Assembly: GCA_907163375.1 (NCBI GenBank)
Contig: CAJQUW010010397.1
Coordinates: 56,001 to 120,000 of the forward strand
Length of the DNA: 64,000 bases
Reading direction: 5' to 3'
Source of the DNA: Prostheceraeus crozeri
Taxonomy: Eukaryota > Platyhelminthes > Polycladida > Euryleptidae
Under the pieces are notes generated by a model that had not been told where the DNA came from, ran no database searches, and saw only the letters and a list, made by a program, of their open reading frames with translations. Shown piece by piece: positions 1-64,000 of the stretch. The position numbers and the translations under genes are program-made. Position 1 is the stretch's first letter; every line of letters starts with the position of its first letter.

Positions 1-1066
1 ATAACTCACTGATCAACAACGATCGATTCTACAAAGTTCGCTCACTTTTTGAATACTTCAACAAAAAATCGAAAATCTTGCCATTTGCGAAAGACATCAG
101 TTGATGAATCCATGATCAAATATTTTGGATGTCATGGTTCCAAACAGTACATGCGAGCAAAGCCGATCAAATTTGGATATAAGTTATGGTCTACGGCTTC
201 TTCGGATGGTTATTTGTATCATTTGGAGCCGTATTGTGGAGCCGGAACACAGATCAACGACTTTGGCTTGGGACACGGAGGAAATGTTGTCGCATCATTG
301 ATTGATGAATGCCAGGTCAAACCCGGATCTCATGTGTATTTTGACAATTATTTTTCCTCACTGAGTCTTCTAGACCATCTTTCAGAATTGGGAATTTCTG
401 CAACTTCCACTATTAGATCCAATCGAATTGAGAAATGCACTTTATTGGACAAATCAACCACTCGCAATAATTGACGGCGCTTCTGTGAATCTTACTCCGA
501 TGGACAAAATGTCGTCACCCAGTGGATGGACAGAATAAATGTCACAGTGGTTTCCAATACGCTCTCTGCGAATCCACTGAAAGCTGTGCGACGCTATGAC
601 CGATCAAAAAGAAAATACGTGAATCTGCCCATTCCGCATGTGATCTGCAAATACAACGAAAATATGGGTGGTGTGGATCTCGCCGACCAGTGTATAAACA
701 ATTACCGAATCACATCACGCTCCCGGAAATGGTATTATCCAATATTTTCGTTGATTTGCAATGCTCTGCTGGTGATGGAGATTCTATCAAGACGTGAAAG
801 ACAAAAATATATTGTTGGATTATCAACGTAGAGTTGTAATTTCAATTACTTCAAATCATGGAGAACAAGGACGCAGAGTTGGAAGACCATCGCTCCTTTC
901 CAGAAATATTTCAACTCTGCGACATGATGGCCGTAATCACTGGCCTGTCAAATCCTCCGTCCCGAGTGGAAGATGCCGTGTTTGCAGTGGGCGTACAGAT
1001 TTGAGATGTGAAAAATGCAGTGTGGCATTGCATCCCAAGTGCTTTAAGTTGTTTTATACACAGTAG
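1..1066 (+). pseudogene. piggyBac-derived (PGBD) transposase remnant
   Basis: Three reading-frame pieces (49-474, 526-831, 794-1066) together resemble the DDE_Tnp_1_7 domain of piggyBac/PGBD transposases, a cut-and-paste family that targets TTAA. Seen: SVDESMIKYFG and KPIKFGYKLW early, FDNYFSSL in the middle, the MGGVDLADQ motif in the second piece, and a C-terminal Cys-rich stretch (CRVCSGRTDLRCEKC...HPKC) typical of the family's terminal zinc-binding domain. A stop at 472-474 and a frameshift near 800 break it, and the N-terminal part lies before the window. No flanking TTAA-bounded inverted repeats were identified. The family call is secure from the motifs; the copy is inactive. Confidence 0.88.
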
Positions 1067-4000
1067 TGACAGACCTGTCGTATACAAATTCTAGTATGTT
1101 TCGATATACACTGTAGTGTGATTTTTCGCAGATTACGTTGTTTGAAAGACAAAAATCTGCAAGTGTTCGCATGTGTCTAGTGCATGTTTTATAAACAGAT
1201 GACTAATTTCAGAGCATCTAGATGTTGTTTTCATTTAGAATATTGAATACTAGGTAACTATAGCACCAGTAATTGCATCATAAGCTGAATTTAATATGTA
1301 GCTGAATATAGCTGAATTTAGTATGCAAGTGCCGAAAGGTCGATTTTTCCACCACAGAAAAAAATGGCTCAATTTTTTCAGCAATTATTTTCCTAGGCTC
1401 ATACCCACTATTTAACATATTGACTGACCTAAATAAACACGATGACAGATGACAGATAAAAATCTTCGATATAAAAAAATTCCGGCACTAATGGGATATT
1501 GATCTCTGATATTGTAGATTCAGTTTCTACTCCAATCTTAAAGAAATTATCTGCTCCAATTTTTACTCCAGATACACTGGTTGACGAAATTGCGATACCG
1601 TTGAAACAAATATAGGATAATACAGGGAAATTAATCGCAATTTTATGTCAACTAAAATTACAACTTTCGCAATTTCAAAAACAGCTTGAGTCTGTTAATG
1701 ATTATTACAATTAAATTTTAGCAAAAATTGCAATTTTAGGGTTTAAAATAACGCCTGATTTCGCATCAGGTAATTGCAATTAAATTCTAAACAAAATGTA
1801 ATATATATTTATAATGACAACTAACAGCTAGATCCTACCAAAGATGGGCTCTACTGCATTCATTTACCTAAGTGTTCTACCGGGATGTTTCTTCCAGGTT
1901 GTCTATAAAAGCTTCCTTATTCACACGGGATCCGTATATCTCCGTATATAAATCGCTCAACACCGCTAATGTATATTTTTATCTATTTGGAACATAGTAG
2001 GATGTCGGATGATTATCTGAAAAAATTAATGCTCTTCGACATTCATATAAATTATTTTATCGGCTAAGCAAGCCAATAGTCGTTTGAGATGTTTGACCTC
2101 ACCTGGTGTGATGTACGAAATTAAATATATTTTGTGTGCGTTATCGCTATTTACCAGGTACTGCATGTGAATAACATTTTGTTTACTTAAAAGTTTTACC
2201 GGGATATTTCTTTCAGGTTGTCTATGAATGCTTCCTTATTCACACGGTAACACGGAACTATCACGTCTGAATCATACGAGACCGGCAAATCACAGAAAAA
2301 TCGTAACCCAACTTCGATTTTCTTTAAAAATCAGATTACAGATAATTATATAAGCTGATGTGACCAATTATTCAATTTGATCATCAGAATATGTCAAAAA
2401 TTCGTATACTTCGCCGATGATCCCAAGGTCCACTGAACGGTCCCAGTATGAGGTATACAAAGTCAACTCACATTGAGTTAATCTTATGATTCGCAAAAAA
2501 GCCGCTTTCTGTTAAGCAATTGGAAGGGCCGGGAACTTTTGGTCAAGAAAATGAACTGATTACTAAAAGACGTGTTTACTGTTATAAAACTTACCAAATG
2601 AAGAATATCTAAGATGAATAGTGTTTTTGCTAATAACATGTCCTGAATACTGCATCAGTACGCAGATAATCGCCAAGGCTTAGATGAAATTAGCAGAAAC
2701 TTCATGGTAATCCAAACTCGGTTATTGTTGTCATCGTTTCCAAGACATCAGCTGTTTTTAAAAAATCAGTTTTCAAACAAAATATAATTAATGAAGGATC
2801 CTACATGAATCACAAAGGCATTGCACTAACCATAGTCAAGAGGATATATTAACATTTCCCATACAAAATATATGAGTTAGACGTCAATGTGGCGTAATAC
2901 AACGCTCCAAATTTGAACCCCACAAGCAAGGAATATCCGACGCATGCGATTCGACATTTTCTCAGATGTTGTACGCATATGCTTTTCTAGATCCGTATAT
3001 CTCCGCATATAAAACGCTCAACACCGCTGATGTATATTTTTGTCTATTTGGAACATAGTAGGATGTCGGATGAAAAATAGATGCTCTTCGACATTCATAT
3101 AAATTATGTTATCGGCTATGTTATGTTAGCAAAGTCAATAGTCGTTTCAGATGTTTGACCTCACCTGGTGTCCCTGGTGTGATGTACGAAATTGAATATA
3201 TTTTGTGTGCGTTATCGCTATTTACCAGGTACTACATGTGAATAACATTTTGTATATATACATAGTAACACATATAACAGCGTATAATTATATGTAATAA
3301 ATTATTTTGTTTAAAGACAATAGTCTGTCCCAGTAATGCGAATTGTGTGGACGCAAAATGTGACTTGCTTTACCTAGCTATGTCATAATGTCTATGGCAT
3401 ACAATAGTGATGAAAGGTGAAGAGCATTGTTAATTATTCCTTTTTTCATCTGCGTAATTCCACATAATTCAGTTTTACATCCTTCAATGAACGCATATAT
3501 ATTGGATAAATTCTAATCAGCGTTCAATAACACTGAACGGAAGTCTGGTCTTAGCTATAATCTATGGCGACCATTTAGTACATATCATAAAGTGTTAGTT
3601 TATGTTATATAGTTTTATGAGATTGTTGTTTTTATACATGGTATTTTTGAATATAGACTATGCACTTTCTTCAACACCTGTGGGATGAACAAAACAACTG
3701 ATGATTGAAGAGAGATGTTTCTAGAGTATAATATGATTAAATAAGCTTAAATAAACTTAATGAGAATTAGTATACAATGTTGTGCTATGTATTTAAAAAC
3801 ATGATTATAAGTATGATTTATGATAGGTTTGAAATTGACGAAGCTTCGCGATTCCTGCTTATACTGCTACATGTCATCTATGTATTCATGCGCTGAAATT
3901 AATAAAGTTCTGCGCTATATTGATTTATTTACCAATCGGATCGGTTACAATAGATGGCATCTTCCATAGATTTAGAAGAGATGAACATCTCAAGTTCAAA

Positions 4001-4368
4001 TGTTGACCTCTTCATGTACTACCAAAGAAGCAAAAATAACGATCCTTCCGATCCGTCTCTATAAACTCCTAATCTCACGTTCCCTGGGATGAATGCGTAT
4101 GAGCTCGGTATAAGGATCTAGTGTCTCAACAATCCCATGGATATGACGGTAGCGGAAATTCGTACCATAATAGGCCTATATGATTAAGATCTGAATATCA
4201 AAATTTTTATAGTTAACCCGACAGGCTGCAAGATTTGAATGTAAGAATCTAGTTAGGGACCGATTAGGCTTAGTCTCTATAATATGTGATTTTGAAATCC
4301 TAATGGAGCATTTTTGTAGCGGTGGGTATTTTCGGCGCAAATCTGCGTGTTAGATATTTATCAGCTTA
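1067..4368. other. AT-rich non-coding stretch with internal duplications
   Basis: No convincing coding region is seen between the piggyBac remnant and the palindromic element. The stretch is AT-rich and contains the duplicated segments annotated separately. Confidence 0.6.
1878..3255 (+). repeat. Interspersed direct repeats (two overlapping families)
   Basis: A roughly 255 bp segment at 1929-2182 (starting with GATCCGTATATCTCCG and ending CATGTGAATAACATTTTGT) recurs at about 2990-3253 with substitutions and small insertions, including a duplicated TGGTGTCCC stretch. The segment just before it (1878-1928, ACCGGGATGTTTCTTCC...CTTATTCACACGG) recurs at 2197-2249. The layout is that of nested copies of a non-autonomous repeat; no coding capacity is seen. 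Confidence 0.7.
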
Positions 4369-4374
4369 TGGCTA
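4369..4374. other. Left target-site duplication TGGCTA
   Basis: TGGCTA directly precedes the first base (AGTAGTAAGC) of the palindromic element and is repeated right after its last base at 20865-20870. Six-base duplications are what Maverick/Polinton integrases make. Confidence 0.9.
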
Positions 4375-4544
4375 AGTAGTAAGCAAGTGACAAACACCAG
4401 ATGGCGCAAGATGGCGGCCGTTTCCCACCCTACCCCTCCTCCTCTCTTCCTCCTCCTCCTCCCTGTCCTGGGGTGGTGTGCCGCCCGGGTGGGCTTGGGT
4501 GCCGGCCTTGTGGACGTGGTGTGCCGGCCTGGTGGACGTGGTGT

Positions 4545-5310
4545 CCATCGTCTTCCTCGTCAAAAATGGGCTCGACAAGTTTTTCCACCCCGGGGGGGGG
4601 GGGAGGAAATCCAATAAGCGAGTGCTACCATCGTCTTCCTCATCAAAAGTTGGATCGACAAGTTTTCCACCCCGGAGGGGGGGGATAGGGTGGGAGGAAA
4701 TCTAATGCGCGAGTGCTGCCATCGTCTTCCTCATCAAAAGTTAGATCGACAAGTTTTCCACCCCGGGGGGGGGGTAGGGTGGGAGGAAATCCAAAGTGTC
4801 GAATTTCGATGCGCCAGTGCTGCCATCGTCTTCCTCATCAAAAGTTAGATCGACAAGTTTTCCACCCCGGGGGGGGGGGTAGGGTGGGAGGAAATCCAAA
4901 GTGTCGAATTTCGATGCGCCAGTGCTACCATTGTCTTCCTCGTCAAAAGTTAGGTCGACAAGTTTTTCCCACCCTACCCCCCCCCGGGAGAGCTAGCTGC
5001 TATCTCGGCTTCTAGTGGACGGATTTTGTTCGTTCGGGTTGCATTCGAAAGAGGATAAAAAACTAACCTATGACATTTTTTGGCGCGAGTCAATCCGATC
5101 AGCCGTTCAAAAGTTAGAGCGGTTACAAGATTTTAGGAAAGGTTGAAAAAATCCTAAGTGTCAGAGTGACTGTGTACGGTAAAAATGAAAAATTTTTTCC
5201 AAAGTGTCGAATTTCGATGCGCCAGTGCTACCATCGTCTTTCTCGTCAAAAGTTGGATCGACAAGTTTTTCCCACCCTACCCCCCCCCCTCGGGAGAGCT
5301 TGCTTCAATT
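4545..5310 (+). repeat. G-rich minisatellite in the left terminus
   Basis: About six copies of a ~85-105 bp unit. Each has a CATCGTCTTCCTC core, then AAAAGTTNGATCGACAAGTTTT, then a CCACCCCGGGGGG run or its C-run variant (CCCACCCTACCCCCCCC). The last two copies are separated by ~280 bp of unique sequence. Copy number differs from the right arm (about six versus four). Reading frames across it are low-complexity and not credible genes. The G/C runs could form quadruplexes, which is inference. Confidence 0.8.
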
Positions 5311-5367
5311 TTGCCTTCCAGTGGTCGGATGGAGACATATGATAGCTCGTTTGAATGCTTATGATGA

Positions 5368-5511
5368 GACGAATTCAGTGGAGACCCATCTGAGTGTCTA
5401 CCATGTGCTCATACCGCTCTCTGTTCTTCATGTTATGCGACTTTGAAGACTAAACATTGCCCTTTGTGTTCTGAGGAAATCTATTCAACTGCCAAGGTCT
5501 ATCTCCCATGA
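5368..5511 (+). CDS. RING-finger-encoding segment without its own start codon (left arm)
   Basis: The frame opens after a TGA at 5365-5367 and runs to a TGA at 5509-5511. It encodes a compact RING C-terminal half with the pattern C-x2-C-x-H-x3-C-x2-C-x7-C-P-x2-C (ECLPCAHTALCSSC, then HCPLC). This is the zinc-binding pattern of C3HC4 RING ubiquitin ligases, similar in spacing to IAP-type RINGs. There is no ATG in frame, so it is either the last exon of a spliced gene or a leftover. It is unchanged in the right arm, which argues that the layout predates the palindrome. It lies just upstream of the promoter of the next gene. Confidence 0.55.
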   Translation, partial: DEFSGDPSECLPCAHTALCSSCYATLKTKHCPLCSEEIYSTAKVYLP

Positions 5512-5534
5512 TGGGAAACAACTTGATGCTATTG

Positions 5535-5612
5535 TCCAATGAGAGACGCCGTCCAATGAGAGTCCAGCATTTCATTATAAATAGAGAGCTTCCCACAGCG
5601 AGAATCATTCTA
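5535..5612 (+). promoter_or_regulatory. CCAAT/CCAAT/TATA promoter (left arm)
   Basis: Two copies of CCAATGAGAG (from 5536 and 5553) stand 17 bp apart, followed by TATAAATA at 5576-5583. Transcription would begin about 30 bp downstream, near 5610, about 70 bp before the ATG-only first exon. The same decamer pair and TATA spacing occurs at 51.67-51.71 kb. Confidence 0.8.
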
Positions 5613-5681
5613 TCATTGAATCGTACAAGTGACGGACGCACATTCTCTCTCTCTTGTTCCCTATTATATTACCTAACTAAA

Positions 5682-6456
5682 ATGGTAAGTCGCTATTTCC
5701 CTCCCTCTCCTCCCTTGAACGTAAACTTAATACAATCTTTTTCATTTTCAGGCATCTACTCCATCTGCTGCGCTAGTAGGACAAAATGGCGGTCAAACGT
5801 TACAAGGTTCGCTACGGTCAGATCATCTACAACTGAGGCCAGTGGAAGAAACAACCGAGGTACATAATCCTACACCGCTACAGCGTAAATTTAAACAAGT
5901 CTTGCGTTATGACGATCATAGCGTAGTACTCCAAACGGGAATGCTACCTTCCACGGATGTCAAGATAATGCGCAATCAGTATGGGGACTACATACTGATC
6001 CCCGTGAGTCTGTACATTCGCCACCAACTTGATATTATTGAGGAGTACGTGACATTAAATATGGACATTCCTACTCCTCTTACTCAAGAGTGGAAGGCTA
6101 GAGATGACAAGGATACTCCCTATAGAAAGATTTGGGATGGTAATCACATTTGCCTACCAGTATCACATTGGTGTACTTACTATAAGTTGGAGGGAGATCA
6201 TTCAATACCCATCAGATGTGATGAGCTCGGAGAAGGTACTTGGGATATCCTTTTCAAAGTGAATGGAGTATATTACGTTCGACATAAGGATAATAAAATA
6301 GTCTCTCTCTCCATGCATATGGAATCCATCCTATATATTCCAAAACCACCCAACGTGGATGACATAATTGATCAAATCCTTAACAGCAGTGGTACGAAGC
6401 GCAAGTCGGAGAAGAATGCTGCATCAAAACGCAAATCAAAGAAGGAGAATTACTAG
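5682..6456 (+). CDS. Spliced unknown gene with an ATG-only first coding exon (left arm)
   Basis: The open frame in 5752-6456 has no ATG near its start. Exactly upstream is ACTAAAATG followed by a consensus donor (GTAAGT at 5685) and, 67 bp on, a pyrimidine-rich acceptor (TTTTCAG ending 5751). Splicing joins the ATG (5682-5684) in phase to codon GCA at 5752 and gives a protein of about 235 residues. The middle contains a Trp/Cys/Gly-rich stretch (WDGNHICLPVSHW, then CDELGEGTWDILFKV) and the C-terminus is Lys/Arg/Ser-rich, like a nuclear localisation signal. I do not recognise the family with certainty. It is the first gene behind the CCAAT/TATA promoter, so an early or regulatory role is possible but unproven. 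Confidence 0.75.
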
Positions 6457-6490
6457 TCCTTTCCTAACTCTACCCTATGACAATTCGCTT

Positions 6491-6616
6491 ATGTGCTTTG
6501 TGTGTCGTAGAAGTGGTCTTATTAGATACATTTTACTTCTACGTTGCCATCATATCATTTGTGTATTTTGTCGTGAAAAGCATCGATGTAATTCTTCATT
6601 TTGTAATATGTTATAG
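6491..6616 (+). CDS. Small RING-like Cys/His ORF (left arm)
   Basis: A 41-residue frame from ATG 6491 encodes MCFVC...RCHHIICVFC...CNSSFC. The C-x2-C, then C-x-H-x2-C-x2-C and terminal Cys residues match a short treble-clef/RING-like zinc finger. It begins 35 bp after the upstream gene's stop and lies between it and the acceptor-like site at 6650. It may be an independent small protein or an exon. In the right arm two residues differ (Val to Glu, His to Pro) but all metal-ligand Cys residues and the second His remain. Confidence 0.45.
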   Translation: MCFVCRRSGLIRYILLLRCHHIICVFCREKHRCNSSFCNML

Positions 6617-6650
6617 AACGCTTCCTTAGATGTGTAAATTTCCGTTTTAG

Positions 6651-7199
6651 GCTTCTATCATCATTTTTATGGATTGTGAGGGTGAACCTGTACAGGAGCT
6701 CAGTGCTATTGCTATGAACAATTGGACATATCAGATTGTTAGTGTCTATCATCAACATGCCAACTGCGATCCCAATGTTGATCAATGGGGGAGAAAACAC
6801 ATTCATGGACTTAATCTGAAATATTTGCAAGACTATGGCTTTTCTTGTGAGAGTGCTCTTCTTATTGACTTTAAACGATGGTTAGCTGCTTTCAATATTA
6901 TACGCATCTTTTGTAATAATCCTTGTAAGGAGAGGAAAGTATTTCCCAATCTAATCATTGATGATATTTTGCTCCCGCCTTGGGATAGTAGAGTGAATCA
7001 ACATTATCATGAAGTCACGAAACGTTTTAAGGATTTGTGTGTTCCTATTTTGTCTGTTCGTTGTAGTAGCTACGTTCATAACCAATGCTTCTTTCCTCCT
7101 TACCTCAACACTGCCAAAGTCCTGTATGGTTATCATTGCTCGCTGTATGATAGTTACCAGCTGTATCTATTTTATCTCTTTCAAACCATTGATTTATAA
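6651..7199 (+). CDS. DnaQ-like DEDDh 3'-5' exonuclease (left arm)
   Basis: The product, 176 residues from ATG 6669, carries the ordered motifs of the DnaQ-like exonuclease superfamily: ExoI D-x-E (DCEG, residues 2-5) followed by a hydrophobic stretch, the IHGLN signature between ExoI and ExoII (45-49), an ExoII-like CNNPCKERK (82-90), and ExoIII H-x4-D (HCSLYD, 156-161). Such enzymes proofread or process 3' ends with two metal ions. An acceptor-like TTCCGTTTTAG ends at 6650, and the frame is open from 6651, adding six hydrophobic residues that complete the first beta strand. This suggests the true message is spliced to an upstream ATG rather than starting at 6669. The gene is open in both arms. 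Family-level function is well supported; its role in the element is inferred. Confidence 0.68.
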   Translation, partial: ASIIIFMDCEGEPVQELSAIAMNNWTYQIVSVYHQHANCDPNVDQWGRKHIHGLNLKYLQDYGFSCESALLIDFKRWLAAFNIIRIFCNNPCKERKVFPNLIIDDILLPPWDSRVNQHYHEVTKRFKDLCVPILSVRCSSYVHNQCFFPPYLNTAKVLYGYHCSLYDSYQLYLFYLFQTIDL

Positions 7200-7286
7200 T
7201 GCATGCTTGTTACCGTTATTCAATAAATGTTACTATGAGAAGAGTTGTTGTTTTCATGCAATGGATGGGTTAGATAAAGGCCGATC

Positions 7287-7430
7287 ATGTCTTTCTCAAA
7301 CGACTGCGGAACATTACATTTTCATAGGCAAAGTTTAAAAGGAGCTGTTCAAGATTATCAGATATAGCAGTCTAGTGATTGAAGCGATTTCAGATATTCA
7401 CATTCAACTTTCCATAAAGAAAAATTGAAA
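7287..7430 (+). pseudogene. Conserved ORF with a large internal deletion (left arm)
   Basis: This frame starts like the intact right-arm gene (MSFSNDCGTLHFHRQ) but after 24 codons a deletion of about 0.3 kb, with a few extra bases at the junction, brings in a stop near 7365. The 3' remnant (SSLVIEAISDIHIQ...) follows directly. Compare 17726-18136. Confidence 0.72.
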
Positions 7431-7757
7431 ATGCAGTGGTACTTGATTGTAGCACAACTGGTTTTCGAGCTATGTCTGCTCACTCTCGAAGTATATTCCT
7501 TCTGTACATGTGTCTATTATTTAGAAAAGGCTAGCAAATTCATATCTTCAAAAAGACTTGCTATAGACGTTACCAGTAACGGTGAAACTATGTGTTGTGA
7601 TGTATGTAAGCGAAAGGATGGAAATGAAAAGCGCATCTTCAAGAGATGTAAGCATGCTTTTTGTCAACGCTGTTTCATACGTAATTGCATTCAACTTTGC
7701 AAATGTAACCACTGTGACATTGCTCATTTCGAGTGTCACTTATGTCGCAATAGTTAG
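7431..7757 (+). CDS. Membrane-anchored RING-type zinc-finger protein (left arm)
   Basis: From ATG 7431 a 108-residue product is predicted. The first ~30 residues are hydrophobic (MQWYLIVAQLVFELCLLTLEV...), consistent with a signal anchor. The C-terminal half holds CCDVCKRKDG...FKRCKHAFCQRCFIRNC...CKCNHC...CHLC, that is C-x2-C, then C-x-H-x2-C-x2-C, then further Cys pairs, a RING or RING-variant arrangement. Viral proteins with this layout are often membrane-bound ubiquitin ligases that act on host proteins; that role is inference. The previous in-frame codon (TTG at 7425) is not needed as a start. The gene is open in both arms. Confidence 0.58.
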   Translation: MQWYLIVAQLVFELCLLTLEVYSFCTCVYYLEKASKFISSKRLAIDVTSNGETMCCDVCKRKDGNEKRIFKRCKHAFCQRCFIRNCIQLCKCNHCDIAHFECHLCRNS

Positions 7758-7808
7758 TACCTATGCAAATGTGGTAAAGATAGGTTTTAGCAAAGACTAA
7801 TACGGAAA

Positions 7809-8075
7809 ATGGCGAAACGTAAAATGGCGAAACGTAAAAAGTCTTCAAAGTTTTCTTCAGCCATTCAAGCTCTCCGACGAATGAAAGCAAATCAGCGATA
7901 CAATGCTATACGACATGCCAACGATAAATTCATTCGTGAAATTATTTCTCATGTCAGAAAGTTGAGGACGAAGAAATTAGCGCCAAAACAACGAAAGTTA
8001 CTTAAGCGATATGCTACGAAATTGCGTTTCATCTCCAATCCTAAAGTCACCCTTCAAAGAAAGAGGAAAACTTAA
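7809..8075 (+). CDS. Small basic virion-type protein (left arm)
   Basis: An 88-residue, strongly basic protein (about one third Lys/Arg) beginning MAKRKMAKRKKSSKF and ending with a basic tail (NPKVTLQRKRKT). The first five codons are a tandem duplication absent from the right arm. The central part is predicted helical (ANDKFIREIISHVRKLR) and leads into KLAPKQRKLLKRYATKLRFISNP. Short proteins of this type precede the ATPase gene in related invertebrate elements and are likely DNA-binding core proteins. Directly in frame after the TAA at 8073-8075 lies a 30-codon hydrophobic segment annotated separately. Confidence 0.68.
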   Translation: MAKRKMAKRKKSSKFSSAIQALRRMKANQRYNAIRHANDKFIREIISHVRKLRTKKLAPKQRKLLKRYATKLRFISNPKVTLQRKRKT

Positions 8076-8168
8076 ACACAAAAGGGCGGTTTCCTTTCAG
8101 CAATACTTCCAATGATAGCTCCTGCCGTGGGCAACCTATTGGGTAATATCTTTGGCTCTAAGCGTTAA
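8076..8168 (+). other. pX-like hydrophobic peptide in frame after the basic gene's stop (left arm)
   Basis: Thirty sense codons and a TAA follow the basic protein's stop in the same frame. They encode a Gly-Gly-led hydrophobic segment (GGFLSAILPMIAPAVGN) ending in GSKR. The GGF/hydrophobic pattern recalls the C-terminal part of adenovirus pX-type core proteins and the tails of basic proteins in related elements, where the two parts are one chain. The single TAA separates them here, identically in both arms. Possibilities are programmed readthrough, a fixed mutation before palindrome formation, or loss of function. There is an ATG within the peptide, but it is too late to include the motif. 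Confidence 0.5.
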
Positions 8169-8199
8169 TTATGCAAATGTTGAGTCTCAAAGTAATAAA

Positions 8200-8817
8200 A
8201 TGGATTTCAGACTTCAATGTGATAAAGTTCTGACTGTATCAGGTCCATCTCATGCAGGTAAAACTGTTTTCACGCTGAATTTATTGGATAAAAGAAGGGA
8301 GTTGTTTAAGGAACCTATCAATCGAGTGATTTGCTGTTATGGTATTTATCAACCGTCATTGTTTCAGGAATTGCAAAGTCGCAACTTTATTCGACATGAA
8401 GGAATTATTGCAGTGGATAAACTTCAGTCTAATGATGTTGTTGTATTGGATGATTTATTAAAAGAAAGTAAGAATTCAAAAGATGTTACAGATATGTTCA
8501 CTCGCGCAGCACATCATAAAAGGTGCTTTATCATCTATATCACACAAAATTTGTTTCCTGATGGAAAAGAAGCTCGTACACGAAACCTGAATACACACTA
8601 TTATGCTATTTTCAAGAATCCGCGAGATAAAAGTCAATTTGAAATTTTAGCGCGACAAGTTGCACCCAGAGGATCAAAAGCCTTAATTGAAATTTTTCAA
8701 GCAGCTACTGAAAAACCATACGGTTACTTATTCATTGACTTTACGCAAGAGTGTCCGGAAGAATTTAGATTTCGAAGTGATATTTTGAAAACTCCCATGA
8801 TTATCTACAAACTATGA
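8200..8817 (+). CDS. P-loop packaging-type ATPase (left arm)
   Basis: A 205-residue product from ATG 8200, chosen because the frame upstream of it overlaps the preceding peptide. Walker A is GPSHAGKT (residues 15-22). Walker B is VVVLDD (80-85), and a following strand ends in YITQN (113-117), matching the sensor position of FtsK/HerA-type and A32-like packaging ATPases. In viruses of this lineage the enzyme drives DNA into the capsid. It is shorter than many A32-like proteins (~250 residues) but contains the whole P-loop core. Its stop overlaps the next gene's start (ATGA, 8814-8817), implying tight co-expression. The two arms differ at four residues or so (for example CCYGIY versus WCYGIY). 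Confidence 0.82.
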   Translation: MDFRLQCDKVLTVSGPSHAGKTVFTLNLLDKRRELFKEPINRVICCYGIYQPSLFQELQSRNFIRHEGIIAVDKLQSNDVVVLDDLLKESKNSKDVTDMFTRAAHHKRCFIIYITQNLFPDGKEARTRNLNTHYYAIFKNPRDKSQFEILARQVAPRGSKALIEIFQAATEKPYGYLFIDFTQECPEEFRFRSDILKTPMIIYKL

Positions 8818-9488
8818 GTTCTTATTCTCGCATGATTGTTATTCCTCAGGATGAATATGTACAATTGACTGCCATGCAGCAAGTAAAGCAACCTCTTGCA
8901 AATCAAATGTATAGGAAAGAAATAGATTATCAGCAAAATGTTCACATCAAAGATCCACATCGTGCTGTATTATTACAATCGGAAACTGTTGAGCAATTGA
9001 AAAACTTGAAGAATAAGATGCGTGACTCTGTATCGACTGCTACACCTTTAGCATCTCGCGCACATGCCATATCTCTTTTCAACAGTATTGAACCCCATCT
9101 CAATGTAAATAATAGAGCAGAAATCATTACAGATGAAAATAAAGTGATTGATGCTTCACGTTATGAAGACTTGATTCAGTATGCGACACGTAGAAAGCGC
9201 CGTCAGGGCTATGTTCCACCTGGTTGGACATACTTTCTTAAACTATTGAAAAAGCATAATGTGCCAAAATTTGCTTTGAATAATGAGACATTGAAAGAAC
9301 TTGATTCAACAGTGGCTACTGCTCCAATGCTTCAGACGATGAAAATGCCAACAAATTGGTTTAAGACGTCACCTGCTACATCCCCTCTCACACTCACTAA
9401 GCAAACAAGAGGAAGAACTCGACGTAGATCTACATCGCCACTAAAACTAGTAAAAGGAAAACGTAAAACAGCTCCTCCCAGGAAATAA
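8814..9488 (+). CDS. Unknown virion-associated-type protein with basic tail (left arm)
   Basis: A 224-residue protein that starts inside the ATPase stop (ATGA overlap). Residues 1-110 are predicted helical and hydrophilic. A conserved-looking block around 138-160 reads GYVPPGWTYFLKLLKKHNVP, and the last ~35 residues are very basic and Ser/Thr-rich (RGRTRRRSTSP, KGKRKTAPPRK), suggesting DNA binding or nuclear localisation. Proteins with a PxGW...F...LKK..NVP block sit next to the ATPase in related invertebrate elements. I cannot assign a function. The right-arm copy has a substitution in the stop codon that adds six residues. Confidence 0.62.
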   Translation: MSSYSRMIVIPQDEYVQLTAMQQVKQPLANQMYRKEIDYQQNVHIKDPHRAVLLQSETVEQLKNLKNKMRDSVSTATPLASRAHAISLFNSIEPHLNVNNRAEIITDENKVIDASRYEDLIQYATRRKRRQGYVPPGWTYFLKLLKKHNVPKFALNNETLKELDSTVATAPMLQTMKMPTNWFKTSPATSPLTLTKQTRGRTRRRSTSPLKLVKGKRKTAPPRK

Positions 9489-9507
9489 TTGTTCTCAGAC
9501 TATTAAT

Positions 9508-9723
9508 ATGAAGCAGATGTGTTGCTTGCCATGTAATGAGCCGCCAGAGGTGAATGTCGTTGTCACTTGCACTTGCTGCGCCAGCTCTCATAATGAAACC
9601 CCTAAGCAATGTGAAAACGATCGCAAAACCGCTAAAGCTAAATGCTGCAGTTGTTGTAAATGTAGAAAGGCAAGAAAACAAAAAGATGAGAAGGAGGAAA
9701 AAGAGTCAGTCGTCATCGACTGA
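9508..9723 (+). CDS. Cys-rich small protein overlapping the integrase start (left arm)
   Basis: A 71-residue frame from ATG 9508 with 13 Cys, many paired (MKQMCCLPC, CTCCASS, CCSCCKCRK), then an acidic/Lys-rich tail (KDEKEEKESVVID). This looks like a metal-binding peptide. It lies 19 bp after the previous gene and overlaps the likely integrase start (ATG 9686) in another frame by 38 bp. It is identical in the right arm. No family is recognised. Its placement between two credible genes, Cys density and own ATG make it a plausible real gene. Confidence 0.45.
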   Translation: MKQMCCLPCNEPPEVNVVVTCTCCASSHNETPKQCENDRKTAKAKCCSCCKCRKARKQKDEKEEKESVVID

Positions 9724-10774
9724 ACGTTTGAAGTCAATCTATTATGATGTAAAACATCCGGCAGGATTTGCATCTATCAAGAAATTATCAAAAGCGAGTG
9801 GTCTTCCACAATCACAAGTGAAACGATGGTTAAAGGGTCAGGCTACCTATACACTCCACAAACAAGCGAAAAAGAAGTACCGCACCCTCCATTATATTGT
9901 TCATGACATCGATGAACAGTGGCAAGCAGATTTGTGCGATGTCGCCTCCATTTCAAAACATAACTCGGGCAATAATTTTATTTTAACCGTCATTGATATT
10001 TTCTCGCGTTATGCGTGGGCTCAACCTTTAAAAACTAAAGAAGGGAAAGGAGTAGCAAAAGCATTCCAAACAATTTTTCGAGAAGGTCGGATTCCAAAAA
10101 GAATTCAGAGTGATCAAGGAAAAGAGTTTGAAAATCAGCATGTGAGAAGATTATTTGAGAGGCATGATATTCAGTTGTTTAGTGTAAAGAGTGCTTATAA
10201 AGCTGCACTCGTTGAACGTTTTAATCGCACATTAAAAAATCGCTTGTGGAGACATTTTATTGCCAACTTGACACAAAATTGGACAAAGGTTCTACAAGAT
10301 ACACTCCATGCCTACAATCACTCTATCCATCGTTCTATTGGACTCAGACCAGTAGATGTAAATGCTGACAATGTAGATAAAGTGCGCGAATCATTCCAAC
10401 GTAAACGCACTCATGTGAAAAGTGATGTGAAAATTGGCGATAAAGTTCGTATCTCAAAAGTGAAAAGTGTTTTTGCTAAAGGGTACCTTCCGAATTGGAC
10501 AGAGGAGGTATTTACAGTATCAAGGATTAATCAAAAAGACTCTCCGACCACCTACAAGTTGAAAGATTACGATAATGAAGAAATTGAGGGTAGCTTTTAC
10601 CGCGATGAGATTGAGGTAGTCACTGAAAGTGAAACATATTTGGTAGAGAAAATCATTCGATGTAAAAAACGGCAAGGTGAAGAATGGTGTCTTGTTAAAT
10701 GGACTGGTTATCCTTCAAGTATGAACTCTTGGATGCGTCGTGCCGACATCTTTCATCTAAGTGATCGACAGTGA
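9686..10774 (+). CDS. Retroviral-type integrase with C-terminal chromodomain (left arm, intact)
   Basis: From ATG 9686 the product is 362 residues; the frame is open back to 9554, but that part overlaps the Cys-rich ORF. It belongs to the F54H12.3-type integrases of Mavericks and relatives. Residues 10-65 form a conserved N-terminal region (ERLKSIYYD, HPAGFAS, YTLHKQAKKKY). The rve core has catalytic Asp82 (QADLCD), Asp143 (QSDQGKEF) and Glu177 (ALVERFNRTLKNRL). Residues ~215-300 form an SH3-like/linker region, and residues ~308-350 are a chromodomain (VEKIIRCKKRQ...WCLVKWTGYPSSMNSW). It joins element ends to chromosomal DNA and produces 6 bp duplications, as seen at this insertion. The chromodomain probably directs it to marked chromatin. 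Confidence 0.93.
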   Translation: MRRRKKSQSSSTERLKSIYYDVKHPAGFASIKKLSKASGLPQSQVKRWLKGQATYTLHKQAKKKYRTLHYIVHDIDEQWQADLCDVASISKHNSGNNFILTVIDIFSRYAWAQPLKTKEGKGVAKAFQTIFREGRIPKRIQSDQGKEFENQHVRRLFERHDIQLFSVKSAYKAALVERFNRTLKNRLWRHFIANLTQNWTKVLQDTLHAYNHSIHRSIGLRPVDVNADNVDKVRESFQRKRTHVKSDVKIGDKVRISKVKSVFAKGYLPNWTEEVFTVSRINQKDSPTTYKLKDYDNEEIEGSFYRDEIEVVTESETYLVEKIIRCKKRQGEEWCLVKWTGYPSSMNSWMRRADIFHLSDRQ

Positions 10775-10815
10775 TTCATGCAAAGTTGTAACTAACAATG
10801 TTTAGGGTTTGAGCT

Positions 10816-11271
10816 ATGAATCCAACTGCCTCATTTTATTCACGACCCTCCTATGTAAGTGGTGGAGGACAAATTTACATCGGCGCTCGCCGTCAACGTG
10901 GAGGTAGCATACTTGGTGCACTGAAATCTGTTGTAGCACCTCTCATATCTAATGTCGGTAGATCTTTAAAACGAAATGTTTTAAGTAATGCCGTTGGCTT
11001 TGCTGGTGATGTTGCTAGTGATCTTTCCAGAGGTAGAAGTTTTAAGAGCAGTTTGTTGAATCGTGGGAAGGAACGCGGTTTAAAAACATTGAAGCAGACT
11101 TTCGCTGGTGTTACTCAAGGAAAGAAATCACCTAAACGAATGAATAAAGGAAGGAGGAAACATCGCGGAGCTGGTAAGGTGCGATCTTCAGTCAAAAGGC
11201 ATTCACGCAAACGTCGTAGAGGCTCTAATCATTCATCAGGTGCTAAACGACGACGCTGCTATAACTTCTAA
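10816..11271 (+). CDS. Basic minor-capsid-like protein with amphipathic segment (left arm)
   Basis: A 151-residue protein ending 2 bp before the capsid gene. The N-terminus (MNPTASFYSRPSYVSGGGQ) leads to a GGSILGALKSVVAPLI stretch that can form an amphipathic helix. A region with Arg/Lys and small residues follows (SDLSRGRSFKSSLLNRG), and the last ~45 residues are extremely basic (KRHSRKRRRGS..., KRRRCYNF). The order of Gly-led amphipathic segment then basic tail, directly upstream of the capsid gene, resembles adenovirus-lineage minor capsid/core proteins (pVI/pX-like) that bind membrane or DNA. The assignment rests on composition and context. It is identical in the right arm. Confidence 0.68.
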   Translation: MNPTASFYSRPSYVSGGGQIYIGARRQRGGSILGALKSVVAPLISNVGRSLKRNVLSNAVGFAGDVASDLSRGRSFKSSLLNRGKERGLKTLKQTFAGVTQGKKSPKRMNKGRRKHRGAGKVRSSVKRHSRKRRRGSNHSSGAKRRRCYNF

Positions 11272-11273
11272 TC

Positions 11274-12587
11274 ATGGAGTGTAAAACTTCCGGTTTTTGT
11301 TTGTTCGATCAACAAGCCATACAGACAGATATTCTTAGTTCAAGTATTGTAGATTATCATCCTCGAACAGCTGAGAATGCTGGCCCCATTGAATTTGTTA
11401 TTCCTGGTGGTAGTGATGACTACATAGATTTGAGTTATGCGATGCTTGATTTGAGGTTTAGAATTCAGCAAGCAGATGGAACTGCTATTGACGATGCACA
11501 TAAAGTTGGACTGAACAATTTACCATTGACTACATTACTTCGCGATGTTTCTCTAACGATTGGAGAGCAGCAGGTGGAAGGTGGTCAAAGTGATTATCCC
11601 TATAAATCATATTTCAATCATGTATCACAGTTTCATCCTGCAGCACAAAAAAGTCATATGGAAGCCATGGGATGGTACAGAGATGAAGCAGGAAAATTTG
11701 ATGTTGAAACAAACAGTGGCTTTGTAAAGCGATCTGCTATGATTAAAGATAGTAGAGTATGTCAGCTATATGTTCCGCTGAATTTAGACTTCTTTAGACA
11801 GTCAAAGTTTTTACTCTGTAGCACCAGCATGCGACTCAAGCTGACATTGAATAAGCCTGAATTTGCGCTGAATGCATTTGCTAAAGTTGACAATTTTAGA
11901 ATTCATGTGGAAGATATTGCACTTTACATTCGTCGAGTAGTACCGAATCCAAGTGTCATTAGAGGGCATGCTGAAGGCCTTAACCGCCAAAATGCCATTT
12001 ACCCCGTTCAGCATACAAAGCTTCTCACCTTTACAATTCCGAAAGATCAAAAGAGTTTCATGAAAGATGATGGCCTCTTTCCATCGGAAGCACCGAAGCT
12101 CCTCATGGTGGCAATGGTTGAAAATGATGCATTTAATGGTAATATAAAGAAGAATCCTTTCAATTTTAAACACAATCAGTTAAGTGAAATTGCTTTACGT
12201 GTGAATGGTGTGAGTCATCCTGGTCCACCCTACAAACCAGATTTTGCTTCGGATCAATTTATGCGCAGTTATGTTGATTTTATGGATGTCTTTGGCTTTT
12301 ACAATACAGATGACACCAACGGACTGACTATGAAAGAGTTTAAGAGTGGATATACTATTTATGCATTTGATTTGACTGCTGACAGCGATATTAGTTCACC
12401 CTATCGTCAAGCGAACGTGCCTCATAATATTCGTTTGGATTTGACGTTCAAAAGAACACTACCTGAGACGATCAATGTATTAATTTATGCAGTCTTCGAT
12501 TCAAATATTGAAATTACAAAGTATCGAGTGAATAGACATTATCGAAAGATTTCAACGTCGCTTCGTCTGCATTACGCTGCACTTTAG
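11274..12587 (+). CDS. F54H12.2-like predicted major capsid protein, C-terminus altered by the palindrome (left arm)
   Basis: The 437-residue frame matches the F54H12.2-like family that accompanies F54H12.3-type integrases in invertebrate virus-like elements. Diagnostic blocks are IEFVIPGGSDDYIDLS (N-terminal), YPYKSYFNHV, the VENDAFNGN...KNPFNFKH stretch, GYTIYAFDLT, and NVLIYAVFDSNIEITKYR near the end. All-beta predicted structure and position after a minor-capsid-like gene suggest a double jelly-roll major capsid protein; that fold is inferred, not seen. The arm boundary at 12526 cuts the gene just after ITKYR, and the last ~20 residues come from spacer sequence read on the wrong strand. 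It has one Asp more than the right copy (KDDGLF versus KDGLF). Confidence 0.85.
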   Translation: MECKTSGFCLFDQQAIQTDILSSSIVDYHPRTAENAGPIEFVIPGGSDDYIDLSYAMLDLRFRIQQADGTAIDDAHKVGLNNLPLTTLLRDVSLTIGEQQVEGGQSDYPYKSYFNHVSQFHPAAQKSHMEAMGWYRDEAGKFDVETNSGFVKRSAMIKDSRVCQLYVPLNLDFFRQSKFLLCSTSMRLKLTLNKPEFALNAFAKVDNFRIHVEDIALYIRRVVPNPSVIRGHAEGLNRQNAIYPVQHTKLLTFTIPKDQKSFMKDDGLFPSEAPKLLMVAMVENDAFNGNIKKNPFNFKHNQLSEIALRVNGVSHPGPPYKPDFASDQFMRSYVDFMDVFGFYNTDDTNGLTMKEFKSGYTIYAFDLTADSDISSPYRQANVPHNIRLDLTFKRTLPETINVLIYAVFDSNIEITKYRVNRHYRKISTSLRLHYAAL

Positions 12588-12618
12588 TCTTAATATCGTC
12601 AGCAGTCAACCAACTCAT
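12514..12618 (-). pseudogene. Start of the gene downstream of the capsid, cut by the fold-back
   Basis: From ATG 12618 on the minus strand about 30 codons (MSWLTADDIKTKVQRN...) are native before the fold-back junction at 12527; four more codons and a stop then come from the inverted capsid sequence. The close spacing to the capsid stop (11 bp) matches the compact gene layout elsewhere in the element. The product is unknown. It shows that the parental genome had at least one further gene here. Confidence 0.65.
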
Positions 12619-12645
12619 TAATGATTATACTAAAGAATCACGTCA
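12527..12645. other. Asymmetric centre of the palindrome
   Basis: This 119 bp is single-copy. On the minus strand it continues the right arm: the last codons and stop of the capsid gene, 11 bp of AT-rich sequence, then the start of the next ORF until the sequence folds back at 12526. On the plus strand it adds foreign codons to the left capsid gene. This shows which arm is original. Confidence 0.85.
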
Positions 12646-13895
12646 CGATACTTTGTAATTTCAATATTTGAATCGAAGACTGCATAAATTAATACATTGA
12701 TCGTCTCAGGTAGTGTTCTTTTGAACGTCAAATCCAAACGAATATTATGAGGCACGTTCGCTTGACGATAGGGTGCACTAATATCGCTGTCAGCAGTCAA
12801 ATCAAATGCATAAATAGTATATCCACTCTTAAACTCTTTCATAGTCAGTCCGTTGGTGTCATCCGTATTGTAAAAGCCAAAGACATCCATAAAATCAACA
12901 TAACTGCGCATAAATTGATCCGAAGCAAAATCTGGTTTGTAGGGTGGACCAGGATGACTCACACCATTTACACGTAAAGCAATTTCACTTAACTGATTGT
13001 GTTTAAAATTGAAAGGATTCTTCTTTATATTACCATTAAATGCATCATTTTCAACCATTGCCACCATGAGGAGCTTCGGTGCTTCCGATGGAAAGAGGCC
13101 ATCTTTCATGAAACTCTTTTGATCTTTCGGAATTGTAAAGGTGAGAAGCTTTGTATGCTGAACGGGGTAAATGGCATTTTGGCGGTTAAGGCCTTCAGCA
13201 TGCCCTCTAATGACACTTGGATTCGGTACTACTCGACGAATGTAAAGTGCAATATCTTCCACATGAATTCTAAAATTGTCAACTTTAGCAAATGCATTCA
13301 GCGCAAATTCAGGCTTATTCAATGTCAGCTTGAGTCGCATGCTGGTATTACAGAGTAAAAACTTTGACTGTCTAAAGAAGTCTAAATTCAGCGGAACATA
13401 TAGCTGACATACTCTACTATCTTTAATCATAGCAGATCGCTTTACAAAGCCACTGTTTGTTTCAACATCAAATTTTCCTGCTTCATCTCTGTACCATCCC
13501 ATGGCTTCCATATGACTTTTTTGTGCTGCAGGATGAAACTGTGATACATGATTGAAATATGATTTATAGGGATAATCACTTTGACCACCTTCCACCTGCT
13601 GCTCTCCAATCGTTAGAGAAACATCGCGAAGTAATGTAGTCAATGGTAAATTGTTCAGTCCAACTTTATGTGCATCGTCAATAGCAGTTCCATCTGCTTG
13701 CTGAATTCTAAACCTCAAATCAAGCATCGCATAACTCAAATCTATGTAGTCATCACTACCACCAGGAATAACAAATTCAATGGGGCCAGCATTCTCAGCT
13801 GTTCGAGGATGATAATCTACAATACTTGAACTAAGAATATCTGTCTGTATGGCTTGTTGATCGAACAAACAAAAACCGGAAGTTTTACACTCCAT
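12630..13895 (-). CDS. F54H12.2-like predicted major capsid protein, natural C-terminus (right arm)
   Basis: A 421-residue intact copy of the capsid gene. It ends ITKYRDVIL followed by TAG, and the family's usual C-terminus is short after this point, so this is the native end. Only a few residues differ from the left copy (LLCNTS versus LLCSTS, SDISAPYR versus SDISSPYR, one Asp fewer). The next gene's ATG follows 11 bp after the stop on the minus strand. Confidence 0.86.
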   Translation of the reverse strand: MECKTSGFCLFDQQAIQTDILSSSIVDYHPRTAENAGPIEFVIPGGSDDYIDLSYAMLDLRFRIQQADGTAIDDAHKVGLNNLPLTTLLRDVSLTIGEQQVEGGQSDYPYKSYFNHVSQFHPAAQKSHMEAMGWYRDEAGKFDVETNSGFVKRSAMIKDSRVCQLYVPLNLDFFRQSKFLLCNTSMRLKLTLNKPEFALNAFAKVDNFRIHVEDIALYIRRVVPNPSVIRGHAEGLNRQNAIYPVQHTKLLTFTIPKDQKSFMKDGLFPSEAPKLLMVAMVENDAFNGNIKKNPFNFKHNQLSEIALRVNGVSHPGPPYKPDFASDQFMRSYVDFMDVFGFYNTDDTNGLTMKEFKSGYTIYAFDLTADSDISAPYRQANVPHNIRLDLTFKRTLPETINVLIYAVFDSNIEITKYRDVIL

Positions 13896-13897
13896 GA

Positions 13898-14353
13898 TTA
13901 GAAGTTATAGCAGCGTCGTCGTTTAGCACCTGATGAATGATTAGAGCCTCTACGACGTTTGCGTGAATGCCTTTTGACTGAAGATCGCACCTTACCAGCT
14001 CCGCGATGTTTCCTCCTTCCTTTATTCATTCGTTTAGGTGATTTCTTTCCTTGAGTAACACCAGCAAAGGTCTGCTTCAATGTTTTTAAACCGCGTTCCT
14101 TCCCACGATTCAACAAACTGCTCTTAAAACTTCTACCTCTGGAAAGATCACTAGCAACATCACCAGCAAAGCCAACGGCATTACTTAAAACATTTCGTTT
14201 TAAAGATCTACCGACATTAGATATGAGAGGTGCTACAACAGATTTCAGTGCACCAAGTATGCTACCTCCACGTTGACGGCGAGCGCCGATGTAAATTTGT
14301 CCTCCACCACTTACATAGGAGGGTCGTGAATAAAATGAGGCAGTTGGATTCAT
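13898..14353 (-). CDS. Basic minor-capsid-like protein (right arm)
   Basis: Inverted copy of 10816-11271, same 151 residues, again ending 2 bp before the capsid gene. Confidence 0.68.
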   Translation of the reverse strand: MNPTASFYSRPSYVSGGGQIYIGARRQRGGSILGALKSVVAPLISNVGRSLKRNVLSNAVGFAGDVASDLSRGRSFKSSLLNRGKERGLKTLKQTFAGVTQGKKSPKRMNKGRRKHRGAGKVRSSVKRHSRKRRRGSNHSSGAKRRRCYNF

Positions 14354-14394
14354 AGCTCAAACCCTAAACATTGTTAGTTACAACTTTGCATGAA

Positions 14395-15483
14395 TCACTG
14401 TCGATCACTTAGATGAAAGATGTCGGCACGACGCATCCAAGAGTTCATACTTGAAGGATAACCAGTCCATTTAACAAGACACCATTCTTCACCTTGCCGT
14501 TTTTTACATCGAATGATTTTCTCTACCAAATATGTTTCACTTTCAGTGACTACCTCAATCTCATCGCGGTAAAAGCTACCCTCAATTTCTTCATTATCGT
14601 AATCTTTCAACTTGTAGGTGGTCGGAGAGTCTTTTTGATTAATCCTTGATACTGTAAATACCTCCTCTGTCCAATTCGGAAGGTACCCTTTAGCAAAAAC
14701 ACTTTTCACTTTTGAGATACGAACTTTATCGCCAATTTTCACATCACTTTTCACATGAGTGCGTTTACGTTGGAATGATTCGCGCACTTTATCTACATTG
14801 TCAGCATTTACATCTACTGGTCTGAGTCCAATAGAACGATGGATAGAGTGATTGTAGGCATGGAGTGTATCTTGTAGAACCTTTGTCCAATTTTGTGTCA
14901 AGTTGGCAATAAAATGTCGCCACAAGCGATTTTTTAATGTGCGATTAAAACGTTCAACGAGTGCAGCTTTATAAGCACTCTTTACACTAAACAACTCAAT
15001 GTCATGCCTCTCAAATAATCTTCTCACATGCTGATTTTCAAACTCTTTTCTTTGATCACTCTGAATTCTTTTTGGAATCCGACCTTCTCGAAAAAATTGT
15101 TTGGAATGCTTTTGCTACTCCTTTCCCTTCTTTAGTTTTTAAAGGTTGAGCCCACGCATAACGCGAGAAAATATCAATGACGGTTAAAATAAAATTATTG
15201 CCCGAGTTATGTTTTGAAATGGAGGCGACATCGCACAAATCTGCTTGCCCTTTTCATCGATGTCATGAACAATATAATGGCGGGTGCGGTACTTCTTTTT
15301 CGCTTGTTTGTGGAGTGTATAGGTAGCCTGACCCTTTAACCATCGTTTCACTTGTGATTGTGGAAGACCACTCGCTTTTGATAATTTCTTGATAGATGCA
15401 AATCCTGCCGGATGTTTTACATCATAATAGATTGACTTCAAACGTTCAGTCGATGACGACTGACTCTTTTTCCTCCTTCTCAT
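14395..15483 (-). pseudogene. Integrase with chromodomain, two frameshifts (right arm)
   Basis: Inverted counterpart of 9686-10774, broken into three frames. A 1 bp loss near 15250 disrupts the frame just before the first catalytic Asp, and a 1 bp gain in a T run near 15095 disrupts it again before the second. The remaining C-terminal part (14395-15027) retains Glu and the chromodomain. It also has Arg for Gly in the SDQGKEF motif. The copy is inactive. Confidence 0.9.
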
Positions 15484-15661
15484 CTTTTTGTTTTCTTGCC
15501 TTTCTACATTTACAACAACTGCAGCATTTAGCTTTAGCGGTTTTGCGATCGTTTTCACATTGCTTAGGGGTTTCATTATGAGAGCTGGCGCAGCAAGTGC
15601 AAGTGACAACGACATTCACCTCTGGCGGCTCATTACATGGCAAGCAACACATCTGCTTCAT
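15446..15661 (-). CDS. Cys-rich small protein (right arm)
   Basis: Inverted copy of 9508-9723, same 71 residues, still open although the overlapping integrase gene is frameshifted here. Confidence 0.44.
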   Translation of the reverse strand: MKQMCCLPCNEPPEVNVVVTCTCCASSHNETPKQCENDRKTAKAKCCSCCKCRKARKQKDEKEEKESVVID

Positions 15662-15662
15662 A

Positions 15663-16355
15663 TTAATAGTCTGAGAACAAGTATTTCCTGGGAGGAGCTG
15701 TTTTACGTTTTCCTTTTACTAGTTTTAGTGGCGATGTAGATCTACGTCGAGTTCTTCCTCTTGTTTGCTTAGTGAGTGTGAGAGGGGATGTAGCAGGTGA
15801 CGTCTTAAACCAATTTGTTGGCATTTTCATCGTCTGAAGCATTGGAGCAGTAGCCACTGTTGAATCAAGTTCTTTCAATGTCTCATTATTCAAAGCAAAT
15901 TTTGGCACATTATGCTTTTTCAATAGTTTAAGAAAGTATGTCCAACCAGGTGGAACATAGCCCTGACGGCGCTTTCTACGTGTCGCATACTGAATCAAGT
16001 CTTCATAACGTGAAGCATCAATCACTTTATTTTCATCTGTAATGATTTCTGCTCTATTATTTACATTGAGATGGGGTTCAATACTGTTGAAAAGAGATAT
16101 GGCATGTGCGCGAGATGCTAAAGGTGTAGCAGTCGATACAGAGTCACGCATCTTATTCTTCAAGTTTTTCAATTGCTCAACAGTTTCCGATTGTAATAAT
16201 ACAGCACGATGTGGATCTTTGATGTGAACATTTTGCTGATAATCTATTTCTTTCCTATACATTTGATTTGCAAGAGGTTGCTTTACTTGCTGCATGGCAG
16301 TCAATTGTACATATTCATCCTGAGGAATAACAATCATGCGAGAATAAGAACTCAT
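15663..16355 (-). CDS. Unknown virion-associated-type protein with basic tail (right arm)
   Basis: Inverted copy of 8814-9488. The stop (TAA in the left arm) reads TAC here, extending the product to 230 residues ending YLFSDY, up to two bases before the next ORF's start. Otherwise the frame matches. Confidence 0.62.
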   Translation of the reverse strand: MSSYSRMIVIPQDEYVQLTAMQQVKQPLANQMYRKEIDYQQNVHIKDPHRAVLLQSETVEQLKNLKNKMRDSVSTATPLASRAHAISLFNSIEPHLNVNNRAEIITDENKVIDASRYEDLIQYATRRKRRQGYVPPGWTYFLKLLKKHNVPKFALNNETLKELDSTVATAPMLQTMKMPTNWFKTSPATSPLTLTKQTRGRTRRRSTSPLKLVKGKRKTAPPRKYLFSDY

Positions 16356-16969
16356 AGTTTGTAGATAATCATGGGAGTTTTCAAAATATCACTTCGAAAT
16401 CTAAATTCTTCCGGACACTCTTGCGTAAAGTCAATGAATAAGTAACCGTATGGTTTTTCAGTAGCTGCTTGAAAAATTTCAATTAAGGCTTTTGATCCTC
16501 TGGGTGCAACTTGTCGCGCTAAAATTTCAAATTGACTTTTATCTCGCGGATTCTTGAAAATAGCATAATAGTGTGTATTCAGGTTTCGTGTACGAGCTTC
16601 TTTTCCATCAGGAAACAAATTTTGTGTGATATAGATGATAAAGCACCTTTTATGATGTGCTGCGCGAGTGAACATATCTGTAACATCTTTTGAATTCTTA
16701 CTTTCTTTTAATAAATCATCCAATACAACAACATCATTAAACTGAAGTTTATTCACTGCAATAATTCCTTCATGTCGAATAAAGTTGCGATTTTGCAATT
16801 CCTGAAACAATGACGGTTGATAAATACCATAACACCAAATCACTCGATTGATAGGTTCCTTAAACAACTCCCTTCTTTTATCCAATAAATTCAGCGTGAA
16901 AACAGTTTTACCTGCATGAGATGGACCTGATACAGTCAGAACTTTATCACATTGAAGTCTGAAATCCAT
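16352..16969 (-). CDS. P-loop packaging-type ATPase (right arm)
   Basis: Inverted copy of 8200-8817, intact, with GPSHAGKT and VVVLDD retained. Substitutions relative to the left arm include Cys to Trp before CYGIY, Ser to Asn in LQNRNF, and AVNKLQF for AVDKLQS. The ATGA overlap with the next gene is conserved. Confidence 0.82.
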   Translation of the reverse strand: MDFRLQCDKVLTVSGPSHAGKTVFTLNLLDKRRELFKEPINRVIWCYGIYQPSLFQELQNRNFIRHEGIIAVNKLQFNDVVVLDDLLKESKNSKDVTDMFTRAAHHKRCFIIYITQNLFPDGKEARTRNLNTHYYAIFKNPRDKSQFEILARQVAPRGSKALIEIFQAATEKPYGYLFIDFTQECPEEFRFRSDILKTPMIIYKL

Positions 16970-17000
16970 TTTATTACTTTGAGACTCAACATTTGCATAA

Positions 17001-17093
17001 TTAACGCTTAGAGCCAAAGATATTACCCAATAGGTTGCCCACGGCAGGAGCTATCATTGGAAGTATTGCTGAAAGGAAACCGCCCTTTTGTGT
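17001..17093 (-). other. pX-like hydrophobic peptide after the stop (right arm)
   Basis: Inverted copy of 8076-8168, with the same frame, the same separating stop and the same Gly-Gly-led hydrophobic segment. Confidence 0.5.
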
Positions 17094-17345
17094 TTAAGTT
17101 TTCCTCTTTCTTTGAAGGGTGACTTTAGGATTGGAGATGAAACGCAATTTCGTAGCATATCGCTTAAGTAACTTTCGTTGTTTTGGCGCTAATTTCTTCG
17201 TCCTCAACTTTCTGACATGAGAAATAATTTCACGAATGAATTTATCGTTGGCATGTCGTATAGCATTGTATCGCTGATTTGCTTTCATTCGTCGGAGAGC
17301 TTGAATGGCTGAAGAAAACTTTGAAGACTTTTTACGTTTCGCCAT
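17094..17345 (-). CDS. Small basic virion-type protein (right arm)
   Basis: Inverted copy, 83 residues, starting MAKRKKSSKF without the five-codon duplication of the left arm. The rest is the same, and it is followed in frame by the same hydrophobic segment. Confidence 0.68.
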   Translation of the reverse strand: MAKRKKSSKFSSAIQALRRMKANQRYNAIRHANDKFIREIISHVRKLRTKKLAPKQRKLLKRYATKLRFISNPKVTLQRKRKT

Positions 17346-17396
17346 TTTCCGTATTAGTCTTTGCTAAAACCTATCTTTACCACATTTGCATAGGTA

Positions 17397-17723
17397 CTAA
17401 CTATTGCGACATAAGTGATACTCGAAATGAGCAATGTCACAGTGGTTACATTTGCAAAGTTGAATGCAATTACGTATGAAACAGCGTTGACAAAAAGCGT
17501 GCTTACATCTCTTGAAGATGCGCTTTTCATTTCCATCCTTTCGCTTACATACATCACAACACATAGTTTCACCGTTACTGGTAACGTCTATAGCAAGTCT
17601 TTTTGAAGATATGAATTTGCTAGCCTTTTCTAAATAATAGACACATGTACAGAAGGAATATACTTCGAGAGTGAGCAGACATAGCTCGAAAACCAGTTGT
17701 GCTACAATCAAGTACCACTGCAT
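17397..17723 (-). CDS. Membrane-anchored RING-type zinc-finger protein (right arm)
   Basis: Inverted copy of 7431-7757 with the same hydrophobic N-terminus and Cys/His pattern. It differs by at least one residue near the end (FEYHLC versus FECHLC), which alters a Cys that may not be a ligand. Confidence 0.57.
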   Translation of the reverse strand: MQWYLIVAQLVFELCLLTLEVYSFCTCVYYLEKASKFISSKRLAIDVTSNGETMCCDVCKRKDGNEKRIFKRCKHAFCQRCFIRNCIQLCKCNHCDIAHFEYHLCRNS

Positions 17724-17725
17724 TT

Positions 17726-18136
17726 TCAATTTTTCTTTATGGAAAGTTGAATGTGAATATCTGAAATCGCTTCAATCACTAGACTGCTACCATGATGGTT
17801 GAATGCGTTAAGACGTTCAGCAATTATTATCATATGTCTTTTAAAAAATTCTTGGGGGTGATCTACCACTTCCATTGAATAAGAAGCAAAATGGAAAGAG
17901 CGACTTTCCACCTCTTCCTTTCCAAAATGACTAAACTTAATTTTCGCAACTAATCGCGCCATGATAATGCTATCAGAGAATGTATTCATTAACTCTAGAA
18001 ATAGAGTGCTAGCATCATCGACCACTGCTTCGATGTCGGTCTCATCTTTATGAAAATTTATCACATAATCTTGAACAGCTCCTTTTAAACTTTGCCTATG
18101 AAAATGTAATGTTCCGCAGTCTTTTGAGAAAGACAT
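17726..18136 (-). CDS. Conserved element ORF of unknown function (right arm, intact)
   Basis: An intact 136-residue protein, acidic in the middle and predicted mixed alpha/beta. It starts MSFSKDCGTLHFHRQSL and ends SDIHIQLSIKKN. Recognisable blocks are LHFHRQ near the N-terminus, MARLVAKIKF in the middle, FHFASYSMEVVDHPQEFFKRHM, and a C-terminal NAFNHHGSSLVIEAI. I recognise this pattern from ORFs that accompany F54H12.2-like capsid genes in invertebrate genomes, but I know no assigned function. The ATG at 18134-18136 is the only plausible start. It overlaps no other gene and precedes the membrane/RING ORF. Confidence 0.6.
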   Translation of the reverse strand: MSFSKDCGTLHFHRQSLKGAVQDYVINFHKDETDIEAVVDDASTLFLELMNTFSDSIIMARLVAKIKFSHFGKEEVESRSFHFASYSMEVVDHPQEFFKRHMIIIAERLNAFNHHGSSLVIEAISDIHIQLSIKKN

Positions 18137-18223
18137 GATCGGCCTTTATCTAACCCATCCATTGCATGAAAACAACAACTCTTCTCATAGTAACATTTAT
18201 TGAATAACGGTAACAAGCATGCA

Positions 18224-18772
18224 TTATAAATCAATGGTTTGAAAGAGATAAAATAGATACAGCTGGTAACTATCATACAGCGAGCAATGATAACCATACA
18301 GGACTTTGGCAGTGTTGAGGTAAGGAGGAAAGAAGCATTGGTTATGAACGTAGCTACTACAACGAATAGACAAAATAGGAACACACAAATCCTTAAAACG
18401 TTTCGTGACTTCATGATAATGTTGATTCACTCTACTATCCCAAGGCGGGAGCAAAATATCATCAATGATTAGATTGGGAAATACTTTCCTCTCCTTACCA
18501 GGATTATTACAAAAGATGCGTATAATATTGAAAGCAGCTAACCATCGTTTAAAGTCAATAAGAAGAGCACTCTCACACGAAAAGTCATAGTCTTGCAAAT
18601 ATTTCAGATTAAGTCCATGAATGTGTTTTCTCCCCCATTGATCAACATTGGGATCGCAGTTGGCATGTTGATGATAGACACTAACAATCTGATATGTCCA
18701 ATTGTTCATAGCAATAGCACTGAGCTCCTGTACAGGTTCACCCTCACAATCCATAAAAATGATGATAGAAGC
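18224..18772 (-). CDS. DnaQ-like DEDDh 3'-5' exonuclease (right arm)
   Basis: Inverted copy of 6651-7199, with ATG at 18752-18754 and an open frame back to an acceptor-like site at 18773. DCEG, IHGLN and H-x4-D are retained. Differences include CNNPGKERK in place of CNNPCKERK and YDFSCES in place of YGFSCES. Confidence 0.67.
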   Translation of the reverse strand, partial: ASIIIFMDCEGEPVQELSAIAMNNWTYQIVSVYHQHANCDPNVDQWGRKHIHGLNLKYLQDYDFSCESALLIDFKRWLAAFNIIRIFCNNPGKERKVFPNLIIDDILLPPWDSRVNQHYHEVTKRFKDLCVPILSIRCSSYVHNQCFFPPYLNTAKVLYGYHCSLYDSYQLYLFYLFQTIDL

Positions 18773-18806
18773 CTAAAACGGAAATTTACACATCTAAGGA
18801 AGCGTT

Positions 18807-18932
18807 CTATAACATATTACAAAATGAAGAATTACATCGATGCTTTTCACGACAAAATACACAAATGATATGAGGGCAACGAAGAAGTAAAATGTATCTA
18901 ATAAGACCACTTCTACGACACTCAAAGCACAT
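18807..18932 (-). CDS. Small RING-like Cys/His ORF (right arm)
   Basis: Inverted copy of 6491-6616, starting MCFEC and retaining C-x-H-x2-C-x2-C (RCPHIICVFC). The first His of the left copy is Pro here, so the second His is the likelier ligand. Confidence 0.44.
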   Translation of the reverse strand: MCFECRRSGLIRYILLLRCPHIICVFCREKHRCNSSFCNML

Positions 18933-18966
18933 AAGCGAATTGTCATAGGGTAGAGTTAGGAAAGGA

Positions 18967-19741
18967 CTAGTAATTCTCCTTCTTTGATTTGCGTTTTGAT
19001 GCAGCATTCTTCTCCGACTTGCGCTTCGTACCACTGCTGTTAAGGATTTGATCAATTATGTCATCCACGTTGGGTGGTTTTGGAATATATAGGATGGATT
19101 CCATATGCATGGAGAGAGAGACTATTTTATTATCCTTATGTCGAACGTAATATACTCCATTCACTTTGAAAAGGATATCCCAAGTACCTTCTCCGAGCTC
19201 ATCACATCTGATGGGTATTGAATGATCTCCCTCCAACTTATAGTAAGTACACCAATGTGATACTGGTAGGCAAATGTGATTACCATCCCAAATCTTTCTA
19301 TAGGGAGTATCCTTGTCATCTCTAGCCTTCCACTCTTGAGTAAGAGGAGTAGGAATGTCCATATTTAATGTCACGTACTCCTCAATAATATCAAGTTGGT
19401 GGCGAATGTACGGACTCACGGGGATCAGTATGTAGTCCCCATACTGATTGCGCATTATCTTGACATCCGTGGAAGGTAGCATTCCCGTTTGGAGTACTAC
19501 GCTATGATCGTCATAACGCAAGACTTGTTTAAATTTACGCTGTAGCGGTGTAGGATTATGTACCTCGGTTGTTTCTTCCACTGGCCTCAGTTGTAGATGA
19601 TCTGACCGTAGCGAACCTTGTAACGTTTGACCGCCATTTTGTCCTACTAGCGCAGCAGATGGAGTAGATGCCTGAAAATGAAAAAGATTGTATTAAGTTT
19701 ACGTTCAAGGGAGGAGAGGGAGGGAAATAGCGACTTACCAT
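18967..19741 (-). CDS. Spliced unknown gene with an ATG-only first coding exon (right arm)
   Basis: Inverted copy of 5682-6456. ATG at 19739-19741, intron 19672-19738 (67 bp, GT-AG), second exon 18967-19671. It differs from the left copy by at least one residue (VSP versus VSL near residue 85 of the product) and is otherwise open. Conservation of both splice sites and frame in both arms supports the gene model. Confidence 0.74.
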
Positions 19742-19837
19742 TTTAGTTAGGTAATATAATAAGGAACAAGAGAGAGAGAATGTGCGTCCGTCACTTGTAC
19801 GATTCAATGATAGAATGATTCTCGCTGTGGGAAGCTC

Positions 19838-19890
19838 TCTATTTATAATGAAATGCTGGACTCTCATTGGACGGCGTCTCTCATTGGACA
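19838..19890 (-). promoter_or_regulatory. CCAAT/CCAAT/TATA promoter (right arm)
   Basis: Inverted copy: TATAAATA at 19840-19847 on the minus strand with two CCAAT boxes at 19866-19870 and 19883-19887. Confidence 0.8.
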
Positions 19891-19911
19891 ATAGCATCAA
19901 GTTGTTTCCCA

Positions 19912-20055
19912 TCATGGGAGATAGACCTTGGCAGTTGAATAGATTTCCTCAGAACACAAAGGGCAATGTTTAGTCTTCAAAGTCGCATAACATGAAGAAC
20001 AGAGAGCGGTATGAGCACATGGTAGACACTCAGATGGGTCTCCACTGAATTCGTC
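19912..20055 (-). CDS. RING-finger-encoding segment (right arm)
   Basis: Inverted copy of the 5368-5511 segment, with the same in-frame upstream stop (20056-20058) and the same C-x2-C-x-H-x3-C-x2-C...CPLC spacing. No start codon is visible. Confidence 0.53.
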   Translation of the reverse strand, partial: DEFSGDPSECLPCAHTALCSSCYATLKTKHCPLCSEEIYSTAKVYLP

Positions 20056-20104
20056 TCATCATAAGCTTTCGAACGAGCTATCATATGTCTCCATCCGACC
20101 ACTG

Positions 20105-20715
20105 GAAGGCAAAATTGAAGCAAGCTCTCCCGAGGGGGGGGTAGGGTGGGAAAAACTTGTCGATCCAACTTTTGACGAGAAAGACGATGGTAGCACTGGC
20201 GCATCGAAATTCGACACTTTGGAAAAAATTTTTCATTTTTACCGTACACAGTCACTCTGACACTTAGGATTTTTTCAACCTTTCCTAAAATCTTGTAACC
20301 GCTCTAACTTTTGAACGGCTGATCGGATTGACTCGCGCCAAAAAATGTCATAGGTTAGTTTTTCATCCTCTTTCGAATGCAACCCGAACGAACAAAATCC
20401 GTCACTAGAAGCCGAGATAGCAGCTAGCTCTCCCGGGGAGGTAGGGTGGGAAAAACTTGTCGACCTAACTTTTGACGAGGAAGACGATGGTAGCACTGGC
20501 GCATCGAATTTCGACACTTTGGATTTCCTCCCACTCTACCCCCCCGGGGTGGAAAACTTGTCGATCTAACTTTTGATGAGGAAGACGATGGCAGCACTGG
20601 CGCATCGAAATTCGACACTTTGGATTTCCTCCCACCCTACCCCCCCCCGGGGTGGAAAAACTTGTCGAGCCCATTTTTGACGAGGAAGACGATGGACACC
20701 ACGTTCACCAGGCCG
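20105..20715 (-). repeat. G-rich minisatellite in the right terminus
   Basis: Inverted counterpart of the left-terminus minisatellite with about four units (GAGGAAGACGATGG cores near 20477, 20578 and 20678, and a GAGAAAGACGATGG variant near 20178). Confidence 0.78.
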
Positions 20716-20864
20716 GCACACCACGTCCACCAGGCCGGCCCCCAAGCCCACCCGGGCGGCACAACACCCCAGGACAGGGAGGGGAGGAGGAAGAGAGGAG
20801 GGGGGGTAGGGTGGGAAACGGCCGCCATCTTGCGCTATCTGGTGTTTGTCACTTGCTTACTACT

Positions 20865-20870
20865 TGGCTA
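20865..20870. other. Right target-site duplication TGGCTA
   Basis: Direct repeat of 4369-4374, immediately after the terminal GCTTACTACT of the element. Confidence 0.9.
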
Positions 20871-23822
20871 TTCCATCACAACTTTGATTTAAAACGTATG
20901 TTCGACTGTCCTGAATTATAAAACACTGGTAATATTAGCAAGATGTGTGTGAAACTCCACATGAAGCCTGACTGGAATCGCCACACGGTTTGCTGGATTA
21001 ACAATAGCAACCGCTTCCAGGCGACCTCGGACAATCGATCTAATGATTCATGCCTCCGGCTTGACCTTCAAGCCGGAGGCATGAATCATTAGATTGCTGG
21101 ATTAATCTGGTGCACTCACATGGCAAAATTTACTAAAATATAACTTCTTAGGGAGCAAAATAAATTATAATTTGAGTTGTCAAGTATTAAACAGTATTTG
21201 AGGTTGACTTTAAGCGTAAGTATATTTTGGTTATGTCCATGGCCATCATCAATACAAAGATAATATTCTTAAATTCAGATAATAATCTCAAAATTCAAAA
21301 GGCAAACATGTACAGCAAGGTGGAAATTGATAGGCCTATCTTCTGAGATGGTGTAATAGATCCTGGAGAGCGCCGGAATTTCTGTGTTGCATGTGTTTGA
21401 CGCGCAATCCAGGTGTAGATTTTGTCTGTAAAGGCCAGGTATATTGCCTAATGCTAGACAATATATTTTGTTATAAACAGATTCGTGGCTTTTCAATAAC
21501 ATTGAATTTCCTTAATAACTATTGGTTATTTGAAAAAAAAATCGTACATGAAATCATCCTAATAGCGCGTGGAAGTAATATTTCACAAGAGATTCGCCTA
21601 TACGTACGTATTTCGAGGATTCCGGGTCAGCTAGACCCCTATATTAAATTTCGAAATTTTATTTGGATTTGTTTACAACAAAATATCTTGGCGTGTAAAT
21701 AACCTGACTGTGAAAGGCTATTTTCACGCATCTAGGCGTGAAAATAACCACTTCGGTTTGTAAATTGAATCTCACGGTGAGGCATGTAAGACCAACGATG
21801 AACTATGTCACCTAGTTAGAAAATGTCACACATCTCAGCATGGAGTAGCTACAGAGGACGATGGCTGACATAAGATGCTCGATTGATGATAGTGACGTGA
21901 GTGTCATGTGATTCTAGTAGAGCCACTATCGATATAATTAATGACGTTTTGCAACAGTTTCAATAATTTAGACGACGTCATTGATGTCATGTTATATCTG
22001 CATTTTTCATGTTTTAGAAATTTCCAAAGCTAAAGTCGTGCTAAAATTGAGAGTATTCATTGGAATTTTCTTTTTTAGGCTCTGTTTGCATTCCTCAAAT
22101 GTATTTGTATGCTTATCACTGCACTGTTTATTCTCGTTATAATAGTACGTAATCACTAATCAGTTGGTATTCCTCATTTTGGTCCAATGCTAAAATGGAC
22201 GTATTAATGTCATGTCACCACTTGAAAGCTTGATGAAAGAAAAGTCCTCTCATGTTCAGCATTCCATATACATCTAATGGTTTTCTTGATAATCCTTGTT
22301 ACCCTCGCCATACCAAGGGGCTGATTTTCTAAATCACCTTATTATAAAATGATTGTAATTTCTTTGGAGATCATTCTTACCGAAATTCCTTTTACGACTT
22401 CGTCTTTCGATGCATATCATCTTAACATTGGTTAATTATCTGAAGCTTTACAATCAATGATAAGTGATGAGTCCCGATAACTAACGCTCTACCGATCCCG
22501 TTGTCAATTGTGTTTTAGGTGTCCAAAGGAAACCAAAGTTGAAACATTGGCTTTGTTTTTCCCTTACAATACAGCACCGACAAGTACTAAGCTAGATGCA
22601 CAGGATGCAGAGCTGCTGGTAAGGCACCGAGGGCATGTAATCTAACAAATCAAAAGTGTTAAATGTGTATAATTCACCGGTGTGCGGTAAGCATTGAACT
22701 GTTATCGACGTTTTGTGTAATGGATGTTCACAGAAATAGACAATTTCTATTCATATTCACCATATGATTTGTCGCATCGTTGTATGGTGTTTTCATGGTT
22801 ATTTTTTAATGAAATACAAGCATTCGCACATATTCTGCATGTTATTCTATACATTTTAACATGGAACATTTCAATTATTAAGGAAAACAGCTCCAAAAAT
22901 TAAAATCATTTGGTAATTTTTAAAATCACCCCTTGCTATGGCGAAGTTGGGCACGACCTTGGTATGGCGAGGGTTAAATGAGTAGCGGCCAATCATCTTG
23001 ACCTTCACAGCAAAAATTTGTCTCATTGAAAAGATGCGTTGAGAAATAAAATTATTTGAATGATATCACATCTAGTATCATCTAGTATTATTTAGAACTA
23101 GTAAGGCCCCCGGACTTCGTCCAGGATTTATATGCATAAGTATGCTAAATTAAGACAGTGCACATTGTATGTATGCACATTGTTGCATTCCAGGTTTACC
23201 AACTCATTCGCCTACACTGATTGGCTGTCTTACCATTTAGATCGCGTTCTCATTGGCTGTTGCTGAATCCGTCGGAAATGTCGCAAATCCGTGCGTCGGA
23301 ATCCGTCGCATGTCTAGCGAGGCAATTTTTTAAAGCAAATGAGGAGTTCATTTGTAAATTTAATGTAGTTACTTGTGTAATTAATATTTTTTCGGTAAAA
23401 ATTTACACAAAAGTCTACTTTTCTCTGTAATTATGATACTTAGGGAAATGAGACCGGGCGGTTTTAACTACAAATTTTTTGTTCTATTAAATGGTAGTAT
23501 CATATTGGCGTAAAGTTTCATGGTTTAGGAGGAGTTTGTCGGCGTTTTGCATTTTATATATAAGATACATGCTCACAGGTTTTGGAGATTCCAAGCAATC
23601 AATCAGAAATGAAATATTCCGACTTTCTGTCGCGCACCCTAACTTCGCTAGAGGTCACTGAATACACTTGCCCATAAAGTATTCTACGAGTAGTATTTGT
23701 AATAAATCATATAAGAAACTAGTTAATTTAATGCATGGAAATGAAATCCAGATGGAAAGGATTCTGGTGCGACTTTTGAGGTTACTTAGAGTCATGCTGA
23801 AAAAGTATGACAAAGTTAGAAA
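20871..23822. other. Non-coding stretch containing a perfect hairpin
   Basis: AT-rich, with no credible gene. It contains the hairpin at 21038-21094, a few short low-quality open frames, and a GGCCCCCGGACTTCGTCC-like GC island near 23105. Confidence 0.55.
21038..21094. repeat. Perfect 27 bp inverted repeat with 3 nt loop
   Basis: ATCTAATGATTCATGCCTCC...TTGA is followed, after CCT, by its exact reverse complement. The stem is 27 bp with no mismatch, plus one more pair after a G-T position. It may be a foldback from replication slippage, a tiny inverted-repeat element, or a small-RNA hairpin; perfect pairing and the 3 nt loop are unlike typical animal pre-miRNAs. Confidence 0.9.
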
Positions 23823-24967
23823 TTGCCCATAGTCATTCCCTCTTACAGTATCTATTTCATACTTCCCGTTGTTTGCAGATGTAGCCAAGACGGAGGCGTC
23901 CGGCTGCCTCGAATTTTACCGAAAGGCCATCATTTGATATTCGGTTATGGTTTCCAGGGACTAATTCATACTCTCAAAAAAACATTATGCGTCAACAACT
24001 GTATGTTTGACAAGTATTCTAACGAGGAGAAGCTGATGTTTGCAATTGGACAACGTATCACAGTGAAGCACAACCACGCAGATGTTAGTTCTGTGCTACT
24101 AGGTAGAGGAACGTTCGAAAAGATGGAATCCCTGGAGTCGGATTTAGATGACATTGCTTCCAAGGGGTATCAAACTAGTGATGCTATATCTCGTATGGAA
24201 AGAATTCTTTCTGATACCGATCATGTGGAAACCGATGAGGAGGTGCCCTTCGAAGGCAAGCCTACGAAGATTCGAAGGCAGAATGCGCTGAGTAGAGGGA
24301 AACCAGAGAGTTTCATCAAACAAGCTTGTCATGATGCTTTAGCTGCGTTGCAGAAAGAAGAAATAGCTGCAGAGAAGAGGAAAGTAGAAGCCTTGACATT
24401 GTTTAGTTCAACACCAAAAAGAAGAAAGGAACCAATGAAGTTCAGTTAAACTCCAATAACATCACGAAATAATGATGGATTTGGAAACCGAAAGGATGAG
24501 CAAAACGATATTTCTGGTTTGAAAGCAGCACTGCATCTGATACTTGCCGAACTGCGTGTGCAGACGAGTGCATTAAAGCAGTTTATCGATGCGTTTGCTG
24601 ATCTTAACGAATCCCTTGCTTACTTAAAGTGTTCTGAAGACGAAGATATGCCAAAAGAAAACGCGAAATACAGTGGTGTTGATGGGCATTTCATGCTAGA
24701 ATCATTAAATACTACAAACCCGAATGTTTTCGCTCGCGATTTCCTCAGAAAATCTTACACTATCGAATATTTAAAGGACCGGATTCTTTGTCCTAAGGGC
24801 AAAACGAACAAACAAAAGTTCTCAGAAGACGGTGTGATGATACTCCAGGGGCTGTAAAGAAGTGGTTCGGTGGTCGTTACAAGTGGCCGTTGATTGTTAA
24901 GAGTGTCAATCAGTTTCTATGTCAGCTGAGATCGAATGACGAAGTCAAACATACTCGTATATCATGA
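23823..24967 (+). pseudogene. BEN-domain-like protein, broken reading frame
   Basis: A long frame (23823-24857) has one internal stop at 24447-24449 and then a 1-base shift near 24850, after which it continues to 24967. The N-terminal ~200 residues are hydrophilic with an acidic middle and a Lys/Arg-rich end (STPKRRKEP). The C-terminal part (NPNVFARDFLRKSYTIEYLKD, KGKTNKQKF, then AVKKWFGGRYKWP in the shifted frame) resembles a BEN domain, an alpha-helical DNA/protein-binding module, in which paired helices end with a Trp-Phe-containing segment. No introns are visible, which suits a retrocopy or a transposon-borne gene. The BEN call is moderate; a transposon-encoded DNA-binding protein is the alternative. 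Confidence 0.45.
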
Positions 24968-27900
24968 ACTACTTTGAGTGAAACATTTAACATTTCGTTG
25001 TACAAAGACGATGTCACATTGTTGAAAGTGAAAATTGAAAGGATTTCCGTTTCTTTTGATACCATAATTCTCGTAAAGATTGTAGGTAGTTGACGTTTTC
25101 AAAGATGAAAACTGTAATTATCTGCATGCAGTAAGCATGATTTTATGAACTCCGTATACCCCGGTGGGAAATGAACTTGCGGCCCGCCATCGGCTGGCTG
25201 GTGGCCATCGGGGAACTTTCGGCCACATAACAATGCATTAAGGACATTCACAAACGTAAGCCTGATAATTTGTAATCGAAATATGTACAATAATAAATCA
25301 ATGAAACATGATAAGTGAGCTTCGGCTGACTTTCGGCCAATACGCTATTGGCCATACTAGCTGCATAGCTTTCGGATTGGCCGAAAGTTTCCGGAAAGCT
25401 ACTTACACTGGTATTCAATAATTCATTTCATGATATAGACATTTTTAGGAGACATACATGTAGTTTATTGACTGAAAAATCACATATTCAATCAAAAACA
25501 TTCACATATTTGTGGGTTTTGATGCATGGCATAAGCTCATTGAATATATGCAATTTAATCGACACCAAATTCATTCAGATACATCTATGGAATTATTTCC
25601 AGCATTTTTGATGCATATGTCTGAGATGTTACATGAAGTATGAGCGGAAGCACTAGCGAAGGTGAAATAATTACCTGGCAATATCATCAAAAAAAGTGCA
25701 GATTTAATTTCTTTAACTGAGGTAAAATCAAATAAGTGAAACACTTTGCGGTAAACTTGATAAATTCACGTGTTCATCCGTATAGAACGGCAGACGCGAA
25801 GGCATCTCTCTACAAGTGTTTTCCTCTATGATTATTTTTCTATCTGCTGTCACTCATCGTAGATCCCATATCTTCGGCCAGCAATCGTAGAAGACGAGCG
25901 CGTTTGGTGACAGATAAATTTCTACTGAACATTTCAGGTGATTTTTTATAATTTAGTGGGTATTAACTAAGTATTGTTGTATATCCATAGTCATTGTATG
26001 CCTGATGGTGAGTAGTGATGAGCCTGCTACCGTGATCTCCGACTCGTACTTGTGAGTCGTTGAGGACACGCTTGACACCATTCTTCTTCAAGAAGGTCGA
26101 TCCGGGGACAGCTCCGATACGTCACCCGTAGAAAAAACATCCGCGATTTTGAATATTCAAGGATGGCAGCCATGAATGGTGCTTAGAGATAATGTAAACC
26201 TTGTTTTTCAGATTCAATAGGTTTAAATGATTGCAAAAGGGCATGGTCATATCCCAGAATTATGAGTCTGTGATACTTTGAAGATAGCAGTTGGAATTTA
26301 GAAAAAATCAGCCGCCTTCTTAAAAAACAAGATGTCGGCCATGCTAGGATCTTAGAAATAGTGCAAACATTGTTTTTCAAATTCAGCAGGTCATAACGAT
26401 TCAAAAAATGAACAGTTTTCAAGACTAATCTGACAGACCACCCACACATTTTCTTCTTTTCCATTTATTCGCTTTTCGAAGACAAGCTTGAATCTTTGCT
26501 TTCATTAAGTGGCATTCAATAATTTTCCTTTTTATTGATTTGAGCAAGAAAGAAATGTTTCGTAGTAGCCTTTTTTCCATGTTGACAACGTGACCTTATC
26601 ATGTTGCCCTTCAATTTAGTCATGCTATCATCCATGTGTTGACAATTGAATCCAGATGTTGACAATTGCATAATCTTTGCGGAATAGGCTAAGATACATC
26701 AGGAATTGGAAAATATACGCTTATTAGCAAAAAAATGATGCTGTCGCTATTCCTGAAGGTAAAGCCTTGTCATAGTGCGCTCCGGTACATGCACAATTTT
26801 TTTGCAGTAGCCTTGATGCCATGGTGCTACAGCTTTTACACGAGGTTGAATTGATGCATGTTGAAAGTACAAGAGGGTTGCATGTTACAAATGGATGTAC
26901 CAGTCAAGGACTTAGAGGCATCAATCCATGATGGCTTGCCTAACACTCACAGGAAGCCTACCACCGAGTTGTCATAGAAGATTGATGTTGGACTTCTAAG
27001 TGTCCTATCTGTTCTGTCAGATAACAAACTTTTCAGTTTATGAGAATGAGCAAAGTGTATTGCATGATGTTGATAAGTAGGCCTAAGAAATTGAGATGAC
27101 AATATACACAATGGAATATTCTCCTTTGAATTCTTTATTACGCTGTCACTTTCACTGTGATTTTCGTATACGTGTAACTAGGCAAAAGGTTTTTTATGTG
27201 ACAAATATGGTACTGATATGATCGGATATGTGTAGCCTATTTTCATGTAGCCACCTGAAACTTTCTGAGTTATAGATTGAAGAATACTGGATCTGCCAGT
27301 AATGCATTATTTTGTAAATAATTTGACTACCGTTTACATTGCTGCAGTGATACTTATTACGTCAAACTTCAGCCGCTGTATGCATGTTTTTTCACAGCTT
27401 CTGTGTGCTGAGCTATGCGACTTATCTCGTGTGCTTCAACAGCTCGTGACTTCTGGCAAATGCGTTAGTAAATAGGAATGCCCTCATAAAATTCAACGAA
27501 GAAAGTGGTGTCAACGATCCAAGACAATGAGAACCTTGCATCGTAAAGCTTGGACTTGGTTTCAGATAAATTGTCCTGGCTATTTGTCATGTTTTAAATT
27601 TAATTGGAAAAAGCCAATATTGAAAGATACTGACTATTTCCAATTGAATTGAAGGCTTGGACTTAGTTGTATATTTTAATAGACGTGCATGAACCATGAT
27701 CTTGATAATTAGCCTCTGGAGTAGGATGCTTAGTGATAGCTTTTATGGATTATTTCTATAGATTTATCCAATATTATCATTTATCGTCGCTTTTCATCAA
27801 TCTAGATTTAGAATATTGATGTATATTTGCACTGGAAAGTTTTAATTGAAAAAGTACCAATATATGTCTCACAGGAGGCAGTTTTGATCTCTGGAACAGG

Positions 27901-30829
27901 CCCACTTATAGTTAAAAGCTTGACGAAAAGGTTCTGTAAAGAACCCACTCGATTGTAAATCATTGACTGTGTAATTTTCTCTCTTTGGCAGCCGTCCATC
28001 GTCGGAAAAATTCCATTTTAGAAATATGTATCATCTAATCACTGTATGGCTGCATCAAAGTAAGTATATAAGTGAAGTATGCAATCAGAGCATGATTTGT
28101 GGTGACATCTGTGATATTACTTTTTCGCCAGGTCTTATAAGCAGTTTTATTTGATATCTCAATTGATAACATGAGATCATTGAAATATTAAATGGAAGGG
28201 GCTGAATAGCTATGTCAAAACTATGAATCAGCGAAAAATCACATAGTTATCCGTAGACGTTTGGAAGACAAAAACATAGATGAAGTTCTATTTCTATGGC
28301 TAGAATGTCAGAGTTTATTTGGCATAGAAATTAATTGATTGTTAAGGTACTTAATAGACGACTGTAAACCACTCACTTATCTACACATTGAAGTGGGCGT
28401 TATATGATTGTTTTCTTATATTAATGCATTTGCCAATTTTTGCCCACTACTGAACATATTGTAATCTTTGTCTGGAATCTACGAATGCGTCATCTTCTTG
28501 TTGATAACCAGTTGTGCATACATTCACTGATCAGTTTTAGATTTCAATTCACTAAAATGATCACTAGAATATCGATATATCACTTAAATGATTGATTGTT
28601 AGTTAGTGACCGGTCTGATGCAAATAAGGAAAAATGATGAATGATGATCCTGCCTTAAGCTGCAGATGCTTTGTATTAATTGCATTTGAATATATTGAGC
28701 AATTAACACAATAGTTCCTCGGCTTCCGGCAAATCGTTGAAAAATAAAGCTATATTCACAACAGAAAAATGGAAAGCAACACGAAACATTCAGATGCAAG
28801 TTAAAACATTTGGGACATCGGACACTGAATTAAGGAAACGTAGATTTGATTTTATCGGTTAGAATATTATAGGCTGTATCAATTCACAAAAGGTCTTCCA
28901 ACTAAATTTATATTATAAAGCTATATAAAAAAACCAACGTTTCGCCTTTGGTTTAATCACTTATGTTAATCAAAAATCGAGTGCTGGGCATTCGAATTTA
29001 TATCTGGACGTTGTGAACAAATATCAGCTAATTCCACCGCACATGTGCGTCTGACATCGGCATTGACACTTAGCTAGTTCGGCGGGGTAATAAGTTTCCA
29101 ATCCTACGTTCAACAGTGTATAATTTTATCCTAAACATATTGTTGTTGCTAACTGGTGCTAATTACAATCAGTTTACTTCAGTTGGTTGACTAGTTGCGG
29201 TCTCACTCCCATCTAACCTGAAATTGACACTTGCATTCTTCATTCATCAAGTGCCAGGATTAGAAATAAATACTTCCATTTCTTCGCCAAATAATCGGCT
29301 TGATTGATTATTTTCTACTTGACGGAGGCCGAGTGTTGTGGAACTTTACGTTGTCTATGTGTAGGCCTACATTAATAACCACTAGCCTATGATACAAGTG
29401 CATATACATATGTATAGACCTACATTAATAATCACTGACATAAATCATCATGTCATAGTGTCCATCATTGAGTAAATAAATAGATTTCGCATCATCAGTG
29501 TCTGATTCATCCTATTTTACCTGATGTCAAACAGCATCACCCGAACTACGAAGCAAGGTTTTACAAAAATTTAAACGTTCAAAATAATTCCTATTTCGAC
29601 GAATTGTCTCGTCTAAATAACCTCACTGCATAGTTTCGGCTGCTGGTACACACTTTCACGGGGAAATAACTGGGCCTCAGTTACATGGTTATTTACACGC
29701 AACATTGCGTGCGAATGATATGTCATTTAATGTCTGATCAGTCATCATCAAATCAGGTCATGAATTGCTAATACAAAACCAACTTTATTTTTGTTGATTG
29801 AATTAGGCTGCAGAACCGCCGTTTTCCTCAAATGGAAGTGCAAACTCACATAATGCACCACCTCTCGTCAGTTGACATTCCTTTTTCTTAAATAGGCTTA
29901 CTGAAGCTTTTCTTAAAGGACGCTCGTTATTCAACGTCGCAACTTGGAAGAAGCTATTCTCTTGACATTCATGTGGTAAACTCGGTTGAATCGGATAATT
30001 TTTGCGAAATTGATTTTATTGCTCATGTATAATTTACATGGCGTGAATTAACGCCAAAAATTTGACCGACTTACTGATCCAGTTGAATGTCATATTTTTT
30101 GTACTAGATCAACCACAAATTGAATGGGATGTAAGTCAACAATGAACATCGTCATCAATGAGGTTTAGTGGACTATGTAGTCGGACATAAGTGAGTTGGC
30201 ACTAAAATGTTATTCTCTTCGTAACTGAGATGTAGAACCGTGTTCATGAGACATCAACTGTATTATATGTAGTGACCTTTTACTAGGTGTTGCGCAAATT
30301 TGACGATTAAAGTTGAATAAACCTACTATCATTAACAATAACTTACCAGACGCCATTTTACGCGGTCAGAATGATTCTTCCACAGCAAAATTTATAACGC
30401 CATGCGCCATTCAGCCTGTCGTTCACCCAGTCTCACTAAGTCACTGTCTGTCGCTGTTTGCTTTACTCTTTAATAACAACAGTCAGACAACGATTCAGTA
30501 TGACGTCACAAGTGTAAACGTCGAGTTATTTGTGTGGGAGCATCTCGTTCCATTCTCATGATGACGGTGGAATTTCCAACAGCTAGTGTACTCTGGGCAC
30601 AGTAACTTAAGACATCGCTAAAATAAGGGCATGCTGTGTTGTTTTAGGATGCACACAAGAGTCACGTGCTTCAACCACGCAGAGTTGACCTTCACTGTGA
30701 TGTGAAACGCAACATGTCCATCATATGCAAAAAATGTTACTAAAAAAAGAAAGCAAGCTTGCTTTAATCCTAGGATTCCTTTCTTCTCATTCCAGGAAAT
30801 ATTTGTATTAGATGCATCTTAAATAGGTA
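24968..30829. other. Long non-coding stretch
   Basis: No supportable gene or RNA gene. It contains two diverged tandem copies of a ~175 bp segment (about 26143-26250 and 26320-26415, sharing GCNAACATTGTTTTTCAAATTCA), short TTCGGCC-rich inverted bits around 25190-25390, and two related TAGGCCTACATTAATAAYCACT copies near 29362 and 29413. Confidence 0.5.
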
Positions 30830-32232
30830 CCGTGTGTCTCAAAAGTCCCCGGAAATGGAAATCCACAATAATTCTTTCTCATGTTTGTCAATTGCATGCT
30901 TTTATCGATTGCTTTGGTATTAGTTGATTGCCATGACATATGAATTCTTACCGCACTCTATGATTATCAATCATTAGCTATACCATTAGCTGAATTTAAA
31001 TCATAGCTACCTTCCTCTGCGCTACACCACAAACTGCTTCACACGTCAAGTTCATTCTTACTGCATCAACCCAGATGGATTGTTCAATCACAGAAAAAGT
31101 TTATGTTACCACGTGGATAATATCAGGAATGACACTCCACGACAGCATGAATAAATTTGAGGCTTAATTTCAAAAGCAAGCACCTCTAAAGTCAACACTG
31201 CATGACTGGAAAAAGAAATTACTCGAAATTGGCAATCTTTCAAGTGACCGACCTCGTAGCGGCAGACCTCGGTCAGCAACCAATGATGAGAACAAGGAGA
31301 ATGTGGTGACTGCAGTTAGAGACGATCCAACTACGTCTATTCGGCGCTTGTCCTCTGACTTGGGAATTTCTCGACCTTCCGTTCAACGAATTTTAAAGGA
31401 AGAGAAGTTTCACCCTTATAAACCTTATTACTCGCAATTTTTGTGCGATAGAGACAGTGATCGAAGATTGGAGTTCTGTGAGAAGATGATCGTGAAGATG
31501 GAGAACGATCCGGCGTTTTTGCGAAAGCTGACGTTTTGTGACGAGGCTACCTTCAGCCTTAATGGCTCGGTGAATAAACACAATGTGCATTACTGGTGTG
31601 AAGATAATCCAAAGGTGAGGGTCTTGAATCCTGGAAGAACGGAAACACTTTGCGTCTGGGCTTCCATCAGCTTCTACGGAGTCGTGGCCTGTGACATTGA
31701 TCAACGTACGATGACAGGGGCCAGATACAATGACATTCTAAAGCAGAAAATTGTGCCATATTTTAGAAGGCATCCGTAGTCGTTGTTCCAACAAGACGGT
31801 GCCAGTGTCCATTATGCCTTACAAGTGAGAGAGATTTTGAATTCAGAACTGTCTGGTCGTTGGATTGGAAGGCGGGGACCGATAGAGTGGCCAGCTCGCT
31901 CTCCAGATCTGACGCCATGCGATTACTGGTTATGGAGTTACTTGCGGTCAAAAGTTTATGCACCTGGTGAGATATTTCCAACGATTGGCTCTTTGAGAAA
32001 TAAGATTGAAAATGAGCTTGACGCCATTCCACTTGATATGTTCAAAAGAGTTTTTCGTGATTTTATAAAACGTTGTGAAATTTGTCTTCAGCATCAAGGT
32101 GAACTGTTTGAAGAATAGTGTTTGTGCAAAAACAAATAAAATAAAAGCTTTTGGATAAAATAGGCCCATTTTCAGTATATTTTTCGTAATTTGTTGTGGA
32201 TTTCCATTTCCGGGGACTTTTGAGACACACGG
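30830..32232 (+). mobile_element. DD41D (rosa-like) mariner transposon
   Basis: Terminal inverted repeats of 39 bp (30830-30868, CCGTGTGTCTCAAAAGTCCC..., and 32194-32232) are identical and flanked by TA on both sides, giving a 1403 bp element. It contains one nearly complete transposase frame. Identical repeats and few lesions indicate a recent insertion. Confidence 0.93.
31075..32118 (+). pseudogene. DD41D mariner transposase with two in-frame stops
   Basis: One frame of 348 codons from ATG 31075 to the stop at 32116 is interrupted only by TAA at 31165 and TAG at 31777. The N-terminal part has helix-turn-helix-like sequence (DDPTTSIRRLSSDLGISRPSV) preceded by the GRPRS linker motif. Catalytic residues are Asp in FCDEATF, Asp in FQQDGASVH and Asp in LTPCDYWLW. 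I count 41 residues between the second and third Asp, the spacing of the rosa/DD41D branch of Tc1-mariner. WPARSPDLTP precedes the third Asp as in related enzymes. Its mariner TA duplication and 39 bp repeats agree. Confidence 0.9.
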
Positions 32233-34904
32233 TAGATAAACAATATCTAAGCGCAAAATGTAGCAATTTCTCCACTGTTTCATCTGTAAAACCACACCAT
32301 TCAGAAATGACACGTCCATCAGCAAAATTGGCATGAAATATGAGAAGCTTGATGAATTTCATGTAGGAATCAATTGGAAAATTGAGTTGTTGCCAAAAAT
32401 TTTAGCCACGGACCTTTTTGAATTTGGTGAATATGAATTTCTGAAAATCATCTTCGCGAAAAAAGATGGAGGACATGTCGCCAAAAAGAATAAATTAAAG
32501 CAATGAGTTGATTGCACACTTACTATATTTAAACACTTTGGGCTGCATAATTGAGCTATTATCAATGCGCATCCATTGGAATTGCTTCAACTGAATTGCG
32601 CATCCATTTAGATCATTAACATTAGTTTGTGGTGTTGGTTGCGTTATTTGAGTGAATATCTTGTCTTGGCCACTATGACTATGCTTGAAATTACCAGAGG
32701 AGATGGTTGGATTTCGTAAAATCCGTGAAAATAGGTAAACTTTGAGATCCTGCTGCGAGAGTTTATTCTTCAGATATGTGATTGTCTCCAATTTACAATT
32801 AAATAAATGTATGAACATTTTCTACTCACTATCAACTATGAAATTCTTAATTTTCTAAGGTTCACGCACCTTCTGCTGATTGCTATATAGATGTTTGTTT
32901 TGTTGATTTTAGGATTGCTTTCGATTATAAAATTGAACATGTAGGCACTTAATATTGCTGTACATGCTGATATATTGCGACAGAGGAGTTCTTTCCGAAG
33001 AAATTTTGGATGTTTAAATCTGTCAACACATGTAATACATTATTGTGAATTTTTGCTGACGTCATTTTTGTCAAATTTTGTTGACGTTTCATATTACTGT
33101 AGTCTATAGGCAATGTAATCGACGATTTACTGAAGAAGAATTATTCATTGAACTGTGAAAAATTTGCCTGTTTAATCTGATCACCACTTTCTATATCCTA
33201 AGAATCTCGTCTTTGCCAATAAAGTTGATGATTTATATATACTCATTGACAAAATTTTTGAAACATTTACTTCTTTAACTTCTTTCATTTTTGACTGGTA
33301 TATATACATGTATGTATGACACCTTGATAATTTTGTCACAATCTCCACCAAGTCGCTAGCACAGAAAAACAACGCATGTAGCAGATTCAACTTTAATAGC
33401 GCGTGTGCCCTCCTCTAGCTCCAATACATTCAGTAATCCGAGATGGCATGGATTCACAAAGTTTCTGAATGAAGGATGTTTCAAGGAGAAGCCACTGCTT
33501 TGTTAGTCTTTATGAGAGAATCTTCAGGAACACTGGTGGAAGTGAATAGCGGTCTCTCACTCGCCGCCCAAGCTCGTCCCTGACTTGTTCAATGGGTGAC
33601 ACGTTCTTTAAATTCATTAATTGTCTCTGAAATGTCAATAAATATATGGTGCGTCTTACAAAATAATCGCTGCTAGTAATGTTTTTAGATAGAGTAGTTT
33701 AAAAGATACGAGATATTACTATTTTCCTAGTAAATGTTCTGTGACTGCCACTAAATTATGATGACAACATGGAGGTGCAGTAAGTAACACAAACGGAAAA
33801 AATTAACAGAATAAGTCTGACGATTAACGACTGCATAATTACATTTTAATTCCATCAAAATTTAAATTATTCAATATTGAGGAAATTTGATAAACCTACA
33901 ATTTTTTCATCACAATGAGAACTCCACGTTAATCTTCTAATTAGTATATTGCTGAGTTTAAGTGTGACTTGGTAGTCAGTAAAGTCTGAGAAAAGAATTT
34001 CGCGGAACCGCCATCGGAATCCACATCATCCAAAGGCATTCCTTGTGGATAATGCGTCAATTGTGAAAAAGGATGAGCATGTTAACCTGAACACTGCTAT
34101 CACTATTAAGGAATTGAATATCCTATATCTCGTTCCACACTGTAACGAACTTCGTGCCTCCCAGTTGCTCTCTACAATAAATTCGTGCATTTTCAAATTC
34201 AATCGAAATACCTAAAAATGTACATTTCCATATAGAAGTAATCATATTTTGAACTGAAATATTTATAAAGTGGTCTAACTTTTTTAGTATGAAAGGATAA
34301 TAGAGTGGAAGAGTTGCTGTCATAATGAGGCATGGCTTCTAGCACACACGATTAAAAAATTATAAATTGCATCTAATAATCCATGATCTCAACAACATTG
34401 CCGTCGGTTACGTGACACTTTTTGGTCAGTAGAGTTCGAGTTTTTGACTTAGGAGTCTATTATTTTTTGTATAAATCATTGATTTACGACAATGATATGA
34501 CGACATGCTACTTTCTGGGTGTATCTGCACATACGAGACTCAAAATGAAGCATCCTTGCTGTTGATCTCATCGATACATAGGCGATGATTATGTGACAAT
34601 TTGTGTCGTTGGTTATGCGACATTTTAAACTGTGGGCAGGCACGTGCTATGCTGTTAACACTTTTCTTGAAAATTAGATATCCCTATTCCTCTTCAAAAA
34701 TGTCTTGGATAACTGCATGTCTTCAACAACATTTCAACACACCTGTGTGATCTCTATCTCCATAGTAACAATGAATATGCGCACGCCGAAAATGATGCTC
34801 GAAACGGTGGGCATACGAATCTACATCAAAAGTCTACATTATCAAAAGTTAAAGACCATAATATTTAAAATGCACATGGATTATGTAGATTAATGCACTA
34901 TTTT
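32233..34904. other. Non-coding stretch with a Tc1 fragment
   Basis: Apart from the Tc1 C-terminal fragment at 33393-33604 no coding sequence is supportable. TA-rich with short repeats. Confidence 0.5.
33393..33604 (-). pseudogene. Tc1-like transposase C-terminal fragment
   Basis: Read on the minus strand this gives SPIEQVRDELGRRVRDRY...LCESMPSRITECIGARGGHTRY and a stop, the standard C-terminal signature of DD34E Tc1 transposases (the catalytic Glu lies in SPIEQ). One stop interrupts it after FLKILS. The rest of the gene is absent upstream. Confidence 0.82.
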
Positions 34905-35878
34905 AAAAAATTTAGATTATTGCCTGGCTCTTATTTACCAGAAATATTGAATTAGATTTTTTTCTGGATTTTCCGTGGTCACGCTTTACTTTTGAAACCA
35001 TAGAGAGGTGATGCCATAGTTCACCGTGAACATATTGAGAAGCCTCGATGTCGTGAAGAAAACTTCGCTTTGTGGTAGTCATCAACAAATTTCAATTCTA
35101 GATCAAAATATTCACTTATTAGTTACTTATGAAAATTGAAAGTAGCTGAAGGACAATTAGAACTAAAATCTTAAGTATAACTAATTTTGCTTTTAATATT
35201 GAAATCAATATTGAAAGTGATGTCGTGCAGCAGAGTGCGAGTATTAATCTTTTGAATTCGAGTATCTAGTACCGGTATAGTTAGAGTGATTAAATAATTT
35301 CGGGTGTGGAGCTTCGAAGTCAAAAACCTCGAGTGATGGGTCGCCTATCCAGTATATTCTATTTTTGATTTAATAGGCCGCCTAAACCATTTTTAAAAAG
35401 TTTATATTATTGCCTGCCTCATATTTACTAGAAATATTGAAATAGAATTTTTTCTGGATTTTCCTTGGTGCAACAATAAAATGACACTTCTTTTTAACTG
35501 AATTTTGTATTTATTTTTGAGGTAGTCTAAGTTCAGCGTGTTCATGCTTTTGTCAATGTGGTCACACTTTACCTTCGATTGCCATTGAGGTGATACTGTA
35601 GTTCACCGTGAACATATTGAGAAACCTCGATGTCGTGAAGAAAACTTCTCTTTGTGGTAATCATCAGCAAATTTCAATTCTAGATCAAAATATACACATA
35701 CTAGTTACTTATGATAATTGAAAGTAGCTGAAGGACAATTAGTACTAAAATCTTAAGTAGAAACTAATTTTGCTTTTAATATTGAAATCAATATTGAAAG
35801 TAATGTCATGCACCACTGTGCGAGTATTAATCTTTTGAATTTAAGCATCGAGTACCGGTATAGTTAGAGTGATTAAAT
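34905..35878 (+). repeat. Two tandem copies of a ~0.45 kb repeat
   Basis: Copy 1 (34905-35345) and copy 2 (35385-35878, continuing at 39866-39935) share long stretches such as GTTCACCGTGAACATATTGAGAA, GTAGCTGAAGGACAATTAG and GAGTACCGGTATAGTTAGAGTG. Copy 2 has a ~75 bp insertion near 35470-35560. Copy 1 reads straight through TTAAATAATTTCGGGTGTGGAG, while copy 2 is split there by the transposon at 35879-39865. Confidence 0.85.
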
Positions 35879-36674
35879 GGGCAATTTCACGTAAGCATCA
35901 ACCTCGGTGAAAAAATATTTTTTGTTGAATACAAACAATTTGACGCTTGATTTATCTGAAGAATACTTGAAATCATTAAGAATCAATAACCATATTACTT
36001 ATTCTACGACTTATAAAAAATTTCAGTCAATTTTCGGCAGACATCTGAAAATGTTTCGAAATTGTGATAATTTAACTGTTTTTTAATCGAGTGAAACTGT
36101 TTAACTGTTTTTAAAGAGTGATAGAAAACTCATATCTCAGATTATAAGCTAGATATCCCATATATATAAAGTCATCATAATTAATTAGCGAATGAAGTAC
36201 TTCCTTAGTCACCATTTCAGATCAAAAATGCGAGCGTCCGTTACGCGACGGGTGCCCATTTTCGAAAGTGTTCACTGCCCTTTCCTTTTGGGTATGATCT
36301 GTCCCCACATTGTACATCTGATAAAAGCTTGGTGCTTTGTGTCACACAGAGCAGTCAGTCAAGTTGTAGACAACCTGAGAACAAATATTTTTCTCACAGA
36401 TGACGAAGGAGAATGGCGACTTGCTGTCGGCAGGGTCGAGTCACGACCGTAGTCAGCAGCTGACTACGGCAAGCTGCTTGCCGCGTCTGATGCCCTGTAC
36501 ATGTAGATATCTATGACAGACAATAAAATTGTTCATCTAAGGCTTAGTCGGCAAGGCAGCAGGGAGGCGAATGATTTTCTCACAGCTAGCCCATGACACC
36601 TAAATTCCTATTGACTTTACGTTAACCTTAACAGAATCAAGTTGAGAGCATCATTAAACTGCTTGACTGCGTCG

Positions 36675-38654
36675 ATGGATGGTCATAAGAGCAAAGCAGC
36701 GATCCGCCAAAGGCGATACCGAGATTCTAAACGCGCCAACGAGCAACATCGACGTAAAGAAAGAGAGAGAAAGCGAATTGCAAGGGAGAAGATCAAATCG
36801 AATGGAGGTGAAGCATTGAGACAACACAGGATGAAGGAGAAAGAGCGCCACAAGAAATACAGATTATTGAAGAAGATAAAGAAGTCTGAGATTATCGCAA
36901 CGACAGATCAGCCTGAAGAACCTTACAACACACCACAGGCCCTTGGTAAGGCAGTGAAGAGAGCTCAGGACGCTTTGCCAAAGTCTCCAAGGAAGAAGCG
37001 ACGTGTTTTGGCTGACTTGCTCAGGTCACACAAGCCGAAGATTATATGCCCGCGACGAAGCAAAATAACAGAAGAGGTTTCGAGAAAAGTAAAGGACTTC
37101 CATCTCTTGGATAGTATCTTGTGGCAAGCACCAGGCCAGAAGGATATTTTCATTGAGAGAACTGTAGAAGGAAAGCGATATATCCCCAAGCGCTACATGG
37201 TGATCTCCATCAGAGAAGCGCATGCAATATTCAAATTGCAGCATGCTGACGTCGAAGTCGGTCTGACAAAGTTTAGTCTGCTGAGACCACGTCACGTATT
37301 CCTGATGTGCAATACACCTCACTCCGTCTGCATTTGTCAAATGCACGAAAACATGCGCCTTCGACTCAAAGCGATCAACTCCGTTGACCCAGGCATCAGC
37401 TATCAATTTCGTGAGTTCATATCGACCATCGTTTGTGATCAAGAAAGCGAAGATTGCATGTCATCGCAGTGCGAGTTCTGTCGCGATTCTATTGAGAATA
37501 TACACGTCGATGTTGAAGATGAGAGCCAAGAGATATCGTATCACATTTGGGCTAAGGACACTACAAAGCTGCCACAGTTGATCTCAAAGTCGGAAACAGT
37601 CAGAGATATTCTGAAAGGCATCAAGTCCGACCTCAAGCCATTCTTGCTACATACCTTCATTAAAAGGAAGCAACAGGAGTGGTTTGAAATGGCAAAATCT
37701 TCGGTAGATGGAAAGACAGTTCTCGTGCAAGTGGATTTCAGTGAAAATTTCACAATTAAGCATCAGAATGAAATCTCAAGTGCTTACTGGAGTCATAAGC
37801 AAGCTTCGCTGTTTACTTCTCATGCATGGATAACGGATAACACCAGAGAATCAATTGTGATATGGTCAGACAACTTAGAACACACAAAGTTATCAATCTA
37901 TGTCTTCGTACAAGAGATCCTCAATCATTTGACCTCGAAGTACATTGACATAAGGCATGTGAATTTTATTTCCGACGGTCCATCTTCTCAGTTCAAGCAG
38001 AAATTCTTGTTTAGCAATCTGCACTTGTCGGGCTCGCGCTTCAATATTTCAATCGATTGGAATTTCTTTGCAACGTCGCATGGGAAAGGTGTCGTCGACG
38101 GCATAGGAGGATCAACCAAGCGAATGATCTGGAACAGGATTAGATCCGGTCGTGTCGTCAACACTCCACGAGAATGCTTTGAGGTAAGTTTCGGCTACAT
38201 GTTCATGTACGTCTATATTTGATTCAGCTCTTAGTGCATTAGACGACTTGCTATCAATGTGTCTATTACATGTAAATTGAATTAAATTTTAAAGTATGCC
38301 GACACATTTTGCTGCCTACATAGGCCTAATTATTATCTGTGTTATAAAGTGGTTGGCGTCAAATTTACGTAGGCCTACATGTATGTGCATCCATAGGCCT
38401 ATCTTCTGAGGCATACGTATAGTTCTAAATTGTGAATGATTTGATTTTTCCAGCTAGCCAAGGAGGTGTTGAAGACTGTCCACTTCATGTGGATTCCAAA
38501 TGAAGAGATTGAAACCTTGGCTGATCAAATGGCTCACTATTGGAGTAAAGTGAGATCAATTCCTGGCACGCAGCAAATCCATCAAGTGAAATCAATTGAT
38601 CATTATCGTGTTGAGGAACTGCGTTCAGTACAAGCATGGACAGCAGAACAGTGA
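36675..38654 (+). CDS. Putative transposase of a widespread orphan family (RNase H-like)
   Basis: Two exons (36675-38183, 38454-38654) join in phase 0 across a GTAAGT...CAG intron of 270 bp and encode ~570 residues. ATG 36675 is the first in frame. The first ~80 residues are very basic and coiled-coil-like (RQRRYRDSKRANEQHRRKE...). A Cys cluster follows in the middle (CICQMHENMRLRLK; DCMSSQCEFC). The C-terminal half has VQVDFSENF, NFISDGPSSQFKQKFLFSNL and WNFFATSHGKGVVDGIGG, which look like the acidic-residue motifs of an RNase H-fold transposase (Asp, Asp, and a third acidic or His position). Proteins with these motifs are common in cnidarian, mollusc and echinoderm gene sets without an assigned function. 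Location inside a bounded 4 kb transposon supports the transposase role. Confidence 0.75.
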
Positions 38655-38940
38655 TCTACGCAAATCCACAGAGTAAGTTCAGCATACTGAGACTATCACA
38701 ATTTACGCGTAAGCTTACAATCCGTGTAATTCAGTGAGCTAAAAATCTGTGTACACGTGGTTTACTTCATCTACGAAAAAGGATACTACGAGTACTGTTT
38801 CCACTGCATGCTGAGATACAGTAGGTCAACTGTAGCACAGAATTTCTTTGTCGGGGTATAGGCCTATACTGTTCATACACATGTATATATGTAGCACACG
38901 CCTGTGTGCGTACTGCAGGGTGTTTAATATTCCTTTGCAG

Positions 38941-39176
38941 ACGAAGTTGCGCAGACAACTGAAGAAGCAACTGATCGGACCAGCTCTGAAATGCCGGATA
39001 CAAGCCCTGACGTCCAATGTCTCGTATGTGAGGACTACTGGAGTAACTCTCTACCAGCGGAGAAATGGATTCAGTGTCTGCACTGTAAGGAGTGGGCTCA
39101 TCAATCTTGCATTGATAGCGAAGAAGACTTGGAAAGCTACACGTGTGAATTGTGTAACATCATTAAAACTTTGTGA
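38941..39176 (+). CDS. PHD-finger exon of the 4 kb transposon
   Basis: After an acceptor (TCCTTTGCAG ending 38940) an open frame encodes CLVCEDYW...EKWIQCLHCKEWAHQSC...YTCELCN and a stop. The Cys4-His-Cys3 pattern with the aromatic residue before the final pair is a PHD finger, which binds histone tails. The preceding exon ends in a TGA at 38652-38654, and the phases do not fit without a 1 nt change, so it may be an alternative end, a broken junction or a separate exon. Confidence 0.5.
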
Positions 39177-39935
39177 TTTTAAGACTTCGTGCGCATGTGC
39201 TACACTGCATATTTACAGCACAACGTGTGCTGAGCTTCCTAAATACACATTGATTCAAATGGAATGTGAATATTTTGACTGAGTCGAATATAAAGTGGAA
39301 GTCTAGAAATTGTGCGTAAATACCAAAAAATCGAGCGTCCGTAACGTTATCCTGCAAAAATCTGTTAGAATATCATACCAGCTGTGCAGTACAATGCTAT
39401 TCTAAAGTTAAGTCGGGAAAAAGTTGGTTAAAAGTATAATTATCTACGAAATTAGGCACTTGGACAAAACGAGCGTCCGTTACGCGAGCGACCGTAACGA
39501 TGGATTGAGGTCTGTAAAATCAAGCCATCTTTGTTAATCATCAAACCAAAAGCATTTTCTTGAAGTTTTGTGTTTCTGGTTTCAGAAAAATGTAATTTAT
39601 TTGGATTATTTAATGTCAATTCGCAGAGTTTTACATTTTAAAATTAAAAAGTCAAAACGCGTTTTTCTCCGCGAGCGTCCGTTACGGCTACATTTGTGGT
39701 CGTAGAATTTGCTACAGTACGAATTTCAAATTGAATTTTTGGTAGTATATAAAGATGGATAGGACGCATATATATCTGCAAAATAAGCGCTCTATGATGT
39801 TTTTAAAAGCCTACAGAGCTTCTGAAAGCTTCCGAACGAGCGTCCGTTACTAAATGAAATTGCCCAAATAATTTCGGGTGTGGAGCTTCGAACAGTCAAA
39901 AACCTCGAGTGATGGGTATCGGTTATTGAGTACTC

Positions 39936-41663
39936 GCACAACCCTGATACCGTGGTCATTCAGCAACCCACTGTCCTGACTGCTGACTCGGGAGAAAAAA
40001 GATCCCTTGATGGTCACTTTTCGTATGTCAGGGCAATTGCATATTTTCTGAACCGAGGATGTGAGAGGATATGCGATAAGTTGTAATTATAGTTTCAAAT
40101 ATCAATATGATCATTCAAAAGGGATGAAAGTATTCGTGTTGCTTTCAAAATGCACTTGGCAATGTAATTATTTTGCTAACTTGTTTTCCTCTTGAATTCC
40201 AGCTGTGATAATTCAAAATTGATATAAAAGGTATTTATTTATCACAATAGACAATATGCGATTTAAATTATTTTAATCTCCATCAGTATGACATAAAATT
40301 TAGTCCCAACTGACTTAAGTCAAATAACCTATTTAAAGTTGTCCTATTTTCTAAGATAGAGAGCCTTCTGAAATGGAGCTATACATTTGCTACTCACATG
40401 TCTGAATAATAGTGACGCACCATATATACTCCATCTGGACAATCGACGCTAATGATCTTAAACAAAGGATGGCAACATGCATATTATCTTCAATGAATAG
40501 AGAAAACAGCGCCATCAGTCTTCACTTCGACGAGCGGAATCACACCCACACACTACATGAGGAATCCGTGAACTGACTGGTAGACGTAGAGCGCGGCGAA
40601 GAAATGCTTTGCAATGTTCGAAGTCGGGAGGCTCGCCATCTTGAAGACATGATAATCCCCTCTCAGAATAGGTCAGAAATATAAATTAGATAATTGCAGA
40701 GGTTGGGATGCATTAGAATAAAGTAATGCTTTAGAAATAATCATGAAAACTGATTACTCGTGCAACATGCTCGTGACACACTCGTGAAACATCGGGAAAT
40801 GATAGCAACTCTCTGAGCGCCTTATACAGACTTCTAAATATAGCACCCAATATAGGATTCTATTCACGGGAATTCCTATCGTTTCCTGAGAACGATTAGA
40901 GCAAGTTCGAAGCAATTACTACAGTTCGATAGGATCTCAGAGTCGGTGAAATTTCACACGACTTAAACTGTTTCTTCGATTTAAGGCTCATATCATGACG
41001 TATCGAGTACTTTTCACAAAGATAATACACAAGATTCATACAAGCAATATGGAAGAAAAACATACAATTTCGAACACAAGATCTGATTGCTACATTCGTG
41101 CTGAAACTTATTTTCAAGCTCATTTGACCAAGCATCGAATCACAGGTCTTCAATGAGAGATATTAGTGAATCAATGCCCTTTGTGACAATTTCTCATCGA
41201 TTCTTGTCAATCAAAAGTTTAATGCTCCTGACAACACACTACGTTTTGGATGGCATATCAGATCTTATCTGAAAACATGTATTTAGTTAATGTTTTGTTC
41301 TGATATTTAGGATAATTTGACTAATATTTCATAAATATTTAACAAAATTAAAAAGTTTTTTATAATTTTATTATTTTGCTTAGAAACTGGTAGGCCTGAA
41401 ACAAAATTAGCAAACATAGTAGGAATTTATCAAATTTTCTATTTTTCACAAAATTAGCAAGCAGCTAGCAAGTTTCTAACAAAATTATTCGGTTTGCTCG
41501 TCCCGGGTAGAAGGCTCTGAAGATGGTCCTGGGATGGCAGAGCGATGGTATTGGTAGGGAGGGTTGGTAGGCCTGCGTTGATGTCAAGAGTTGTCATGAT
41601 GATGCGACTGGGACGACCAAGCGGGACCGCATCACGTGTGTTCATGAAGAGTGAGACGCACGA
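39936..41663. other. Non-coding stretch
   Basis: No gene is supported. It includes the end of the split host repeat and an AT-rich block near 41300-41480 with repeated ACAAAATTAGCAA motifs. Confidence 0.5.
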
Positions 41664-43963
41664 CTATCCTACTTTTCGAACTTGGTGACATGCCTTTATT
41701 CCAGGCAATTGAGGAAATGACATACCCTCAAACCTTGGGATTGAATCCTCGGAAATCATGATCGCTTCCACCCCATCGATTGTGAGCGCGATTTGATAGA
41801 CGTCCATCGCACTTCGGACAATAGCGCTGCCACGGAGCACCTGGCGCCACACTTCGCGCTTAACGACCGCTCCTGAAACCGAAGGGATTTGATGTTTTGA
41901 TCGAAAGCAAAGGATTTTTACCTAGGCCTGGTACCTTAGAAAATCGAAATGAAACTGACCATAATTAATAAGTCTTCATGTTGAAAATGTACCACACATG
42001 TGCACTTATAATTTGCTCAAAATACACAATGTATGTGTCAATTAAAGTAAAACTTTTACTCAACACCAGCTAAGCTTAGTATGTTGTAACTGAACACATC
42101 AATCGTTCATTATGATCTAATAATAAATATGTCCAGTTTTTTATCTATACCCGCAGATTTAAATACCTACCCATCTAAGCGGTGTATCCTACCTGTCAGT
42201 GGCGGCTCTATGGATTTCTGTTAGGTCATGCTCATCAATTTTTTCGCATCATGAGGAAAAAAAGTATATGTGACAGCTATCATACGAGGATTTTTAACCA
42301 TGCAACTGATGTAGCATAATGTAGCTTAATATCATGCAACTTAAGAAACAGTTACGAATTCGATGAACAAAATTTTCCTCGACCTTTGTAATCTTGCTGA
42401 TGTCGTCCAGTATTTGTTCTTTGAAGACTGCAGTTTCTCGATGGGTATGATGGAGAGTGTCAGAAATGATTGCATACGCCTTATGGATCACTTTGTGTCC
42501 ACTCCAAAAGTACACAATGGATGTGTAGATTGTGACCTGACCCCTGCAGTCTGATCTCCAATGAGCAGCCATGACTTCCCGTTGAATTCGACACTAGAAA
42601 TGCTCGCTGAAATCACATAGCATGATCACAGAGCCATCTTGCAGATCCTCTTTCGCTTTCCGAAGCTCTTTATGCTGTCTGTGGTTGACATACACATGCT
42701 GCTTTAGTCTCTTGATGCTGCCTTGTGTATAGGTCTTCATTTCGGAACGAGAGAACATTACCTGGAACATAGACATGCACCTTCTATGTAACCAAGGCCT
42801 TACGCATTGAAATTTAATTTTCTCTCAATAAATCACAATTACAAATTAGACATGCGATTGCCAAAAACAATTGCAATGATATTCTATTGATTCTATGTAT
42901 TACATGTACATGTGCATCTTTTTAGAAATGATAGCGTCTTGTCTACATGCATCAATAGTGAAACTACGGGTTTATACGTGTGCAAGGCAAAATACATGTA
43001 TGATGAGAATAAGCGTGAACAACACAGGGAAATGATAAGAGTTAATACGGTATAGTGCCGAACTTATACTACATGAAAGTGCAAAGCATCTTTTGAACTT
43101 ACTTTATCAAGTTTGGGCCCTTTCCACATGAAGACTTCGTATGAATCCTTGTCCACCACTGCTTCAACGTCGATAGACGAGCAAAATCCACATCGTGAGA
43201 ACATACAGTCAGCACTATCTGTGTTGCACGAAAAGTCCTCCAGAAACGACTCGACGTTGTTCCTGTACCCAATAGCTTGGATCATGTATGCGAAGTTCTC
43301 GTGGTAAGGACAACAGCACACGGTGAGGTCCTTCTCAGAGACAGTTTCAACAAATGCTGGTCTAAGCTCACAGAATTTGGATACTCCGATAGAAACCTCT
43401 GGGTTCTTTTCCTTAAACAAGCGATAAGCGTCGTGTAAATTGTACAGCAGCAATCTCTTCTGCACCCTTTCTTTCGTTCCATCAGGCTTTCTCACCTTCT
43501 TGGATTTTCTGGTGTCAGCGTAGATTCTTGAAGTCAGATCATCGCAGTAGAACTTCTCTACTACCTCTTTCGTCTCTTGAGACAGGGCATGTCCATTGGA
43601 ATTTGACTTTGGGATCTTCTTCACCAGTCTCTCCTCTTCCGCCAATCGCTTTACAACTTCTCTCCGACGCGTGAGACTTCTCGGTAGAGTGCATCTCACA
43701 CGGGAGACCGCTTTCCCTTCACTTTGAGGAGTCAGGAATGCGGAGGTGTCGGCCCTTTCTTTTCTTTTCTTCTGCCGCTGAATTCTCTTTCGCATCTTCT
43801 CATATTCCCGTTGCTTCATCGTCTCACTATTCGATCGCATTTGCTTCACCGTTGCTCTTCTCCTCTTCATTCGCATTGCCGCTTTCTTGTTTTCTTCTGT
43901 TTTCATTTCGATGGTTATTCTGTCTCTCTCAAGGCGCTTCCGCTCTGCTGCTGTTAAAGGCAT
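41664..43963 (-). pseudogene. Second, diverged member of the same transposase family (broken)
   Basis: On the minus strand, exon 1 (43963-43103) encodes 287 residues with the same plan as the 36675 gene: a basic N-terminal coiled region, CCCPYHENF in the place of CICQMHENM, and DCMFSRCGFC in the place of DCMSSQCEFC. It ends at a GTAAGT donor. Exon 2 (42761 down to about 42300) follows a CAG acceptor and contains LCDFSEHF (the first acidic motif) with an in-frame TAG directly after it, then an IISDTLHH stretch. Exon 3 (41872-41664) resumes after the family's Gly-Gly with AVVKREVW...LPGIKACHQV, matching STKRMIW...IPGTQQIHQV in the other gene. The exon carrying the ISDG and SHGKG motifs is not found, so the gene is inactive. 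Confidence 0.7.
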
Positions 43964-45040
43964 GATGTTCGACCAGAGAATGACAAGTTCGTGTCAAACG
44001 TCCTATTCATTGTCTCGGCAATCCCCTGTCTGGCGACGGCGCTTCGCCTTGCATTCGACGATGTAGGATATCTATGAATGTCGCCAGCCGCACAATGATC
44101 GCGCTCACTTGCTCTGTCAAGCACATTTCGGCTGGCTATAAGTCTGAACGAAAGTGCATTGCCATAGACATAATCCTGACAGTCGTGAAAATTAATTTAA
44201 CAGATGTGTGTGACGAATGGGACAATTTTCAATTATCCGGTAGAGATAGTTGAAATGGCGATGTCCCGTTCGCCACGCACCTCAGCTACACCCATTACAT
44301 CATACTTGTCTGAAATTAATGTGGTGTCTAGTCAGGACGTTAGTTGACAAAAAGAGGGCAACCGCTAATTGAAATGTTTCATACTTATTGAATAATAAAA
44401 ACAATCGATCATTTCGTGACGAACGGGACAAAACTATCTATGTGCACTTTAGCAGCCTATAGAAGTGACACAATTTCAAAACTTCATTATTCTTTTTTAC
44501 AGGATGTAATAGTACGATCAACTATTACTAAAAATGGAGTTGAAGCTCATTTGCCAATGCTTTTTCATTATCAGTTTGACAACTTAACTCGGTGGAAAAA
44601 AATCAAAAAATTAAAGAAAAAAGTACGCATTTCTATTTGTGTGTAATTCTAGTAGAATTAGCCAAAATTTTGAAATCGATGTGAAAACATAAACTTTCGG
44701 TTATATAGATCTACTTCTCAAATTCACCTTTAGTGGTTAAGTTAAGTCTCTTTTATTTTTGCACATCTATGTCACGATTTCATGGAATGACCCTGTTGCT
44801 GTCTTTTCTATTTTGGTTTTCTAGCTAAACGAAAAGCTGAATATCATTTTTAGATTGTAGTTAATTCTTACCACGGTGCCTTACAACACCAAATACAACT
44901 GCCTGGAGTAGTAAGCTTGCCCCATTGGGGCTTTTGGTAGCACGAGATTTTCCATTATATCAAAGCATATCGTGAACGCATCCTCAACAGCATTCATGAC
45001 GTCGTAGAACTTGCTTCCTCAGCGACGATGAAGGATAATA
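43964..45040. other. Non-coding stretch with inverted GACGAACGGGAC motifs
   Basis: Three related motifs occur: GACGAATGGGACA at about 44213, the reverse complement of GGCGAACGGGACA at about 44261, and GACGAACGGGACA at about 44418. They may be subterminal repeats of the element that carried the minus-strand transposase gene, but no terminus was identified. The segment 44885-45038 belongs to the gene fragment described separately. Confidence 0.4.
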
Positions 45041-46692
45041 CAGTCCGTTTCATAAAAAGTGGATCATCCAAAATATTCCCTAAATAAAACATAAGTATGA
45101 TACAGAAAGCATTTTTCATGTTATTTCATGTCCCTAATATATTTAAATGTCCTTATATAATCTGATAAGCTATGATACAGTACCGGTTCTTAAGAAGCTA
45201 ATATTCTGTGGCCCTACCCTTATTGTCAATGACATTACCAATTCGTCTAGGCATTGATTCAATGACATCGTTGATTTTTGACTGATCTAACTTTCTCCAC
45301 TCTCTTTTTAACAGTGACGTAAGTTGTGATACGCCATCTGTAGGTAGCAGTGAACGACGAACGTTACGTTTTAGAATACTTCATACATTTTCTATGGGAC
45401 TCAGATCAGGAGAACGAGCTGGCCAAGATAATGTCCTAAGTCCTAATTGAGACTTGCATAAGTTGACTCTACTACTCCTGTGACACGTAGCATTATCATC
45501 CATAAATAACCAAGTCGATGGATCACCAAGTTGATCTGTCATTTGGCCAATGTTCATTCGTAAAACATTCACATAGCGTTCAGAATTCATGGTTCCTTGC
45601 TATATGTGAAGTTCAGAGCGGCCATTGGTCCAAATGCCAGCCCAAATCAGTAGAGTCGCACTACCTTGTACCCGGGGACGATGTAAATGTCTCGGAATTT
45701 CCTGATCAGATTTTATCCATAATCTCAATCGACCATCACTATCCTTCAGACGGACTGATGCCTCATCAGACCAGACAACCCGATCCCATTGATTTCGCCA
45801 GTGACAATGACTCATTGCCCATCTGAGACGTCTTTTTGTATGCTGATCTGATAATTCGATCTGAGAGGGCCTCTTACAGCTCTTGAAATTCGACTCAATA
45901 AGTCTTCTACGAATAGTGGATTTAGAAATAGACGAGTCTAGTGCAGCCATCTCAGTTAACGAGAGACTTGGATCAACTTTAACAAATCTCAAAATTAGGC
46001 GGTCTCTACGTTTGGATGTTTTGCGTGGACGGCCAGAGCCCTCTTTACGACAGAGTCGAAAATCATCATCACGCCATCGATGCACATTTGTGTAAGGGAC
46101 ATTTAGTCGCTTGCTTGTAGCTCGCAAAGAAAACCCTAGTTCTTGCAAGGCTGACACTTTGCCTTTTGTGAATGCGATTTCGTTATTGTTCATTTGTGCT
46201 TTGTATTGTTTTCAACCGGTAAGAGATAGATTTCTAAAAGCAATCAGGGGTGCTGCCAACACCACCGCAACGAAGTCAGGAAGCTATGGAACATGAAGTC
46301 CAGTTAATCACATGTAGCAGTTACATTATTGTTGATGAATAATGGTGCTATACTGGCTCTGATTGACCGATTTTCTTTATTTTTGTTTTGCTTGATAGCT
46401 TTTGGCTTGTAGAACAACATATTACATAACAAAGGAAACATATGTAATTTTATAAGAGTGAGGTATTATTTTGTGTAACATTGCTAAATGAAGATCAAAT
46501 TATCTACTACTTTTTTATCTATAACAGGAAAACAACTCAATATTCATGCTTGAAATTTCAAACAATGATATTAATAAGCACAACTGACATATCTTCCAAA
46601 TTTCAGAGAAATTCGTTCAAGTTTGGCGGAGTTAGACAAAGTTGAAGTTAAGGCGATGTTTAAGGGTGATCCATTTTTTATGAAACAATCTG
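45041..46692 (-). mobile_element. Tc1-like transposon inserted in the exon of the decayed gene
   Basis: Imperfect inverted ends CAGTCCGTTTCATAAAAAGTG... (45041) and the complement of CAGATTGTTTCATAAAAAATG... (ending 46692) are flanked by TA on both sides. Length is 1652 bp. The flanking sequences are two halves of one protein-coding exon, which confirms the boundaries. Confidence 0.85.
45198..46193 (-). pseudogene. Tc1-like (DD34E-type) transposase with stops
   Basis: ATG 46193 on the minus strand opens a frame with a paired-like N-terminal region (LGFSLRATSKRLNVPYTNVHRW), a GRPRKT hook, then catalytic Asp in VVWSDEASV, Asp in FMDDNATCHRS and Glu in WPARSPDLSPIENV. A stop at about 45597 precedes the second Asp block and a TGA follows ENV (45380, where Trp is usual). 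The C-terminal stretch continues to SMPRRIGNVIDNKGRATEY and a stop at 45198. Two lesions make it inactive. Confidence 0.88.
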
Positions 46693-48215
46693 TACATAGC
46701 AGTTAAATTACGCTTTGCTTCCTCGCTCAATTCTGGATCCTTCATTCTCATTCTGAATTTGACACAGGTACTACATACATCTTTAGAAGGATGACCGAAA
46801 CCTAGATTGAAATCATAGGAGAAGACACTGTGATAAAAGGCATATGACATTGAAATTTGAACATCATTCTACTCGCGGAACAGTTCATGGATTTTGGCAA
46901 CATTCAGATCAGACGGCAAGTATTTCCTTCCAGGTGAATCGCGAAGAGCATGGTGAGAAGCTCGGCAAGTAAAACTTTGAATATGACGCTGAACGGCTTC
47001 TCCTCTAATCTTCTTTTCTTCTACATTACGTGCCCCGCCTCGATTCTCTGGTGGAGCCACTCCATTTTCAAACCAATATTTTGCAATATTTGAAACTCGA
47101 TCTTTACCGACACCTGAAATGAAATCGGAATATCACCTTACAAAATTTGAATTTGATTTGGTGCAACTGATATGTCACGCATACCAGCACACATGACGAC
47201 ATAATCGAAGCTAATTTCAACATAATCAGAAAAGCTCTGTTTCGAAGACTGCTGTGCATATCGGCCCTTCATGTACATCATTGATAATAACTGATGCTAT
47301 ATAATTATCTAGACAACGCAAATAATTATTTTGTAGTGAGAAATATATATCGCAAGCAAACGGTCCAATCAGAGTATGACTTACTTTTACTACATTCATA
47401 TCAATTTCTAGATCTTTTAAGGACTTCCCGAGTGATCATTTTCTAGAGATTTTACGATTTTCTACTGCCTTTCAAAACCGCTACAGATATTTGATTTGGC
47501 AGTAAGCTTTTTATGGTTTTTAGAGACATTTGTATGAGCTAAGAATGCCTACTCCAATTCTAGAGAATTCTTACTGGCATTCATGGCATCCATAGAATGT
47601 TTAGCAGGCAAATATAATGTATCTGTAAATGTTTGCTGGAGGCACGTGTCTCTAAACATTTATCGACGACAGACATAACATCTGTAAGAACGTTGAACTC
47701 AAACATTTTTGTATAATACAGCAATTCTTTTGCTGTAATATACAAAAGAAAGATATTTGTATATAAATCTCGTATTATTACCATCTAATGTATTCATAGG
47801 AATATATACATGTAATACAATTTTATACGCAATTACAAAATTCTATCATATCAAATATATTGTTTTGTTTATATATTTGATATATTGATATTATGTCTAC
47901 ATCACATTTAATACTTATTATATTAGATATCACATAAATAAATGAATGTGATATGTAAATGTGCATGTATTATATTCATTTATTACTTGCTTTACACCTG
48001 TAAAAAGAACATTTCGTTTTATACATTCTTTTCATGCGTCCCTTCTCTTGCTACTTTGTCTCCTGTAAATGATTCGCTTTTGATGGAGTGTCACAATGCA
48101 CGAGGCACAGAACTAAGTCCTTCTAGTCTCTTCTTATCTATCTTTCTCTCTCCGGAAACTCCGGAGTCTCCTCGAACTGTTTGTTTTTGATCTGCGCGAA
48201 GCACAGGGGAACAAG

Positions 48216-48272
48216 ATTTCTTTTTTTTCTCTCTTTTTCTCTCTCACACACACACACTCTCTCTCTCTCTCC
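48216..48272 (+). repeat. CT/CA-rich microsatellite
   Basis: TTTTTTTCTCTCTTTTTCTC followed by a CA run and a CT run. Confidence 0.9.
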
Positions 48273-48892
48273 TTATCTTCATCTCTCCATTCAACTTCTT
48301 TTATTTTCTTTTCTCCATTTGAAAGCTGATTTTCTGATTTTGAATGTATCTCAGCTGGAATATTCAAGGTCACAATGCGGATCAGTTGTTCCCCTATTTG
48401 CAAGACTATGATGACTAAAGGACGTAATGTATATACCGGTATCCGTCACAATTTTCCTCTGCACACATCTCTCTCCCTACTGTGGAATAAACAACTCGTC
48501 GATCGCCTGCGTGCTAATGACTAATGAATGCCCTCATAACGACCTTCGGTCCATGAGTCACATGACAAAGAGGATGCGAGCGGACAGACTGTGTACGCTA
48601 TAACAACCAGGCGTCATCAATTGCACAGTCATTCCTCTGAGTGCATCGTGCGTGTTTCAGTCATCCCAGCAGCGTCAATGCATGTCGTTCTACTGTCTTA
48701 TACTTGTGGATTTACAAAACTTTTAACTACGCCTCAAGTCAGTCATTTGTGTTTTGGACATTCAGAGGATTCTGTCGTACAATTCGACTTTCACAACCAT
48801 TTTCAGGATTACGCCGACGCATGTTTTCATTCTGGAAATAATTCCCAATCTTCTATTTTCCTCACATTGTACTAAAACCAAGCGGGGTCACT

Positions 48893-49083
48893 CCTTTGTA
48901 TTTGCCTTTGAATTTATGCACAAGATAGAAAACCACAGCGCTTCGTGTCACAGACACATCAAGGGGTGGAACCTTGCAGTGCGAATGTTTACTGCACCAT
49001 CCCACCTGACACGAAGCGCTGTGGTTTTACCTTGTTGGATTTCTATCTTGCACATAACCTCAAATAAAAGGCAAATACAAACG
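48893..49083. repeat. Foldback (hairpin) element
   Basis: TTTGTATTTGCCTTT...CAAGATAGAAA...ACCACAGCGCTTCGTGTCA is mirrored as TGACACGAAGCGCTGTGGT...TTTCTATCTTG...AAAGGCAAATACAAA. Arms are ~60-75 bp with small gaps around a ~50 bp centre. MITE-like, with no coding capacity. Confidence 0.82.
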
Positions 49084-49552
49084 AGAGACCAGCTTGTTTT
49101 TAGCACAAAATTGAACTACCTCCTGTTCCTAACCTTCAACATAATCTTCATCTACACGTTTTGATTCGCATCATTCTGACTCAACTACCTAATATCTTTT
49201 CACTTTCGCTGAAAACCATTAAACAAGTGATTGATTATATTGCTGAAAAGTCATTTGAATTGAAATTATATTGTAATCAAATATTCGATCCACACACCGC
49301 TACAGTCGAACAAATAATCGAATAATACAAGTTGAATCTCTGAAGGAGGATTGGAGAAAATGGAAAATATAATGTGTTTTATTATTATTTTTAGGTACTG
49401 TTCAATACCTCAAAATCGGTTGTTTTGAATCCTGGTGGATGATTTAATGTATCCACAGGACTTAAAATTACGCTTGCTTGAGGTTCGATCGGCATTCATA
49501 TTATTCCTAATTAATCGCAAAATATCGTGAAAATTGTTGCCTGTCTGAATGC

Positions 49553-49634
49553 GTTTATAAATTGATGTCTGTAGGCCTTTTTGGCAGTAGACGATTGATG
49601 TCTGTAGGTCTTTTTGGCAGTAGAAAATTGATGC
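49553..49634 (+). repeat. Short tandem repeat, ~35 bp unit
   Basis: TTGATGTCTGTAGGYCTTTT and TGGCAGTAGA recur two to three times. Confidence 0.75.
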
Positions 49635-50644
49635 TTTTTGCAGTAGACAATGCGCGATAATTCTACTGCGAAATTTTATGGGATTTCCATAGAAAATGAT
49701 CACTAGGGTTTATAAACATTAACTGGAAATTTTTACGAGTTGTAGAGGAACGTTTGATCTAGCATAAAATGTCATTCATTGAATAATATGGCAAAAACAT
49801 GATTGTGCAAATCCAGATTGCTGATTCCAAATGATTTGGATAACGTAGAAACTTTTGTTAAGTCACATTCTTAAATATAAACTGTAACGAAGATTTGCAT
49901 GTACATGTAAATGAACGTTCGTAGCTTGTACTGCATATTACTATCAAACAAATGCGTACTCACAAAATATGCTGAGGAATGATGCCTTGCATACTGGAAC
50001 ACGTTCTTTGTCCCTTAATACATGACATTTCACATCTATGTCCCTCCTTTTCTGTCGTTGCTGATCATTCCCTTGAGAGCGACGACGTTGAACTTTTTGA
50101 ATGGTCATATAAGACAACAGCGTAGAATCTTGTTTTGTTTTCACTGGCTGTGTGTATAGTCGACCATGTATATCAGCGATTTCTTCAGCACTAAGAGTCG
50201 TAGCCATGCACATGGAGTTGTTATGAATACACGCAGTACCAGGAATTTTACCCAATGCACAATGTCGTCCTTTTTTGGCGATCGCTCGAGCTGTTTCTTC
50301 AGGTTTTCGTTTTTACATCGTCCAATTGATGTCATTACGACAGGTTCATCCATCGAATTCAAATCTTCCATTACAAGCTGCTGTTTGTAGCGAATATGAA
50401 ACAAGGTTATTAACACTGATACAAAAGAACGTCACAGAATAGGTCATCAGAAAGCGAACTGTTACTTAGGGAAGTTGTTGAATAATTAGATTCGATTTCA
50501 GTCAATCGTTGTCACGATAACATAAACAAAAAGGGAAATACGTGACGTTTCTAGCATTTTATTGGCTGATAAGTAACTGGCATTTATCAATTATTTGATT
50601 CCTTTTTGCGTTACAGTTTCAGATCTTTGAAATACCAAAAAAAT

Positions 50645-50880
50645 GGATTTATCGGTTTTTCAAAACTCTAGTTATGGCGTATATCGGTTTTTGCAAAAAA
50701 ATAGTCATGACGTTTATCGGTTTTTGCAAAAGCGGCAAATCTTTGTTAAAGCATCAAAGCGGACAATAACAAATATCGAAAATTCTGATTTGACACTTGG
50801 AACAGGATCATAATAAAGAATGTCATGGTGTACTTAACTCAACTTTTTTCAAAAATGGCGTTTATCGGTTTTTGCGCCTG
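50645..50880 (+). repeat. Interspersed TTATCGGTTTTTGCAAAA motif
   Basis: Variants of ATGGCGTTTATCGGTTTTTGC occur at about 50650, 50677, 50710 and 50857, directly before the virion-protein relic. Confidence 0.6.
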
Positions 50881-50885
50881 ATCCC

Positions 50886-51275
50886 TTCACATTCTGTATC
50901 AGTGTACATGGCAAAACGGTCATTCACATTTCAAAAGAGCTAACAAAGATTTTAGGATTCAAACGTGACACATTTTACGACGAGAAGTACTGCGGCTCAA
51001 CATCCTTGCTCGATATGAATATCAATCACTTTTACATTTATACTAACTTTATCCATTCAACACAAGTCGGTGGCCAAATGGTTCCCCTTTTAAGATATAT
51101 TCCTATTGACAGTGGTGACTTTGGTGTGACCATGCACAGTTAGTTCCTGAACAAGTTATACATTCCAGTCAATGTATCACGATTATCCCATTGCAAATTT
51201 GGTATCTATGATTATAGTGGTAATCCTATTCAATTCATTGGTGGGCGCACTGTCTTAACACTTCATTTTCGTTAG
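50886..51275 (+). pseudogene. C-terminal relic of a virion protein of the F54H12-type element family
   Basis: One frame of ~130 codons ending in a TAG at 51273-51275 is interrupted only by a TAG at 51141-51143. Blocks ELTKILGF, DMNINHFYIYTNF, VPLLRYIPI, LYIPVNVSRL, FGIYDYSGNPIQF and RTVLTLHFR match the C-terminal region of a beta-rich structural protein, possibly penton or minor capsid, that accompanies F54H12.2-like capsid genes in invertebrate elements. No N-terminal part or start is present. The exact virion role is inference. It is not part of the palindrome and may represent the half of the genome missing there. Confidence 0.6.
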
Positions 51276-51338
51276 ATAACATCAAATCATTAAATTTGTA
51301 TGATGCGTATGGCGCAGTCAATGTTTTTTCTTTCTTGA

Positions 51339-51400
51339 TTAAGTGGCCGTTAAGGCCGTGGTCTCATAAAGACCGCTTGGGACATTCTCTGTCCTCATCA
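51339..51400 (+). other. Short stem-loops after the virion relic
   Basis: GGCCGTTAAGGCC and GGTCTCATAAAGACC lie back to back at 51347-51376. They could form two small hairpins; function unknown. Confidence 0.5.
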
Positions 51401-51407
51401 AGGCTTT

Positions 51408-51590
51408 TCACTCCTGAAAGTCAGCCTCGTTCAAGAAAGGCTCACTCTCAACCGTTTGCAGAGTGAGTTGCTTACAGCCTTCAATCATTTGTCGCTCTTC
51501 CTCTTCTTCTTTTCGTTGAATTTTTCTCTCAACTTCCTTCTTCGTAGGAGTTGAGCTAGCAAGAGGTATGAATGTTTTCTCTGAATCGGA
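51408..51590 (-). CDS. Small acidic/charged ORF divergent from the CCAAT/TATA promoter
   Basis: From ATG 51590 on the minus strand a 60-residue product MSDSEKTFIPLASSTPTKKEVE... is followed by a Glu/Lys/Arg-rich helix-like stretch and ends FLNEADFQE. The frame is open upstream too, but that part crosses the promoter. It may be a small regulatory protein of the relic element. No family is recognised. Confidence 0.35.
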   Translation of the reverse strand, partial: SDSEKTFIPLASSTPTKKEVERKIQRKEEEEERQMIEGCKQLTLQTVESEPFLNEADFQE

Positions 51591-51659
51591 CATGACTATG
51601 ATAGTGAAATACAAGACATTCTTCTTTATACATGAGAATGATGCATTGTGATTGATAAA

Positions 51660-51716
51660 TGGCTGTCGTCCAATGAGAGAGCGCGAAGTCGTCCAGCGAG
51701 AGAATCTATATAAGTA
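51660..51716 (+). promoter_or_regulatory. CCAATGAGAG/TATA promoter resembling that of the palindromic element
   Basis: GTCCAATGAGAG (51668) and a diverged GTCCAGCGAGAG (51690) are followed by TATATAAG at about 51708. Decamer sequence, repeat distance and TATA spacing match 5535-5583. Transcription would start near 51740 for the plus-strand gene. Confidence 0.72.
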
Positions 51717-51784
51717 CGGTGCAATGACCATTTCCTCACAATATCATTAAAACGAATACACCGTCGAATACCTATCCCCTACTC

Positions 51785-52131
51785 ATGCCAAATGCCCCAC
51801 ACAAGAGGCAAGTGAAAATTATTTACGATGGTGATGTTGAGCCGCTACAGTTGGACAAGGAAACCATCATCATTTCCGACGATGAATGTGCATCACCATC
51901 TCCGATGATGAGACGGAGAAGTTAGAGGTGGAGTATAGTGACCGTGAAATTCTGCGAGGTGCATTCCTCAGTGTCTCGGCAAAAGACATAGTAAATGAGA
52001 GTGATATTAACATTTTACGAGGTTGGCAAGAGCTCTTCTCCCCAGATATCCAACCTCGTAACGAAGAGGAGTTCGATTATGTTAATGTTATGTTTCGCCT
52101 GGTAGTGAAACGTATTGCCCTTTTGGAATAA
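51785..52131 (+). pseudogene. Frameshifted small acidic gene behind the promoter
   Basis: ATG 51785 opens MPNAPHKRQVKIIYDGDVEPL...TIIISDDE and then runs out of frame to a stop at 51923. The adjacent frame resumes ITISDDETEKLEVEYSDREILRGAFLSVSAKDIV... to the stop at 52129. The ISDDE block is doubled across the shift, suggesting a local duplication with an off-by-one length. About 110 residues in all, acidic, family unknown. By position it is the counterpart of the palindrome's promoter-proximal gene, but no sequence similarity to it is seen. Confidence 0.4.
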
Positions 52132-52392
52132 ATGTGTCTCATGACAGTGTTGTTTTTCCTTCATATAAACTGCATGGCTTCGAAATGATCATCGAGTAAG
52201 CATATAGTCGATTGGGAGTTATTGTTAGAATAAGATATCCTATCATCTAGACACTTAACATATTTACTAAAAATCATTCAACATATGAAAAATTATTTTA
52301 GGTGAATCAATTGAAGAATGTTACTTACTTTCAACACTCAAAGCTTGTTCAAACTTTATGTTTCATCTAAAAGTTAACATTGACTTGTGCTA

Positions 52393-53380
52393 TATAAAAC
52401 CCTAGATCCCTAAATCCAACCGTAGATGACCCTATCCTTCAGATGATGAACTTTAGGACTTGTGATGTGTGATATGACCAACGTGATGGTCTTAGTGTTA
52501 TTAAATGTCACTGATGCTTCACATACTTTTGTTGCCTTCATTTCATCAATTTTTCACCCATCCTCTGAGTTATACCGGCTTGGAACCGTCATGAAAGCAA
52601 ATGACTTTCAGGCCTCATCATGGGTAGCCCCGTAAAGGCTCATGGATCATTCACGGAAAAAGGCAATGAAGCAGTGTGCTGTGTGCATGTGTGAGTGTGT
52701 ATGTCTTCATGTTATAAAGAGAGGATGTTCTTCACTCTTATTTATGTTTAGGTCCAAACCATCTTCCCTCTTTTAGCATGTTGGATTGTCTTTGATGACT
52801 AGCTATTGTTGCTTTCTTCACATAGTCAATCGTTTCTAGACAATCGGTTATCTTCCTTGGATCACCTGTCTTGATTGCTATGGAGTAGTACCTTTCTGAA
52901 AACTCCATGATTGTGCTCTTTTCTTTCTTTTGACGAATCATTAATCCAGCTTCTGTCTCACTCATGATGCAGGATCACTATACTGTAACAATGCTCGGTG
53001 AAAAGTGAATTTCTATAAAGTGCTACCTCCTTATATCTTGTCGTAGGAAACCTGAACCGTGGATGACGAACTTTAGGACTTATGATGTGTGGTATGACAT
53101 AGCGACTTATTCTCCCTGACCCTACGTTGGCAGTCAACAATTTTCATGATAAGAGATTGAACGTCATCTTTGCGAAGAGAGAAGTCTGGTGTGTTGCATG
53201 TGGTACAAGGGTGGCCTCCAATTTCATCATTTATTCTTCCCCTCTGCATTCCATATCCAAAGATATGTGGTGGGCTTGGGACCGCTTTAGCTGCATTAGA
53301 AGGTAGCCCTTAAGAGGGCTCATGGGGCGTTCCCGACGAAGGGTGATGAAAGAATGTGTTGCATGTATGAAAGATGATCT
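52393..53380 (+). repeat. Two diverged copies of a ~320 bp module
   Basis: Module 1 (52393-52720) and module 2 (about 53030-53380) share CGTNGATGA...GAACTTTAGGACTTNTGATGTGTGNTATGAC near their starts. Both end with a hairpin followed by CTCATGG (GTAGCCCCGTAAAGGCTCATGG; GTAGCCCTTAAGAGGGCTCATGG) and then ATGAA...GTGTGCATGT. Module 1 is preceded by TATAAAA at 52393. A very short frame starting at the shared ATG (M-x-N-F-R-T-x-D-V) is kept. No function is assigned. Confidence 0.55.
52738..52965 (-). CDS. Small unknown ORF between the modules
   Basis: From ATG 52965 on the minus strand a 75-residue product MSETEAGLMIRQKKEKSTIMEFSERYYSIAIKTG...GRWFGPKHK is predicted, charged and helical. A TATAAGG on the minus strand near 53031 lies ~65 bp upstream. 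Family unknown; could be a gene of the relic viral element. Confidence 0.35.
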   Translation of the reverse strand: MSETEAGLMIRQKKEKSTIMEFSERYYSIAIKTGDPRKITDCLETIDYVKKATIASHQRQSNMLKEGRWFGPKHK

Positions 53381-53822
53381 TATGTTAATAAAAAAAGACA
53401 ATCATCTAACTTGGGCGGGACTGGCCGATGCCGCTGAGAGCTATTTTGAACCTCTCTACCAGATAAGCATCAAGCTCCACCTGAACCGCACTGGTATAAG
53501 AGCTTTGCACTTTTTCTCCGAGAAACCAATCCTTCAAAGGGATTCAAGATATATCTCAGCCCTTTCAGCTCGATGAAACTCCTCCCATAAGTTTCTTGGC
53601 TTTATGCGCAGTTTTTGAGGCAAGCTTATGATTGTGTTGGGCGTTTGCTCCATGACTGAAATGAATATGAAAGAGATGCAACGGTTTATATACACTTCCA
53701 ACACAAAGCCATGATTCAGTCTTTCTAATTTGGTCATGCTTTTGACTTGACAACGAGGCTTTCCTTTGTATTCCATCGTCAACGCTTTGTAGCACAAAGA
53801 CTGCTGCGTCTGTTGTCCAGTG

Positions 53823-54050
53823 CTATCACAAAGGCGAACGATTGACGTCAAGAGGCGAGTTACCAACTCCTATGACTTTTACCCAGTACTATCACAAAGG
53901 CAAACGATTGACGTCAACTGGCGAGTTACCAACTCCTGTGACTGTTACCCAGTGCTATCACAAAGGCAAACGATTGACGTCAACTGGCGAGTTACCAACT
54001 CCTGTGATTGTTACCCAGTGCTATCACAAAGGCAAACGATTGATGACAAA
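53823..54050 (+). repeat. 66 bp tandem repeat, ~3.4 copies
   Basis: CTATCACAAAGGC begins units at 53823, 53889, 53955 and 54021, an exact 66 bp period. Each unit holds a GACGTCA palindrome (the cAMP-response element core is TGACGTCA; here TTGACGTCA). Because 66 is a multiple of three, open frames run through by default; they are not credible genes. Confidence 0.9.
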
Positions 54051-54689
54051 GGGCGCTCTCCTTCGACCAAGACTGGCCATTTGATCGGCCTGATAGCAAG
54101 CCAGCAACCCTTTAGGTGTTAAGCTCTGGAATCCGTTACAGGCATTACCCTGAGGGGATCTTATCCCAGCTCCAAGGCCTCGACCCACAAATCCAACCTC
54201 TCGCGGACAGAGCGTGCGTCATATCACTGTGTTGGCATCCGAGACCCGATTTTGACATGAAAACCGGTGGAGTTATTTACAAGAGGAAACATCCCAAGTC
54301 GTTGCTTTAATCAGCTTGAAAGCAAGCCGTAGAGAGGGATAGCAAGCCGTGATTCACAAGCGTTTTGCAATGGAGATGTTTAGACGCCACCCATGACAAG
54401 ATAGCTAAGACTCAACCGATTGGCGTTCAAAGTGCTACGTTGAGAACTGTGTCAAATGCCCAACATGAGACATGAGTTTCCCCAGCGGTTTCGGTCTAAA
54501 ATATGACACACTCCCTTGCCACACTTATCACTACGGCATCATCCGCCGTCCCGAAGGAACACCCTGTCATTGGAATATTACAGCGAAACTCTCCGCACCA
54601 TGCTCGCTTTCAGTAAAAAGCCGCTTGTATGATGTAAAGACATGAGACGACTGGCTCGTACACACTTATACATGCCTTCATTGACTTCA

Positions 54690-55500
54690 GCAGGGTCGAA
54701 AACCCCAGAAAACCTCCAAAAATAACGAATTTTAAATTTTCAACTTTTTAACACTACTCATAAAACGTTTATAAGTAGTCTGTCACCTACAGCACGACAC
54801 AAGCTGTCGAACCTTTTTTGAATCAAGTCAAAAGAACTCGTAGAAGCAAAGTTATAGCCGTTCAAAGATTTCGGCCTACTATGATCTGTTAGTCAGCTAT
54901 ACTGGCTGACCTATAGGACTTAGCTGATATCAGCAATGTCTAAGTCTGAATTCCGATATCGGAGTTCAAGAGAAACGACTTACCTGTAGTCAGTTTCTCA
55001 ACTGGGATGAAATTCCTCTGTCTGACTTTTACTTATATATTCTGTGAATATGCAATCGATTAGATCGGAAAAACCGGAAAACCGGAAAAACCTTCTTTCG
55101 ACTCTAGCGTCTGAACGGATGAACCGATTCACAAGAAATTTCAACCGTAAACTCATATTGCTCTCCTCTTTCATTAGAAGCCAAAGTCGAAGAGACCTAT
55201 CCCGAGGGGGGGGGGTCAGCACTTTCCTCTCCGATTGAGTTGGAAATCACCTTACCGATGTAAAATTGCACGTAGAATCTGAATCTGCCCTCCGTTTGTC
55301 CATCCAAACACTCCTTTACCCAGAAATAGGGTTTTTCTTATCACAAAACGTCCAAAACCTGCCCATTCTAACACTGTCGTTTTTTTCAGAGATTCCTGAC
55401 ATCATGGACGGAACAGTTTCCTCCACTCGGTCCCATCATCCCCAACACATCCTTGGGCATGTCCTTCCGCTCTCCATAGGGGGGGGCTGAGTCAGCATGA
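54690..55500 (+). other. G-run-bearing sequence resembling the palindrome's termini
   Basis: A stretch reading GAACGGATGAACCGATT...TCTCCTCTTTC...AGAAGCC...TCCCGAGGGGGGGGGG (55110-55216) recalls, with low identity, the right-arm end order (GAACGGCTGATCGGATTG...CCTCTTTCG...AGAAGCCGAG...TCTCCCGGGG). A second G run lies at 55482-55488. This could be the terminus of the relic element beginning near 50.9 kb. The match is weak. Confidence 0.3.
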
Positions 55501-56638
55501 TGACTCATCGCTGCACATTTTGGCCTTGTTTATGGTATGGGCGCTTACTACTATTGAACACTCTTCATGACAGAACGGAATTTGGTTACACTTACACCAT
55601 TAAGAAAATCGTGCCTTACATCCATAGAACAAAAGGGTTAACAGCAAAAGTAACTAAATAAAACCAGAAACTCAAGAAATACACATACAACTGACAGAAA
55701 GCATCATAAATTAAATTACTAATAATTGCAAAACAAATAAAAATAAAACCGAAAAACAAAAGAATGAAGCCCTTACCCAAAATTAAAACAATTACGAAAG
55801 TAATAAAAGAAATTAGTTAAAATTAACCTTAAATTGATTGATTGACGTGGCGGATGTTGTTCTTGTGGTCGTCGATCTACAACAGAGTTCAGACGGAGGT
55901 CTTGAAAAAAATACTTGAAATTGCAGAATTTTTTAGGTTTCGTCTTATTAATCTGTGATTGGCATTCTTGGAATGATGTACATTTCAGTCTTGATGCTCA
56001 TCGATGAAACTAGAATCTACGAAATGAAGAGAACACATATAAGAATATTTTGTGACTATGATGTCTTTCCCTGCGTTTCTTGAGATCCATTTGATGTAGT
56101 CTTCTTGCGTCATTGATATGATAAGGATGGAAAGAAATATTATTATCTTATATTTGAGAATCATATCCACTGCGGCAACCTAATGCAGAGCATTTATTCG
56201 GCATTTTCGCACTTATTCCACACACCCTGATAAATTAGGGCGTGGTTGTGATCGTTTCAGTTCGAGACCGCTGTGGACCTAATCTATGATTGCCGAAGAC
56301 ATCTCTGCACACCGTAAGTTGATCTCCTGTTGGATGATGCATAATTTATACCATCAAACACAATTGCTCCATTTATAGTCACTAGTCGATCTAATATCGT
56401 GTCAATAGTCAGTTAGTTGTTATCACAGATTCTTCTATCTTCCAGAAACTTCTGCTTTATTCATTTTCATCTATTAATAGACATCCACACTTCTATCAGC
56501 CGTCTATAGTGTATAAATGAATTTCAGCTTTCAGTTCAGGAGTCGATGTATGTAGCCACATGGACATGCAGATGTCTGCTATATCTAGATATACATGAAG
56601 ATATGATGGACTTAAATATCAGGGACATACAAAGTATT
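55501..56638. other. Non-coding stretch
   Basis: AT-rich, no supportable gene. Confidence 0.5.
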
Positions 56639-57429
56639 TTTTCATTTCATTTCATTTTATTCTGCGTCAATTAAGACAAAAATACATTTAAATCGTACAT
56701 GGGCACATAACAATGAGTAATTCTAAGTCATACAAAAGTTAAAAGCTTCAGCACAAAAGAAATAAAAGGGTAGATCTGTGAGACTCTGAGAATGCCAGGG
56801 CCGTCCGAATGCTGTCAACGATGCCATCACTGCATAAAGGGGCTGAGATATGATCTTTACTTATCTTCCCTTTGGCCACATCCATTATGACGCCCACATG
56901 GCCACCACAAATGTCTGCAACCAAGAACAAAAACGATCTCCCCAACAGTCCAGGCGAGATACACCACAAAGCAAGATCGTTAATTAATTATTGCCTGTCG
57001 AAGCCGACTGTATGTACTAAGGCAGTTTGACCAAGTGCGCAGAATTTTCTTGCGAAGTACCTCTGAAATTGGCGGGATATTATTAAGTGATTAAGTGCGT
57101 TCAGAAGAGCGTAGTCTTGCTATTCTTGGTAATCGTAGGGCTGTTTTCATACTTGATGCTTGACATGCCTCTAATCGGTAGATGTCAGTCACCAAGAGAG
57201 GTGCAACATCACATCCAAACGTAAGACTCGGCAGAACTACTGTATTCCATAAGAAAGCCTTTTGAAGACCCAGATTCTGGCTAAACATACCGACCGGTGA
57301 TAGACTACAGACAGCACCACGAGCACGTGTTATTCGATTGTCTACATGCGGCTTTCCCCGACAATGCGAATCCATCAATATTCCCAAGCGATTAGAGGAT
57401 GAAGCTACCCGAAGTTGTTGATCATTCAA
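56639..57429 (-). pseudogene. Non-LTR retrotransposon 3' fragment (reverse transcriptase C-terminal part)
   Basis: Minus-strand frames at 57429-57091 (RLGILMDSHCRGKPHVDNRITRARGAV..., NTVVLPSLTFGCDVAPLL..., LEACQASSMKTALRLPRIARLRS) are the thumb/post-RT region of CR1/Jockey-like ORF2 proteins (YLG-like start, VVLP.L.YG-like block, K.LLGLP-like block). Frames continue brokenly to 56748. The element ends with the tail (TGAAA)n at about 56661-56639 on the minus strand, a typical 3' microsatellite. The 5' part is missing, as in most LINE copies. Confidence 0.75.
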
Positions 57430-58819
57430 GATCCACTTAGGAGTCTGTGCTAATCACACAATTAAATATTTTGTTTATCTGCTTTGGTTTGCTAGAAGTG
57501 TGATTAATACGAAATGGACGGCACATTGTGGAACCTATTAGGTGGGCAAAAAGGAATTCCTAATACCTTACAGAGATAGGAAAAAAGTCATGCGTCGCTT
57601 GCGGATTAATGTGAGTTCCAGCAAAGTGCTTCGATTGCCAAAATTCCTTCAGATTCGAAGAATACAGATCATTGCGCTTAAGTTTTCGACATTATGTTGG
57701 CCCTTCCGATCATTATTAAAGAAGGTAGCAGGCGTACGAAAATTAGTTCACTTGATGATCCCTCCTCGCCATTGCTCACTGTATACCCGGTGTAAAAAAT
57801 GCTAGCACAATGCCAGTATAATGCTTAGCATAGAGCATTTTCCAAGCATTTTTTTATATTTCCTCCTAAGGTCTTCATCTCATCAGTTTTCTTTAAGATA
57901 AAGTCAAAAATAATAGTTGTCAACGATAGAAGAAGAGAAAACGCCAATAATTACCTAGCATAAATACAGCATTACAATAGCATATTTCATGCTAGCATAA
58001 AAATGAAAAATATGCTAGGAAAATGCTAGAATAATGCCGGTATCAAAGTATGTGGAAAAACGTGAAAAAAATGCCAGAATTATGCTAGCAAGTACAAGCA
58101 GTAGTTAAATCATTTTTCACATTTTTGCGGTAGTTTCATTCACTGGTTTTTCTAGTAATATTCTTCAAACGTTTCAAGATACCTCCGAACGTTTTTGCAT
58201 ATACCACGAACACGAAAACTATCTGTATCATTTAGATCAAATGTTATCTGCTAATAGAGGGAACAACAAATCTAAAGCGAATGAAGTATCGCCGTAATTG
58301 GTTAAACTCCATATACAATATTTCAAACGTAAATGTGCGCTAATGTACGTAAATGTCTGCTATTTATAATTCAGAAATTTTTCAGAAAGGTCTTAATGAT
58401 TATTATATTACTTCAATTTTAAACTATTACTCTTTGTACAAATAGTTTACATGCAGTTTAGTTGAATACTTTTCTTCAGTTTTTAAAACATCTGCTATGA
58501 CAATAGGTATGACTACATTCAATAGGCATGACTACAAAAATAGTAGTACATGCTGATCGATGCAAACTTTATAGCGAAAGAAAAAATCCACAGTCACTTG
58601 CTGCAAAAGCTATAACAAAACGTGATATTCTTATTTTTTGTGATGCTTTATTCTCCAGTTTATTTGCGTTCATTTAGATCTTAATGAGGAAGGGAAAAAA
58701 TTAGCTTGATATTGTATATTGTTAACCATAATATTTCCCATGATAATTCGAATGTTAACCGGAGGCTCTCAATATATTTTGCCCGCTTGGGGAAATAGGA
58801 GCGGCATGACCATCAGTAA
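57430..58819. other. Non-coding stretch
   Basis: No supportable gene. Around 57795-58095 there are repeated ATGCTAGCATAA/AATGCCGGTAT-type short motifs in both orientations, possibly a decayed palindromic repeat. Confidence 0.45.
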
Positions 58820-59074
58820 TGACCCTGTTCGATAATCTTAAACAGTGAAACTAATGAAGCGAATATGTATGTTGTTTCATATCATTCTTTTCATTCGTAT
58901 TACATCTGAATTGAAATTCACAAAAGAAATATTTGCCAATTTAGTTTCGTTGCATGTTAAGTTCGTATCAATAGACATCGGAAACATCATTATCCTAATC
59001 GATCCTAATAATGTTATCCGATGTCTATGTTCGTATTATTGGTTTCATTCGTATCACATTATCGAACAGGGTCA
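58820..59074. repeat. Foldback MITE-like element
   Basis: TGACCCTGTTCGATAAT at 58820-58836 is exactly inverted at 59058-59074. Inside, ATAGACATCGGA... and ...TCCGATGTCTAT form a second nested inverted pair around CGATCCTAAT. AAT flanks both outer GACCCTG ends, compatible with a 3 bp duplication. Confidence 0.75.
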
Positions 59075-59565
59075 ATGCAAAAAAATGTGATCTTCGCATT
59101 ACATCTATAAAAGTTGCGTCAATCATACTAATCCGGCATTATACTTCTACATCTAATTTGATAATATATGGTTGCCGAGCCAAAATTTGACGAATTTAAG
59201 CCACAATATCCTAACCTATTCTATCCATGGCATACTCAAATCAAATTATGAGGCACCAATTTTTGCATGCTGTTCATAACCAACCGATACAAGCGCACAT
59301 CCCCGCTGCATTTCTGCTCATTGTTGTGGATGTTTGCTTATTAGTACTTTACTTTTTTAAATCCGAATATATTGAGAAATTAGTTTTCTTTTTCTCGGCA
59401 ATTTTGCTGTTTACACTTGTTTAAGTTTATAATATTTTAAATATGATGTTTTGGATTCATTTCGTGAGCGTCATGTGGTAGCGTTTTACCGTGATTTTTT
59501 ATTGTAAAACCGTGACTGGTTTACCGTGACTTTAATTGTTCTTTACTTTCATACTTTTCTAATTT

Positions 59566-59568
<3 letters not shown>

Positions 59569-59612
<44 letters not shown>
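59569..59612 (+). repeat. (TA)n microsatellite
   Basis: Uninterrupted TA dinucleotides, about 22 units. Confidence 0.97.
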
Positions 59613-59614
<2 letters not shown>

Positions 59615-59904
59615 AATATATTATATATACCTGTAAGAAGAGTTGTTTAAGCATGATATTTATATTATAATCATAGTCATTAACATAGTAATACAGGTAA
59701 AATGTATTTATCCAACGACAGCCCTAGTGATAATTCACTGTATTTGACAAAATAAGTACCGTTATCAGTAATGGAACCTACCCTCTGTCGATATAAAATT
59801 TGTCATTACTAGTAGTATTTGTTAATCATACTATAAGATGTCATTAAAATTCCAAACTGAAAAAGTGTTGAAACAACGTAAAGCGAAACGCTATAGATCT
59901 TTTC

Positions 59905-60450
59905 AGTAAGACTGGTCATCGGTCGTTAGCCGTATGAGTAAAGGAAAAGGGACTGATTTCCCTTTTCCTTAAAAAGAAATCCCTTTTCCTTAAAAAGAAA
60001 TCCCTTTTCCTTCTCCTTATGTTATTTTCCGAATTAAATGCGTCTACACTTTAAGTAGGGCCCATAGTATTTGGACAATAGTTGGGTAGCAATTCTGTAG
60101 AGGACTAACTAGTTCAACGACGGCGCTCAGAAAGAAGCACAATAAACTGACAAATAGGGCTGACTCATTGTTCACTCATGAAATGAATAACAAGGGGAAA
60201 TGAATAACCAAACACAATAGCTGTTTATTTCCCCGATGCTATTATTGTGGAAAACTTCATTGTGCTGTATGATGATTACGCCATACAATCATGCAATCAC
60301 TAATTGAATGTTTTCTGCAGTCAAGAACTTACTTTCTCAGTAACAATGGCCATCGGTCAGTAGCAGTATGAGTAAAGGAAAAATCAATTGATTTTTCACG
60401 ATAGAAATCCCTTTTCCTTCTTCTCTTCCGTATGTTATTTTCCGAAATTG
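59905..60450 (+). repeat. Duplicated segment with CCCTTTTCCTT tandem motif
   Basis: A ~130 bp segment at 59905-60036 (CATCGGTCGTTAGC, ATGAGTAAAGGAAAA, TATGTTATTTTCCGAA) recurs at 60345-60455. The first copy holds three tandem units of AAATCCCTTTTCCTTAAAAAG (21 bp). Confidence 0.8.
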
Positions 60451-60489
60451 GTACGATTGCTAGTTAAGTACAATTGTCAACTTATACAG

Positions 60490-60935
60490 TAGTCAACTTA
60501 AGAAAAAGTAGCATTTCCAATTTCGTGATTTTGTTGTCCGTCAGCGAATTGTAGGAATTTTGGTTAAAAAGTGCATTCACGAATTGACTCCTTGCATTAT
60601 GAGTAACATATGAAACCTTCATTTTTTGATGTGTACGACATGCCAATATCATGTAGATGTTATGAGTAGATGGGTTACGGTAAATAGTCAACCTTAGAAA
60701 AAGTAGCATTTCTAATTTCGTGATTTTGTTGTCCGTCAGCGAATTGTAGGAATTTTGGTTAAAAAGTGCATTCACGAATTGACTCCTTGCATTATGAGTA
60801 ACATATGAAACCTTCATTTTTTGATGTGTACGACATGCCAGTATCATGCAGATGTTATGAGTAGATGGGTTACGGTAAATAGTCAACCTTAGAAAAAGTA
60901 GCATTTCTAATTTCGTGATTTTGTTGTCCGTCAGC
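60490..60935 (+). repeat. 195 bp tandem repeat, ~2.3 copies
   Basis: GTCAAC begins units at 60492, 60687 and 60882, a 195 bp period. Units are nearly identical, so the expansion is recent. The 140-codon open frame on the minus strand simply repeats a 65-codon unit and is not credible as a gene. Confidence 0.93.
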
Positions 60936-61042
60936 GTACAGACATGAGAGAGGCAAATTTGCTTCTTATATTTTAGTAATACATTTTAATGTTTTTATGC
61001 ACGTGATCTGTTGGTCACGATTTGCCTCTCTCATGTCTGTAC
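60936..61042. repeat. 23 bp inverted repeat directly after the tandem array
   Basis: GTACAGACATGAGAGAGGCA at 60936 is perfectly inverted at 61020-61042 around a 61 nt loop. It abuts the truncated last unit of the 195 bp array, so it may mark the end of a mobile repeat that carries the array. Confidence 0.88.
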
Positions 61043-61290
61043 TGTGAATTGTTATCAAGGCGGCATTCGATGCGCCAGTTTGCGTGAACAGGACCAAAGC
61101 ACCGGTAGAAACTTGTTGCTGAGGAATAAAGGCTACATCGTCTTTCGTGGTTTTCCCTCCGATACCCAGAGACAAACTTTTTTTGAATTGCTTCCTACCT
61201 TTCTTTATGCACTACGATTTTATGATATTATCTTTACAATATACTTATGGAATGATTATTGAATTTTAATACTGCGGCTCAATGGAATAC

Positions 61291-61490
61291 TGTCTCCGTG
61301 GCACAGTGGCTAAGTGCTTGGCCTTTCGATCTTTTGGTCGTGAGATCGTACCCCACTGAGAGTGTCATTGGAAGTCGGCAGGAAGGGCATCCGGTCTAAA
61401 AGTAACTCAACGCTCCAGCAAAGTCTGACATTGTCGACACCGTCTAATCTCCGTTTGGGGGAGTATCGACGTTAAAGCTTATATTTTAAC
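61291..61490 (+). mobile_element. tRNA-derived SINE
   Basis: The segment starts with a tRNA-like head (TGGCACAGTGGCTAAGTGC as A box, GTCGTGAGATCGTACCCC as diverged B box), followed by a body with GGAAGGGCATCCGGTCTAAAA, a tail module common to tRNA-SINEs and RTE-type LINE 3' ends in aquatic animals. Polymerase III promoter elements are implied. No intact tRNA structure remains. Confidence 0.68.
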
Positions 61491-61761
61491 TACAATACAA
61501 TGTATTTTACTACACTTAAGTTACTACGTTTTAAGATAATGTAATTATTACTATGGTCTCAGGAGACCGTTGCAATTGCTACTATTATATTTCAGACGCC
61601 CTATTTTTTACGTTCGTGTTAAGAGTGGCAACCTTTTCCTGTTAGCCTATTATGACCTATATGCAGTAACAACGATAAGGAAAAATTGAATGATACTGGC
61701 GGGGTTGACTATTATTGGGCTTTAACCGGATTTCCATCTTTTTTATGAAAACTGTTTTAAA

Positions 61762-63194
61762 ATGAAATCTGTGAATTCCACCCTGGATACTGGTTTTACG
61801 AATTTCAATTTTTCTTTCAGCATATTTCTCCAAATATTGAAATTACCGAGAGGCGAAATTCTCAGCGAGTTAGATGATTCCAGTCAAAACGAGAGCGATT
61901 ACTTCTCACCAGATGCAAGTGACAGCGATAACAACGGACCTTCGACATTAGCAGAAGATTTTTACTCTTTCTATGTCAACTACAACATACCTGCTTCGGG
62001 AATGAAGTTCTTATTGTCATCTCTAAACGAACATGGTGTAAAGGATGTTCCCAGCTCCCTCTACCTGCTCAAAAAGAAGCATCAGAAGTCGTATAATTCT
62101 GTCGCAATTGAAACACTTCGTTCTGGATATTTTGCTTACTTCGGAAATAAAGGAGAATTTGTCGGTTTTTATTAGGCGTGATGATAAATTTAGTGGACGA
62201 AACGAAGTGGAATTGTCAATGAAGGTGAACATTGATGGCTTGCCACTTTATCGCAGTTCGTCAACATGTGTTTGGCCCATCCTCGTTTCGTTTGGCAATG
62301 ACAAACAGCCGTATCCAGTTGCTATACATCTTGGAAATGGTAAGCTGAATTGGATTCTTATCTTAAAGAGTTCATCGCCGAAATTGAAGATCTTCGCCGT
62401 GGATTCCTAGTCGACAACATCATGGTTAGCTTGACCGAAGTGATCTTTCGTTTGTGATGCTCCTGCGCGTGCTTATCTACAGTGCATCTTGGGGCATACG
62501 GCTAAAAAAGGATGTGGTTATTGTGATGGAGAAGGTTGCTATGAAGTTGATCGAGTTGTGTTCCCATCGAATAAAGGTAACGAAAGAACGGATGAACGGT
62601 ATAATAACAATCTCGAAAATAATCAAGTGAAGTTATCTCTTTGTGCAAAATAGTTGGACTGAAGACTCATTTCCTATAGATGATTTACATTGTATTTGCT
62701 TGGGAGTCTTCCGGAAGGTGTGCTTATTGCTTTTCTCAAATTAAAGGCAGGCTCACTTGTCGTGTTAGAGATGCTGATATAATTTCCTTGTCAAATGATA
62801 TTTTAGAATACAGGAAGTACACGCCTTGTGAGTTTCAGAGACGTGTCAGAAGCATTAAGGTGGATTTGTCCCATTTTAAAGCAACTGAATATCGTAGTAT
62901 GTTTTTGTATTTCAGCCCTTTCTATTTAAGAGATATATATATAAAGACGCGTACGATTTGTTGCAACTGCTACATTTTTCATACTACGTTTTTTCATCGG
63001 ATAAGTATGTGCAGTACTATTCGCATGCGAATAGTTGTTTACAAATATTTGTGGACAAATTCAACAGCTGTGTTTGGAAACCTGTCATTGTCCTAATAGA
63101 TGTCCTTATCTCTTATTGCATTTTGCATGAGTTTGTAATAATGTATGGTACCCCTTTCCCGGTTTTCAACTTTTATGGTTTGAAATTCACTTAG
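61762..63194 (+). pseudogene. DDE-type transposase pseudogene (CACTA-like 'CDAPAR' family)
   Basis: Frames at 61762-62175, 62045-62410, ~62350-62640, 62680-63096 and 62958-63194 together follow one protein: an acidic Ser-rich N-terminus with NIPASGMKFLLSSLNEHGVKDVP, then LSMKVNIDGLPLYRSSS and WPILVSF, CDAPARAYLQCILGHTAKKGCGYC with a zinc-like H..C..C, a Pro-Cys-EFQRRVRS block, HFKATEYRSMFLYFSPF, and a final YVQYYSHANSCLQIFVDKF. This is the common order of a transposase-domain family in animal genomes, which I place near CACTA/EnSpm with low certainty. At least four frameshifts and several stops make it inactive. Confidence 0.68.
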
Positions 63195-64000
63195 GGAAGC
63201 TGAAGCGACGCGTCAAGGTTACAACGTTATACCTTTTTCCCATATTGTTGTCACAAATTCGCTGTGTTGAGGGACATCCCTCCAAAACTGTCCAAGGGCC
63301 TACATTTTTCTGAAAAATCTCCTGATAATGTTGTCTGTAAAATTGACGGGTATTAAAATCGTATTAATCAACAAAAGTTTTTCATAATGATGCTGTCCAA
63401 GGTACAAGAAATGACTTTCAGACATGGACTTGTTTTCATTATCCTTATCCCTCCCGCACTCTTGGGATAGGATTCTATTCTTTGACGAGGACGAATTGTT
63501 ACAGGAAAGCCAAGTAATTTAAAGCTTTCGGTTTCCCAGTGGAGGACGAACTTGTTGTTTTCCCATTGTATATGAAATGCATTTCATTTTATCGTGGTTA
63601 CATTAATCTTAGTCGTATTCTGTATATATTTTATAAACCATTTATCTAGTTTTTGGTACATGTATGATATTTTGAAATGTGGTTAATATTCTTCAGACGA
63701 ACATTTACTACAGAAAATTAACAGAGATTTGCTGCTTCTTCGAGCTTTCTCGAAGCCTATTTTACAAGCCATCAAAAGAGGGAAGCAAGTTATGATCATA
63801 CTATATTTCTACTAAATTTCTGCATTTCCTCCGGCAATTGTCCTCAAATTTCAGTACTTTAAATTACTTTATCTGAAGAAAACTGCCCCCCTATTATATA
63901 ATAGTAATAATAAATAAATACTAAAAAAAAGCCTTGCGGCAACCAAATCTATTTATTCGTAAAATAATACTCCTACAACATTTCTGTTACAGTAAATTAT
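63195..64000. other. AT-rich non-coding end of the window
   Basis: No gene, RNA or repeat structure is supported. Confidence 0.5.

Follow-up and report, generated by a model that had tools for sequence, protein, structure and literature searches.

How Maverick/Polinton-type viruses replicate has largely been inferred from sequence. In adenovirus, a linear DNA virus, palindromic defective genomes carry an inverted duplication of one genome end and are not known to be inserted by a viral integrase; the palindromes described here share the inverted duplication of one end, whereas a viral integrase probably inserted them. AAV snapback genomes are self-complementary half genomes of symmetric and asymmetric (looped) kinds, and the palindromes described here are also half genomes in self-complementary form; however, the AAV molecules are packaged parvovirus forms with ITR ends, whereas those described here are integrated, carry target duplications and derive from a virus with an integrase (PMC8235507). 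Maverick/Polinton elements of the vertebrate set have AGTAGT//ACTACT ends, and these ends, 6-bp duplications, an rve integrase, a double-jelly-roll capsid and, by homology, a putative PolB relative in full-length copies are common to them and to the element in the flatworm Prostheceraeus crozeri (PMC8097293). Unlike them, the element in the window (the whole stretch of 64,000 nucleotides that was analysed) is built of a single half present twice in opposite orientation, with the polymerase half missing, and its full-length relatives additionally carry TBP and an endonuclease VII domain. Adintoviruses are defined by OTU-PolB together with a BLASTp-recognisable hexon; as in meldviruses and adintoviruses, the integrase of the window element has an rve core and a C-terminal chromodomain, its capsid model matches a MELD virus protein, and the excerpted text on these viruses describes no palindromic forms (PMC11071296). 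Additionally, no description of palindromic or inverted-dimer Mavericks was found among the literature matches listed (titles and abstract beginnings).

Architecture of the palindrome

The element measures 16,490 bp; its two inverted arms flank an asymmetric 119-nt centre (Table 1), which is assigned to the right arm because it is colinear with what follows the capsid gene in single copies. The original prediction described two inverted arms of 8.2 kb with the same outer termini: the inversion stands, I1-I7, the seven longest of the inverted blocks (158-2,103 nt), being 98-100% complementary, the sizes are corrected to 8,152 and 8,219 bp plus the 119-nt spacer, and the motif AGTAGTAAGC starts at 4375 and at 20864. 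Additional inverted blocks, 85-99% complementary, extend outward to 4368 and 20871, and chance origin is no concern for an 8-kb inverted repeat. By blastn the arms match at 99.2% over 5,163 columns and at 98.7% over 2,647 columns; they are not identical, with 32 substitutions and four small indels (1-15 nt) in the compared part, and the number of tandem repeats in the outer ~1 kb differs between left and right.

Table 1. Coordinates of the palindromic element and its parts within the window
Feature	Position	Strand	Remarks
Target-site duplication TGGCTA, left	4369..4374	+	single 6-mer at unoccupied paralogous sites
Terminal motif AGTAGTAAGC, left	4375..4384	+	direct reading of element end
Left arm	4375..12526	+	8,152 bp; integrase-side half genome, truncated near capsid gene 3' end
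Subterminal tandem repeats, left	4514..5286	+	direct-repeat blocks D1, D2
ATPase-like ORF	8152..8817	+	weak: AAA_14 E 0.014 and Pox_A32 E 0.017, neither reaching its curated cut-off
Uncharacterised ORF, 224 aa	8814..9488	+	ORF list, Pfam scan
Integrase, 406 aa	9554..10774	+	rve core 6.6e-11, chromodomain 5.9e-07
Small basic ORF, 151 aa	10816..11271	+	ORF list, Pfam scan
Major capsid protein ORF (predicted), left arm	11274..12587	+	C-terminus swapped for centre sequence past 12526
GTATCG, 6-bp inverted microhomology at junction	12521..12526	+	8/9 if 12518-12526 counted
Centre (loop), 119 nt	12527..12645	-	colinear with single-copy sequence downstream of capsid gene
Major capsid protein ORF (predicted), right arm, 421 aa	12630..13895	-	relatives mostly 424-427 aa; predicted double jelly-roll
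Right arm	12646..20864	-	8,219 bp; left arm's half genome in inverted orientation
Small basic ORF, right-arm copy	13898..14353	-	ORF list
Integrase, right-arm copy	14395..15615	-	broken: split into ORFs of 210 and 143 aa
ATPase-like ORF, right-arm copy, 221 aa	16352..17017	-	ORF list
269-nt segment	17790..18058	-	in right arm and colinear single copies; deleted from left arm at 7364/7365
Subterminal tandem repeats, right	20144..20695	-	D3, D4; fewer units than left
Terminal motif AGTAGTAAGC, right (inverted)	20855..20864	-	direct reading of element end
Target-site duplication TGGCTA, right	20865..20870	+	single 6-mer at unoccupied paralogous sites

Genes, virus type and single copies

The AGTAGT/ACTACT ends, the 6-bp duplication, the chromodomain integrase (both its rve and chromodomain matches lie above the Pfam cut-offs) and the predicted double-jelly-roll capsid protein mark the element as Maverick/Polinton-type, which refines the adenovirus-lineage linear DNA of the original prediction. 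The AlphaFold model of the right-arm capsid protein (pLDDT 84) matched iridovirus, PBCV-1 and Sputnik capsid proteins in Foldseek (E 5e-17 to 1e-16), which marks it as a predicted double jelly-roll major capsid protein; the MELD virus protein holds rank 10 among many matches, virophage and giant-virus capsid proteins also being among them, and the fold of the left-arm ORF is taken from the right-arm copy. In a general Pfam scan, none of the ORFs scanned matched a minor capsid protein or an adenovirus-type protease.

A genome search for single, non-palindromic copies, proposed together with the original prediction, found them in the same 2.05-Gb genome: they are colinear with the right arm at the 269-nt segment and run on past the palindrome centre into a second half, which encodes a putative PolB-family relative (by homology) and TBP and which the palindrome lacks. 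An 886-aa ORF of one such copy (L043) has endonuclease VII as its only Pfam match, and PF03175 occurs in at least 14 of its homologues (14 of the 120 listed of 615); a PDB sequence search with this ORF and a 476-aa ORF gave no match at E up to 1.

Further palindromes and insertion as one unit

Other palindromic copies with different target duplications, also to be sought according to the original prediction, were found at two loci, C4044 (GATGTA) and C2097 (ACGGGC), the centres of which differ from that of the window and from each other. Since at least two further dimers lie elsewhere in the genome, it appears to keep traces of faulty viral DNA copies. C2097 has a ~1.4-kb insertion at the identical place in both arms. 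The C4044 contig holds a near-identical third copy (2-3 differences in 1,351 positions), so local duplication may have contributed at C4044.

Insertion of a preformed palindrome into a host repeat in a single event is supported by the flanks. TGGCTA directly abuts both ends of the window element, as had been claimed, and 17 of 21 places, which are host-repeat paralogues, run across the joined flanks with no element between them. The unoccupied paralogous site has one 6-mer in each of the four sequences fetched, exactly TGGCTA in three and TGGCTC in one; the palindrome therefore inserted as one unit, in line with the proposal that the substrate was a palindromic molecule. All three palindromes have one direct 6-bp duplication across their outer ends, and unoccupied paralogous sites were found for C2097 as for the window.

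Two separate insertions, or one insertion later duplicated and inverted in the chromosome, could be imagined given the great abundance of copies (5,209 exact 24-mer matches in the genome), so that nearby pairs do occur (C2050, a direct tandem at C3908 and a pair at C184), but such an origin is highly improbable in view of the single duplication in three of three resolved palindromes, the unoccupied sites for two of them and the sister relationship of the arms (see below). Additionally, the host flanks of the window are not inverted copies of one another (best match 20 nt), which, at the level of the assembly, contradicts a duplication of host flank together with the arms. Even less credible is an assembly artefact, whether a fold-back read or a collapsed repeat: abundant and similar copies can mislead assemblers, but a fold-back would invert the host flank as well, whereas the window flanks differ and the element stops exactly at the duplication. 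The substitutions and the 269-nt deletion between the arms, together with three loci of the same form each with a different duplication, likewise speak against it, and at the level of the assembled sequence a fold-back assembly is contradicted.

Relationship of the arms

By shared alleles and tree position, in all three palindromes each arm has the other as its nearest relative within the set of copies compared. In a comparison with three non-dimer copies only, spanning 6,670 gap-free columns, alleles confined to two rows numbered 33 for the window arms, 18 for the C4044 arms and 18 for the C2097 arms; no other pair had more than 4. In larger copy sets (29 non-dimer rows in one piece and 9 in another, the latter being the only one that includes C2097) the two arms of every dimer present were still nearest neighbours, with FastTree local support of 0.928-0.993. 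The sister relationship of the arms, together with single copies that run on beyond the centre, supports the original prediction that the palindrome has the same genome end twice and is not a genomic element duplicated later.

Centres and origin of the dimers

The centres of two of the three palindromes lie at inverted microhomology, of 6 and 7 bp. In the window this is GTATCG with the 119-nt loop; at C4044 it is TGCGGCT/AGCCGCA with a ~45-nt loop; the C2097 centre has AT-rich filler of about 90 bp and a loop of ~2.75 kb, with no clear microhomology. Random fold-back pairs gave at least 6 bp in 409 of 200,000 trials. In the junction alignment 44 of 46 rows, which include overlapping fetches of one place, read AAGGTATCG, and the window junction reads AAAGTATCG; since single copies carry AAGGTATCG, a search of them with the AAAGTATCG pattern gave no match. 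The window junction was the sole full-length match among 40 places scored (of 267 candidates). The 7-bp match at C4044 uses the allele of its own arm, which is found in one of the six other copies read (L042), the remaining five differing at one or two positions of the match; further changes lie close to this microhomology.

The most probable origin, proposed with good confidence, is a fold-back of half a Maverick/Polinton-type virus genome outside the chromosome. While such a genome was being copied, a strand that was being extended or displaced, and was anchored at its integrase-side end, would have folded back at a short inverted microhomology just beyond the capsid gene and served as its own template. 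The product would be a mirror-image dimer that has the integrase-side end at each tip and lacks the polymerase half. Taking the two identical ends for a normal pair, the integrase would then have inserted this dimer in one step into a host repeat with one 6-bp duplication, the enzymes presumably being supplied in trans by a full-length relative. As in a snap-back form, one genome end is at both tips without the other end, and the arms, which are sisters within the set compared, appear to come from one molecule. The defective or replicative snap-back form originally proposed is favoured by the two centres at microhomology, out of three, and by the two further palindromes with their own duplications.

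Alternatively, two sister genomes, each broken down to its integrase-side half, may have been end-joined tail to tail by microhomology outside the chromosome and then inserted as a unit, an explanation that differs from the fold-back solely in how the dimer formed. It predicts the same sister arms, single duplication and short microhomology, and is a good fit to the filler and long loop of C2097; it is nevertheless unlikely, because two of the three centres have breakpoints 119 and about 45 nt apart, which by rough arithmetic is not expected of independent breaks in a full genome of about 22 kb.

Several observations are counted against the fold-back: the filler and loop of C2097 are less like a simple snap-back, the C4044 match depends on an allele of one in six other copies, and joining two broken sister genomes at 6-7 bp gives an identical product. 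Additionally, an extrachromosomal form was not seen, and an IMG/VR search with the capsid alignment found no relative.

Implications and other pairs of copies

Integrated dimers with their own target duplications are aberrant replication products kept as heritable, datable copies, and since a single genome contains thousands of copies, it becomes possible to count how often such products arise and where their centres lie. The integrated dimers also suggest that two integrase-side ends can be paired by the integrase, a testable point on end pairing. A bolder and doubtful extension is that Maverick-type viruses regularly produce integrase-half snap-back dimers as AAV does, that the integrase inserts them no less readily than normal genomes and that the integrated dimers act as built-in hairpins feeding small-RNA silencing. 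Because the two capsid genes point towards the centre, transcripts reading through it would form long double-stranded RNA, which could supply silencing of the virus by small RNAs; the genome would in that case contain a fossil record of defective genomes as well as a defence built from them.

Two nearby pairs were set aside. The C2050 pair consists of non-sister copies with 92 differences. The C184 pair (166998+/180481-) was not counted as a fourth palindrome: its right arm is slightly nearer to another copy (3) than to the left arm (4 in 1,351). The terminal motif was not found in the C184 stretches fetched, the right-hand one of which runs to the contig end. The left copy is followed by 464 bp of the other half, then by 2.5 kb for which megablast gave no match to either the window or L043, and then by the other half of the right copy. 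By eye, C184 is the only tail-to-tail pair closer than 35 kb among the 100 places listed of the 5,209 matches.

Structure and insertion of the palindrome

The inverted arms and shared outer termini of the original prediction are real in the assembled sequence, with AGTAGTAAGC at both outer tips of the element and TGGCTA immediately beyond each of them; host sequence was not duplicated along with the arms, the host flanks not being copies of each other. The host sequence around the insertion site is a member of a repeat family, and a query made of the joined flanks with one TGGCTA matched 21 places. At 17 of these the match runs across the site and the element is absent; of the remaining four, two correspond to the flanks of the window element and two to one locus on contig C2319, interrupted about 10 bp away from the site. 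A single 6-mer was found at the site in all four fetched examples of the 17 (TGGCTA exactly in three, TGGCTC in one). Since unoccupied sites carry one 6-mer, the entire palindrome was added as a unit, with a 6-bp duplication. In the part compared, the arms are 32 substitutions and four small indels apart; additionally, a 269-nt stretch present in colinear single (non-palindromic) copies is missing from the left arm, and the number of subterminal repeats is unequal between the two arms.

Coordinates of the palindromes and of other features on the window and related contigs of the same genome
Sequence	Feature	Position	Remarks
Window	Palindromic element	4375-20864	16,490 bp; TGGCTA outside both tips
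Window	Left arm	4375-12526
Window	Loop	12527-12645	119 nt
Window	Right arm	12646-20864
Window	Direct repeats just left of element	1929-3256	about 1.05-1.07 kb apart; families D5, D6, D8, D9
Window	ORF, Tc3-type transposase DNA-binding domain	31168-31779
Window	ORF, Tc3-type transposase DNA-binding domain	45600-46211
C4044	Palindrome	41056-69241	GATGTA outside both ends; 41068-43199 unread
C4044	Array of 485-bp units (L061, L062)	43200-46700	satellite-like, far longer than in right arm
C4044	Third copy (L022)	24520
C2097	Palindrome	100445-121638	duplication ACGGGC
C3908	Tandem copies (L023, L024)	69759; 77871	direct, period 8,112 bp
C3050	Terminal motif of L027	2243-2269	about 600 bp beyond capsid gene
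L043	TBP	8801-9505 (+)	2.2e-20

Element identity and gene content

The left arm codes for an integrase with an rve core and a chromodomain, a further ORF with a weak ATPase match, and a protein whose family (288 homologues) has a length of about 425 aa. For the right-arm copy of this protein, the predicted structure (pLDDT 84) has its matches among the double-jelly-roll capsid proteins of virophages and of giant viruses. For vertebrate Mavericks, one published account (PMC8097293) gives AGTAGT//ACTACT ends with 6-bp duplications as marks. In the same genome 40 capsid matches were scored, two of them from the window itself; identity was 97-100% across 725 or more of the 727 bases in the query. 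Beyond the capsid gene, the single copies L041, L042, L043 and L051 continue through almost the whole 9.9 kb that was fetched, and one of these four, on C4177, has a terminal motif 14.3 kb past the capsid end; a full copy would thus be about 22-23 kb long, with the integrase-side end of the C4177 copy outside the fetched stretch. The second half of full-length copies codes for TBP and an endonuclease VII-type ORF, and is absent from the palindrome; PF03175 (PolB) occurs in 14 of the 120 homologues listed for that ORF, and the ORF itself gave no PF03175 match. A TATA-binding-protein domain is, in our view, unexpected for a Maverick-type element. A 24-mer from the integrase has 5,209 exact matches (2,540 + 2,669) in the 2.05-Gb genome, which marks a very large expansion; should most copies be at least 8 kb long, the element would account for at least 2% of the genome.

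Further palindromes and sister arms

Other palindromes with different duplications were found on two contigs, C4044 and C2097. On C4044, a 485-bp subterminal repeat is expanded over a long stretch in the palindrome's left arm. Of 2,392 candidates for the joined C2097 flanks, 40 places were scored; 38 of them cross the site (80-87% identity, with most alignments starting some 20 bp to the left of the junction), and the C2097 flanks themselves account for the other two. The window and C2097 pairs came from the 40 capsid matches and the C4044 pair from another 40 scored places, and because both samples were picked by similarity to the window, palindrome frequency is not derivable from either. One tail-to-tail pair closer than 35 kb, unconfirmed as a palindrome, was seen among 100 places listed for the integrase 24-mer.

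Alleles in exactly two rows were counted over 6,670 gap-free columns, with pieces kept separate and the rows comprising the six dimer arms and only three other copies (of the eight main pieces, two lack C2097 rows and one lacks a row of C2050, a pair of non-sister copies, and the final 46 columns represent the window right arm alone); 33 such alleles are common to the window arms, 18 to the C4044 arms and 18 to the C2097 arms, and at most four to any other pair. Arm-to-arm differences number 29, 27 and 7 in the three dimers (the 7 over fewer columns) and 49-129 between elements; the window left and right arms have 17 and 10 private differences. Two comparisons of shorter pieces took in more rows: 33 (29 of them not from dimer arms) and 15 (9 not from dimer arms), with C2097 only in the second. 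In these, both arms of every dimer included are nearest neighbours (FastTree local support 0.928-0.993). A simple story is opposed by the third copy on C4044, which is only 2-3 differences in 1,351 positions away from the arms of that palindrome. The low arm divergence suggests that the dimers are young relative to the spread of the family, exchange between arms being an alternative.

Centres and origin of the dimers

Of 46 rows covering the junction of the window element, some from other dimers and some from overlapping fetches of a single place, 44 read AAGGTATCG and one differs; the last is the window's own row, with AAAGTATCG. GTATCG comes from the capsid end, making the centre of the window element an inverted microhomology of 6 bp around the 119-nt loop. 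In the C4044 centre, TGCGGCT is joined to AGCCGCA across a loop of about 45 nt (counted by eye); this allele is present in one of six other copies read there (the single copy L042), the other five differing at one or two positions. Among 200,000 random fold-back pairs, at least 6 bp occurred in 409 and at least 7 bp in 152. The C2097 centre is not informative: its loop measures about 2.75 kb and it contains AT-rich filler.

The simplest account of the dimers is fold-back during copying followed by integrase insertion: a strand would fold back while being copied, and the resulting linear dimer, both of its tips formed by the integrase-side end, would then be inserted by integrase. The main rival is that two broken sister molecules were joined into a dimer, and the short loops in two of the three centres tell against it. 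Snap-back genomes are known in adenoviruses. For AAV, one account (PMC8235507) describes them in both symmetric and asymmetric form. In the literature searched, no title or abstract opening among the matches listed described palindromic Maverick/Polinton integrants.

Other unusual copies

The capsid tree puts zero branch length between the tandem copies on C3908, at whose joint an outer arm meets a polymerase-half piece; the arrangement resembles either a tandem duplication or a head-to-tail concatemer. The copy on C3050 is an internally deleted, non-palindromic form.
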